Notes under the pieces: model-generated
Told to the model about the DNA's origin: nothing
Databases searched by the model: none
Seen by the model: only the letters and a program-made list of their open reading frames with translations
Part shown: positions 1-38,066 of the stretch, one piece after another
How positions within the stretch are numbered: the stretch's first letter is position 1
Layout of the letters: the number at the start of each line of letters is the position of its first letter
NCBI GenBank assembly: GCA_013140975.1
Contig: JABFRV010000032.1
Span: forward strand, 1-38,066
Direction: 5' to 3'
Length of the DNA stretch: 38,066 bases
Source: Saprospiraceae bacterium
GTDB lineage: Bacteria; Bacteroidota; Bacteroidia; Chitinophagales; Saprospiraceae
Translations under genes and position numbers: made by a program

Positions 1-1
1 T

Positions 2-673
2 AATAACAACATTATAAGATTAAAGGTGCCTGATAAGGAAATTGAAATTTTTACCTGGCAATCAGAAAAAGCTACCAAAGATTTTGATTACCATTGTCTA
101 ATTAAGAACGAAGATGGTAGTCTACTGAAATTCACTCGAGAGAATCGGGACTATTCAAGAATTCGAAGAGAAGAATTTAATAAAGACAATTGGTATGGCG
201 CAGTATATTATCATATTCTTCCTCAATCATTTGGCAATCAGAACTATTATATTTTATTTGGATTCGCTCAGAATTCAAGTGAGGAAAAGTTTAAAATAAT
301 AGAAACGATTTCTTTTAATACAAATGATCTTAAGTTGGGATTGCCTGTATTTCCTTATGTTGATAAAGACAAAGAGTCTACTACTTTAAATAGAATGCTG
401 ATTAAATATTCTCAAGGGAGCAATTGTCTTTTACGATTTGAAGAAGTCGAAAAACAAATTATATTTGATCATATGATTTACTACGAGGATTTTGGTTCCG
501 GAACAATGGGAAGTTATCTTCCGGATGGTTCTTATGAAGCATTTGAATACAAAGGAAAAACCTGGAAGTACATTCCTAAGTTAAAAGTAGAAGTTCAGAG
601 CACACCGCCCAGAGAAAGGCCAGTACTAGACGGAAACACCAAAGATATTTTTGGAAAGGATAATAAGAAGTAA
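2..673 (+). CDS. Conserved hypothetical protein, 5' end outside window
   Basis: The frame is open to the left edge, so the gene probably starts upstream. A GTG at 26 is the first start-type codon inside the window and would give 215 aa. The protein contains WYGAVYYHILP followed by a tyrosine-rich YYILFGF strand. This resembles a family of uncharacterised Bacteroidota proteins with a WYGALYY-like core, recalled from memory and not searched. No membrane segment or catalytic motif is visible in this part, and the C-terminus is lysine-rich and polar. It is followed by about 410 bp without genes, so it is not in the lepA operon. Function unknown. Confidence 0.7.
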   Translation, partial: NNNIIRLKVPDKEIEIFTWQSEKATKDFDYHCLIKNEDGSLLKFTRENRDYSRIRREEFNKDNWYGAVYYHILPQSFGNQNYYILFGFAQNSSEEKFKIIETISFNTNDLKLGLPVFPYVDKDKESTTLNRMLIKYSQGSNCLLRFEEVEKQIIFDHMIYYEDFGSGTMGSYLPDGSYEAFEYKGKTWKYIPKLKVEVQSTPPRERPVLDGNTKDIFGKDNKK

Positions 674-1056
674 TTGCTGTACTTTTAGAATCATAAGCGC
701 TGATACTTATTTTTTAAAATATAACTAGTATCAAACGCTCTGAAAGTAACTAATTTTTTGCAAATAATTTATTCTTTGAAATTGTATTGCAGAACACTGT
801 TCCAATAATTTTTATATTTAATGCTTGGATATTGATTCTAATAAAAAAGAAATACGATAGATATCTTTTGTTAAATTGAATTTCATATTAGTAGAATAAG
901 ATATTCGAACCATGATACCGATTGTTTCTGGAAACAATTTCATTTTCATTTATGAGTATTCCATTGTAAAATTTTATAAATTTCCCTAAGTGATATGATT
1001 CTGGTTAATTTTTTGACTTTCAATCTCTTAAATTAGAAATTCCACCTTATTTTAAG
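674..1056. other. Gene-free stretch upstream of lepA
   Basis: AT-rich sequence with no credible reading frame. The only structure I see is a short inverted repeat at 921-928 and 931-938 (ATTGTTTC / GAAACAAT) followed by T-rich sequence. It could be a weak terminator for the upstream gene, although it lies about 250 bp past that stop codon. Confidence 0.4.
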
Positions 1057-1064
1057 TACTTTTG
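1057..1064 (+). promoter_or_regulatory. lepA promoter -7 box (TACTTTTG)
   Basis: Exact match to the Bacteroidota -7 consensus TAnnTTTG. A start site about 7 nt downstream (near 1071) falls before the ATG at 1086 but after the TTG at 1062. This rules out the longer lepA frame. I see no clear -33 TTG at normal spacing. Confidence 0.6.
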
Positions 1065-1085
1065 CAGTCGAATTCGCCAGTTTTC

Positions 1086-2879
1086 ATGAAATTTATTAGG
1101 AATTTTTGCGTAATTGCTCATATTGACCACGGTAAGAGTACCCTCTCTGATAGGCTATTAGAATACACCAAAACGATATCTGAGCGTGATATGCAAGCTC
1201 AAGCCCTTGATGATATGGATTTGGAGAGAGAAAGGGGCATTACAATTAAAGCTCACGCAATCCAACTTAAATATGAACACACTGATAAAAATACCTATAA
1301 GTTTAATCTGATCGATACACCCGGTCACGTTGACTTTTCATATGAAGTAAGTAGATCCATCGCGGCCTGTGAAGGAGCGCTTTTATTAGTGGATTCAACA
1401 CAAGGAATTCAAGCACAAACAATCTCTAATCTATATCTTGCTATTGAGCATAATCTTGAAATCATTCCGGTTCTAAATAAGGTGGACATGGAGAATGCGA
1501 TGATAGAAGAAGTATCTGATCAGATTGTTGACCTTATAGGCTGTGAACGAAGTGACATTATTCTAGCAAGTGGAAAAACCGGTATTGGAGTTCCTGATCT
1601 TATGAAAGCTATTGTTGAAAGGATTCCAGCACCCAAGGGAAATCCTGATGGCAAACTTCAAGCACTCATTTTTGATTCCGTTTTTAATTCATTTAGAGGG
1701 ATTATCATTTATTTCAGAATCATGAACGGTCATCTTAAGAAAGGAGATAAGATAAAATTCATGAACACTGGCAGTGAATACAATGCTGATGAAGTTGGAT
1801 TTTTAAAAATGAATCTTATGCCACAACCTCAAGTAGGATGCGGCGATGTGGGATATATTATTACTGGAATTAAAGATGCCAAAGAGGTAAAAGTAGGTGA
1901 CACCTTAACACTTGCAAGCGATCCGGCTGAAGAATCCATAAAAGGGTTTGAAGAAGTTAAACCAATGGTATTTGCGGGAATTTATCCGATTGAAAATGAA
2001 CATTTCGAAGATCTTCGTGATAGCCTTGAAAAATTACAATTAAATGATTCCTCATTAATTTATGAACCTGAAACATCTGTTGCATTAGGATTCGGATTTC
2101 GATGTGGATTTTTAGGAATGCTACACCTTGAGATAATACAGGAAAGACTATCTCGTGAATATAACCAAGAAGTAATCACAACTGTTCCTAACGTTTCCTA
2201 TATAGCAGAAACTACGCGAGGAGAAGTTTTAAAAATAAATACTCCCAATGATCTTCCCGAACCGAATTTTCTTCAATACGTAGAAGAACCTTACATCCGA
2301 GCGCAGATTATTACAAAGCCAGAATATATTGGAGCAATTATAAAGTTATGTCTAGAGAAGAGAGGCAGTCTTGAAAAGCAGCATTATCTAACAACAGACA
2401 GAGTTGAACTTACATTCAGTCTTCCTTTAGCAGAAATTGTTTTTGACTTTTATGACAGACTAAAATCAACTACACGGGGTTACGCTTCCTTTGATTATCA
2501 TCCATTGGATTACAGAAAATCGGATCTTATAAAATTAGATATCAAACTAAATGGTGAGAGTGTTGATGCATTAACTGCATTAGTTCATAGAAGCAAGGCA
2601 GAATCGGTAGGAAGAAAAATGTGTAAAAAGCTTAAAGAAATTCTTCCTCAACATCAGTTTGTTATTGCGATCCAGGCTGCAATTGGTGGAAAAATTATTG
2701 CAAGAGAAACAATTTCAGCGTTACGAAAAGATGTAACAGCCAAATGTTACGGAGGTGATATAAGCCGTAAAAGAAAGCTCCTGGAAAAACAAAAAGAAGG
2801 CAAGAAAAAAATGCGTCAGATTGGAACTGTAGACGTTCCGCAAAAAGCCTTCCTAGATGTACTTAAATTAGATGATTAA
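1086..2879 (+). CDS. lepA: Elongation factor 4 (LepA), ribosomal GTPase
   Basis: Translational GTPase that acts on ribosomes and is linked to back-translocation and ribosome biogenesis. The 597 aa match the family length. The G1 loop AHIDHGKST lies at residues 11-19. A switch region with [16 protein letters not shown] (G3) and NKVDM (G4) follow. The LepA-specific C-terminal domain is present, with [20 protein letters not shown] and a basic [15 protein letters not shown] stretch. A TTG at 1062 would add 8 residues, but it lies inside the -7 promoter box, so the ATG at 1086 ([16 protein letters not shown]) is preferred. First gene of a lepA-argS-glnS operon, with only 2 nt before argS. Confidence 0.97.
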
Positions 2880-2881
2880 GT

Positions 2882-4732
2882 ATGCAGGATTATTTGCACG
2901 ATTTATACGATAAGTTAATTCTTGTCTTTTCTTCTCAATTTGACAAATCAATTACGATTGAAGAATTAACGATTTCTACCTGCAAAAAAGAATTTGAAGG
3001 TGACTTTACATTGGTATTATTTCCGTGGGTAAAATCATTGGGTAAGTCGCCAGATGATATAGGAAATTCAATCGGGAATGCTCTGATTCAAACAGGAATA
3101 ATTGATAAATATAATATTATTAAGGGGTTCCTTAATATGAGTTTAAATAATCATTTCTGGATTAACAAACTCTCGGAAATTTCCAATCAAAGTATAACTT
3201 CCAGAATAAAAACAAATAAGCCCTTAAAGTATTTGGTAGAATATTGCTCACCGAATACCAACAAGCCTTTGCACTTAGGGCATATTAGAAATATATTAAT
3301 TGGTTGGTCGGTTTACAAAATTCTTAGCGAGTCAGGTCATACTGTAAATACAACTCAGGTAATAAATGACAGAGGAATTGCTATTTGCAAAAGTATGCTT
3401 GCATGGAAGTTATACTCTGACGGCAAAACTCCGGAATCTACGGGTATAAAAAGTGACCACTTTGTTGGAGATTATTATGTATTGTTTGAAGTCAAATTTC
3501 GGGAAGAATATGCGCAATGGCAAAACAGTGAAGAAGGAAGTGGCAGCTATTATAATTTAAAGAAAGAAGGGGAGGCTAGTGATGACTTTTTCAAACGTTA
3601 TAAAAATGATTACTTTAATACAAAAAGTTCCTTAGGCATTCAAGCTAAAGAAATGCTTTTAAAATGGGAATCTTCTGATCCTGAAACATTACAGCTATGG
3701 CAAAAAATGAACGAATGGGTTTATAACGGATTTGAAGAAAGTTTTAAGAAATTAGATGTAAAGTTTGATTCTTATTTTTATGAATCCCAAACGTATTTAC
3801 TTGGAAAAGATATTATTGAAGAAGGATTAAAAAAGAATGTCTTTACAAAAGAAGCAGATAATTCAGTATGGATTGATCTTACAGATGTTGGATTGGATCG
3901 AAAGATAGTCTTACGATCTGATGGCACTTCTGTTTATATAACACAAGACTTAGGCACAATTAATCTTCGAGATAAACAATATCATGCAGATAAGTACATT
4001 TATGTTGTAGCAGATGAGCAAGATTATCACTTTAAAGTACTAACAGAAACATTAAAAAAGCTTCAACTTCCGTATTCACAAGGCATTCATCATCTTAATT
4101 ATGGTATGGTTGAACTTCCGTCTGGAAGAATGAAATCTCGTGAAGGAACGGTAGTAGATGCCGATGACCTGATACAGGAAGTATTTGATGTTGCTGCTAA
4201 AAATGCTGAAGAAAGAGGTGAATTATCTGGTCTTTCCAAAAATGAAGTAAGTGTAATTATACATCAGATTGGGATGTCCGCTTTAAAGTATTTTATTTTA
4301 AAAGTACAGGCGAAGAAAAGAATGATTTTCAATCCAGAGGAATCTGTTGACATGCAAGGACATACAGGACCCTATATAGTGAATGCTTATGTACGAATTC
4401 AGTCTATATTGCGAAGAAAAGTTTCTGAAATTTCGGAAATTTCGGAAATTAACATTATAGATATAAATGACTCCGAGAAATCACTAATTAATTCCTGCCT
4501 GGAGTATCCCGATATTCTTCATGAAGCTGGCAATCAATTGGATCCTGCACATCTTGCAAATTATTTATATCAATTGGCGAAAGATTTCCATAAATACTAT
4601 AATGATTATAGAATCTTAAATGCTGAGAATATAGAATTGATTAATATTAGATTAAATTTATGCAAAACAATTGGATTGCATTTACATCATGGCATGAGTT
4701 GCCTAGGTATTGAAATGCCAACCAGAATGTAA
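2882..4732 (+). CDS. argS: Arginyl-tRNA synthetase
   Basis: Class I aminoacyl-tRNA synthetase that charges tRNA-Arg in the cytoplasm. The 616 aa are normal or slightly long. The N-terminal Arg-tRNA additional domain covers roughly residues 1-100. The HIGH motif is in SPNTNKPLHLGHIRN (HLGH at 131-134). A KMSK-like MKSREGT lies before a VVDADDL stretch, and the C-terminal DALR anticodon-binding domain contains HTGPYIVNAYVRIQSI. It starts 2 nt after the lepA stop, so it is translationally linked. A small in-frame repeat near 4428-4450 encodes SEISEISEI in a loop of the DALR domain. No defect seen. Confidence 0.97.
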   Translation: MQDYLHDLYDKLILVFSSQFDKSITIEELTISTCKKEFEGDFTLVLFPWVKSLGKSPDDIGNSIGNALIQTGIIDKYNIIKGFLNMSLNNHFWINKLSEISNQSITSRIKTNKPLKYLVEYCSPNTNKPLHLGHIRNILIGWSVYKILSESGHTVNTTQVINDRGIAICKSMLAWKLYSDGKTPESTGIKSDHFVGDYYVLFEVKFREEYAQWQNSEEGSGSYYNLKKEGEASDDFFKRYKNDYFNTKSSLGIQAKEMLLKWESSDPETLQLWQKMNEWVYNGFEESFKKLDVKFDSYFYESQTYLLGKDIIEEGLKKNVFTKEADNSVWIDLTDVGLDRKIVLRSDGTSVYITQDLGTINLRDKQYHADKYIYVVADEQDYHFKVLTETLKKLQLPYSQGIHHLNYGMVELPSGRMKSREGTVVDADDLIQEVFDVAAKNAEERGELSGLSKNEVSVIIHQIGMSALKYFILKVQAKKRMIFNPEESVDMQGHTGPYIVNAYVRIQSILRRKVSEISEISEINIIDINDSEKSLINSCLEYPDILHEAGNQLDPAHLANYLYQLAKDFHKYYNDYRILNAENIELINIRLNLCKTIGLHLHHGMSCLGIEMPTRM

Positions 4733-4740
4733 GAGAAAGT

Positions 4741-6390
4741 ATGAGCGAGATAAAAAATCGAAACTTTATTGAAGAAATTATTGAGGAAGACATTCGCAAT
4801 AATAAACATAATGGTCGAATACACACACGTTTCCCTCCAGAGCCAAATGGATATCTTCATTTAGGTCATGCGAAATCGATTTGTTTAAACTTTGGTTTGG
4901 CACAACAATATAACGGGAAGACAAACCTAAGATTTGATGATACGAATCCAGCTGCAGAAGATGTTGAATATGTTGACGCAATAAAAGAAGATATTCATTG
5001 GCTGGGATTTGACTGGGAAGATCGTGAGTATTATGCCTCAGATTATTTTCAGCAATTGTATGAATATGCAATTCAACTTATACGTGCCGGGCTTGCATAT
5101 GTTGATGATTCGAGTGCGGAAGAAATAAGTAAGATGAGAGGAATTCCAACCTCACCAGGATCACTCAGTCCTTTTCGGAATAGGAGTATTGAGGAAAATC
5201 TTGAACTCTTTGAAGGAATGAAAAATGGAAAAGACAAAGAAGGTGAAAGAGTGCTTCGCGCGAAATTGGATATGAGTTCTCCGAATATGCATCTTCGGGA
5301 TCCTATTATGTACAGAATTTTATTCAGTTCCCATCACAGAACCGGAACTAAATGGTGTATTTATCCTACGTATGATTTTGCACATGGACAATCTGATTCT
5401 ATAGAAGGAATTACACATTCAATTTGTACCTTAGAATTTGAAAATCATAGACCCTTATACAATTGGTTTATAGAAAATCTTGAAATATTTCCATCTCGTC
5501 AGATTGAATTTGCTCGACTGAATCTAGAATATACCTTGATGAGCAAAAGAAAGTTACTTCAACTTGTGAATGAGAAAATGGTAGATGGATGGGATGATCC
5601 AAGAATGCCAACCATATCAGCTATAAGAAGAAGAGGAATAACACCTGAAGCCTTACGTGAATTTGCAACGGCAGTTGGAATTGCCAGAAGAGAAAATGTT
5701 ATTGAATTGAGCAAATTTGATAACATTGTTCGAGCGAATTTAAATAAAATTGCAATTCGCACGATGGCTGTTTTAGATCCTTTGCGGATCACAATCAATA
5801 ATTATCCGCATGAAATAGAATGGATGGAAGTCGAAAATAACCCTGAAGATCCTGAAACCGGAAAAAGAAATATTCCTTTTAGCAAGGAGATATTTATTGA
5901 AAGAGAGGATTTTATGGAGGAGCCAGTTAAAGATTTCTTCAGACTTAGTCCGGGAAATATTGTAAGATTAAAAGCTGCTTACATTATTAGATGTGAACAA
6001 GTAATAAAGCATGAAGACGGCTCAATTCATCAATTGATTTGTTCATACATTACAAATAGCCGCAGCGGATCAGATACTTCAGGCCTTAAACCAAAATCTG
6101 TCATACATTGGGTGGAAGCAAATCATTGCATTACTGCAACTGTTCGCCTTTACGATAAATTATTTAGTGTTCCTGATCCTGCTAATTATGAAAACGTACA
6201 TTCAATACTGAATAAAGATTCTTTTCAGGAATTAACTAACGCCAAGCTTGAAAGTAAAATGAAATCGGCAGACCCAGGAACCAGATATCAGTTTATGCGA
6301 AAAGGGTATTTTTATCTAGATAAGAATTCAACCCATGAAAACCTGATATTCAACAGGACGATTACACTGAAGGATTCTTTTGGAAAGTGA
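4741..6390 (+). CDS. glnS: Glutaminyl-tRNA synthetase
   Basis: Class I synthetase that charges tRNA-Gln directly. The N-terminal FPPEPNGYLHLGHAKSICL contains the HIGH box (HLGH at 40-43) in the form typical of GlnRS rather than GluRS. The KMSKS-like box is TLMSKRKLL, and a two-part beta-barrel anticodon-binding region ends the protein. The 549 aa match the bacterial GlnRS length. It starts 8 nt after the argS stop and is probably the last gene of the operon. A GlnRS gene suggests that direct charging is available, though the window cannot show whether GatCAB is also present. Confidence 0.96.
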   Translation: MSEIKNRNFIEEIIEEDIRNNKHNGRIHTRFPPEPNGYLHLGHAKSICLNFGLAQQYNGKTNLRFDDTNPAAEDVEYVDAIKEDIHWLGFDWEDREYYASDYFQQLYEYAIQLIRAGLAYVDDSSAEEISKMRGIPTSPGSLSPFRNRSIEENLELFEGMKNGKDKEGERVLRAKLDMSSPNMHLRDPIMYRILFSSHHRTGTKWCIYPTYDFAHGQSDSIEGITHSICTLEFENHRPLYNWFIENLEIFPSRQIEFARLNLEYTLMSKRKLLQLVNEKMVDGWDDPRMPTISAIRRRGITPEALREFATAVGIARRENVIELSKFDNIVRANLNKIAIRTMAVLDPLRITINNYPHEIEWMEVENNPEDPETGKRNIPFSKEIFIEREDFMEEPVKDFFRLSPGNIVRLKAAYIIRCEQVIKHEDGSIHQLICSYITNSRSGSDTSGLKPKSVIHWVEANHCITATVRLYDKLFSVPDPANYENVHSILNKDSFQELTNAKLESKMKSADPGTRYQFMRKGYFYLDKNSTHENLIFNRTITLKDSFGK

Positions 6391-6414
6391 TTGCACTATA
6401 GCAAGAGAGTGCAA
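6391..6414 (+). terminator. Hairpin just after glnS, weak terminator candidate
   Basis: The inverted repeat TTGCACT (6391-6397) and AGTGCAA (6408-6414) begins directly at the glnS stop codon. There is no T-tract after it, so intrinsic termination is doubtful. Confidence 0.3.
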
Positions 6415-6528
6415 ACCCAGAGCTGACTAATATCAATTTCAACTTTATTATCACCCACAAGCATTAAATTTATTTTAATATCTTGTAATTCGTAAACTCT
6501 TAGTAGATTTGAAAACAATTTATTAAGA

Positions 6529-7005
6529 ATGAGGAAAATTGATTACCTTTTCAATACGTACGGCGAAAGCCATCAAAATGTTACTAATAAGCTAATTCAT
6601 TGGTTTTGCATTCCAGCAATCTTATTCAGTCTAGTAGGACTATTAATGTTAATTCCTGTACCTTTTATTGTAGAAGAAAATTCTTGGCTGAATTGGGGTA
6701 CTATAATAATGTTTTTAGCTTCGATTTATTATTTTAGCGTTTCCCGTATGTTAATGATTGGATTTATTCTTGTTTTTGGTGCAATAGTATATTGTAATGT
6801 AAAATTGAATGAAATTTGTATCCATAACAGCTATTCAACATGGATTGTATTGTTGCTAATTTTTATTATAGCCTGGATTGGACAATTTATTGGACATAAG
6901 ATTGAAGGAAAGAAGCCTTCATTTTTGCAAGACATCCAATACTTGTTGATCGGTCCTGCATGGTTATTAAGTTTTATTTACAAAAAACTTGGACTTAAAT
7001 ACTAA
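6529..7005 (+). CDS. Mpo1/YGL010w-like (DUF962) membrane protein
   Basis: Small integral membrane protein of 158 aa with about four hydrophobic helices. It begins with YLFNTYGESHQNVTNKLIHW, which carries the spaced His residues (YxxxHxxxxNxxxHW) of the DUF962/Mpo1-like family. Near the C-terminus is GQFIGHKIEGKKPSFLQD, also typical. Yeast Mpo1 is an iron-dependent dioxygenase that alpha-oxidises 2-hydroxy fatty acids. That activity for this bacterial homologue is inference. It lies 138 bp after glnS and converges with the large minus-strand gene beyond it. No clear promoter box found. Confidence 0.8.
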   Translation: MRKIDYLFNTYGESHQNVTNKLIHWFCIPAILFSLVGLLMLIPVPFIVEENSWLNWGTIIMFLASIYYFSVSRMLMIGFILVFGAIVYCNVKLNEICIHNSYSTWIVLLLIFIIAWIGQFIGHKIEGKKPSFLQDIQYLLIGPAWLLSFIYKKLGLKY

Positions 7006-7063
7006 TTGCGCATTATTAAGTATTTGAAACTTATTCAAACTACTCAAATCTGATAAATGCTTT

Positions 7064-7104
7064 AAAAAAAAATGCGCAAACCAGAATTGCTTCCGATTTG
7101 CGCA
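7064..7104 (-). terminator. Rho-independent terminator of the SprB-repeat protein gene
   Basis: Perfect 8-bp inverted repeat TGCGCAAA (7073-7080) and TTTGCGCA (7097-7104). On the minus strand it is followed by a nine-T tract (7072 down to 7064). It lies 21 bp past the stop codon of the minus-strand gene at 7125. A further TTGCGCA at 7006-7012 follows the plus-strand gene. Confidence 0.85.
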
Positions 7105-7124
7105 AAATTATAATTAAAGATAAA

Positions 7125-9341
7125 TTATCTTACGATAAATATTTTAGTCCTTCGTTTATTAAGGTTGGATTTTATCTCTACAAAGTAAAATCCTTCAACG
7201 AGGTTATTAAGTTCAATTTCAACTTTTGACGCCTTAGAAACCAGACTCTTAACCTTATTTCCGGTAGAAGTATAAATTTCTACATGCAAGTCAAGTTCGT
7301 TACTATTTCCAATAAAGAGTTTGTCCTGCGCAGGATTAGGATACACTGATAGTTTTGACAAGATTCCTTCAGTAGATCCTGTTGTGCATTTAACCTCAAA
7401 TGGCCCAAAAGTACTTAGACATGCGGTACTATCATTAGGCTCTCCAGATGAAGCTTCATAATAATATTTTCCTGCAGCGAGGTCTTTACCAGTTTGGTTA
7501 TTGATCATATTTCCTTTATCATCTAACCACCTAAACGACTTCACTTTTCCATTAATAACAATTTCAATCGATCCATCACTAATCTTACAGTCACTAGCAT
7601 CCTTTATTGACAAATTTTGCAATGTCAAATAATCGGCACGCGCTGTATCAAATTTTAATACTGTATCCACTTTGCATTGAAACGAATCTCTCAAACTTAT
7701 AAGAGTATCGGAAAACTTATGGTTCTTGTTCGATAAAATAAATGCTGTATCATATCTTGAAATTTTTAGTTTATTGAATAATAATTCATAGTAGAAATTT
7801 GAAATATTCTCCATTCTGAATTGAATAAAATTAATATCCCCATAACAAGAATCATATAAAAAAGTATCTACATGAAGTTTTATAGGATTCCTGATTTCAA
7901 CGTTATAAGATAATTCAGTTTCATTATTACTGCTATCGATTGCAATAAAACGCATTTTTGTTATTCCGGTTTTGAATGTATCTCCAACTGCAGTACCTTC
8001 TAATTGTTTCAATTCTTTAACTCCGCAATTATCAGTTGCTTTAGGTGCAACAGCAACATAGCTGCAACGATAACTAAAGGTATCCTGCTGAACTGATAGT
8101 ACGGGTTTAGTAATATCACTGGTTTCAATAACAATAGATTTAGACTTAACACAATTGTTAGCATCTGTTACAGAAACTGTATATGTTCCAGGCTTCTTTT
8201 CGTCAATCATAACTGTTGTTTCTCCACTAGACCATTTATACTTTAATAATCCAGTCCCTCCCATAGCTTCTGCTTCGCATGATCCTGATGGATCAGAAAA
8301 ACACATTGGCTTAATAACATTTTTGATTTTTATGTCAATAATATCAGGTTGCGTTACAGTAATAACTTGTTCTACAGAACAATTGCTTCCATCTGTAACT
8401 GTAACAGTGTAGTCATTGGCACCTAAATTAAAGATTTGTTTTGTAGTTGCTCCTGTATTCCATTTATAACTATGCGTACCAGTGCCTCCGCTACTATTTA
8501 CATTTAAATTGCCATCTTTATCTCCGTTACAATTTAATACTTTTTTACCAGTGGACGCAATACTAATAGCAGGAGGTTCAGTTAATAACTTTCCGGAAGA
8601 TGCCATCGTAGCAGCATTATCGGTAACAACAACAGTATGCATTTTAGCATCCAAGCCAACTGCTGTTGCTGTCGTCTGACCATCACTCCATAAATAAGTA
8701 TAAGGAGGAATCCCGCCAGTTACAGTCACAGTAATACTTCCATCAGAGCCTCCGTTACATGTGACATTCTTAAAAGCTGATATTGAAGCTACTAATGGTG
8801 CCGGCCCGGGCATATTGCCGGAAGTTTCAGTTGTTTTGAGTAAATCACCTGAATTATTTCCACTTCCATTTGTAAGAATAGATGCTCCATACATGGTAAT
8901 CATCTGTCCTGTACTGATTGAAGGAGAAGTCCAATCAACTGTATATGTAACTGTTCCAGGACCTCCGAAGGATTTCGCAGGATTATGCTCGAAGTAAGTT
9001 CTGCTTCCACCGGTTTGAATAGTCGAGCTTCCTCCAGGGTTTGAAAAAGTTCCTGCGTTAGTATTATTTTGATCAAGCGCAACAATCTGGAAACCACCTT
9101 TAGATGCTGTAGAAAGATTTTCTACGGTAACCGTGATAACATATTTAGTATTAGCCATTAGGCTGGTAGGCAAGCCAGTGATACTTACATTTCCGTCCAA
9201 TCCACCGGAACTACCACCATGACAATTCGTGCAGATCCCATCTCCGGGAGCACCGGTATTCCCGTTAGGCGGGTTTCCGGAATTTGATATTAGGATAAAA
9301 CCTGCTAGTATTATAAAAAAAGGGTACAATTTATAATTCAT
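7125..9341 (-). CDS. Secreted SprB-repeat protein with CxxCH motif and T9SS sorting domain
   Basis: A 738-aa exported protein. The N-terminal signal peptide (MNYKLYPFFIILAGFILISNS) is followed by GAPGDGICTNCHGG, a CxxCH motif at residues 37-41 that opens a choice-of-anchor V/reeler-like beta domain (to about 170). SprB-type repeats follow (TCNGGSDGSITVTVTGG, then YLWSDGQTT and similar units). An HYR-like segment (LSVQQDTFSYRCSYVAVAPKATDNCG) comes next. The final 80 residues are a type A T9SS sorting domain (LSVYPNPAQDKLFIGN to KIFIVR). It is likely exported by the Sec pathway and attached to or released from the surface by T9SS. CxxCH could bind haem, but in this family it usually occurs as a single motif and its role is unclear. 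Confidence 0.9.
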   Translation of the reverse strand: MNYKLYPFFIILAGFILISNSGNPPNGNTGAPGDGICTNCHGGSSGGLDGNVSITGLPTSLMANTKYVITVTVENLSTASKGGFQIVALDQNNTNAGTFSNPGGSSTIQTGGSRTYFEHNPAKSFGGPGTVTYTVDWTSPSISTGQMITMYGASILTNGSGNNSGDLLKTTETSGNMPGPAPLVASISAFKNVTCNGGSDGSITVTVTGGIPPYTYLWSDGQTTATAVGLDAKMHTVVVTDNAATMASSGKLLTEPPAISIASTGKKVLNCNGDKDGNLNVNSSGGTGTHSYKWNTGATTKQIFNLGANDYTVTVTDGSNCSVEQVITVTQPDIIDIKIKNVIKPMCFSDPSGSCEAEAMGGTGLLKYKWSSGETTVMIDEKKPGTYTVSVTDANNCVKSKSIVIETSDITKPVLSVQQDTFSYRCSYVAVAPKATDNCGVKELKQLEGTAVGDTFKTGITKMRFIAIDSSNNETELSYNVEIRNPIKLHVDTFLYDSCYGDINFIQFRMENISNFYYELLFNKLKISRYDTAFILSNKNHKFSDTLISLRDSFQCKVDTVLKFDTARADYLTLQNLSIKDASDCKISDGSIEIVINGKVKSFRWLDDKGNMINNQTGKDLAAGKYYYEASSGEPNDSTACLSTFGPFEVKCTTGSTEGILSKLSVYPNPAQDKLFIGNSNELDLHVEIYTSTGNKVKSLVSKASKVEIELNNLVEGFYFVEIKSNLNKRRTKIFIVR

Positions 9342-9413
9342 CTACTATAATTTTTCTGATTTGACTGTTTGAAGACGTAAAATATTAGCTAAAGGTTGGC
9401 TTAATACTAATAG

Positions 9414-9443
9414 CAAAAATAAAAATTAAATTGACAATAGCAA
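9414..9443 (-). promoter_or_regulatory. Promoter of the SprB-repeat protein gene (TTG-N19-TATTTTTG)
   Basis: On the minus strand TTG (9443-9441) is followed after 19 nt by TATTTTTG (9421-9414). This fits the Bacteroidota -33/-7 consensus. Predicted start is near 9407, giving a leader of about 65 nt. The rest of 9342-9642 holds nothing else that I can identify. Confidence 0.6.
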
Positions 9444-9642
9444 TTTTTAATCAGCTCTTGAAATGCTTAATACTTAGGATAACTGGTAATGAAGCCAATG
9501 CGTAAAATAAGAATTACATCAATAACATAGAAGAAAAGAAGGGTAGAACTTTAGACTGATTCAGCTTATTAAAATAGAAATCTCAATTGCCTTTCTAGTC
9601 TTAACCGGATATAAGTTTCAAATGAATAAGAAAAGTGATAGA

Positions 9643-10596
9643 TTATTTTTTAAAGAAAGAATCAATAAATTCTAATCTATTGAATACCTGCAATTGATCG
9701 ATTCTCTCTCCCAAACCTAAATACCTGATAGGAATTTTAAATTGATCTGAAATTCCAAACACAACTCCTCCTTTGGCTGTTCCATCCAATTTCGTTAGAA
9801 TCAATCCTGTTACTTTAGAAACTTCTGAAAACTGCCTACATTGTTCTATTGCATTCTGTCCGGTTGTTGCATCCAGAACTTGCAATACTTCGTGAGGAGC
9901 ATCCGGTAAAGCTTTATGAATTGATCTTTCGATTTTAGACAATTCGTTCATAAGATTAATCTTTGTATGCAATCTTCCGGCAGTATCAATGATTGCCACA
10001 TCAATATTATTTTTTATTGCATATTGTGTAGCTTCAAACGCGACAGCAGAAGGATCTGCACCCATACCTTTCGAAAAGAATTCGCAGCCTACACGAGTTG
10101 ACCATATTTTTAGTTGATCTTCAGCAGCTGCTCGAAAAGTATCTCCGGCTGCAATTAATACTTTCTTATTCTTAAGTGAAAATTGATACGCTAACTTTCC
10201 AATAGACGTTGTTTTCCCAACTCCGTTAACACCAACAACGAGAATTATATATGGCTTTTGAGAACCAACATAAAAATCCGGTACATCAACAGTGTTATTT
10301 TCCGTTAGTAGTTTACTTATCTCATCTTTTAATAATCCCGATAATTCTTCAGAATTAAGATACTTATCCTGAGCAACGCGCTTCGAAAGCCTATCAATAA
10401 TTTTCACAGTGGTTTCCAGTCCTACATCTGAAGAAATTAAAATGTGTTCTAATTCATCAAGTATCTCTTCGTCGACTTTGGATTTACCCGCAATCACTTT
10501 TCCTATTTTTTCAAAAAAACCTTTTTTAGTATTTCTCAATCCTTGATCAAGGACTTCTTTTCGCTCCGGATGTAATAACTTATCAAAAAAACTCAT
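9643..10596 (-). CDS. ftsY: Signal recognition particle receptor FtsY
   Basis: GTPase that docks SRP-ribosome complexes at the membrane for co-translational insertion. It has 317 aa, an N-domain (residues about 1-95) and an NG GTPase domain with GVNGVGKTTSIGKLA (P-loop), DTAGR and TKLDGTAKGG. It lacks the long acidic A-domain of E. coli FtsY, as is usual in Bacteroidota. An ATG at 10614 would add six residues but lies in the T-tract of the terminator just upstream. MSFFDKLLHPERKEVLDQGL at 10596 also matches the family's normal start. The gene follows the ribosomal-protein cluster with that terminator between them, so expression may depend on read-through. Confidence 0.95.
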   Translation of the reverse strand: MSFFDKLLHPERKEVLDQGLRNTKKGFFEKIGKVIAGKSKVDEEILDELEHILISSDVGLETTVKIIDRLSKRVAQDKYLNSEELSGLLKDEISKLLTENNTVDVPDFYVGSQKPYIILVVGVNGVGKTTSIGKLAYQFSLKNKKVLIAAGDTFRAAAEDQLKIWSTRVGCEFFSKGMGADPSAVAFEATQYAIKNNIDVAIIDTAGRLHTKINLMNELSKIERSIHKALPDAPHEVLQVLDATTGQNAIEQCRQFSEVSKVTGLILTKLDGTAKGGVVFGISDQFKIPIRYLGLGERIDQLQVFNRLEFIDSFFKK

Positions 10597-10610
10597 GAGA
10601 TTAGATATAA

Positions 10611-10647
10611 ACAAAAAATGAGAGACCTCGTGCGAAACCTCTCATTT
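10611..10647 (-). terminator. Intrinsic terminator between DUF4295 and ftsY
   Basis: Perfect 9-bp inverted repeat AAATGAGAG (10616-10624) and CTCTCATTT (10639-10647). It is followed on the minus strand by TTTTTTGTTT. It lies 20 bp past the DUF4295 stop and only about 15 bp before the ftsY ATG. No ftsY promoter box is visible between. Confidence 0.85.
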
Positions 10648-10667
10648 AACTTGTAAGTTAGTAATAT

Positions 10668-10844
10668 TTATTTGCTCTGCTCAAAGAATTCTTTGACCTT
10701 GTCTTTGTGTACTATCATTTCCTTAAAAGTATATTTACCGGAAACTGGGTCTTTAATAGACTTAATAACTTTAACAAAGTCCCTTCCGGAACCAAGGTTA
10801 GCAGCACGTTGTGCAACTTTCGCGTTTTTAGATATTTTAGCCAT
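10668..10844 (-). CDS. DUF4295 small protein, ribosomal-cluster associated
   Basis: A 58-aa basic protein, translated by hand from the minus strand. It begins MAKISKNAKVAQRAANLGSG, followed by RDFVKVIKSIKDPVSGKYTF, and ends EFFEQSK. This matches the short Bacteroidota family DUF4295, which sits directly after rpmG (family members read like GSGRAFTKVIKMVKSP..GAYTF). It starts one base beyond the rpmG stop. Its position suggests a ribosome-associated role, but none is established to my knowledge. Confidence 0.88.
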   Translation of the reverse strand: MAKISKNAKVAQRAANLGSGRDFVKVIKSIKDPVSGKYTFKEMIVHKDKVKEFFEQSK

Positions 10845-10845
10845 T

Positions 10846-11034
10846 TTACTTTATTTCTTTGTGAACAGTATATTTCTTCATGATAGGGTTGAATTTCTTC
10901 AACTCAAGTCTGTCTGGAGTATTCTTACGATTTTTTTCAGTAATATATCTTGATGTTCCAGGCAATCCAGACGCTTTATGCTCTGTACATTCCAAAATTA
11001 TCTGAGATCTGCTGTCTTTGCTCTTTTTAGCCAT
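10846..11034 (-). CDS. rpmG: 50S ribosomal protein L33
   Basis: 62-aa basic ribosomal protein of the large subunit. The start [20 protein letters not shown] and the [21 protein letters not shown] core are typical of Bacteroidota L33. A single Cys remains (ECTEH), so this looks like the zinc-free (C-minus) type and not the CxxC type. It lies 19 bp after rpmB and is contiguous with DUF4295. This rpmB-rpmG-DUF4295 order is standard in the phylum. Confidence 0.95.
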
Positions 11035-11053
11035 GATGCTTAAATTTTAAATC

Positions 11054-11290
11054 TTATATGGATTTAGCTTTCTTTTCAAGTTTTTTCATGTAGTCGTAAA
11101 GGCCCAACTTGTTTATTGTCCTTAACGCTTTCGTTGTGATTTTCATCTCAACCCATTCCCCAGTCTCAGGTACAAAAAACGACTTCTTCTGAAGATTTGG
11201 ATTAAACCTTCTTCTAGTCTTATGATTTGAGTGAGACACCTTGTTTCCGTACAAGGGTCTGGTTCCTGTTAATTCGCAAACTTTTGACAT
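11054..11290 (-). CDS. rpmB: 50S ribosomal protein L28
   Basis: 78-aa large-subunit protein. MSKVCELTGTRPLYGNKVSHSNHKTRRRFNPNL is the conserved L28 N-terminus, and TTKALRTINKLGLYDYMKKL the C-terminal helix. It lies 32 bp downstream of the tRNA-Arg gene. It is probably transcribed with that gene from the box at 11413-11420, since I see no separate promoter. Confidence 0.96.
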   Translation of the reverse strand: MSKVCELTGTRPLYGNKVSHSNHKTRRRFNPNLQKKSFFVPETGEWVEMKITTKALRTINKLGLYDYMKKLEKKAKSI

Positions 11291-11322
11291 ATTCTTAAAT
11301 CTTGCTTTCTTTTGTTAATTTG

Positions 11323-11396
11323 TGACTCCGTAAGGATTCAAACCTTAAACCTCTTGATCCGTAGTCAAGTGCTCTATTCAGTTGAGCTACGGAGCC
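11323..11396 (-). tRNA. tRNA-Arg (anticodon ACG)
   Basis: 74-nt cloverleaf. The acceptor stem GGCTCCG pairs with CGGAGTC (one G-T). The D-arm is TAGCTCAACTGAATAGAGCA. The anticodon stem CTTGA/TCAAG encloses loop CTACGGA, giving ACG (normally edited to ICG, reading CGN). The T-arm contains GGTTTGAATCC. The discriminator is A and no CCA is encoded, which fits the presence of a cca gene in this window. Confidence 0.95.
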
Positions 11397-11412
11397 ATTT
11401 AATTCAAGGGCG

Positions 11413-11420
11413 CAAAGATA
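11413..11420 (-). promoter_or_regulatory. Promoter -7 box for tRNA-Arg/rpmB/rpmG cluster (TATCTTTG)
   Basis: Exact TAnnTTTG on the minus strand, 17 bp upstream of the tRNA 5' end, so transcription would start about 10 nt before the tRNA. A TTG lies at about 24-nt spacing (11447-11445), longer than usual. The rest of 11421-11529 shows no other element, and no clear terminator for the subtilase operon. Confidence 0.55.
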
Positions 11421-11529
11421 CAGCGATGTAGTCAAATTATAAAACAAAGATTGAGGAAAAATTATCTTCCCAACCTATTGATTTTCAAGTACTAAGATTT
11501 AATTAACGCCTTATTTACTCTATAATCAC

Positions 11530-13116
11530 TTAGTGAATAGTAACAAATTTACGCGAAATGAGATTATCGCCGACCCTTAAAGTGAGTATATACAGTCCGG
11601 AACTAAGGGATTTAGTATTTAACAGCTGCGCTTTAATGTCTCTATCCTGACCTGTATAATTCCCGGACTTGCGATAGATATGCTGCCCATTTGAATTATA
11701 AAGGTTTAACTCAAAAGGACCGTATTTAGTTAGTTTCACATCGTACTTTAGTTCACCGGAATAGGATGGATCATTGTAAACGATTAGATCATTTTCGCTT
11801 GAAAGAACTTCGCAATACTCTAATAATTTTAGAAAAGAACCATTCACATCAAATCTTTTACCCGTACTAATTTCTGAAGAAAGACTCGAGATCGCCTTAC
11901 TTCCATTATAAATGAAACTCTTCATTAAAAGGGCTGATTGTCCGGGAGAAGTTTTACAAAATTTTGCATACTTTTCACAAAACTGATGCAAATAAGCAGA
12001 CCCGGCACCTACCTGTGGGGCCGAAAGAGAACAACCACTTGAATTAGAAACAGAAGAGTCTTGATTTATTACAGGCACTTGTTCACCACTGGCTGCAATA
12101 TCCACATTTATTTTACTAAATGCTGCGACAGCGCGTGAATCAGATCTGTCCGTATTTGTAACAACTATCAGATATTCACTCGTACAGAGTCCTGGAATGT
12201 CACCATATTCATCAATATTTTCATCTTCGTTATCCGTAGCACAGACATTTAGAATTCCATTGCTGCCCAATACATCATACAGATCACACCAGTCATTATG
12301 GTCTTCCGGAAAAGCTCTTGGCAGCCCTAGCGAAGTAGTTGATGATACAATGTAAGCACCTCCTTTAGAAGCAAAGTAAGCTTGTTTCATTTTTATAAAA
12401 TAAGTATAGCACTCAATTGCATCGGCTTCAGATGTTGCGGAACACATGAGCATTTTAATATTCTGTGCCGCACCAGATATAAATTTTTCATTATTTCCTT
12501 TAGCGCCAGCTATACTCAGAATATTTGTGCCATGATTGTCCTTGGGATGTTTGTCATCTTTTCCTGAAACAGCATTAAATCCTCGATAATCATCAATGTA
12601 CCCATTACTATCATCATCAATTTTGTTATTGGGAATTTCGTTATAATTGATAAATAGATTCGAATGAATATCAGTGATATCACAATTGCATCCTTGATCA
12701 ATAATTCCAATTACAATTGTATCACCTAATGGTGTAATTCCATTGTTATCAAAACACCATATTTCTTCAAATCCCATAAATGACATGTTCCATTGTTGAT
12801 TAAAAAATGGATCATTGGGTTTACAGGTTCTTTCAACAAGCTTCTGATTGCTGTGATAGCTGGTTATAAATTGTAAACCATTTAAAATATGAACTTCTTC
12901 ACTTTTCGTTTTGGATGTATCGAAAATAAAAAGAAATATTCTTTGTTCCTGATTTAAAACTGATATTGCAATATTTAAGTGTGCGCTTGTTGATGCTAAA
13001 TCTTTGATTGAGAAATGCTCCCTTAACTTGACAATGTATTCATGTGAAATTATCCCGGAAGATGCAAAAATTGATCCTGCGTAAAGTAAAAAAGTAATGA
13101 ATAATGCCTTTCTCAT
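11530..13116 (-). CDS. Secreted S8 subtilisin-like peptidase with T9SS sorting domain
   Basis: 528 aa with a signal peptide (MRKALFITFLLYAGSIFASS), a short N-terminal propeptide-like region to about 110, and an S8 domain. The catalytic Asp is in IGIIDQG (D140), His in DNHGTNI (H195) and Ser in GCSLSAPQ (S363, replacing the usual GTSMAAP). A Ca-binding-like DDDSNGYIDD segment lies at 168-177. The strand normally carrying the oxyanion-hole Asn (NxSxG) reads TTSLG, with Thr260 in that place, so activity may be reduced. The C-terminal 90 residues form a T9SS type A domain ending RKFVTIH. Last gene of the lepB operon; its ATG overlaps the previous stop (ATGA). Confidence 0.88.
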   Translation of the reverse strand: MRKALFITFLLYAGSIFASSGIISHEYIVKLREHFSIKDLASTSAHLNIAISVLNQEQRIFLFIFDTSKTKSEEVHILNGLQFITSYHSNQKLVERTCKPNDPFFNQQWNMSFMGFEEIWCFDNNGITPLGDTIVIGIIDQGCNCDITDIHSNLFINYNEIPNNKIDDDSNGYIDDYRGFNAVSGKDDKHPKDNHGTNILSIAGAKGNNEKFISGAAQNIKMLMCSATSEADAIECYTYFIKMKQAYFASKGGAYIVSSTTSLGLPRAFPEDHNDWCDLYDVLGSNGILNVCATDNEDENIDEYGDIPGLCTSEYLIVVTNTDRSDSRAVAAFSKINVDIAASGEQVPVINQDSSVSNSSGCSLSAPQVGAGSAYLHQFCEKYAKFCKTSPGQSALLMKSFIYNGSKAISSLSSEISTGKRFDVNGSFLKLLEYCEVLSSENDLIVYNDPSYSGELKYDVKLTKYGPFELNLYNSNGQHIYRKSGNYTGQDRDIKAQLLNTKSLSSGLYILTLRVGDNLISRKFVTIH

Positions 13117-13895
13117 GTTAATTGTGGAACTAAATTACAAAAATAATAAAAAGATCGGATAATATGGCTACCGTACCAGCTAAACGCTTCACCATCCACT
13201 AAAATTGCTTTTAATCTTCCAAATTCATTCAAATGGATTTCCTTGAAAGGGTAGGGTTCCGAAGATAAAAATACCCAATCCGGGTTTCTCTCAAGTATGT
13301 CTTCAAGTGTAACCTCCGGATATCGATTTTTGTCTTCAAATACGTTAATGAATCCGCATTCTTTAATCATAGAATGAATATAAGTTTCAGCACCAACTGC
13401 CATATAAGGGTTTCGCCAGATAAGATAACAAACCCGAATCTCTTTTGTTACATCGCTTACTAATTTTTGAAAGGATTGTCTGGACTTTTGAATAGTACTA
13501 AAGAGCAAATCGGAATTCAGTTTTGAATCAAGAATTCTACCCATTTCCAAAATAAACTCTTCGGCTTCAATAAGATTATTTATATCACTGACCCACACTT
13601 TATGTTTTGACATTAAATAATGAATCTCGGCTTCAGTGTTTTCTTCTTTATTCGCAATAATAAGATCGGGCGATAAACTTTCAATTGCATCGAATCTCAA
13701 ATTTTTGGTTCCACCAATGATTTTTTTTTGACTTAACCAATGCGCCGGATGTATACAAAACTTCGTAATTCCAACAACTTTTTGCTCTAGTCCGAGATCG
13801 TAAAGCAATTCAGAAACCGAAGGAACGGTTGAAATGATTCTCTGTGGAAAATTTTCAAAATATAGTGTTCGACCCAGTTGATCTTTAGAAACCAT
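13113..13895 (-). CDS. Cytosolic helical-backbone metal receptor (BtuF/FecB-like)
   Basis: 260-aa protein of the periplasmic-binding-protein class III fold (BtuF/FhuD type). RIISTVPSVSELLYDLGLEQKVVGITKFC at the N-terminus and ESLSPDLIIANKEENTEAEI in the first lobe are typical. A long linker helix (residues about 110-150) joins it to the second lobe, which includes LEDILERNPDWVFLSSEPYPF. It has no signal peptide or lipobox, and no ABC permease or ATPase lies nearby. A standard transport role is therefore uncertain; cytosolic members of this group are common but poorly understood. It overlaps the downstream subtilase by 4 nt and begins 5 nt after the beta-propeller gene. Confidence 0.8.
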   Translation of the reverse strand: MVSKDQLGRTLYFENFPQRIISTVPSVSELLYDLGLEQKVVGITKFCIHPAHWLSQKKIIGGTKNLRFDAIESLSPDLIIANKEENTEAEIHYLMSKHKVWVSDINNLIEAEEFILEMGRILDSKLNSDLLFSTIQKSRQSFQKLVSDVTKEIRVCYLIWRNPYMAVGAETYIHSMIKECGFINVFEDKNRYPEVTLEDILERNPDWVFLSSEPYPFKEIHLNEFGRLKAILVDGEAFSWYGSHIIRSFYYFCNLVPQLT

Positions 13896-13900
13896 GAGAA

Positions 13901-14770
13901 TTATTTTATCTCATTCACCAGTACAAGTCTGTTTGTTCGAATTGAAAAACGTCCAATATGATTAAGTCCGAATCCCGATAAATCAAATACAAGCTCCCAA
14001 ACATCACGACTTTTATTCAATTTTAAAATAGTGCCTCCGGCAGAGCATAAAATGTCACCATTATCTAAAATTACAAAATCTTCTGACCCGGCAGGCATAT
14101 TTGCTATCCGATTCATTTTTTCAGATTCAACATCATATGATTTTAATATCCATTCATCTTTTAGAATTTTATGAACAAAATATATTTGCTCATTTACAAC
14201 TTCAAATGTTCTACCTATTTCTGATGCAAATATTTTTTTCGAATCAGGCCCAATAATTGCTAACAGGTTATAGGGTTGATCTACTAAAAAACAAACCCAT
14301 ATTTTTTCTTTATAAAATCTATAATATCCTACCTGACCTGGATTTTGTAATAAAGTTGTATAATTTTCGTAAGGATGTTCGTTATATACCACAAGGTATT
14401 GCGTTGTATCGTTTTCAGGAACATGAACACAGGTAATTCCATTCTTAATTTCCGGGTGTAATCTGGGACTGTAGTCATTACCTGAATTGGAAATTAGATT
14501 TGTATACGTTTTATCCTTTAGATTTAATCTGTAAATATCTGTACTTGAAGAAGTGTTGGTTTTTATAGTACATACAATTTCATCATCATTAATAAAATAA
14601 GGTTGATTATTATAAGACTTAAAATTGAAGGAATTGAGAAACTCAACGTTTTCAATAACAAAGTTTTTATCGCTTTGCAGAACTAAACTATATAAATTGG
14701 TCGTTGGGAGCGGTTGAGAAAAAATGAAAATAGGCAAAACGGCGAACCACCAAATGAATATAATTCTCAT
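13901..14770 (-). CDS. Exported TolB-like beta-propeller protein
   Basis: 289 aa starting with a signal peptide (MRIIFIWWFAVLPIFIFSQ). The rest is beta-rich with repeated blade-like units such as CTIKTNTSSSTDIYRLNLKD, SYDVESEKMNRIANMPAGSED and FVILDNGDILCSAGGTILKL. This suggests a WD40/TolB-type propeller of perhaps four to six blades. No catalytic residues are recognised. It lies 3 nt after lepB and 5 nt before the metal-receptor gene, so all are one transcript. Probably periplasmic. The precise family is not identified. Confidence 0.72.
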   Translation of the reverse strand: MRIIFIWWFAVLPIFIFSQPLPTTNLYSLVLQSDKNFVIENVEFLNSFNFKSYNNQPYFINDDEIVCTIKTNTSSSTDIYRLNLKDKTYTNLISNSGNDYSPRLHPEIKNGITCVHVPENDTTQYLVVYNEHPYENYTTLLQNPGQVGYYRFYKEKIWVCFLVDQPYNLLAIIGPDSKKIFASEIGRTFEVVNEQIYFVHKILKDEWILKSYDVESEKMNRIANMPAGSEDFVILDNGDILCSAGGTILKLNKSRDVWELVFDLSGFGLNHIGRFSIRTNRLVLVNEIK

Positions 14771-14773
14771 ACA

Positions 14774-16360
14774 TTAAAATTTATTTGGAGAACTAAATAT
14801 TCTATTAAAGTTTATACCATCGCGAAGGCTTGCATTTTTAAGACTCATCCAAATCAATATTGGTTTACCAACTATATGATCCGCCGGCACAAAACCCCAG
14901 GCTCTCGAATCTTCTGAATTATGTCGGTTATCTCCCATTGCCCAATAATAATCTTGTTTAAAAGTATAGCTTGAAGCAACAACACCATTAATATAAATTG
15001 ATGAATCCTTTACTTCCAATTTATTATTTTCATAAACAGTAATAATTCTACTGTATAAACTCAGGTTTTGAAGATTGATATTAATAGTGGTATCTTTTTT
15101 AGGAATCCATACCGGTCCGTAATTGTCAAAACTCCAACTTGAATTATCATATGGAAAAACAAATCCTGCTGTCGACGCAGGTGATGTCTTATACGGTATA
15201 AATTCTAATTGTGGCCTAAAACTTTTAAGACTATTAAGTTGCTCTTCATCTAGAAAACAAATCCAAACACCAGCATCTGCCTGATAATTCATATATTTTA
15301 GATTTACGCCTATCTTGTCCATGTATTTAGCCAAACTATATTCTAAGGGTGTTCTTCCTTTAAAGAAATAGCCATATTCAAGATGCTTTGGATTTGACGC
15401 TATTGCGCCATTTACATAAAGTTGTCGATCTTTAATTTCAATAATATCATTTGGAATTCCAACACAACGCTTAATGTAATGGTCTTTTTTATCCAGAGGT
15501 CTAACACGTAATTCAGAACCTAATGTTTCAGTATTTGCTCTGCCTTGTGTATTTACTTGATGAGCTGTCCAGGATCTATCATCATTTAAATAAACAGAAT
15601 CTCCAACCGGCCAATTAAAAACAAATGGATCAAAACGTTTAACTTCAGTGATTTTTGGCAATCTATAATAGGGCAGACTGGGTTTACTAAAATATGATTC
15701 AGTTCCAACTTTTGGTACTGTATTATGAAGCAAAGGCCACATCGCAACTGTCATTGGAGTTCTTATTCCATAGTGAACCTTACTCACTAATAAAAAGTCA
15801 CCAACTTTTAAAGTTCCCTCCATACTCGGAGTCGGTATTATAAATGCTTCTAACAAAAACATTCGTAATAAAGACGCTGCAAATACTGCGAATACTATTG
15901 ATTCAGTCCATTCTCTTCCAATTGACTTGCTGTACCGACTATTCTTATTTAATTTTTCAATTTGTTTATTGTCCTTGGCTTTTCGTGCAGCGTGTAATTG
16001 CTCCATAAATTTGGATTCATGAGTATAAGCCGGTTCAATCCACCTGTCTTCAGGATTTTTACCAATCATTCCAAATATCGCTGGTGGATAAATGACCGCA
16101 AGTGCTGAATGCCAGAACTTCATTTTGCCAAAAGATCGAACTAAATCCACAGACAATCCTGCAAGAATAAATAAATTAACCAAAGGAAAAAAGACCCATA
16201 GCCAATGATTTTTAGAGTGTCCTACAGCAATTGCCCATTCTTTTATATTAATCCCAGGAATCCATGCTTTTGATGAAGAAATACCCATTTTGGGAAATAC
16301 CCAACTTAAGGTCAAACAGAGAAGTAAATACCCAAGAATGACATAAATCAAAAGCCACAT
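14774..16360 (-). CDS. lepB: Signal peptidase I (LepB), long Bacteroidota form
   Basis: Membrane-bound serine peptidase that removes signal peptides. Counting from the ATG at 16360 it has 528 aa. An N-terminal hydrophobic DUF5684-like region (residues 1-100) holds three or so helices. A linker rich in Lys/Asn and a further helix (VFAVFAASLLRMFLLEAF) precede the S26 domain. The catalytic Ser is S179 in PTPSMEGTL, the general-base Lys is K297 in YIKRCVGIPND, and the C-terminal box is MGDNRHNSEDSRAWGFVP. The frame can extend 30 residues upstream to 16450, but a -7 box at 16385-16392 lies inside that extension. First gene of a four-gene operon ending with a secreted subtilase. Confidence 0.92.
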   Translation of the reverse strand: MWLLIYVILGYLLLCLTLSWVFPKMGISSSKAWIPGINIKEWAIAVGHSKNHWLWVFFPLVNLFILAGLSVDLVRSFGKMKFWHSALAVIYPPAIFGMIGKNPEDRWIEPAYTHESKFMEQLHAARKAKDNKQIEKLNKNSRYSKSIGREWTESIVFAVFAASLLRMFLLEAFIIPTPSMEGTLKVGDFLLVSKVHYGIRTPMTVAMWPLLHNTVPKVGTESYFSKPSLPYYRLPKITEVKRFDPFVFNWPVGDSVYLNDDRSWTAHQVNTQGRANTETLGSELRVRPLDKKDHYIKRCVGIPNDIIEIKDRQLYVNGAIASNPKHLEYGYFFKGRTPLEYSLAKYMDKIGVNLKYMNYQADAGVWICFLDEEQLNSLKSFRPQLEFIPYKTSPASTAGFVFPYDNSSWSFDNYGPVWIPKKDTTININLQNLSLYSRIITVYENNKLEVKDSSIYINGVVASSYTFKQDYYWAMGDNRHNSEDSRAWGFVPADHIVGKPILIWMSLKNASLRDGINFNRIFSSPNKF

Positions 16361-16384
16361 AAAGATTATTTTTTTATTCGGGCT

Positions 16385-16392
16385 CAAAGATA
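16385..16392 (-). promoter_or_regulatory. lepB operon promoter -7 box (TATCTTTG)
   Basis: Exact TAnnTTTG on the minus strand, predicting a start near 16378. This is 18 nt before the lepB ATG at 16360 and excludes the longer lepB frame. No clear -33 TTG. Confidence 0.55.
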
Positions 16393-16517
16393 ATGAAAGG
16401 AAGCGTAGACCCGCTTTAAATTCTATCAGTGAACACTCTTCACCGACCAAGAGTTAATAGTTACCTATAAAGAGCATATTTAAAGTTAAGAAATTTTTCT
16501 TAAAAAAATGTTATAGC

Positions 16518-17093
16518 TTATAAAATCTGTTCTTTTGTAATTTTAAATAATTTTCCCCAATCAAAATTCTCAACTCTGTATTTCCCTATCGCAATTCTAA
16601 TTACGCGCAAAGCAGGGAAGCCTACTTTGGCGCACATCTTTCGAACTTGTCTGTTCTTACCTTCAATAATTGTAATTTCAATCCAACTCGTAACAATATT
16701 TTTTCTGTATCTAATAGGCGGGTTTCTATCAGAAATTTGGACATAATGACTTGCGTTTTTAACTTCTGCTTTTTTAGTAAAATAATTGGATTTATTTATT
16801 GCAATAGTTACTCCAGTTGATAGTTGTGATATTGCATCTTTTGAAATATCGCCTTCAACCTGTACCCAATACGTTTTAAGTATGTGCTTTTCAGGATTTA
16901 ATAAAGCAGCATTCAGAGTTTTATCATTTGTTAAAACAAGTAATCCTTCACTGTCTTTGTCCAGTCTTCCGACAGGATAAACATCTTTACCAACTTTCAC
17001 CAATTCTGCAAGCGTCAGATCACCTTCTTGCTCTTGTGTAAATTGAGACAGATATCCATAAGGTTTATGCACTATATAAATTTCGGATGCCAT
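16518..17093 (-). CDS. rluE: 23S rRNA pseudouridine synthase, RluE-like
   Basis: 191-aa RsuA/RluB/E/F-family pseudouridine synthase without an S4 domain. The E. coli homologue modifies U2457 of 23S rRNA. Motifs are VHKPYGYLSQF near the N-terminus, GRLDKDSEGLLVLTND with catalytic Asp45, and GKNRQVRKMCAKVGFPALRVIRIAIG near the C-terminus. An ATG at 17117 would add MKLYFCNE, but a TAnnTTTG box lies between the two starts. MASEIYIVHKP at 17093 is therefore chosen, making the mRNA almost leaderless. A weak hairpin (16486-16503) follows the gene. Confidence 0.9.
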   Translation of the reverse strand: MASEIYIVHKPYGYLSQFTQEQEGDLTLAELVKVGKDVYPVGRLDKDSEGLLVLTNDKTLNAALLNPEKHILKTYWVQVEGDISKDAISQLSTGVTIAINKSNYFTKKAEVKNASHYVQISDRNPPIRYRKNIVTSWIEITIIEGKNRQVRKMCAKVGFPALRVIRIAIGKYRVENFDWGKLFKITKEQIL

Positions 17094-17100
17094 TTCGTTG

Positions 17101-17108
17101 CAAAAGTA
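17101..17108 (-). promoter_or_regulatory. rluE promoter -7 box (TACTTTTG)
   Basis: Exact minus-strand TAnnTTTG, only 7 nt upstream of the ATG at 17093. This predicts a leaderless or nearly leaderless message. The stretch 17109-17414 between rluE and dusB is AT-rich and holds no other gene or structure that I recognise. Confidence 0.55.
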
Positions 17109-17414
17109 CAACTTCACATAAAATTAGTGAATACAATCAATTATGAGGATAAGTTATCAAAATGTCATTTACGTATAGAAAAAGTGAATTACACTATAAT
17201 TTTTTCTCTAAAACCCTTGACAATTGTAGTTGATTTTTCTTTTGATTAGGATAGGTCAGGTTTTTGAAGTATCTACTTAATTTTCCTCAATGCTTTAAAG
17301 TATTAACAACAAAAGCATGTTTAATTATAAACGTGATATTCGTACATCTCAGAACAAATGCAAATTGTTAACACATCATATTGCTCGTTTTCATAAGAAT
17401 TCTTATTTTCTTTC

Positions 17415-17422
17415 TAACTTTG
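17415..17422 (+). promoter_or_regulatory. dusB-cca promoter -7 box (TAACTTTG)
   Basis: Exact TAnnTTTG ending 7 nt before the dusB ATG at 17430, so the transcript would start at or next to the start codon. It is divergent from the rluE promoter. Confidence 0.55.
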
Positions 17423-17429
17423 CGCTTCA

Positions 17430-18437
17430 ATGAATAAGGTACAAATAGGCCCAGTTCAATTGCCGGAGTTTCCGCTTCTTCTGGCACCAATGGAAGATGT
17501 TAGTGATCCTCCATTCAGAGCACTATGCAAGCAACAGGGATGTGACCTATTATATACTGAATTTATTTCTGTTGAAGGATTAATTCGCGATGCAGAAAAA
17601 AGTCTTCAAAAACTTGATATCTATGATGAGGAAAGACCAATAGGGGTTCAAATTTTTGGTGCAGAGTATAGTTCAATGATGAAAGCAGCAGAAATTGTTG
17701 AACGTGCGAATCCGGAAATACTAGATATTAATTATGGTTGTCCAGTTCAAAAAGTTGTTTGCAAAATGGCCGGAGCAGGAATTCTAAAAGATGTTCCAAA
17801 AATGGTTTCGCTTACGGAAGCAGTTGTAAAATCCACTTCTCTTCCTGTTACTGTTAAGACACGGTTAGGATGGGATGAGAACTCTATATATATTGAAGAA
17901 GTTGCTGAACGATTGCAAGATATTGGAATAAAAGCTTTGAGTATTCATGCACGAACTCGTGCGCAAATGTATAAAGGCCATTCAAATTGGGAATGGATTA
18001 AAAAAGTGAAAGAGAATCCCAGAATAAAAATTCCAATATTTGGAAATGGAGATATTGATTCTCCGGAAAAAGCATTGGAATTTAAAAATAAATACAAAGT
18101 TGATGGAATAATGATTGGACGAGCAAGCATTGGCTATCCATGGATCTTCAGAGAGATTAAACATTATTTTGCAACCGGTGAAAAATTAGCACCACCCACT
18201 TTAGAAGAAAGAGTAAATGCTGCAAAGCAACATTTATCAAAGTCTATTGAATGGAAAGGTGAGAAACTAGGAGTCGTTGAAATGAGAAGACATTATGCAA
18301 ATTATTTTCGAGGCCTGCCAGGCATTAAAGATTTCAGAGCACTTCTTGTAACGGAATATGATCCTTCCATACTCTACGAAATTCTGGAAAGAATTAGCAT
18401 AGAGTATTCTAATGAACCAATTCTACAAACGGCTTAA
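17430..18437 (+). CDS. dusB: tRNA-dihydrouridine synthase (DusB type)
   Basis: FMN-dependent enzyme that reduces uridine to dihydrouridine in the tRNA D-loop. The 335 aa have normal length. The TIM-barrel motifs are LLAPMEDVSDPPFRALC, GVQIFGAE, DINYGCPVQKVVCKMAGAG (Cys104 in GCP as the expected general acid), SIHARTRAQMYKG and the phosphate-binding GNGDI plus IMIGRASIGYPWIF. The C-terminal helical domain contains MRRHYANYFRGLPG. The ATG is almost at the predicted transcription start. The stop codon abuts the ATG of cca with no gap, so the two tRNA-maturation genes form an operon. Confidence 0.94.
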   Translation: MNKVQIGPVQLPEFPLLLAPMEDVSDPPFRALCKQQGCDLLYTEFISVEGLIRDAEKSLQKLDIYDEERPIGVQIFGAEYSSMMKAAEIVERANPEILDINYGCPVQKVVCKMAGAGILKDVPKMVSLTEAVVKSTSLPVTVKTRLGWDENSIYIEEVAERLQDIGIKALSIHARTRAQMYKGHSNWEWIKKVKENPRIKIPIFGNGDIDSPEKALEFKNKYKVDGIMIGRASIGYPWIFREIKHYFATGEKLAPPTLEERVNAAKQHLSKSIEWKGEKLGVVEMRRHYANYFRGLPGIKDFRALLVTEYDPSILYEILERISIEYSNEPILQTA

Positions 18438-19874
18438 ATGAAAGGTCTGCTGTTTGATCTCAATTCTTCAGAGAAAAAAATTTTTGAAATTGTTTCTGAT
18501 GCTGCTCAGAAATTAAATTATCCGGTTTATGCTATTGGTGGCTATGTTCGCGATAAATTAATCGGGCGACCATCAAAAGACATTGATATAGTTTGCGTAG
18601 GTGATGCAATAACACTTGCTCATGAAGTTGCAGCAAGTTTTAGACCTATTCCACAGGTTAATTTCTTTCAACGATTCGGAACTGCAATGATTCGTCACAG
18701 AGATCTTGATATAGAATTTGTTGGAGCAAGAAAAGAATCTTACCTCGAAGATTCAAGAAAGCCAAATGTTATTCCCGGGAGTCTACAAGATGATCAATTG
18801 CGTAGAGATTTTTCAATTAATGCAATTTCAATAAGTCTTAATAAAGAAAACTTTGGTGAACTTGTTGATCCATTCGAAGGACTGCAGGATTTAAATAAAA
18901 AAATAATCCGTACACATAATGATCCGGATATTACATTTTCAGATGATCCATTGAGAATGATGCGGGCAATTCGCTTCTCATCACAATTAGACTATGATAT
19001 TGATGATACCACATGGAAAGGAATTGTAAATAACAAAGACCGTATTAGAATTGTCTCTAAAGAACGAATTAGTAACGAACTTGAAAAAATTATATTAAGT
19101 CCAATTCCATCTCACGGATTTAAATTGTTATTTCAATCAGGGATTTTACCTATAATATTTCCTGAGTTTTGTTTACTTCACGGCGTTGAACATCAGGAAG
19201 GAAAATCACATAAAGATAATTTCTATCACACGCTTCAGGTTGTAGACAATCTTGCAATGAAGACCAATAACCTTTGGTTACTTTGGTCAGCAATTCTTCA
19301 TGATATTGCAAAGCCACAGACTAAAAAATATATTCCCGGCATTGGTTGGACATTTCATGGACATGAAGCCTTAGGAGCAGCGATGGTTCCAAGAATTTTC
19401 AAACAGATGAGACTTCCACTTGATCACAAGATGAAGTATGTGCAAAAACTTGTTAGACTTCATTTGCGTCCTATAGCATTAACCCAGGAAGAAATAACTG
19501 ACTCTGCACTGCGAAGGTTATTATTTGAAGCAGGTGAAGACCTCGATGATTTATTATTACTTTGTGAAGCCGATATCACATCTAAAAACCCGGATAAGGT
19601 AAAAAAATACCTAGAAAACTACAATATCGTCAGACAAAAGCTTCAGGAAGTTGAAGAAAATGATCGAATTAAAAATTGGCAACCACCAATCACTGGAGAA
19701 CAAATCATGGAGATATTAAAACTTAAACCATCTCCCCAAATTGGCATCATTAAAAATGCAATAAAGGATGCAATACTTGAAGGAGAAATTCCCAATGACT
19801 ATAACTCTGCTTATGAATTCATGATAAGCAAAGCAGTTGAACTTGGAATAATTACATCACCAGAAAAAGGGTAG
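18438..19874 (+). CDS. cca: CCA tRNA nucleotidyltransferase with HD domain
   Basis: 478-aa class II nucleotidyltransferase that adds or repairs the 3' CCA of tRNAs. The N-terminus has AIGGYVRDKLIGRPSKDIDIV with metal-binding Asp48 and Asp50. DIEFVGARKESY and RRDFSINAISI (template-like base-recognition region) follow. A central HD domain contains LWSAILHDIAKPQTK. Two tRNA genes in this window lack an encoded complete CCA, which fits the need for it. It begins directly at the dusB stop. Its own TAG stop lies within the terminator hairpin of the convergent gene. Confidence 0.93.
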   Translation: MKGLLFDLNSSEKKIFEIVSDAAQKLNYPVYAIGGYVRDKLIGRPSKDIDIVCVGDAITLAHEVAASFRPIPQVNFFQRFGTAMIRHRDLDIEFVGARKESYLEDSRKPNVIPGSLQDDQLRRDFSINAISISLNKENFGELVDPFEGLQDLNKKIIRTHNDPDITFSDDPLRMMRAIRFSSQLDYDIDDTTWKGIVNNKDRIRIVSKERISNELEKIILSPIPSHGFKLLFQSGILPIIFPEFCLLHGVEHQEGKSHKDNFYHTLQVVDNLAMKTNNLWLLWSAILHDIAKPQTKKYIPGIGWTFHGHEALGAAMVPRIFKQMRLPLDHKMKYVQKLVRLHLRPIALTQEEITDSALRRLLFEAGEDLDDLLLLCEADITSKNPDKVKKYLENYNIVRQKLQEVEENDRIKNWQPPITGEQIMEILKLKPSPQIGIIKNAIKDAILEGEIPNDYNSAYEFMISKAVELGIITSPEKG

Positions 19875-19885
19875 GGGAATACCCT
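19864..19885 (-). terminator. Terminator of the LEA-like gene pair, overlapping the cca stop
   Basis: Stem AGGGTA (19868-19873) and TACCCT (19880-19885), followed on the minus strand by a run of T's (19868 down to 19864). The cca stop codon TAG (19872-19874) lies in the stem and loop, so the two genes share the sequence tail to tail. Confidence 0.7.
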
Positions 19886-19893
19886 ATTGTGAT

Positions 19894-20382
19894 TTAAACC
19901 GGTTTGTTATTATCCTCAACTTTAGCATCATTCGTGTCGAGAACATCTTTTGCTTTATCGAATGCAGACTTTCCGGTTTCTTCAACTTTATCTACAACAT
20001 CATCTACAATATCTCCAGCCTTTTTAACCAGGTCAGATTCTTTGATTTGTTGAAAAGTTTCTTTGGCTTCAGCAATTGCTTCGTTGCTTAATTCTTTTAC
20101 ATCAGAAACGACCTCAGAACCAAATGCTTTTGCTTTTACAAGACTTTCCTGTGCTTCTTCCTTAAGTTCTGCAGCTGCTTCTTTGGCTTCTTTAACTGCA
20201 CTTGCACCAAATTCTTTTGCTTTATGCATTGCTTCAGAAGCTTCTTCTCTGAGTTCAGCAGTCGCTTCTTTTAGTTCTTCTTTAGCTTCAGCGGCGAGTT
20301 TACTTGTTTTTTCTGCAAGTTCTGTTGCTTCTTCTTTTGTTTTGCTTAATAGCTTGTTGAAAAAGTTTTTAATTCCTGACAT
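19894..20382 (-). CDS. Helical LEA/apolipoprotein-like repeat protein
   Basis: 162 aa, almost entirely amphipathic helix rich in Ala, Glu and Lys. At least two repeats of about 30 residues can be read: TAELREEASEAMHKAKEFGA and AAELKEEAQESLVKAKAFGS. No signal peptide or membrane helix, so it is cytosolic or loosely membrane-bound. The pattern resembles group 3 LEA and YtxH-like proteins, which are often tied to desiccation or envelope stress. It lies 31 bp downstream of a second protein of similar kind and is probably co-transcribed with it. Function is inferred from composition only. Confidence 0.75.
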   Translation of the reverse strand: MSGIKNFFNKLLSKTKEEATELAEKTSKLAAEAKEELKEATAELREEASEAMHKAKEFGASAVKEAKEAAAELKEEAQESLVKAKAFGSEVVSDVKELSNEAIAEAKETFQQIKESDLVKKAGDIVDDVVDKVEETGKSAFDKAKDVLDTNDAKVEDNNKPV

Positions 20383-20413
20383 TGTTTAATTATTTAAAGT
20401 ATGTATAACTCAA

Positions 20414-21010
20414 TTATTCCTTAGGAAGTTCCAATGTAGGCTTATCTTTTGGAGTTTCATTACCCGCATCGTCATTTACCTCAGTATGAGGCGTTATTTT
20501 CTCGTTCTTATCCAGCCATTTTTCGGCTTTTTCAAAAAAACCACCATGTTTTTCCTCAATAGTCTTTCCAAAATCGATTCTTTTATCGGCTATTCCATCT
20601 TTATCGGAATCAAGCTCTGCTTCCTTTTCATCAATTTGCTTTCCTTTCTCCAAAACCTCATCCACGGTTTTGTCAATTTTCTCGAGAGCTTCATTCGCCT
20701 TGTTTTTAATATTTTCTCTGAATTCTTTAGTTCCTTCATCAAGATCTTCAATCTTGTCTTTTACGGCCTCCCACATTGCTTTTCCCTGGGTTTTAACCTC
20801 CTCAGCAGTTCCTTTGGCAAAATCTACAGCTTTTTCGGCAAGATCATCAATTTTCTCAGTTGTAGTTTTATCGGCGACCGATCCTGAAGAATTTGAACTT
20901 GTACTTTTTGAAAAATCAGGCATTGAAAAATCTAAAGGTTTTTCAACAGGTTTTATCTGTTGCTCGGGCTTACCGAAAAACAGAGATTTAATCCATGTTA
21001 GAATTGACAT
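20414..21010 (-). CDS. Helical charged protein, LEA-like partner
   Basis: 198 aa from the ATG at 21010 (MSILTWIKSLFFGKPEQQ). The short hydrophobic N-terminus is amphipathic more than a true signal. The middle (residues about 45-130) is a long charged helix (TEKIDDLAEKAVDFAKGTAEE, KDKIEDLDEGTKEFRENIKN). An acidic DSDKDGIADKR segment follows, similar to a calcium-binding thrombospondin type 3 loop. The longer frame to 21028 overlaps the -7 box and is rejected. Transcribed with the downstream helical protein. Last chromosomal gene before the accessory region, as far as I can judge. Confidence 0.75.
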   Translation of the reverse strand: MSILTWIKSLFFGKPEQQIKPVEKPLDFSMPDFSKSTSSNSSGSVADKTTTEKIDDLAEKAVDFAKGTAEEVKTQGKAMWEAVKDKIEDLDEGTKEFRENIKNKANEALEKIDKTVDEVLEKGKQIDEKEAELDSDKDGIADKRIDFGKTIEEKHGGFFEKAEKWLDKNEKITPHTEVNDDAGNETPKDKPTLELPKE

Positions 21011-21025
21011 ATTCCAAGTTTGTCT

Positions 21026-21054
21026 CAAAGGTATAGATTAATCAATAATACCAA
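21026..21054 (-). promoter_or_regulatory. Promoter of the LEA-like pair (TTG-N18-TACCTTTG)
   Basis: Minus-strand TTG (21054-21052), 18-nt spacer, then TACCTTTG (21033-21026), matching the Bacteroidota consensus. Start predicted near 21019. The 21055-21163 stretch beyond it holds nothing recognisable and may contain the chromosome/element boundary. Confidence 0.65.
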
Positions 21055-21163
21055 GTTGAAAACTATTCAGGCTATTCTATTTGCCGATAATTTATAATAT
21101 GATATATAACATTAAATGTGATTTGTTTATAACCAACTCCTTGTAAATTGACGTTTAAAAATA

Positions 21164-21577
21164 CTAACTCTTTCCTTCTGCTACTTTATGCAGTAGGTCT
21201 ACCTCCCTTTTTTGTCTCTCATAAAGATCCTTGTACAGTGCAACGTCTGCTTTTAAACGTTCCACCTCTTCGATTGAATATCTGACGGGTTCGTAAACAC
21301 CATTATTCTTGATTACTTCCAACATTGGTGTTATAAAGTCTTTCTGCAGAAGTATAGATATTTCAATGATATCATAACATGTACCATAGCTAGGATTCCT
21401 AAGCCTGTGGCTCATTCCCTGACGCCCAATCTTAATAATATCACTTATTTCTGTTTGTGTCCAGGTAGGATGATTACTGATATACTCATGAATCATTTGA
21501 CCAAGGTCAAGTCCATACTTAATGTTTACTTTCTTTTCAGCTTTAACTGATACTCTTTCTTTTTTAGTTTTTGCCAT
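21164..21577 (-). CDS. Phage-repressor-like helix-turn-helix protein
   Basis: 137 aa from the ATG at 21577 (MAKTKKERVSV); a further ATG at 21592 is possible. After a basic N-terminus, residues about 25-75 form a helix-turn-helix (LGQMIHEYISNHPTWTQTEISDIIKIGRQGMSHRLRNPSY), in which TQTEISDIIKIGRQGMS is the likely HTH. The C-terminus is a coiled coil (VERLKADVALYKDLYERQKREVDLL), probably for dimer formation. It faces the early operon across 117 bp with a symmetric repeat, the layout of a lysogeny-type switch. Similar HTH-coiled-coil proteins are frequent on Bacteroidota mobile elements. Confidence 0.75.
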   Translation of the reverse strand: MAKTKKERVSVKAEKKVNIKYGLDLGQMIHEYISNHPTWTQTEISDIIKIGRQGMSHRLRNPSYGTCYDIIEISILLQKDFITPMLEVIKNNGVYEPVRYSIEEVERLKADVALYKDLYERQKREVDLLHKVAEGKS

Positions 21578-21601
21578 ACTCCTGATTTTCAATAGTTAAT
21601 A

Positions 21602-21672
21602 CAATGATATAGCCATTTGACAAAAAAAATCGCAAATATTATATACATATATATCATTTAACTGTACATTTG
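21602..21672. promoter_or_regulatory. Divergent control region: operator-like repeat and two promoters
   Basis: Perfect 9-bp inverted repeat AATGATATA (21603-21611) and TATATCATT (21650-21658). The left arm overlaps a near-consensus minus-strand -7 box (TATCATTG, 21609-21602, one mismatch). The right arm ends 7 nt before the exact plus-strand box TACATTTG (21665-21672). An AT-rich tract lies between the arms. A dimeric repressor could cover both promoters. Confidence 0.5.
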
Positions 21673-21693
21673 CAACATTAAAAGATACGTATT

Positions 21694-22002
21694 ATGAGTG
21701 ATTCAGGACGTAGGTCCGCAATTGCAAGAGCTTTGAGACACGATAAGAGTCTTCCAACTGATAAGTACAAACGTGTTACTCCTCAGCATCAAAACAACAT
21801 CCTTAAATGGGTAGTCTCCAATAAACCCGAATATGCATTGATAGATAGAAATCCTCCAGAAATTTTAAGAAGAGAACTTATAAAAAGAGGGCTCTCAATT
21901 CAATTATACAAAAGGATACTACTTAACGAGACAATCGTAACCGTGGACGAATTATACAACATTTCTGAAGTATTAAAATGCAAAGCAAAAGACCTTTTAT
22001 GA
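21694..22002 (+). CDS. Small DNA-binding-like protein (XRE-like C-terminus)
   Basis: 102 aa, first gene of the rightward early operon. The C-terminal half reads LRRELIKRGLSIQLYKRILL followed by TVDELYNISEVLKCKAKDLL. This resembles the second half of XRE/Cro domains, where a helix precedes a TVDxLxxIAxxLxCxPxDLL helix. The N-terminus is basic (MSDSGRRSAIARALRHDKSL). It could be a Cro-like or early regulatory protein. It sits 22 nt downstream of TACATTTG. Its stop overlaps the next ATG by 4 nt (ATGA). Family assignment is tentative. Confidence 0.65.
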   Translation: MSDSGRRSAIARALRHDKSLPTDKYKRVTPQHQNNILKWVVSNKPEYALIDRNPPEILRRELIKRGLSIQLYKRILLNETIVTVDELYNISEVLKCKAKDLL

Positions 22003-22184
22003 GCATTTACAACTTGAATCAATTGAAAGCAAAGTTGAAAACATTTAAGAATCATCTTAAGTGCTTAGTTCTTTCAAGTGCATTCAGTAATGATGATAAG
22101 GAACATCTAAAGGAGTATTACAATAAAAAAATAGATTATACACGAACTCAAATCTTAATTTATGATCCTAAATATACTGGATAA
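21999..22184 (+). CDS. Small hypothetical protein
   Basis: 61 aa (MSIYNLNQLKAKLKTFKNHL, then a charged helix with NDDKEHLKEYYNKKIDYTRT). The ATG at 21999 overlaps the previous stop as ATGA, which fits coupled translation better than the ATG at 21978. Predicted as a short helical hairpin. No known motif. Confidence 0.55.
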   Translation: MSIYNLNQLKAKLKTFKNHLKCLVLSSAFSNDDKEHLKEYYNKKIDYTRTQILIYDPKYTG

Positions 22185-22365
22185 TCAAGTATATAATTCT
22201 ATTGGATTGATAGGTAGATTCATGATTAGTGGACGTGTGTTATATGGTATTGATGAAGCTCGTGAATCATTTGAGGCCGAATGCAGTAAACTACAGCCAG
22301 GACAAAAAGTTTCCTTATGGTTTTCTAATCCATTACCAAAAAAAATAGCCGAATGTAAGAGTTAA
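22162..22365 (+). CDS. Small hypothetical protein
   Basis: 67 aa from 22162, overlapping the preceding gene by 23 nt. A later in-frame ATG at 22222 (MISGRVLYGIDEARE) is also possible and removes the overlap. It contains GRVLYGIDEARESFEAECSKLQPGQKVSLWF, which looks like a small alpha/beta fold. It lies 7 nt upstream of the replication gene, within the early operon. Function unknown. Confidence 0.5.
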   Translation: MILNILDNQVYNSIGLIGRFMISGRVLYGIDEARESFEAECSKLQPGQKVSLWFSNPLPKKIAECKS

Positions 22366-22372
22366 ATAAAAT

Positions 22373-24874
22373 ATGTCAACAACAACTATCTATTTCGAAA
22401 AAATTACTCAAGAAATTGGGTTTAATCCTAACACTGACTTTGGTCTTTTCGATCCATTACCAGATGAATTAAATAGTAAACTTAAAAAGCCATTACTAGA
22501 ATCTGATAAAGATGGTAATGTTATTTGGAATATAATGGATCTTAATGGCAACATCCGGACGATGGATGTAAAGGAAGATGTAAAAAGTAAAATTAAATAT
22601 AAGCCGATTCAAATTATTAGGCTTGCAGATCCTCCAGATCCAAAACAAAAATATAAAGGTATTAGAGTTGGGCAGAGTGTATGGCCCTGGATAAGCTCAG
22701 AAATTGTTCAGCTATATAAGAAAAAGACAAAAGTTAGAAGATTAATATTGACGGAAGGATATAAGAAAGCTTTCGTTGCCTGCAAAAAAGGACTTGTTTG
22801 TATTGGTATTCCAGGAATCACAGTTTGGAAGGATAAAGAAGCAACTGAAGTATTCAATGATATAAAACTATTCATTGATGCATGTCAAGTTGAAGAAGTT
22901 CTATGCTTACAAGATGCAGATGCAATGACAATTAAATGGGAACAAGATAAGGATTTATATAAACGACCTGCAAACTTCTACACATCTGTAAAACTCTTCA
23001 GATCGATGATGCGTGATTGGTGTAGTGCGTTATATTATGCGCACATTAACACTGAGTCTAAATTTAAAGGAATAGATGATTTATTACTTGGCATGCCAGA
23101 CAAATCTATTAAAATTTGCAAAGAACTCAACAGCAGCTCAGGAAATACAACATATATCACCCGATATGATGTTACGAATATGTCTAACACTAATGTTCAA
23201 CAACTATTTGGTATTCACGCGTTCGCACAAGAGTTTTATGATAAGTATGAATTTTACATTGGAGTTGAAGAATTTATATATCGAAATGGTGTATATCAAT
23301 ATGATGTAGATAAAGGTGAAATTATTTATCTACAATGTGGCGAATCGAGCCAATTTGTAAGGATAATGTCTGACTATTATATGAAGGCTACGCAGCCAAC
23401 ACCAACAGCATTTATTAAAAACACGTTACTACCTACGAAGAAAGATGATATCAGAGTTATGTTTAAAAAGCAGAAAAAAGATGTTGTTGATAGAATCATT
23501 TACGACATCCCCTTTTATCATGGTTTCTTTAATGAGCCTGGGCACATAAGCTATAGGCAGTATATTCCTTCGCTTGATGAAAATAATTTTACGACACTTT
23601 GGTATAACCGCTATATGAAACTTACTCATAAGCCAGTTTTAGAAGATGTAACATTAGAAGACATTCCTATCTCGATTAAATTTATAAAACACATTTTTGG
23701 AGGGCACGATGTACCATATAAAGGAAAGATTATTAAGGGTTATGAATTGGGATTAGATTACATACAGTTGCTATATCTAATGCCTAAGCAACCACTACCT
23801 ATTGTTTCCTTGCTGTCTGCAGAAAATCAAACTGGTAAAACTAAGTTTTGGGGTTGGATGTGTGCGATATTTCAACAGAACGCTAAGATAATTCCTCCTG
23901 CAATGCTTACTGGTGACTTTACAGAATACTTCATGAATGCATTACTAGTTGTAATCGATGAAGCACTTTTCAACAAGAGGGAGACGATGGAAAGGGTGAA
24001 AGGACTAACAACTTCAGATTCCAATATGGTTAATGGTAAACATGTCAAGGAATCAGAGCAATCTACTTTCTTAAAGGTTGGACTTTCTACTAATAATATT
24101 AATGATTTTGCTATTATTACCAAACACGACCAACGATTCTGGCCTATTGATGTACCTGTTATTCCGGATGAAGATTATGTAATTGACTTCTTTCCAAAAC
24201 TATGTGATGAAATACCTAAGTTCTTAACTTACTTATTAAAGCGTTCAATGTCGACCGATAAAGATGACGATAGAATGTACTTTTCTCCAGAGGTCAGACA
24301 TACTAAAGCCCTTGAACGTGTAATTAAGGGATCAAAGCCAAGTAATGAAATTCTAATTGAAAGCGCAATTAGAAATTATATGGTTGAGTCTGGCCGATTC
24401 GAAGTTGAACTTTCTAAGAAAGACATTAGAGAACTTACAGAAGAGCGTTCATTACAATTAAATACAGTTACTTGGATTCTAGAAAATAAAATGGACAAGA
24501 AACCTCATCCATATAGCAAGCGATACAAATTTTATAATATTGATATTGGGGATGATGTCACACAAGACAGAATCAACGTAGTAATTAAAAGCACTGAGCC
24601 TTTTACATTTCATATCAATGACTTCTATACGCTTGAACAAGTAGTTGAAATTTTTGATATTGATAAGTTTGTTCTTAATGAGGAGGAACATTTAATCACT
24701 GAAAAATTCAAGAGAGGTATTAGTGCAACGCTGTTTTTTGAAAACCATTATAAAACTCGTAAAGAGCCTTGCACATTTGAGGAATTCGAGGCTATATATA
24801 ATTCTTGCTCAACATTCATCGAGTTCAATGTTAGGTTTACAGACTTTACCATTCAAAAATCTTTACCATTTTAA
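22373..24874 (+). CDS. Virus/plasmid replication protein: TOPRIM plus superfamily 3 helicase
   Basis: 833 aa. Residues about 75-240 look like a DUF3854/TOPRIM region. LILTEGYKKA carries Glu128, IGIPGITVWKD a following strand, LCLQDADA carries Asp181 and Asp183, and KGIDDLLLG ends it. Residues about 470-600 are an SF3 helicase (DUF5906 type). Walker A is SAENQTGKT (482-490), Walker B LLVVIDEA (Asp529, Glu530), motif C FLKVGLSTNN and an arginine-finger candidate DQRFW. A C-terminal winged-helix-like region follows. This architecture serves as primase-helicase in satellites, phages and plasmids. I see no separate catalytic primase (AEP) motif. It is central to a five-plus gene early operon. Confidence 0.88.
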   Translation: MSTTTIYFEKITQEIGFNPNTDFGLFDPLPDELNSKLKKPLLESDKDGNVIWNIMDLNGNIRTMDVKEDVKSKIKYKPIQIIRLADPPDPKQKYKGIRVGQSVWPWISSEIVQLYKKKTKVRRLILTEGYKKAFVACKKGLVCIGIPGITVWKDKEATEVFNDIKLFIDACQVEEVLCLQDADAMTIKWEQDKDLYKRPANFYTSVKLFRSMMRDWCSALYYAHINTESKFKGIDDLLLGMPDKSIKICKELNSSSGNTTYITRYDVTNMSNTNVQQLFGIHAFAQEFYDKYEFYIGVEEFIYRNGVYQYDVDKGEIIYLQCGESSQFVRIMSDYYMKATQPTPTAFIKNTLLPTKKDDIRVMFKKQKKDVVDRIIYDIPFYHGFFNEPGHISYRQYIPSLDENNFTTLWYNRYMKLTHKPVLEDVTLEDIPISIKFIKHIFGGHDVPYKGKIIKGYELGLDYIQLLYLMPKQPLPIVSLLSAENQTGKTKFWGWMCAIFQQNAKIIPPAMLTGDFTEYFMNALLVVIDEALFNKRETMERVKGLTTSDSNMVNGKHVKESEQSTFLKVGLSTNNINDFAIITKHDQRFWPIDVPVIPDEDYVIDFFPKLCDEIPKFLTYLLKRSMSTDKDDDRMYFSPEVRHTKALERVIKGSKPSNEILIESAIRNYMVESGRFEVELSKKDIRELTEERSLQLNTVTWILENKMDKKPHPYSKRYKFYNIDIGDDVTQDRINVVIKSTEPFTFHINDFYTLEQVVEIFDIDKFVLNEEEHLITEKFKRGISATLFFENHYKTRKEPCTFEEFEAIYNSCSTFIEFNVRFTDFTIQKSLPF

Positions 24875-24883
24875 TCTTAATTT

Positions 24884-25672
24884 ATGAAAAAAGTATTATT
24901 ACTTCAGATAGCGCTTAATTATGTAAACCCTAAAAACTATTCAGGTTGGGAAGGAAAGTTAGAGGGATGCTTACATGATGCATCGAAAATGTTTGATATG
25001 TTGATTTCTTTACAGAAAATTGAAATTGTTGATTTTTGTGAACTAACTAATGAACAAGCTACTGTAGCAAACTTTACTGATTTATTAAAACGATTTTTAA
25101 CCCTAACAAGTGCTGAGAAACTAATAATTACTTATTCTGGTCATGGTGGCCAGGTTAAGGACAGAAACAAAGATGAAACTGATGGTCTTGATGAAACGTT
25201 TTGCCTGTATGATGGACAGGTTATAGATGATGATATATATAAAATGATTAACGCTTACGGAAGTATAAACAAAGAAGTAATTCTTTTTGTCGACTCTTGT
25301 CATTCCGGAACAATTTCCAGGGCAGAAAGATTAGGATTTTTAACATTGACTCAAGTTGATAAAGATCTAAACAAAAAAATCTGCCCAAGAGACATAAGCT
25401 TACTTTCAAGATCTCATTCTATATTCAAGAAAAGTCGAATTTCACAGAAGGATAATAAAATACCTCTTATATGCTTTTCTGCGTGTCAAGAATATCAATA
25501 TTCATATGACACTCCTAATGGAGGACTTTTCACAAAAGCACTTTGCGAAGTAATTAAACCAGAACTTAAGTATGAACCGTTGTTACTTAAAGTTATTCCA
25601 AAAATTATTAAGCTTCAAAAACCCAGGATAACTTATCGGAATACAATAATTAATAAGCAAATTTTTAGCTAA
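24884..25672 (+). CDS. Metacaspase (caspase-family cysteine peptidase)
   Basis: 262-aa peptidase C14 p20-type domain. The N-terminal strand and GCLHDASKM (28-36) match the metacaspase GCxxDA motif. The catalytic His87 is in YSGHGGQ and Cys139 in VDSCHSGT. An acidic pocket segment DETDGLDETFCLYDG suggests Arg/Lys specificity, as in metacaspases. FSACQEYQYSYDTPNGGLFT is the typical closing strand. No signal peptide, so it acts in the cytosol. It starts 9 nt after the replication gene in the same operon, an unusual neighbour. It might mature element proteins or act on the host cell; neither is shown. Confidence 0.9.
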   Translation: MKKVLLLQIALNYVNPKNYSGWEGKLEGCLHDASKMFDMLISLQKIEIVDFCELTNEQATVANFTDLLKRFLTLTSAEKLIITYSGHGGQVKDRNKDETDGLDETFCLYDGQVIDDDIYKMINAYGSINKEVILFVDSCHSGTISRAERLGFLTLTQVDKDLNKKICPRDISLLSRSHSIFKKSRISQKDNKIPLICFSACQEYQYSYDTPNGGLFTKALCEVIKPELKYEPLLLKVIPKIIKLQKPRITYRNTIINKQIFS

Positions 25673-25688
25673 CTAAATAAATCTCTCG

Positions 25689-26021
25689 ATGAAGACAATT
25701 GCAGATATTGACAATTTAATTGAATCCAAATTAAATAAATATTCAAGTTCTAAAGCCAGCAGGAAAACTCAGATTTCTAATGAACTTGAGTTACTTAGAA
25801 AAGCCAAAATATATTTAGAAAGCCGGCCTACGCCAAGTATAGTAAAAGAAAATTATATGCGATTGCTTGATAATATAGAAAAGATCAAACAAGGATTTTG
25901 GGATTACTGTCAACAGAATGGTATCAGTGAGTATAACCCAGTCATAAAGAATAAATACTACTCCAATCGTGAACTTCAGAAGCTAGAATACCAAAGGAAA
26001 TTTTTCGAAATTATTATTTAA
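25689..26021 (+). CDS. Helical hypothetical protein
   Basis: 110 aa, mostly charged helix (IDNLIESKLNKYSSSKASRK, QISNELELLRKAKIYLESR, NYMRLLDNIEKIKQGFWDYC). No signal peptide and no known motif. It lies 16 nt after the metacaspase gene in the early operon and could be its partner or substrate, but nothing in the sequence proves that. Confidence 0.6.
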   Translation: MKTIADIDNLIESKLNKYSSSKASRKTQISNELELLRKAKIYLESRPTPSIVKENYMRLLDNIEKIKQGFWDYCQQNGISEYNPVIKNKYYSNRELQKLEYQRKFFEIII

Positions 26022-26037
26022 ATATAAACTCTTTACA

Positions 26038-26478
26038 ATGAAAACAATTTTTTTATTAAACCACGCTGATGCAATCGCTAGAAGACTTTCATTCTCAGCA
26101 GTAATTATTACAACAACGCTTCTTCTTTTACTTTCTAATTACTTCAGCTGTCAGCCTCAGGAAGCAGAATCTTTGCCTCAGACTTCATCTACAGGATTAA
26201 ATTCAAGGTCTGCACTACCAGTTCTTAAACTACCAAAACTAGACACAACATACAGACCTATAATGTGGGGATCACAATTAAAACCGATTCCAGGAATAAC
26301 AATCAAAGGAAGTAATAAAAAATTCCCTCCATATTGGTTTACTAAAGTGTATGCGGACAACCTTGTTAAACCATCCAATTATCAGCAAGATGGACTAAAT
26401 GAAAGAGTAGCGTTTGCAGATTCAGCATTGATTACTAATTCTGATACATTTTATATATGTCGCAGAGTGATAAAATGA
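26038..26478 (+). CDS. Membrane-anchored or lipoprotein-like hypothetical protein
   Basis: 146 aa. A basic N-terminus is followed by a strong hydrophobic segment (residues about 21-34, VIITTTLLLLLSNYF) and then a Cys (SCQPQEAES) that could be lipidated, although the -3 Tyr is atypical for a lipobox. The rest is polar and rich in Pro and Thr (LPVLKLPKLDTTYRPIMWG). Exported part likely. It ends overlapping the next gene as ATGA. No family recognised. Confidence 0.6.
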   Translation: MKTIFLLNHADAIARRLSFSAVIITTTLLLLLSNYFSCQPQEAESLPQTSSTGLNSRSALPVLKLPKLDTTYRPIMWGSQLKPIPGITIKGSNKKFPPYWFTKVYADNLVKPSNYQQDGLNERVAFADSALITNSDTFYICRRVIK

Positions 26479-26660
26479 AGGATTTAATTATTAATGGCCT
26501 AATCTATGCCAAATATGAAATAGATGGAGATACAATATATATTAAGATGATCATTCAAGTAATTCCAGAAAGCTCAGTTGCTTCAGAGAATGCACTTATT
26601 TATATAATTCAACTAATTGAAAACACTATATTTAACAAAGCATGCTACTTGAATATTTGA
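26475..26660 (+). CDS. Small hypothetical protein
   Basis: 61 aa from the ATG at 26475 (MKDLIINGLIYAKYEIDGDT), overlapping the previous stop as ATGA; an upstream ATG at 26457 is less likely. It looks like a short beta-hairpin followed by an amphipathic helix. Last gene of the rightward early operon. Function unknown. Confidence 0.5.
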   Translation: MKDLIINGLIYAKYEIDGDTIYIKMIIQVIPESSVASENALIYIIQLIENTIFNKACYLNI

Positions 26661-26701
26661 TCATACTGCAAGAGAAAAGAGAGCTAGTTTAATGGTACTT
26701 A

Positions 26702-26920
26702 TCAATAGGCTTTAGCAAATCTTTTTTTAGGCTTTGGAATAGCAGATAGTTTTATAAGTTCGTACATGAAGAATCTTGCTTCAACTACAACTCCATTGGA
26801 ATTAATCCATCTTGCTGAAATTTCATTATTTTCAGAAAGATCCGTTTCTTCCAGCTTTTGACCACATATTACAATCGGTTGGTTTAGGTTTGATTTGTGA
26901 AAATAAATTTTACCGTTCAT
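26702..26920 (-). CDS. Small hypothetical protein
   Basis: 72 aa, beta-rich then helical, ending in a basic PKPKKRFAKAY tail. Begins MNGKIYFHKSNLNQPIVICG. It reads toward the early operon, 44 bp downstream of the EGF-repeat gene, and is probably transcribed with it. No known motif. Confidence 0.5.
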   Translation of the reverse strand: MNGKIYFHKSNLNQPIVICGQKLEETDLSENNEISARWINSNGVVVEARFFMYELIKLSAIPKPKKRFAKAY

Positions 26921-26964
26921 ATAATTAATAATTATCGTTACTTAATTATTTATTGCATTCTGAA

Positions 26965-27612
26965 TTAAAAAGAATACTTCAGACTTACTGAAATCTCAGT
27001 TGTAGAATTTTTTACATTGATTACAGATGGGAAGGCTGATCCAGCAAAACTGCTGAAGCTTACTGTTGACATTAAGTCATCAGCATCTGGCCAGTCATAA
27101 TCAAATACTTCAAAAACATAATTTCCTGCAACTATATTAAACTGAAGGTTATCAAATGAAACTACTTGACTTACTGGTGTATCAGAGTTTACAGATGTAG
27201 AATGCTCTTTTAGCGTAGATCCTGCTTTTTTTATTGAAACAAACAAATCAGGGCCAGTTGAAAAATCCCAACTAACACCGGTATTATCAGTTGTAGGCCA
27301 TTTAAGAACTTTTATACTAGTAATTATAATAGATTTAGGAGTTAGAATTGTGCCACAGTCAGAACCACTGTAACCAGGAAGACAATTGCATAATCCATTA
27401 ATACATGTTCCCCCATTTTTGCAGCTTATATTCACACATGGATCAACTTTGGTTTCGCAAAACTTACCAAAATATCCAGGAGGACATTTACAAACTCCAG
27501 CTTCACAGAATCCTCCATTTTGACAAATTACCCCCTCACATGGATCTTCATCTTTAGAACAAGAGGACACGAAGAACATTACCATTAATAAGCTTACAAT
27601 TGTTGTTTTCAT
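26965..27612 (-). CDS. Lipoprotein with two EGF-like repeats
   Basis: 215 aa. The signal peptide ends in a lipobox (VMFFVSSCSKDED), so it is an outer-surface or periplasmic lipoprotein. Two EGF-like modules follow, each with six Cys. The first is CEGVICQNGGFCEAGVCKCPPG..CE and the second CVNISCKNGGTCINGLCNCLPG..CG. The C-terminal 120 residues are beta-rich (DLFVSIKKAGSTL, NYVFEVFDYDWPDADDLMS) and resemble a C2/PKD-like sandwich. It may mediate surface binding and looks like cargo within the element, since neither neighbour suggests such a role. A -7 box lies 13 bp upstream. Confidence 0.85.
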   Translation of the reverse strand: MKTTIVSLLMVMFFVSSCSKDEDPCEGVICQNGGFCEAGVCKCPPGYFGKFCETKVDPCVNISCKNGGTCINGLCNCLPGYSGSDCGTILTPKSIIITSIKVLKWPTTDNTGVSWDFSTGPDLFVSIKKAGSTLKEHSTSVNSDTPVSQVVSFDNLQFNIVAGNYVFEVFDYDWPDADDLMSTVSFSSFAGSAFPSVINVKNSTTEISVSLKYSF

Positions 27613-27624
27613 GATATTTTTTTA

Positions 27625-27632
27625 CAAATATA
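27625..27632 (-). promoter_or_regulatory. Promoter -7 box of the EGF lipoprotein gene (TATATTTG)
   Basis: Exact minus-strand TAnnTTTG, 13 bp upstream of the ATG at 27612. No -33 TTG at usual spacing. Confidence 0.5.
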
Positions 27633-27649
27633 AACCAATTTATTATCTG

Positions 27650-27663
27650 GAGCTGGCCAGCTC
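27650..27663. repeat. 14-bp perfect palindrome
   Basis: GAGCTGGCCAGCTC equals its own reverse complement and is GC-rich in an AT-rich stretch. It lies 4 bp before the 73-bp tandem repeats. Confidence 0.7.
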
Positions 27664-27666
27664 TAC

Positions 27667-27837
27667 AAAACCGCCCGAAGGGCACATTATTTCACCTTAG
27701 TAAAGCCATTTTGTAGGGTTGCGCGCCAGCGCAACAAATAAAACCGCCCGAAGGGCACATTATTTCACCTTAGTAAAGCCATTTTGTAGGGTTGCGCGCC
27801 AGCGCAACAAATAAAACCGCCCGAAGGGCACATTATT
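27667..27837. repeat. 73-bp tandem repeats (2.3 copies) with GC-rich hairpins
   Basis: Copies at 27667-27739, 27740-27812 and a partial one at 27813-27837 are identical as far as I can compare. Each full copy contains GTTGCGC-gcca-GCGCAAC (7-bp perfect stem; 27718-27735 and 27791-27808) and GCCC-GAA-GGGC. No open frame runs through it. Such REP-like units can serve as terminators, gyrase sites or mobile repeats. I cannot tell which. Confidence 0.85.
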
Positions 27838-28060
27838 ATATTCTAGTAATGGAAATTTCAAATTTTCATTTTTTAGGCTGCCTAAGTCCATTAGGAGCAG
27901 CAGAAAATTTCGGCGCTATTTTTGGTTAATATAGAGGCGCAACCTGTCATTGTGTCCAGTTCCTGGTACCTATATTTTAAAAGCATTATATATTATACTT
28001 TTTTTAATGCGTTTCGGCACTCTGATTTTCCAAAATTTTGGAGACGAAAAAAATAAACTT
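27838..28060. other. Gene-free stretch between tandem repeats and iteron array
   Basis: Contains one imperfect hairpin at 27878-27901 (GCTGCCTAA pairing with TTAGG-AG-CAGC, two-base bulge) and otherwise AT-rich DNA. No gene seen. TTTCGG at 28012-28017 is a partial copy of the array motif to the right. Confidence 0.4.
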
Positions 28061-28066
28061 GGAATA

Positions 28067-28424
28067 TTTTTTCGGTTTTTTCGGTGGTGATTGTTAATAT
28101 ATGTTAATTTATATAATAATAGAGTAATAAATAAGTATTTAAAGCATTAAGCAAAATTAAATTTCACAAAACAATAAATACTCCTTTACCGAAAAACCGA
28201 AAATCGATTTTTTATTTTTCGGTAAACCACCTCATTTTTCGGTGATTTCGGTACCATTTACCGAAAAACCGAAAAACACTTTATATTTTTTCGGTAAATT
28301 ATATTCGTTTTCGGTGACCACTATTTCAAAATGTTGGTTACCGGTACTTAATTTATCAGAATATTATTTCTAATTTATTATAAATAGAAGTATTTAAATT
28401 GGCTCACCGAAAAAACCGAAAAAA
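28067..28424. repeat. Iteron-like array of ACCGAAAA / TTTTCGGT, candidate origin
   Basis: Twelve perfect copies of one 8-mer in 358 bp. TTTTCGGT starts at 28069, 28078, 28216, 28236, 28288 and 28308; ACCGAAAA starts at 28188, 28196, 28260, 28268, 28406 and 28415. A one-mismatch copy lies at 28245. Direct pairs are spaced 8-9 bp, about one helical turn or slightly less. The outer 20 bp (28067-28086 and 28405-28424) are a perfect inverted repeat, and the spaces are very AT-rich. This organisation suits an origin bound by an initiator, a partition site or a regulatory array. No protein can be read across 27613-28495. Confidence 0.75.
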
Positions 28425-28495
28425 TTTGGAAAGTTTTTGGTTTTTGATTTTGCCTTGTGGAATTTTTAAGGCATTTTTTTCATAACTGATAATAG

Positions 28496-29314
28496 TTATT
28501 CATTAGATTGTCCGATTGTAAGCGGTTCTATTACTTGATTAATTCCTTCTACTCGCATAGATAGGTCTTCAATGTCTCTCTTAATTTTATCTGTTCGTTG
28601 TGAAATTGATGAGCTAAATGAAGCTCTAGTATATTCAGAAACAATGAATAGTATAATAAAATGCCAGGTAGAAATAATTATTGATAATCCTAAATTATGA
28701 TTATATGTAAAACGCGAAACTGAAACATCCTGCTTAAAAATAAATTCATGATTGACATTACATATGATTCCAAAAGAATATAAAGATCCTAAAATAATAA
28801 TTGAAAGCATACCATATGTAAAATCATTCGGCCAGATAATTCTTGCAATAATTGTTAATACATGAATACAACTAAACATAATGTTAAAGTACATAAAATA
28901 ATTGACACAATCAATGTTACCATTGATATATCCACATCCACTAAAAAATAGTACCAATAAAGAATAAATTCCTGAAATAAAGCAAGCATAGTTAAAAAAA
29001 GACAATTTAGCCTTACTAATATGTCCAACATTGATATCATCCAAAACTTTTGTTAAATCAACCGAAATTGAACCTAATTTATTTAATTCTAAATTTAGTG
29101 CAAATTTTTCCTTCTCCGATTTAGATTTACTTTTTAAAGCATATACATAATTTTCATTCGTAGATATTACTGAATCTAAATCTTTAACTTTTTTATTTAA
29201 TTCACCTTCGGATAAGGTGATTTTACTATGTAAATCTTGAGCAAATTTAGTTGATAATACATATGCAAAATTAAAGGCTGCAAACAGTTCAAATAATGAA
29301 TTGTAACTTTGCAT
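28496..29314 (-). CDS. Multi-helix membrane protein with coiled coils, second gene of a pair
   Basis: 272 aa. The N-terminal 100 residues are helical and coiled-coil-like (KITLSEGELNKKVKDLDSVI, KSKSKSEKEKFALNLELNKL). Four hydrophobic segments follow (about 105-125, 137-160, 166-185 and 210-230). A cytosolic C-terminal helix closes it (SISQRTDKIKRDIEDLSMRVEGINQVI). No known family recognised. It follows the 177-aa gene by 30 bp on the same strand. A soluble protein paired with a multi-helix membrane protein on a mobile element is a common arrangement for defence or abortive-infection modules. That is context only. Confidence 0.65.
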   Translation of the reverse strand: MQSYNSLFELFAAFNFAYVLSTKFAQDLHSKITLSEGELNKKVKDLDSVISTNENYVYALKSKSKSEKEKFALNLELNKLGSISVDLTKVLDDINVGHISKAKLSFFNYACFISGIYSLLVLFFSGCGYINGNIDCVNYFMYFNIMFSCIHVLTIIARIIWPNDFTYGMLSIIILGSLYSFGIICNVNHEFIFKQDVSVSRFTYNHNLGLSIIISTWHFIILFIVSEYTRASFSSSISQRTDKIKRDIEDLSMRVEGINQVIEPLTIGQSNE

Positions 29315-29344
29315 TGAGAATGCGATTCTAAAGTTTGGATTAGT

Positions 29345-29878
29345 TTATATTACTGCTCTGTTGCTTTCTTTCGCATAAACATCCTCAAAAACTTTGATTA
29401 GTATATTACTTTTTTCCGTATCATTGAAATTTCCAACAGCAAGGAAATTGTCAATATCGTGCTCAGCTCTATGAGCTTTGTCCGTTACAGCAAAATGTAG
29501 GGTTTTATTAGTATCAGTGTCATATATTCTTGTGCCTGTCTGTTTAACTTCAACATCAAGTCCAATCTCTTTAAATACACGAAGCTTTTTTAATATTCTG
29601 GGTTCATTATTAGGATCATGACTTTCAAGCAAAATTTTTACTTTTCCTCCTTTTGATAGATAAGATGTTAAATTACTTGTGTATTCTGTAGAATCAGCAA
29701 TTCCTTTATTCATATCTCCACTATATATATATATAAATTTTTTAGGATCAGCATATTTAAACATAGTAGATAGAACGGTAATTGCATGTTCTTTACTTGA
29801 GTTTAGAAAACTTTGATTCCTATGCTCTGAAGCAAGAGATTCTATATAATTGGTATAGTGAGCGATATCTGACATCAT
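29345..29878 (-). CDS. Soluble hypothetical protein, possible PLD-like fold, first gene of a pair
   Basis: 177 aa, no signal peptide. Alternating strands and helices (KKFIYIYSGDMN, KGGKVKILLESHDP, GLDVEVKQTG) end with LHFAVTDKAHRAEHDIDNFLAVGNFND. This recalls the second half of a phospholipase D-like domain, where a strand plus charged residue precede an E/N pair, but no clean HxK motif is present. It could be a sensor or degenerate nuclease. ATG codons at 29878 and 29875 are both possible. It begins a bicistronic minus-strand transcript with the membrane protein gene downstream. Confidence 0.62.
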   Translation of the reverse strand: MMSDIAHYTNYIESLASEHRNQSFLNSSKEHAITVLSTMFKYADPKKFIYIYSGDMNKGIADSTEYTSNLTSYLSKGGKVKILLESHDPNNEPRILKKLRVFKEIGLDVEVKQTGTRIYDTDTNKTLHFAVTDKAHRAEHDIDNFLAVGNFNDTEKSNILIKVFEDVYAKESNRAVI

Positions 29879-30228
29879 GTGAGGACTTTTGTTGAACTTG
29901 TTTTGCGATCATGGGTTTTATTACACGCAGGCTAGATGTGTATAAATTCTAGGGCGAAGCTAGTGATAAATTAAACATTTTATATACTCTTTGTATACTT
30001 TTTATTTACTATTTGTACTATCTAGTGTATATTTAGCACCATAATTATATAGTCTAACACTAAATTCTAGGATCCGGGTCCATTCTAACTATTATTCTTG
30101 TGTTAATATTGTAATCAGATTCCTAATTAATCTATACAAGTTAATTCAATATTTCTTTGAGTGTTATCAGATTATGTACTTAAGATATTATTAAGCTACA
30201 TATCACATATTTTGTGCGTTCACCATTA
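29879..30228. other. Gene-free divergent region
   Basis: AT-rich, with several near-repeats (TATACTCTTTGTATACTTTT around 29980-30002, and CTAG-containing pieces). No exact TAnnTTTG on the minus strand for the gene pair. A GC-rich patch GGATCCGGGTCC sits near 30070. Nothing coding is convincing. Confidence 0.35.
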
Positions 30229-30247
30229 TACTTTTGTAATACATTTG
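30229..30247 (+). promoter_or_regulatory. Two nested -7 boxes (TACTTTTG and TACATTTG)
   Basis: Two exact TAnnTTTG matches at 30229-30236 and 30240-30247, offset by 11 bp. Either would start transcription around 30243-30254 and produce a leader of about 150 nt before the gene at 30400. Confidence 0.5.
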
Positions 30248-30301
30248 CAGTGCTCAATTAAGTCGTTGCTAATGTTTCGTAGATTAATTTCTAACAATAC
30301 T

Positions 30302-30374
30302 GCGCTATCACATACGGGTGTAAGTCCCGAAGCTTCTCATCCTAGTGATGACTTGTTGAGCGTGATGGTAGCGC
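30302..30374 (+). ncRNA. Candidate structured RNA leader (multi-branch)
   Basis: The closing stem is GCGCTA (30302-30307) with TAGCGC (30369-30374), continued by TCAC (30308-30311) with GTGA (30362-30365), with a three-base bulge TGG. Inside are two hairpins: CGGG-tgtaagt-CCCG (30315-30329) and TCATC-ctagt-GATGA (30337-30351). This gives a 73-nt three-way-like fold between the promoter boxes and the downstream gene. It does not match any riboswitch I know. A 68-codon frame (30272-30478) also runs through it. Confidence 0.45.
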
Positions 30375-30399
30375 GTTCATTTAACCAAAATCTTTTTTT

Positions 30400-30669
30400 A
30401 TGCTCAACAAGAAGAAAAGCAAGCAACGCAAGAACCCTAAGATCACAATGTCCCAAGATTGCTCAGCTGCAATCATGAAGCTTCGGAAGTTTTTCGATTC
30501 CTACAGCGCATCTGAAGCTGATCAGGAGCTTTGGGATATGTTTCATCACTCCATGATCTGTCATCAGCGTAATGATATGACGCCTCAGGAGCGTGATGAT
30601 CATTTCTTTTTCTATACCAAGCTCAAGGAATTGATTAAGAGTGCAGCGATAGTTGTAGGAACAAAGTAA
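30400..30669 (+). CDS. Small hypothetical protein behind a structured leader
   Basis: 89 aa from 30400 (MLNKKKSKQRKNPKITMSQD), or 73 aa from the ATG at 30448. The body is helical and charged: MKLRKFFDSYSASEADQELWDMFHHS and ERDDHFFFYTKLKELIKSAA. It resembles, from memory, short single-gene proteins on Bacteroidota conjugative or phage elements with a FYxxLxxLI C-terminal helix. A strong terminator follows 10 bp later, so this is a one-gene transcript. Function unknown. Confidence 0.6.
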   Translation: MLNKKKSKQRKNPKITMSQDCSAAIMKLRKFFDSYSASEADQELWDMFHHSMICHQRNDMTPQERDDHFFFYTKLKELIKSAAIVVGTK

Positions 30670-30678
30670 AGTTATTGT

Positions 30679-30718
30679 GGCCTAATAGGCATTATTTTGT
30701 CTATTAGGCTATTTTTCC
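30679..30718 (+). terminator. Rho-independent terminator
   Basis: 9-bp perfect stem GCCTAATAG (30680-30688) and CTATTAGGC (30701-30709), extended by a G-T pair, then TATTTTT. It ends the transcript of the 89-aa gene. Confidence 0.85.
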
Positions 30719-30740
30719 TTAATTATTTTTTTTTAAGTCA

Positions 30741-30819
30741 TATTTTTGGTACTTTGTAGTATATCTTAGTATGTTTGTGGTATCAAAATGTTACTAAAAC
30801 AATATATTAGTAACATTTT
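30741..30819 (+). promoter_or_regulatory. Promoter boxes followed by a 13-bp leader hairpin
   Basis: TATTTTTG (30741-30748) and TATGTTTG (30770-30777) are exact -7 boxes. Directly after the predicted start of the second box is a perfect 13-bp inverted repeat, AAAATGTTACTAA (30785-30797) and TTAGTAACATTTT (30807-30819), with a 9-nt loop and T's following. It could be an attenuator, an operator or an mRNA 5' stabiliser for the small gene at 30856. Confidence 0.5.
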
Positions 30820-30855
30820 TACGTTAAGAAGGTCAATTAAAAAGGTCGGTGAAAC

Positions 30856-31032
30856 ATGATAAAATTGCTTAATTCTGCAAAATCACTATGTAATCATTTT
30901 TGTGCATTTATAATAGGATTTGGGAGTGTATTTAACCTATTTGGGATTGTGCCGAAGTACAATAGAGACATGAACTATTCAACTCAAGAGGACATTAAGA
31001 AGGTACTTAAGGATCTACGCCCTCAGAAATAG
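30856..31032 (+). CDS. Small membrane-associated protein upstream of DUF2335 gene
   Basis: 58 aa, translated by hand. It begins MIKLLNSAKSLCNHFCAFII and continues GFGSVFNLFGIVPKYNRDMN, ending in a polar helix STQEDIKKVLKDLRPQK. The hydrophobic middle with GFGSVFNLFG followed by a polar tail recalls small proteins seen upstream of other genes in Bacteroidota elements. Nine bases separate its stop from the TTG start of the DUF2335 gene, so the two are likely coupled. Membrane insertion is likely; function is unknown. Confidence 0.65.
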   Translation: MIKLLNSAKSLCNHFCAFIIGFGSVFNLFGIVPKYNRDMNYSTQEDIKKVLKDLRPQK

Positions 31033-31040
31033 ATTAAAAA

Positions 31041-31532
31041 TTGACACCAGATCAAACAACGAATAACCCTTTAGATCCAAATTATAAGGACCCAATAACA
31101 GAAGAAGCTGTCCTTCTTCCCGATGAAATTAAAACAATCGTTGAAGATCCGGACATTCCAGAAGAAACTAAACTAAAGATCATTGCAAGTTATAGCAGGA
31201 CTCAAATTTGGGCTTACCATATTCCACCTGGTGATGAATCCAAGAAGCTAGAGGAAGCCAGTCCAGGAATTATTGCTAAACTTCATACCTTGATAGATTC
31301 CCAACGTAAAAGAAATAATAAGCTTAAGAAACTTAATTCTCAAAGAGAGCACAATTTAGCTGCAAGAGGACAGATTTTTGCTTTCTTAATTGCATTAGTA
31401 GCGTTTAGTTCAACTGTCTACCTTATTTCAATTGGTAAGACATTGGAAGGTTCTATTCTAGGTGGAGCTACAATACTATCACTTGTTGGAGCATTTTTAG
31501 CAGCTACCAACAAGAAAATTAATAAAGACTAA
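31041..31532 (+). CDS. DUF2335 membrane protein, TTG start
   Basis: 163 aa. The N-terminal half is soluble and acidic with a helix ending SPGIIAKLHTLIDSQRKRNNKLKKLN. RGQIFAFLIALVAFSSTVYLI and GSILGGATILSLVGAFLAAT are two closely spaced membrane helices, the hallmark of DUF2335. The frame has a stop (TAA at 31035-31037) just upstream and no in-frame ATG anywhere, so TTG at 31041 is the only sensible start. It lies 8 nt after the small membrane protein gene. The family has no known function. Confidence 0.8.
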   Translation: MTPDQTTNNPLDPNYKDPITEEAVLLPDEIKTIVEDPDIPEETKLKIIASYSRTQIWAYHIPPGDESKKLEEASPGIIAKLHTLIDSQRKRNNKLKKLNSQREHNLAARGQIFAFLIALVAFSSTVYLISIGKTLEGSILGGATILSLVGAFLAATNKKINKD

Positions 31533-31656
31533 CACACACTTACCTAGACTACTTCCTAGGGAATGTCATTAAATTATCGTTAATATATGGTTTCATTCTA
31601 CGCCATTTAACTGCCTGTCAGCTATTTACGTATATTTTTTAAAAATAAAAAAAGTC

Positions 31657-31694
31657 ACATAATATGATATGTGTAACATATTATGTTATATTTG
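31657..31694 (+). promoter_or_regulatory. Operator-like repeat abutting a -7 box
   Basis: Inverted repeat ACATAATATG (31657-31666) and CATATTATGT (31677-31686), 10 bp apart, a spacing that puts both arms on one face of the helix. It touches the exact -7 box TATATTTG (31687-31694). The predicted start at about 31700 coincides with the GTG of the next gene, so repression by its own product is plausible. Confidence 0.55.
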
Positions 31695-31698
31695 TGCT

Positions 31699-31965
31699 GT
31701 GAAATTACTTCAACGCCTGAGTAAAAAGGACCTATGCACAATTTTCGGTCTTGTATCGAGAAGTGGATGGATCAATTATCCTGAATTAAGAAGAGGTTAC
31801 TTCACAAATCCTATATTAAAGAAGTTAGGAATTACACCAGGTGAATATAAATTAATTCGAAGGTTTGACATGCGTCAATCCCTGGTAATAGTGAACTTAC
31901 TAGGAATAAGCGCTGAGGAGATTTCTGTATTATATTCTCCTGGGGAATCAAAGACAGCGGAGTAG
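31699..31965 (+). CDS. Small regulator-like protein ending inside a tRNA gene
   Basis: 88 aa from GTG at 31699, placed almost at the predicted transcription start (leaderless); a longer frame from the ATG at 31669 would overlap the promoter. It is basic and helical: LLQRLSKKDLCTIFGLVSRS, LRRGYFTNPILKKLGITPGE and YKLIRRFDMRQSLVIVNLLG. A DNA-binding role is possible given the operator upstream, but I do not recognise a canonical HTH. The stop codon TAG (31963-31965) lies within the first ten bases of the tRNA-Met, an unusual overlap. Confidence 0.55.
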   Translation: MKLLQRLSKKDLCTIFGLVSRSGWINYPELRRGYFTNPILKKLGITPGEYKLIRRFDMRQSLVIVNLLGISAEEISVLYSPGESKTAE

Positions 31966-32028
31966 AGCAGTTGGAAGCTCGCTTGGCTCATAACCAAGAG
32001 GTCATAGGTTCGAATCCTATCTCCGCCA
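31956..32028 (+). tRNA. tRNA-Met-like (anticodon CAT), A1:C72 mismatch
   Basis: 73-nt cloverleaf. The acceptor pairs at positions 2-7 (GCGGAG/CTCCGC) with an A:C mismatch at position 1-72. D-arm TAGAGCAGTTGGAAGCTC. The anticodon stem CTTGG/CCAAG has loop CTCATAA. Variable AGGTC. T-arm ATAGG-TTCGAAT-CCTAT. The anticodon stem lacks the three G-C pairs of an initiator, so an elongator Met or an Ile-CAT (lysidine) tRNA is more likely. CCA is not fully encoded (ACCG). It sits inside the element, overlaps a CDS and is followed by a strong terminator. Confidence 0.88.
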
Positions 32029-32051
32029 CCGATAGATAGTTGGACTAATAC

Positions 32052-32090
32052 CTGCCGGAAGAAGATATTCGGCCTCTCCGGCAGTTTTTT
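32052..32090 (+). terminator. Strong terminator after tRNA-Met
   Basis: 8-bp GC-rich stem CTGCCGGA (32052-32059) and TCCGGCAG (32077-32084), followed by TTTTTT. It ends the regulator/tRNA transcript and separates it from the next gene group. Confidence 0.9.
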
Positions 32091-32112
32091 ATTTTTTAAA
32101 AGTAAACCATTT

Positions 32113-32529
32113 ATGTTAGTTGAATACACTACCGAAATGCTAAGCCAAAAAAAAGCTTATAATCGTAAGCCATCTTTAACACTTCGTCCTAACGGAATCT
32201 TTTACTTTTCAAAGTCTGCCATCAATAAAATGGAAGCGAAGCAATATGTTGATCATTTACTATTTACACAAAATGACAAAACCAAAGAATGGTATGTGTC
32301 TATCGACAATCAGAAAGGGCTTATGATTAGAGCGTATAATAATAGTAATGGTGCATCATATATCACTAGCTCCACGCTTCGCAAATATATTCTTCTAAGT
32401 TTATCCGATTCTATAAAAGAAGTAAAACCATCAGATGTATTTTATTTTGACATGGAAACACTTCCGGAATACTTTGAAAAGTATGGTGGCAGGAAATTCT
32501 TCAAGATCCGTCTTCGCAATGGAATATAA
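32113..32529 (+). CDS. Hypothetical protein, possible swapped-hairpin fold
   Basis: 138 aa from 32113; MLSQKKAYNRK at 32137 is an alternative start. PSLTLRPNGIFYFSKSAINKMEAKQY looks like a strand-turn-strand followed by a helix of the SpoVT/AbrB or related type, as in recalled phage-associated proteins with a FSKSAxxxLG motif. The second half contains WYVSIDNQKGLMIRAYN and STLRKYILLSLSDS. No membrane segment. First gene of the right-hand cluster, 23 bp after the terminator. Function unknown. Confidence 0.6.
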   Translation: MLVEYTTEMLSQKKAYNRKPSLTLRPNGIFYFSKSAINKMEAKQYVDHLLFTQNDKTKEWYVSIDNQKGLMIRAYNNSNGASYITSSTLRKYILLSLSDSIKEVKPSDVFYFDMETLPEYFEKYGGRKFFKIRLRNGI

Positions 32530-32566
32530 TCTTCAATTAATTATTTAACCATAAACTAACTCAATC

Positions 32567-32941
32567 ATGAATCAATCAGAATTATTAAGTTCAGCCTTAG
32601 AAAACGTTTTCAAGTCTCAAGAAGCTAAAAGTAAATTGGAAGCACTAATTAATTCATCTCGGAACGTTGCGCTTCAAAAAGAGTTTAAGGCGTACAAAGT
32701 AGCTAATAAAAAAATTAGCGACATAATTTCAAAATTGTTTTTAGACCTGTTAAAATCAACAATCCGCCCCTCTATAAAACCACAAGAGTCAGACTTTTCA
32801 ATTGCATTTCCATTTCCATTTCCAGGAAGCAAGGCAAAAAAACCAACAGCTAAAAAAAGACCCTCTAATAAGCAATCTACAAAGACTAACCTTAAGAATT
32901 CTAAAGTAGGAAAGCCACGCAAAACAAGTGTGTCAAGATAA
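32567..32941 (+). CDS. Helical protein with basic tail
   Basis: 124 aa. The N-terminal 70 residues are helical (LLSSALENVFKSQEAKSKLE, KKISDIISKLFLDLLKSTI). A short Phe-Pro-rich stretch (SIAFPFPFPGSK) and a strongly basic, Lys/Ser/Thr-rich tail (KKPTAKKRPSNKQSTKTN) follow. The tail would bind nucleic acid or sit in a virion interior. No homologue recognised. Confidence 0.6.
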   Translation: MNQSELLSSALENVFKSQEAKSKLEALINSSRNVALQKEFKAYKVANKKISDIISKLFLDLLKSTIRPSIKPQESDFSIAFPFPFPGSKAKKPTAKKRPSNKQSTKTNLKNSKVGKPRKTSVSR

Positions 32942-32971
32942 TCAGCTCAATGTATAACCTAATAATACTTT

Positions 32972-33478
32972 ATGGCATTCACAGGACGCTCAATATACAT
33001 AGATGCTGAATGGTATATTGGTGGTCATATTTTCTTAATTGGATATGCCTACTCTAAGTACGAATTCGGGCAGCTCTATGATGGCGCTCTAACCAAAGAA
33101 CAATTTCTCAAAAAGTTGAGAAATGTTAAATACATCTTCTTTTACGGTCCCGATATCGGAATCATTGAAAAATATTTTGATATCGATTTGCGCAATAGAT
33201 ACATATGTGTTAATCTGCTTCGCATTTTTCGGAAAGTATTACAATTAACTTCTTTCAAGTTAGCGCATGTTGAACAAAAGTTTGGCATCGTTAGAAAGCA
33301 AGTTGAATACAAGAAAAACATTTTTGCAATATTCAACGATTGGAAAAAGCACGATAAAAGAAAACGTATTCTTAAATACAATGAAGAAGATGTTATTAAT
33401 CTACTGAGGCTCTGGAGAAAAGTTCGTTCCAGAAATAAAATTACTAATTATTATCTAATCCAAAATCAACTAAAGTAA
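32972..33478 (+). CDS. DEDDy 3'-5' exonuclease (RNase H-like, DnaQ/YprB type)
   Basis: 168 aa. The first strand has IYIDAEWYIGG with Asp11 and Glu13 (DxE). YIFFYGPDIGIIEKYF carries Asp61. The C-terminal motif YNEEDVINLL carries Tyr136 and Asp140 (YxxxD), so all four acidic residues and the Tyr of a DEDDy enzyme are present. CVNLLRIFRKVLQLTSFKLAHVEQKFG corresponds to the middle of YprB/RNase_H_2 domains. A proofreading or nucleic-acid-trimming role for the element is likely. It is short, a bare catalytic domain. Confidence 0.75.
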   Translation: MAFTGRSIYIDAEWYIGGHIFLIGYAYSKYEFGQLYDGALTKEQFLKKLRNVKYIFFYGPDIGIIEKYFDIDLRNRYICVNLLRIFRKVLQLTSFKLAHVEQKFGIVRKQVEYKKNIFAIFNDWKKHDKRKRILKYNEEDVINLLRLWRKVRSRNKITNYYLIQNQLK

Positions 33479-33547
33479 AATTGATTTTGTATTAAATACG
33501 TGTCTCCGAATAAGATAACTTCAGATTATAAATCAAAAATAGTTATC

Positions 33548-33778
33548 ATGAAAAGAAAAAGCAAATTTAATCTGCCGCACAAGTGGAGAATAATTAAAGA
33601 AACTACGACAGAGAAAATGCAAGAATGTATTAAATGTGAATGTAAAAAAGTAAGTGCGAAGCGTGAAGAAGGATGGAATACTAGATATTTTATAGGCAAA
33701 AGTGCCGTAATGAAAAAAGCTCCCTGGTGCTTATCTTCTAGTGTTCCGACTAAGCTCGAAGAGGCATTAGTTATTTAA
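33548..33778 (+). CDS. Small Cys-containing basic protein
   Basis: 76 aa from the ATG at 33548 (MKRKSKFNLPHKWRIIKETT); a GTG at 33500 would add 16 residues. CIKCECKK holds three Cys, and APWC near the end one more, so a small zinc site is possible. RYFIGKSAVMKKAPWC resembles a beta-hairpin. Not identified. Confidence 0.5.
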   Translation: MKRKSKFNLPHKWRIIKETTTEKMQECIKCECKKVSAKREEGWNTRYFIGKSAVMKKAPWCLSSSVPTKLEEALVI

Positions 33779-33800
33779 TTGTAGGCTCAATGTTTTTTGC

Positions 33801-33821
33801 TTTAATAAATGGTTTATTAAA
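33801..33821. repeat. 21-bp palindrome (9-bp arms)
   Basis: TTTAATAAA (33801-33809), TGG, TTTATTAAA (33813-33821). It lies 8 bp before the long hairpin. It could be an operator or weak terminator (AAAAAG follows, no T-tract). Confidence 0.55.
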
Positions 33822-33828
33822 AAGAGGT

Positions 33829-33975
33829 GGAGCGGAGGCAATAGCGTTGTTATATTGGTAGTAGTTTTTTGCGCAACGAATCCAATTTGAATTTCACTGA
33901 CGTTTAAATTCAAATCCAATTCTATGTTGCGCATTATTGTAACAACACTATTGCCCCCGCTCCTAATCTTTTTTG
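33829..33975 (+). ncRNA. Candidate structured RNA: 135-nt imperfect hairpin followed by T-tract
   Basis: Outer stem: 33829-33854 pairs with 33938-33963, about 24 of 26 pairs (GGAGCGG with CCGCTCC, then GGCAATAG with CTATTGCC, then GTTGTTA with TAACAAC), with two A/C mismatches. A large central bulge (33855-33870 against 33933-33937) precedes a second stem, GCGCAAC (33871-33877) with GTTGCGC (33926-33932). An asymmetric internal loop and a terminal 10-bp stem ATTTGAATTT/AAATTCAAAT with 11-nt loop complete it. TCTTTTTT follows at 33967. No frame runs through it. The rod with a central bubble is loosely 6S-like, and a replication or packaging signal is equally possible. Confidence 0.6.
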
Positions 33976-34015
33976 TCCATTCATTAAATCAAAAAACAAA
34001 TAACAACAAAGAATT

Positions 34016-34504
34016 ATGGATTATAATAATAAAATTGTAGAAGTAGCACTGTCAGAAGTAGGTTATTCAGAAATACCGAAAAACAGCAACAAAACTAAAT
34101 ATGGAAAATGGTTTGGCCTCAATGGAGTTCCATGGTGCGGTATTTTTGTTTCTTGGTGTTATTGGAAAGCTGGAATACAGTTGCCTAAGATAGGATTCTC
34201 AAATGGTTTTGCAGGATGTCAAACAGCAATGCAATACTTTTCTTCAAAAAAGCAAATTGTTGTGATTCCAAGACCAGGTGATTTGGCATTTTTTGATTGG
34301 AATAATGATAATCGTTTTGATCATGTAGGAATTGTATCATCATTCATATTTAATATTGGAACTAATCTAATGATTGATGTAGTCGAAGGCAACACTTCCT
34401 TAGGTAACTATTCAAATGGTGGCAAAGTAATGGAAAGGACTAGATATATAGTTAAACATAATATAGTTTTTGTAAGACCAAAAATATTATTAAATGCAGA
34501 ATAA
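34016..34504 (+). CDS. CHAP-domain peptidoglycan hydrolase (TIGR02594-like)
   Basis: 162-aa CHAP/NlpC-like amidase-endopeptidase. The catalytic Cys41 is in GVPWCGIFVSWCY, His103 in RFDHVGIVSS, and the polar third residue lies in VVEGNTS (Glu124 or Asn126). RPGDLAFFDW precedes the His, as usual. No signal peptide, so it would need a holin, lysis or virion packaging. The next gene overlaps its end by 11 nt. With the M23 peptidase beside it, it forms a two-enzyme wall-degrading cassette typical of virion entry or lysis. Confidence 0.86.
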   Translation: MDYNNKIVEVALSEVGYSEIPKNSNKTKYGKWFGLNGVPWCGIFVSWCYWKAGIQLPKIGFSNGFAGCQTAMQYFSSKKQIVVIPRPGDLAFFDWNNDNRFDHVGIVSSFIFNIGTNLMIDVVEGNTSLGNYSNGGKVMERTRYIVKHNIVFVRPKILLNAE

Positions 34505-35015
34505 AACATTTATTTATGGTGCAAGTGGGATAATAGCTTACTTGCTATTATCTTCATTTAAAAGCAAATCTAACTTAAGCAGTTCCGGATTCAATGCAAT
34601 AACCCTTGTTGATGATGTAATGCAGCTAAGGGGATGTGATCCCTTAGGTTGTGGAAATTTCGGAGCTTCACGTGGCTCACGAACGCATAATGGAATCGAT
34701 ATAGCATGCTTGTCTGGATCTAATGTTTATGCTCCATTAGATTGTAAAGTTATTAGAACTGTTGATCCATATGGAGATAGAAAATATAGTGGAATAGAAT
34801 TAGCTTCGCTAAATGATAATAATGATAAACTTACTATTATTATCATGTATATGAATCCGGATATATTTAAAATTGGACAAAATGTAAAAAGAGGAGATGT
34901 AATTGGCAGTTGTCAAGATATAACTGTCAAATACCCTGGAATTACTCCTCACTTACATATTGAAATGCTAATTAATAATTCTTATGTAGATCCAACAGAG
35001 TTGTTATTTTCTTAA
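34494..35015 (+). CDS. M23 metallopeptidase with N-terminal membrane anchor
   Basis: 173 aa. Residues 6-21 (FIYGASGIIAYLLLSS) form a membrane anchor or signal. The LytM domain has H65 and D69 in THNGIDIAC and H153/H155 in TPHLHIEM, the usual zinc ligands and base. VYAPLDCKVI and VKRGDVIGSC are also typical. It cleaves peptidoglycan cross-bridges in other systems. Start at 34494, inside the end of the CHAP gene, so translation is coupled. Confidence 0.85.
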   Translation: MQNKTFIYGASGIIAYLLLSSFKSKSNLSSSGFNAITLVDDVMQLRGCDPLGCGNFGASRGSRTHNGIDIACLSGSNVYAPLDCKVIRTVDPYGDRKYSGIELASLNDNNDKLTIIIMYMNPDIFKIGQNVKRGDVIGSCQDITVKYPGITPHLHIEMLINNSYVDPTELLFS

Positions 35016-35094
35016 CACTTGTTGGCATAGAATTTGTCTAAGTTTGGATTCAGACAGTTGATAACAATATTATTGTAATCAAAACAACCTAAAT

Positions 35095-35277
35095 ATGTCT
35101 AATAAGGCTAATCGCATCGACTACTCCAAAAAACTTTTGCGAAAAGAAACAAAGTTGCAACTATCAATTTTGTTTCAGACATGGATGTCAACAGATAAAG
35201 TTGAACCCAAGAGTTCCAAAAAAATGGCACGTACTTATGTAAAGTTGATCAAGATGATTGACAGGAATTTTACGTAA
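35095..35277 (+). CDS. Small basic helical protein
   Basis: 60 aa with many Lys/Arg (KKLLRKETKLQLSILFQTWM, SSKKMARTYVKLIKMIDRNF). It has one amphipathic helix and no clear motif. It lies between the M23 gene and a strong terminator. Possibly DNA-binding. Function unknown. Confidence 0.5.
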   Translation: MSNKANRIDYSKKLLRKETKLQLSILFQTWMSTDKVEPKSSKKMARTYVKLIKMIDRNFT

Positions 35278-35341
35278 GTGCTGACTATTTACTTACTATT
35301 TAAGTCTAATTACGCTACTTCTTAGGTGTAATTGAGATTAT

Positions 35342-35379
35342 AAAAAAGCAATGGCATAATTTTGTGTCATTGCTTTTTT
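35342..35379 (+). terminator. Strong, bidirectional-looking terminator
   Basis: 12-bp perfect stem AAAAAAGCAATG (35342-35353) and CATTGCTTTTTT (35368-35379), with a T-run after on plus and a matching run on minus. It separates the CHAP/M23 group from the LEA-2/transglutaminase group. It also shows that the TTG at 35362, inside the hairpin, is not the start of the next gene. Confidence 0.88.
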
Positions 35380-35397
35380 AATTTTAATCTCTTTATA

Positions 35398-35853
35398 TTG
35401 AGATCATTTAAATGTTTATTCGCCCTCGTCGGCATTGTTGCTGTTGGTTACTTTGTCGTAAAGCAATTTTCGAAACGTTTTGCTGATGGAATAAAGTTTG
35501 AAGGAGCCAATATTCAATGGGGCTCTATATCTGCAACCGGTGTTTCACTAACAATTAATCTTAAGTATCGCAACGAGAACAAAATTTCTGTGGCACTTTC
35601 TGATTTTATTGGAGCGGTTTTATACGGAAATCATCGCATAGCAAGAATTAAACTTTCACAAAGTATTATGCTCGATGGTAATAATCAAATTACCACAATT
35701 CCTATAAATGCAACAGTATCCTTCATCGATGTAGGATTTAATCTTGCAGATATGATAATAAATAAATCTTTTAAACAAGATTTAAATATTGTTGGAGATG
35801 TAACAATTGGTTCTATTACTTATCCAATAGATTACGCATTAATTAGCAATTAA
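35398..35853 (+). CDS. Membrane-anchored LEA-2-like protein, TTG start
   Basis: 151 aa from TTG at 35398; the in-frame TTG at 35362 lies inside the terminator and no in-frame ATG is near. Residues about 5-22 form a membrane helix (CLFALVGIVAVGYFVVKQF). The rest is a beta-sandwich reminiscent of LEA14/LEA_2 domains: SATGVSLTINLKYRNENKIS, then IPINATVSFIDVGFNL and VGDVTIGSITYPIDYAL. A LEA_2-like sandwich with one membrane anchor could be a virion membrane protein or a periplasm-facing element protein. Recognition is by pattern only. Confidence 0.65.
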   Translation: MRSFKCLFALVGIVAVGYFVVKQFSKRFADGIKFEGANIQWGSISATGVSLTINLKYRNENKISVALSDFIGAVLYGNHRIARIKLSQSIMLDGNNQITTIPINATVSFIDVGFNLADMIINKSFKQDLNIVGDVTIGSITYPIDYALISN

Positions 35854-35873
35854 CAATATAGTAAAAGTACTAT

Positions 35874-37562
35874 ATGATTCCAGCTACCAGATCTTATAAT
35901 TCATTAGTGCCAAGACCTGACTGGGTCATTGATGTTCACCATAAATATGGAAACACTCAAGACATAATTAATTCATTGATAAAAGCTTATCAGTATAATA
36001 ATTACCAGGCAAAAAGGGAAATGACAGATTTAGCTGCGGGGATAAAAGGCAACACTGATTATGATACCTTGTATAATACTTGGTTATACGTATTTAACAA
36101 GATTAATTACAAGAGGGATAATAATGGCAAAGAAATAATCAAAAATCCTGCGGTGCTTTACTATGTAGGATACGGTGATTGCAAGAGTTTTTCTCTGATG
36201 ATAGGTTCTATCTTATCTCATTTCAAGACCATTAAATGGTCATTCAGATTTGTTGCACAAAAAACTGGAGGAAATTACGATCATGTTTACGTAGTCGCAA
36301 AAATTGATGGCTACCAAAAAAATATAATTCTCGATGCAACATTATCTCAATTTGATTTTGAAGTACCGGGAATAACAAAAGCTAAAGACTATTCAATGAC
36401 AGAAATTATTCACATGCACGGACCTCGTTTTGCATATCTTACGAATGCTAAGCCGTCTATCGGAGAAATAAACCGCAATTCTCCCAAAAATGCTGTCAGT
36501 CCAAGAATCGATGTAACAAAGTGGACACAAGGTCAGTTAAAACTTCAATTACTTAAGAACCGCTACGCAATACGTCAAGCATATTATGGAGACGTTAATA
36601 ATGTATTCTCCAAAGCAATCTTTATGATTGACAATGCAATTAAAGGTGGTTTACAAAATTTCAACGTAAGCTCTGGAGTAATTGATCCTATTTACAATGA
36701 CTTAATCAGAAACATTTATTCTGCTAAAGAAAAGCACATTTCTCAAATTCAAATTATTGAATCAGCTTCAAATGCTGTTGGCATCAGCGGTAAAGATCGT
36801 TGGTCTGGATTATTGACATTTCCGGATCTTAAAAAATGTATTGATACATTTAAACCAGAAAAGGCAGATTCATTTTACAGATCATTCCATGACTTCGTAA
36901 CTTATTACGATGAAAAATCAGGACAAACTAGTTCTTACAAAGTATCTAGTCCTGAGTTCAGAGCATGTATAGATCAAGCTAAACTTGCTAAGTGGGCACG
37001 CAACAATATATTTGAAAAAGAAGATTTTAAGCGTGGTGCACTTTCAATGATGTATGAATTTGTAGACCAAGAAAACGAAGCTCGCTTAAATAGTATAGGC
37101 CAAACAAAGATGCTTTTTCATAAAAGCTCAATTGATGGCTTTAGTAGTGTATCTGGAATGGATAGAGAGAATGTTGCTCTGTATACATCCAATGGAATCG
37201 AGTACAATGCTGCACTAAATAAATTTCCAGAATTAAGTCCTAAATTTCATTTTGATGCTTTATCCGATGGCGTAAAATATAAAGGGCAACCTGGCATTAA
37301 TGAACCATTCATAACTGCAGCAGTAATTGTCGCAATTGGAACAGCTATTGCAAAAATTATTTCAGCTGTAAAGTCTGCAGGGCCTACCTATGAAAGTAAC
37401 TTATCGGCATTCACTAAGGGAAACTTAGGAGAATCTAGTAAGGCTTCTATTAATGACTTCAAAGAAGATATATTGACCTTAAGCAACTTGGGAACATTTG
37501 TTCCGATTGCTCTCGGAGGTGCTGCACTTGTATATTTTTTACTTAAAAAATCTAAAAATTAA
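35874..37562 (+). CDS. Transglutaminase-like protein with C-terminal membrane segments
   Basis: 562 aa. The N-terminal 160 residues hold a transglutaminase-like cysteine peptidase/transferase fold. Catalytic Cys103 is in GYGDCKSFSLMIG, His137 in NYDHVYVVAKI and Asp154 in ILDATLSQF. A long middle (about 200-480) is helical and unassigned. The last 80 residues carry two hydrophobic segments, FITAAVIVAIGTAIAKI and FVPIALGGAALVYFLL, plus a KKSKN tail, so it is probably anchored by its C-terminus. It may crosslink or cleave cell-wall or virion proteins. It lies 20 bp after the LEA-2-like gene and overlaps the next gene by one base. Confidence 0.75.
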   Translation: MIPATRSYNSLVPRPDWVIDVHHKYGNTQDIINSLIKAYQYNNYQAKREMTDLAAGIKGNTDYDTLYNTWLYVFNKINYKRDNNGKEIIKNPAVLYYVGYGDCKSFSLMIGSILSHFKTIKWSFRFVAQKTGGNYDHVYVVAKIDGYQKNIILDATLSQFDFEVPGITKAKDYSMTEIIHMHGPRFAYLTNAKPSIGEINRNSPKNAVSPRIDVTKWTQGQLKLQLLKNRYAIRQAYYGDVNNVFSKAIFMIDNAIKGGLQNFNVSSGVIDPIYNDLIRNIYSAKEKHISQIQIIESASNAVGISGKDRWSGLLTFPDLKKCIDTFKPEKADSFYRSFHDFVTYYDEKSGQTSSYKVSSPEFRACIDQAKLAKWARNNIFEKEDFKRGALSMMYEFVDQENEARLNSIGQTKMLFHKSSIDGFSSVSGMDRENVALYTSNGIEYNAALNKFPELSPKFHFDALSDGVKYKGQPGINEPFITAAVIVAIGTAIAKIISAVKSAGPTYESNLSAFTKGNLGESSKASINDFKEDILTLSNLGTFVPIALGGAALVYFLLKKSKN

Positions 37563-37762
37563 TGGCAAAATTTAAAAAAACTGGCCGACTTCGCAAGCGA
37601 GTTTCTCGTAATACTAGGCACAAACTAATAGCAACAGCAAAGCCTGATGGAGAACTTAAAATCACAAAATCTAAGTCCAATGCACAACGACTGAAGATTG
37701 TAAAAAATACTGAAGCTGAAGCAAGTTCTAAGATACCAAAGCACGAAAGTGTAGAGGAGTAA
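37562..37762 (+). CDS. Small protein with basic N-terminus
   Basis: 66 aa, beginning MAKFKKTGRLRKRVSRNTRH, then a Lys-rich linker and an acidic tail (EAEASSKIPKHESVEE). Its ATG overlaps the transglutaminase stop (TAATG). The Arg/Lys-rich head suggests nucleic-acid binding, and the acidic tail may balance charge. Unknown family. Confidence 0.55.
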   Translation: MAKFKKTGRLRKRVSRNTRHKLIATAKPDGELKITKSKSNAQRLKIVKNTEAEASSKIPKHESVEE

Positions 37763-37797
37763 ATTATTATTTCATCACAAAAAAAAATGTTAATACA

Positions 37798-38058
37798 ATG
37801 GCAACAAGAAAAAGATCATCGAGACGCTCCAGCACAACACGTCCTGCGCGCACTCGTAAATTTGGGAAAAAGACTTACACCCATGATTCTTGCTCCACCA
37901 CAAAAACTGGTGCAAGAAAAAAAGCGAAGTCAATTCGTGCAACTGGAAAAAAAGCACGCGTAGTAGGAAAGTGTGTGTATGTAGCTGGTTCTGCTTCAGC
38001 AGTTTCTGGCAAAAAACGCACTGTCAGACGCAAACGTAGAGTAACCCGAAGAAAATAA
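37798..38058 (+). CDS. Very basic small protein, DNA-condensing type
   Basis: 86 aa, roughly a third Lys/Arg. An N-terminal RKRSSRRSSTTRPARTRKFG tail and a C-terminal KKRTVRRKRRVTRRK tail flank a small folded core: KKTYTHDSCSTTKTGARKKA and ARVVGKCVYVAGS. The two Cys could form a disulfide. A short core with two basic arms is the look of a virion or nucleoid DNA-condensing protein. It ends 8 bp before the window edge, so the cluster continues to the right. Confidence 0.6.
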   Translation: MATRKRSSRRSSTTRPARTRKFGKKTYTHDSCSTTKTGARKKAKSIRATGKKARVVGKCVYVAGSASAVSGKKRTVRRKRRVTRRK

Positions 38059-38066
38059 TCTATGTG

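What the first reader, a model, noticed from the sequence alone, without database searches (positions are those of the whole stretch)
21100..38066. Probable integrated tailless-virus-like element without tail or terminase genes
From about 21.1 kb the gene content changes from core functions to a repressor-like switch, an SF3 replication protein, two peptidoglycan hydrolases, several single-anchor membrane proteins, a transglutaminase-like protein and small basic proteins. Most are unassignable. No portal, terminase, tail, integrase or transposase gene is visible in about 17 kb. Membrane-anchored proteins plus wall hydrolases plus DNA-condensing proteins is the set expected for a membrane-containing, tailless (double-jelly-roll type) phage. 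The capsid and packaging genes would have to lie to the right.
Basis: partly seen in the sequence, partly recalled or inferred. Interest (0 to 1): 0.78.

Follow-up and report, generated by a model that had tools for sequence, protein, structure and literature searches.

The report
Tailless prophage at chromosome's dif site
A bacterial chromosome carries what looks like a dormant tailless virus, inserted without a visible insertion enzyme of its own at the site the cell uses to separate its chromosomes; its relatives carry single-barrel or duplicated double-barrel candidate shell proteins, which could show how one major virus shell type arises from another.

Summary
The window is one contig of a Saprospiraceae-type genome. 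An element begins at a dif (XerC/XerD) site at 21,080, runs off the right end, continues in contig C27 and ends at an intact dif in contig C120 (at least 30.3 kb). A same-genus genome has the empty site; three relatives with dif on both sides measure 14.9, 15.5 and 34.3 kb. Candidate capsid genes lie just right of the window, in a block of conserved order across Bacteroidota and in IMG/VR (180 matching stretches; many circular 12-14 kb contigs). The transglutaminase-like gene is homologous to a structural protein of the orphan membrane phage SSIP-1. No integrase, terminase, portal or packaging ATPase was found. Two corrections: integration is at dif, and this element is not double-jelly-roll. 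Its second candidate capsid protein is single-domain; the first resembles vertical single jelly rolls. In two separate relative clades the second protein is duplicated internally (250-305 aa), and one such model matches PRD1's double-jelly-roll coat best. Single-to-double jelly-roll conversion thus becomes testable within one virus family. Virion, membrane and activity are inferred.

The parts
21080..21107 (+). attL: dif-like XerC/XerD site, left end of the element (its XerD arm is degenerate)
   Evidence: 2 mismatches to the dif consensus built from relatives; 0 expected in 100 shuffles. The intact partner (attR) is in contig C120:1036-1063.
21164..21592 (-). regulator-like gene next to attL, divergent from 21694
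   Evidence: Homologs beside the attachment site in relatives G200b and G232, and one in G534; no Pfam hit. The repressor role is inferred.
21694..22002 (+). small basic protein, possible antirepressor or Cro-like (inferred)
   Evidence: Homolog in G200b and in G534 (cluster 25); no Pfam hit.
22373..24874 (+). replication protein: DUF3854 + DUF5906 (primase / SF3-type ATPase)
   Evidence: Pfam 6e-8 and 2e-9, PHROG DNA primase 1e-10; 52% and 36% identity to genes in relatives' elements G200b and G232.
24884..25672 (+). caspase-like peptidase (Peptidase_C14), accessory
   Evidence: Pfam 7e-22.
26965..27612 (-). EGF-repeat lipoprotein-like accessory gene
   Evidence: Pfam EGF_2 9e-12; 34% identical gene inside the G232 element.
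31669..31965 (+). small conserved gene (family f24) upstream of the morphogenesis block
   Evidence: Family recovered in 27 ORFs of the loci in hand (some records appear twice under two ids).
32972..33478 (+). RNase_H_2-type 3'-5' exonuclease
   Evidence: Pfam 8e-14; 51% identical gene in the CP1 neighbourhood of G171.
34016..34504 (+). CHAP peptidoglycan hydrolase
   Evidence: Pfam 5e-10; PHROG endolysin 3e-25.
34494..35015 (+). M23 metallopeptidase
   Evidence: Pfam 3e-12.
35362..35853 (+). LEA_2 protein with N-terminal hydrophobic segment; first gene of the conserved morphogenesis block
   Evidence: Pfam LEA_2 8e-6; within 600 bases upstream of the TGase gene in 34 of 34 elements where both were found.
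35874..37562 (+). transglutaminase-like protein with two C-terminal hydrophobic segments; homolog of SSIP-1 structural protein gp34
   Evidence: tblastn 2e-4, SSIP-1 (two records of it) the only hit at E <= 0.1 among 50,697 phage records; profile 3e-20; Cys103, His137, Asp154 invariant in 7 of 7. The name transglutaminase-like rests on this motif pattern (recalled), not on a Pfam hit.
37562..37762 (+). small basic protein
   Evidence: Net charge +12 in 66 aa.
37798..38058 (+). very basic small protein, probable DNA-condensing (inferred)
   Evidence: Net charge +31 in 86 aa; family in relatives between TGase and capsid genes.
37921..38066 (+). 146-base overlap (one mismatch) with contig C27, which carries f37, CP1, CP2, M3 and further element genes
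   Evidence: gene order across the join matches G200b and G232.

Best explanation
The region right of 21,080 is a temperate, tailless, probably membrane-containing icosahedral virus integrated at the chromosomal dif site. No recombinase of its own is visible; host XerC/XerD most likely insert and excise it (dif flanks, empty site and circular relatives shown; Xer dependence inferred). A regulator beside attL holds it dormant (inferred). A primase/SF3-type protein replicates it (domains shown). The particle is built from two jelly-roll proteins encoded just right of the window: CP1 (252 aa) and CP2 (172 aa, single domain); fold predicted for relatives, role inferred. They are accompanied by anchored LEA_2 and transglutaminase-like structural proteins, and basic proteins condense the DNA (inferred). 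CHAP, M23 and a third wall enzyme open the host wall (domains shown, role inferred). Packaging runs without a virus-encoded packaging ATPase (none found in complete relatives; mechanism inferred). It belongs to a large Bacteroidota virus lineage distantly related to Salisaeta icosahedral phage 1. In two clades of that lineage CP2 is a tandem duplication with a predicted double jelly roll.
For: dif at 21,080 and intact dif at C120:1036 followed by selD. Empty site in same-genus G099, where the same flanking genes lie beside a dif. dif on both sides in G232, G377, G437; circular contig L098 with a dif-type site in its 77-base terminal overlap; dif-type site between right-end gene and regulator in G200b. 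The exact intact pattern occurs once each in 9 of 60 genomes searched, own included, and in none of the other 51; the reversed control gave 0. Five PF00589 matches in the genome, none in C45, C27 or C120. Rep, regulator and CP1 on one contig in G200b and G232. CP1 profile in 18 of 398 family genomes, 14 of 112 genera, own included; 180 IMG/VR stretches; 15 of 21 contigs tested have terminal repeats. Order complete in 27 of 28. TGase to SSIP-1 gp34. CP1 model (relative L094) pLDDT 81.7: best VIA hit SPV1 chain A, Z 7.5, 161 aligned, rmsd 4.2, and the first 22 of 50 rows are all viral capsid or scaffold proteins; best BFVD hit I1ZBH9, 211 aa, E 1.8e-4, prob 1.00, the length of SSIP-1 gp46. CP2-double model (relative L105) pLDDT 80.8: the five Foldseek PDB hits at E <= 1e-3 are all PRD1 coat chains, best 4.7e-5.
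Against: No virion, induction or expression data. CP1 fold match is weak in PDB Foldseek (none at E <= 1e-3; influenza hemagglutinin ranks first); VIA Z under 8 may be a common arrangement, and PHM, plant HDT and Kex2 chains reach Z 4.8-5.4. The PRD1 matches of the CP2-double model have low TM-scores (0.18-0.25) and 16-18 A rmsd, its pTM is 0.54, and its VIA list mixes capsids with unrelated beta proteins, mostly one half at a time (best Z 7.3). CP1, CP2 and f42 profile matches to SSIP-1 gp46, gp47, gp48 are individually within reversed-sequence noise, and hhalign did not rank gp47 first for single CP2. SSIP-1 has an ATPase and an integrase; this lineage shows neither. The right part is split over contigs, with an unread gap between C27 and C120 where an ATPase or recombinase could lie. 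The folds of single CP2 and of the window genome's own CP1 were not predicted. 51 of 60 genomes lacked the exact dif pattern.
Confidence: 0.8

Rival explanations
1. It is a large FLiP/PhiCjT23-type (Finnlakeviridae-like) ssDNA prophage with a double-jelly-roll coat, already a known kind in Bacteroidota.
For: PhiCjT23-like prophages sit between dif sites in Flavobacterium (passages of PMC9719478). The FLiP group lacks a packaging ATPase, reaches 17 kb and has possible Bacteroidetes prophages (passages of PMC5894146). G377 carries a Rep_1 rolling-circle-type Rep and its CP2 is double. Weak profile hits exist: TGase to FLiP gp09 E 0.005 and gp07 E 0.01 in 16 proteins, not followed up.
Against: No CP1 or CP2 profile match to FLiP MCP gp8, and the double CP2 family did not match it by hhalign. 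CP2 is single-domain here and in most relatives. Rep is DUF3854/DUF5906 here. TGase links to SSIP-1.
Confidence: 0.06
2. A domesticated or defective remnant that no longer makes infectious virus (or makes a nanocompartment or transfer particle).
For: No packaging ATPase found; element in several contigs; no activity data; in 10 of 38 elements one or more core genes are missing from my ORF calls, partly through contig ends or ORF choice.
Against: Block genes in window and C27 are open frames. Related circular genomes occur in viromes and one MAG. Same-genus genomes differ in presence: 3 of 9 carry CP1.
Confidence: 0.12
3. Two unrelated elements, or an assembly artefact, rather than one element crossing C45, C27 and C120.
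For: One mismatch in the 146-base overlap; gap between C27 and C120; a tRNA-Met lies inside at 31956-32030.
Against: G200b and G232 carry regulator, Rep, TGase, CP1, CP2 and the right-end gene family in one contig. In G232 all lie between two dif sites.
Confidence: 0.06
4. On the capsid question: the double CP2 is ancestral and single CP2 arose by loss of a half, so no single-to-double conversion happened in this lineage.
For: The domain tree is poorly resolved, and C-halves of the Aureispira-type doubles group with the L112 clade of singles at 94/88, not starred. Rooting is unknown.
Against: On the tree of other core genes doubles are two separate clades (100/100 and 99/99) and 30 of 36 labelled rows are single; two changes suffice. 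With that minimum, every rooting includes at least one change from single to double (my inference).
Confidence: 0.3

Closest known systems
[quoted passage not shown]
   Same: Homologous transglutaminase-like structural protein (gp34). gp46-gp47-gp48, all annotated structural, are in that order the top but weak profile hits of CP1, CP2 and f42. CP1's best viral structure hit has gp46's length. Described as membrane-containing with two capsid proteins, and 'single jelly roll?' (passages of PMC4958249, PMC6260650, PMC6356626).
   Different: SSIP-1 is 43.8 kb, with an annotated integrase (gp13) and structural ATPase (gp40); gp40 has no relative among the other ORFs in hand at E <= 0.1.
PhiCjT23 / FLiP (Finnlakeviridae) and FLiP-group prophages
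   Same: Tailless, Bacteroidota host; PhiCjT23-like prophages integrated at dif (passages of PMC9719478); no packaging ATPase in the FLiP group (passages of PMC5894146, PMC6260650).
   Different: ssDNA with double-jelly-roll MCP and rolling-circle Rep; 6.0-8.4 kb PhiCjT23-like prophages, FLiP 9.2 kb, FLiP-group contigs up to 17 kb (same passages). No convincing sequence similarity in the ten families tested.
Thermus phage P23-77 (Matshushitaviridae, Helvetiavirae/Singelaviria)
   Same: Two adjacent capsid genes, one small and one larger, single-jelly-roll type (passage of PMC4958249); VP17 appears in CP1's VIA list (Z 5.3).
   Different: P23-77 has an annotated putative packaging ATPase. No sequence similarity above noise: the best hit, f37 to the VP15 gene at 15.7 bits, is under the reversed-sequence maximum of 16.1.
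dif-integrating microviruses of Bacteroidetes (BMVs)
   Same: No integrase, dif-flanked proviruses (passages of PMC3091885).
   Different: About 6 kb, microvirus-type capsid protein (same passages); gene content not compared here.

Membership tests
dif-integrating mobile element (XerCD-exploiting) | Flanked by dif-like repeats, one side intact dif | tested here: met
   C45:21080 and C120:1036; both sides in G232, G377, G437.
dif-integrating mobile element (XerCD-exploiting) | Empty dif in a close relative at the same locus | tested here: met
   G099, same flanking genes, dif with 3 mismatches to the consensus.
dif-integrating mobile element (XerCD-exploiting) | No own recombinase | tested here: met
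   PF00589: 0 of 5 genome matches in the element contigs. The gap C27-C120 is unseen, and serine recombinases were not searched by a dedicated model.
dif-integrating mobile element (XerCD-exploiting) | Dependence on host XerC/XerD | not testable with these tools
   Needs a knockout or in-vitro assay.
SSIP-1-like virus | Homologous TGase-like structural protein | tested here: met
   (hhalign 98.3%).
SSIP-1-like virus | Homologous capsid proteins in same order | tested here: inconclusive
   Top ranks but sub-noise scores; hhalign first for CP1 and f42 at 5-6% probability, not for CP2; structure hit by length inference.
SSIP-1-like virus | Virion-associated ATPase gp40 | tested here: not met
   phmmer best E 0.27 outside SSIP-1; own element has an unread gap.
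Helvetiavirae / Singelaviria | Two vertical single-jelly-roll major capsid proteins | tested here: inconclusive
   CP1 model resembles SPV1 and other jelly rolls; single CP2 judged only through its duplicated homolog.
Helvetiavirae / Singelaviria | FtsK-HerA packaging ATPase | tested here: not met
   None by motif scan in four complete elements. In 11 of 15 circular IMG/VR genomes one gene has a P-loop; its one scanned representative (L117) is AAA_25 / DnaB-helicase-like. A second P-loop-like ORF in L197 and the genomes without a motif hit were not examined further; own element has a gap.
Finnlakeviridae / FLiP group | Double-jelly-roll MCP related to FLiP gp8 | tested here: not met
   CP2 here is single; no match of CP1, CP2 or double-CP2 profiles to FLiP gp8.
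Finnlakeviridae / FLiP group | ssDNA genome | not testable with these tools
   -
Caudoviricetes | Portal, large terminase, tail proteins | tested here: not met
   None in 20 element proteins scanned by PHROGs except wall-hydrolase hits labelled tail or head; not all small ORFs scanned.

The most novel reading that the evidence does not exclude
[quoted passage not shown] The lineage would then bridge the two capsid kinds that current taxonomy places in separate realms as independent inventions.
Probability: 0.45. Interest if true: 0.88.

Novelty: new variant of a known kind. Interest (0 to 1): 0.75.

Why it matters
SSIP-1 has been an orphan whose genome 'hardly shares any similarity' with GenBank (PMC6356626 passage). 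This lineage would give it a large set of integrated relatives, one in a record titled Aureispira sp. CCB-QB1 that could be tested. It would also be a dif prophage without visible integrase or packaging ATPase of up to 34 kb, against 6.0-8.4 kb for the PhiCjT23-like ones (PMC9719478 passage). Above all it makes an open question testable. PMC8812541 (passages) argues that double-jelly-roll coats did not come from fused helvetiavirus single jelly rolls, and ICTV 2025 split the realms on the ground of independent origins (PMC12714852 passages). Here single and duplicated forms of one protein occupy the same slot of one conserved gene block.

Tried and rejected
Single CP1 as query found no relative in viral contigs or in the phage collection; the L117 CP1 found none in the phage collection. 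The CP1 profile found nothing useful among PDB sequences (one hit, E 0.8), nor did the CP2 profile (four hits, E 0.96 or more). CP2-double against phages gave only E 0.7-0.9 hits to Enterobacter phages. The A5 (Aureispira-type TGase) scan of IMG/VR confirmed nothing; the A4 scan found three loci.

f37 to P23-77 VP15 looked exciting (E 1.3e-4 in 171 ORFs, position just before the capsid genes) but scored under the reversed-sequence maximum, so I rejected it. tRNA-Met at 31956 as an attachment site was dropped once dif was found. An early note said 14 circular IMG/VR contigs; the count is 15 of 21. A strict Walker-A scan missed the G232 Rep, so I repeated it with a looser pattern on ORFs of 120 aa or more.

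Direct N-half against C-half alignment of doubles was clear in 2 of 5 tested (G377 z 9.9, second L100 gene z 6.1), borderline in one (second L110 gene, 3.1), absent in two (G437 1.0, L098 -0.4). The singles-only profile found both halves at independent E <= 0.01 in 7 of 9 distinct doubles; the first L108 gene had 0.001 and 0.063, the first L110 gene failed.

Novelty searches in the open-access library: (FLiP, SSIP-1, Singelaviria, Aureispira, dif, jelly-roll and similar terms). The papers listed (at most 20 a call, of up to tens of thousands holding some of the terms) included no description of this family that I could see from titles, abstract openings and passages. Subscription papers and preprints are mostly not held, and Aalto 2012 (PMC3344969) was not held.

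Full report
What was checked. The window is the whole of contig C45 of a 3.97 Mb, 196-contig genome. Its right end overlaps the left end of contig C27 (12,465 b, L006) by 146 bases with one mismatch. Gene names tRNA nucleotidyltransferase and selD for the flanks are recalled from the sequences.

Boundaries. A dif-like sequence lies at 21080-21107, between the last host-like gene and the regulator-like gene; none is expected in 100 shuffles. The same motif flanks the element in G232 (34,300 bp between sites; the right copy fits the consensus fully), in G377 (14,880 bp) and in G437 (15,535 bp). That the right arm equals the E. coli XerD arm is recalled, not from a call. In the window's own genome, allowing three mismatches, the pattern occurs only at C120:1037-1061 (exact) and at 21081; selD follows in C120. 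In same-genus G099 the tRNA nucleotidyltransferase and selD matches lie about 1.4 kb apart with a dif between: the empty site. G200b has a dif-type site between the right-end gene and the regulator, as expected for a circularised or tandem form. L098 is a 16.5 kb contig whose ends overlap by 77 bases and hold such a site. The exact pattern was found once each in 9 of 60 genomes and in none of the other 51, G099 among them, so dif varies more than the pattern allows. The own element is thus 16,987 + 12,319 + 1,035 = 30.3 kb plus an unread gap between C27 and C120.

The block. CP1 (L006:667-1425) has relatives in 6 of 298 genomes of the order and, as a profile, in 18 of 398 of the family, 14 of 112 genera, own genome included. 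A TGase profile found 24 loci in named genomes, including Lacibacter cauensis, Bacteroidales, Paludibacteraceae, Winogradskyella and Lacinutrix, and 4 IMG/VR contigs. A CP1 sub-profile confirmed 180 IMG/VR stretches, of which 80 were kept (two of them from one contig). Of 21 contigs tested, 15 have terminal repeats and are 11.8-13.9 kb long. Across 38 chosen elements the order LEA_2, TGase, f37, CP1, CP2, M3 is complete in 27 of the 28 where all six were found. The exception, G421, looks circularly permuted: f37 and CP1 at the left, LEA_2 and TGase at the right end of the 20,000 bases fetched. Ten of 38 lacked one or more genes in my ORF calls, through contig ends, ORF choice (G198's CP1 was found) or real absence. 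The replication modules differ: DUF5906-type here, Rep_1 in G377, a DnaB-helicase-like AAA_25 protein in L117. A conserved capsid block with changing replication genes is typical of viruses (recalled).

Known relatives. The TGase-like protein hits only Salisaeta icosahedral phage 1 at E <= 0.1 among 50,697 phage records (gp34, annotated structural), confirmed by profile (3e-20) and hhalign (98.3%). CP1, CP2 and f42 profiles put gp46, gp47 and gp48 first, in order, but each score is within reversed-sequence noise; hhalign kept gp46 and gp48 first at 5-6% probability and did not find gp47. Independently, the CP1 model's best BFVD hit is I1ZBH9 (211 aa), with I1ZBI0 (256 aa) at rank 39. These lengths equal gp46 and gp47, so I infer that they are these proteins; the tool gave no names.

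Folds. The CP1 model (from L094; pLDDT 81.7, pTM 0.80) matches SPV1 chain A best by VIA (Z 7.5, 161 aligned, rmsd 4.2); the first 22 of 50 rows are viral capsid or scaffold proteins, later rows include PHM, HDT and Kex2. Foldseek against PDB is weak, with influenza hemagglutinin first. CP2 is 133-201 aa in most elements, 287-305 aa in G377, G437 and L098, and present as two adjacent 250-268 aa genes in L100, L108 and L110. All 79 CP2 matches found in loci L120 and later (the IMG/VR loci) are 157 aa or shorter. A profile made from singles only hits both halves at independent E <= 0.01 in 7 of 9 distinct doubles; direct half-to-half alignment is clear in 2 of 5. The model of a double (L105; pLDDT 80.8, pTM 0.54) shows two domains of about eight strands each, with low confidence in their relative placement. 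Its five Foldseek PDB hits at E <= 0.001 are all PRD1 coat chains, best E 4.7e-5, but with TM-scores of 0.18-0.25; the cellular double-jelly-roll DUF2961 protein 4kq7 is at rank 13. VIA aligns mostly one half at a time with middling Z.

Evolution. On a tree of the other core genes (38 rows, none dropped; G167b and L104 without CP2 unlabelled) the doubles are two separate clades, supports 100/100 and 99/99, and two changes explain the pattern; long branches are flagged, L108 with L110 among them. In the domain tree the halves fall among the singles of their own side of the family, with weak support (86/79). I read this as duplication inside the lineage, but loss from a double ancestor is not excluded.

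No packaging ATPase. By motif scan, in the complete elements G232, G377, G437 and L098 the only plausible P-loop is in the G232 replication protein. In 11 of 15 circular IMG/VR genomes one gene has a P-loop; the one representative scanned is helicase-like. SSIP-1's gp40 has no relative at E <= 0.1 among the other ORFs in hand. Integrases: five PF00589 matches in the genome, none in the element's contigs.

What is known. dif-integrating tailless prophages of Bacteroidota are known for microviruses and PhiCjT23 (passages of PMC3091885, PMC9719478), so the integration route is a known kind. The FLiP group (PMC5894146 passages) lacks an ATPase too; FLiP itself shares no convincing match (best TGase to gp09 E 0.005). 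I found no description of the present family in ten searches of the open library, of which I saw capped listings, abstract openings and passages, no whole paper.

Verdict. A real element, a member of a widespread virus lineage that I found undescribed, of a known morphological kind, with an unusual capsid variation that deserves testing.

Noticed in passing
window 24884-25672: A caspase-like (Peptidase_C14) protein is encoded right after the replication gene of the element.
   Followed up: no
window 31956-32030: tRNA-Met (cat) inside the element, 84% identical over 73 bases to a stretch of contig C15 of the same genome; no sign that it is the attachment site.
   Followed up: partly
window 30400-30669 and L006 12120-12386: Two small paralogous proteins sharing the stretch WDMFHHSMIC at different places of the element; function unknown.
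   Followed up: partly
L074-L077 and L078-L079 (G516 contigs C44 and C91): One genome carries three CP1 matches, two of them on one contig, so several elements of this kind co-reside.
   Followed up: partly
L013, L018 (G200 contigs C97 and C118): A same-genus genome carries two different elements: one ends at an intact dif, the other shows a dif-type site at a circular or tandem junction.
   Followed up: partly
window 26965-27612: EGF-repeat lipoprotein-like gene inside the element with a relative inside the G232 element.
   Followed up: no
model of L094 CP1: BFVD rank 3 is an uncharacterized protein of Bacillus phage AR9, and three unnamed entries with neighbouring accessions (A0A141HS21 to HS23) score well; possible further jelly-roll relatives.
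   Followed up: no
L006 10766-11149 and L036 646-972: A small gene family (f10) sits next to the intact dif in several elements (G232, G200a, G377, G437, own); two copies here and in G200a. Possibly linked to Xer-dependent integration or excision.
   Followed up: partly
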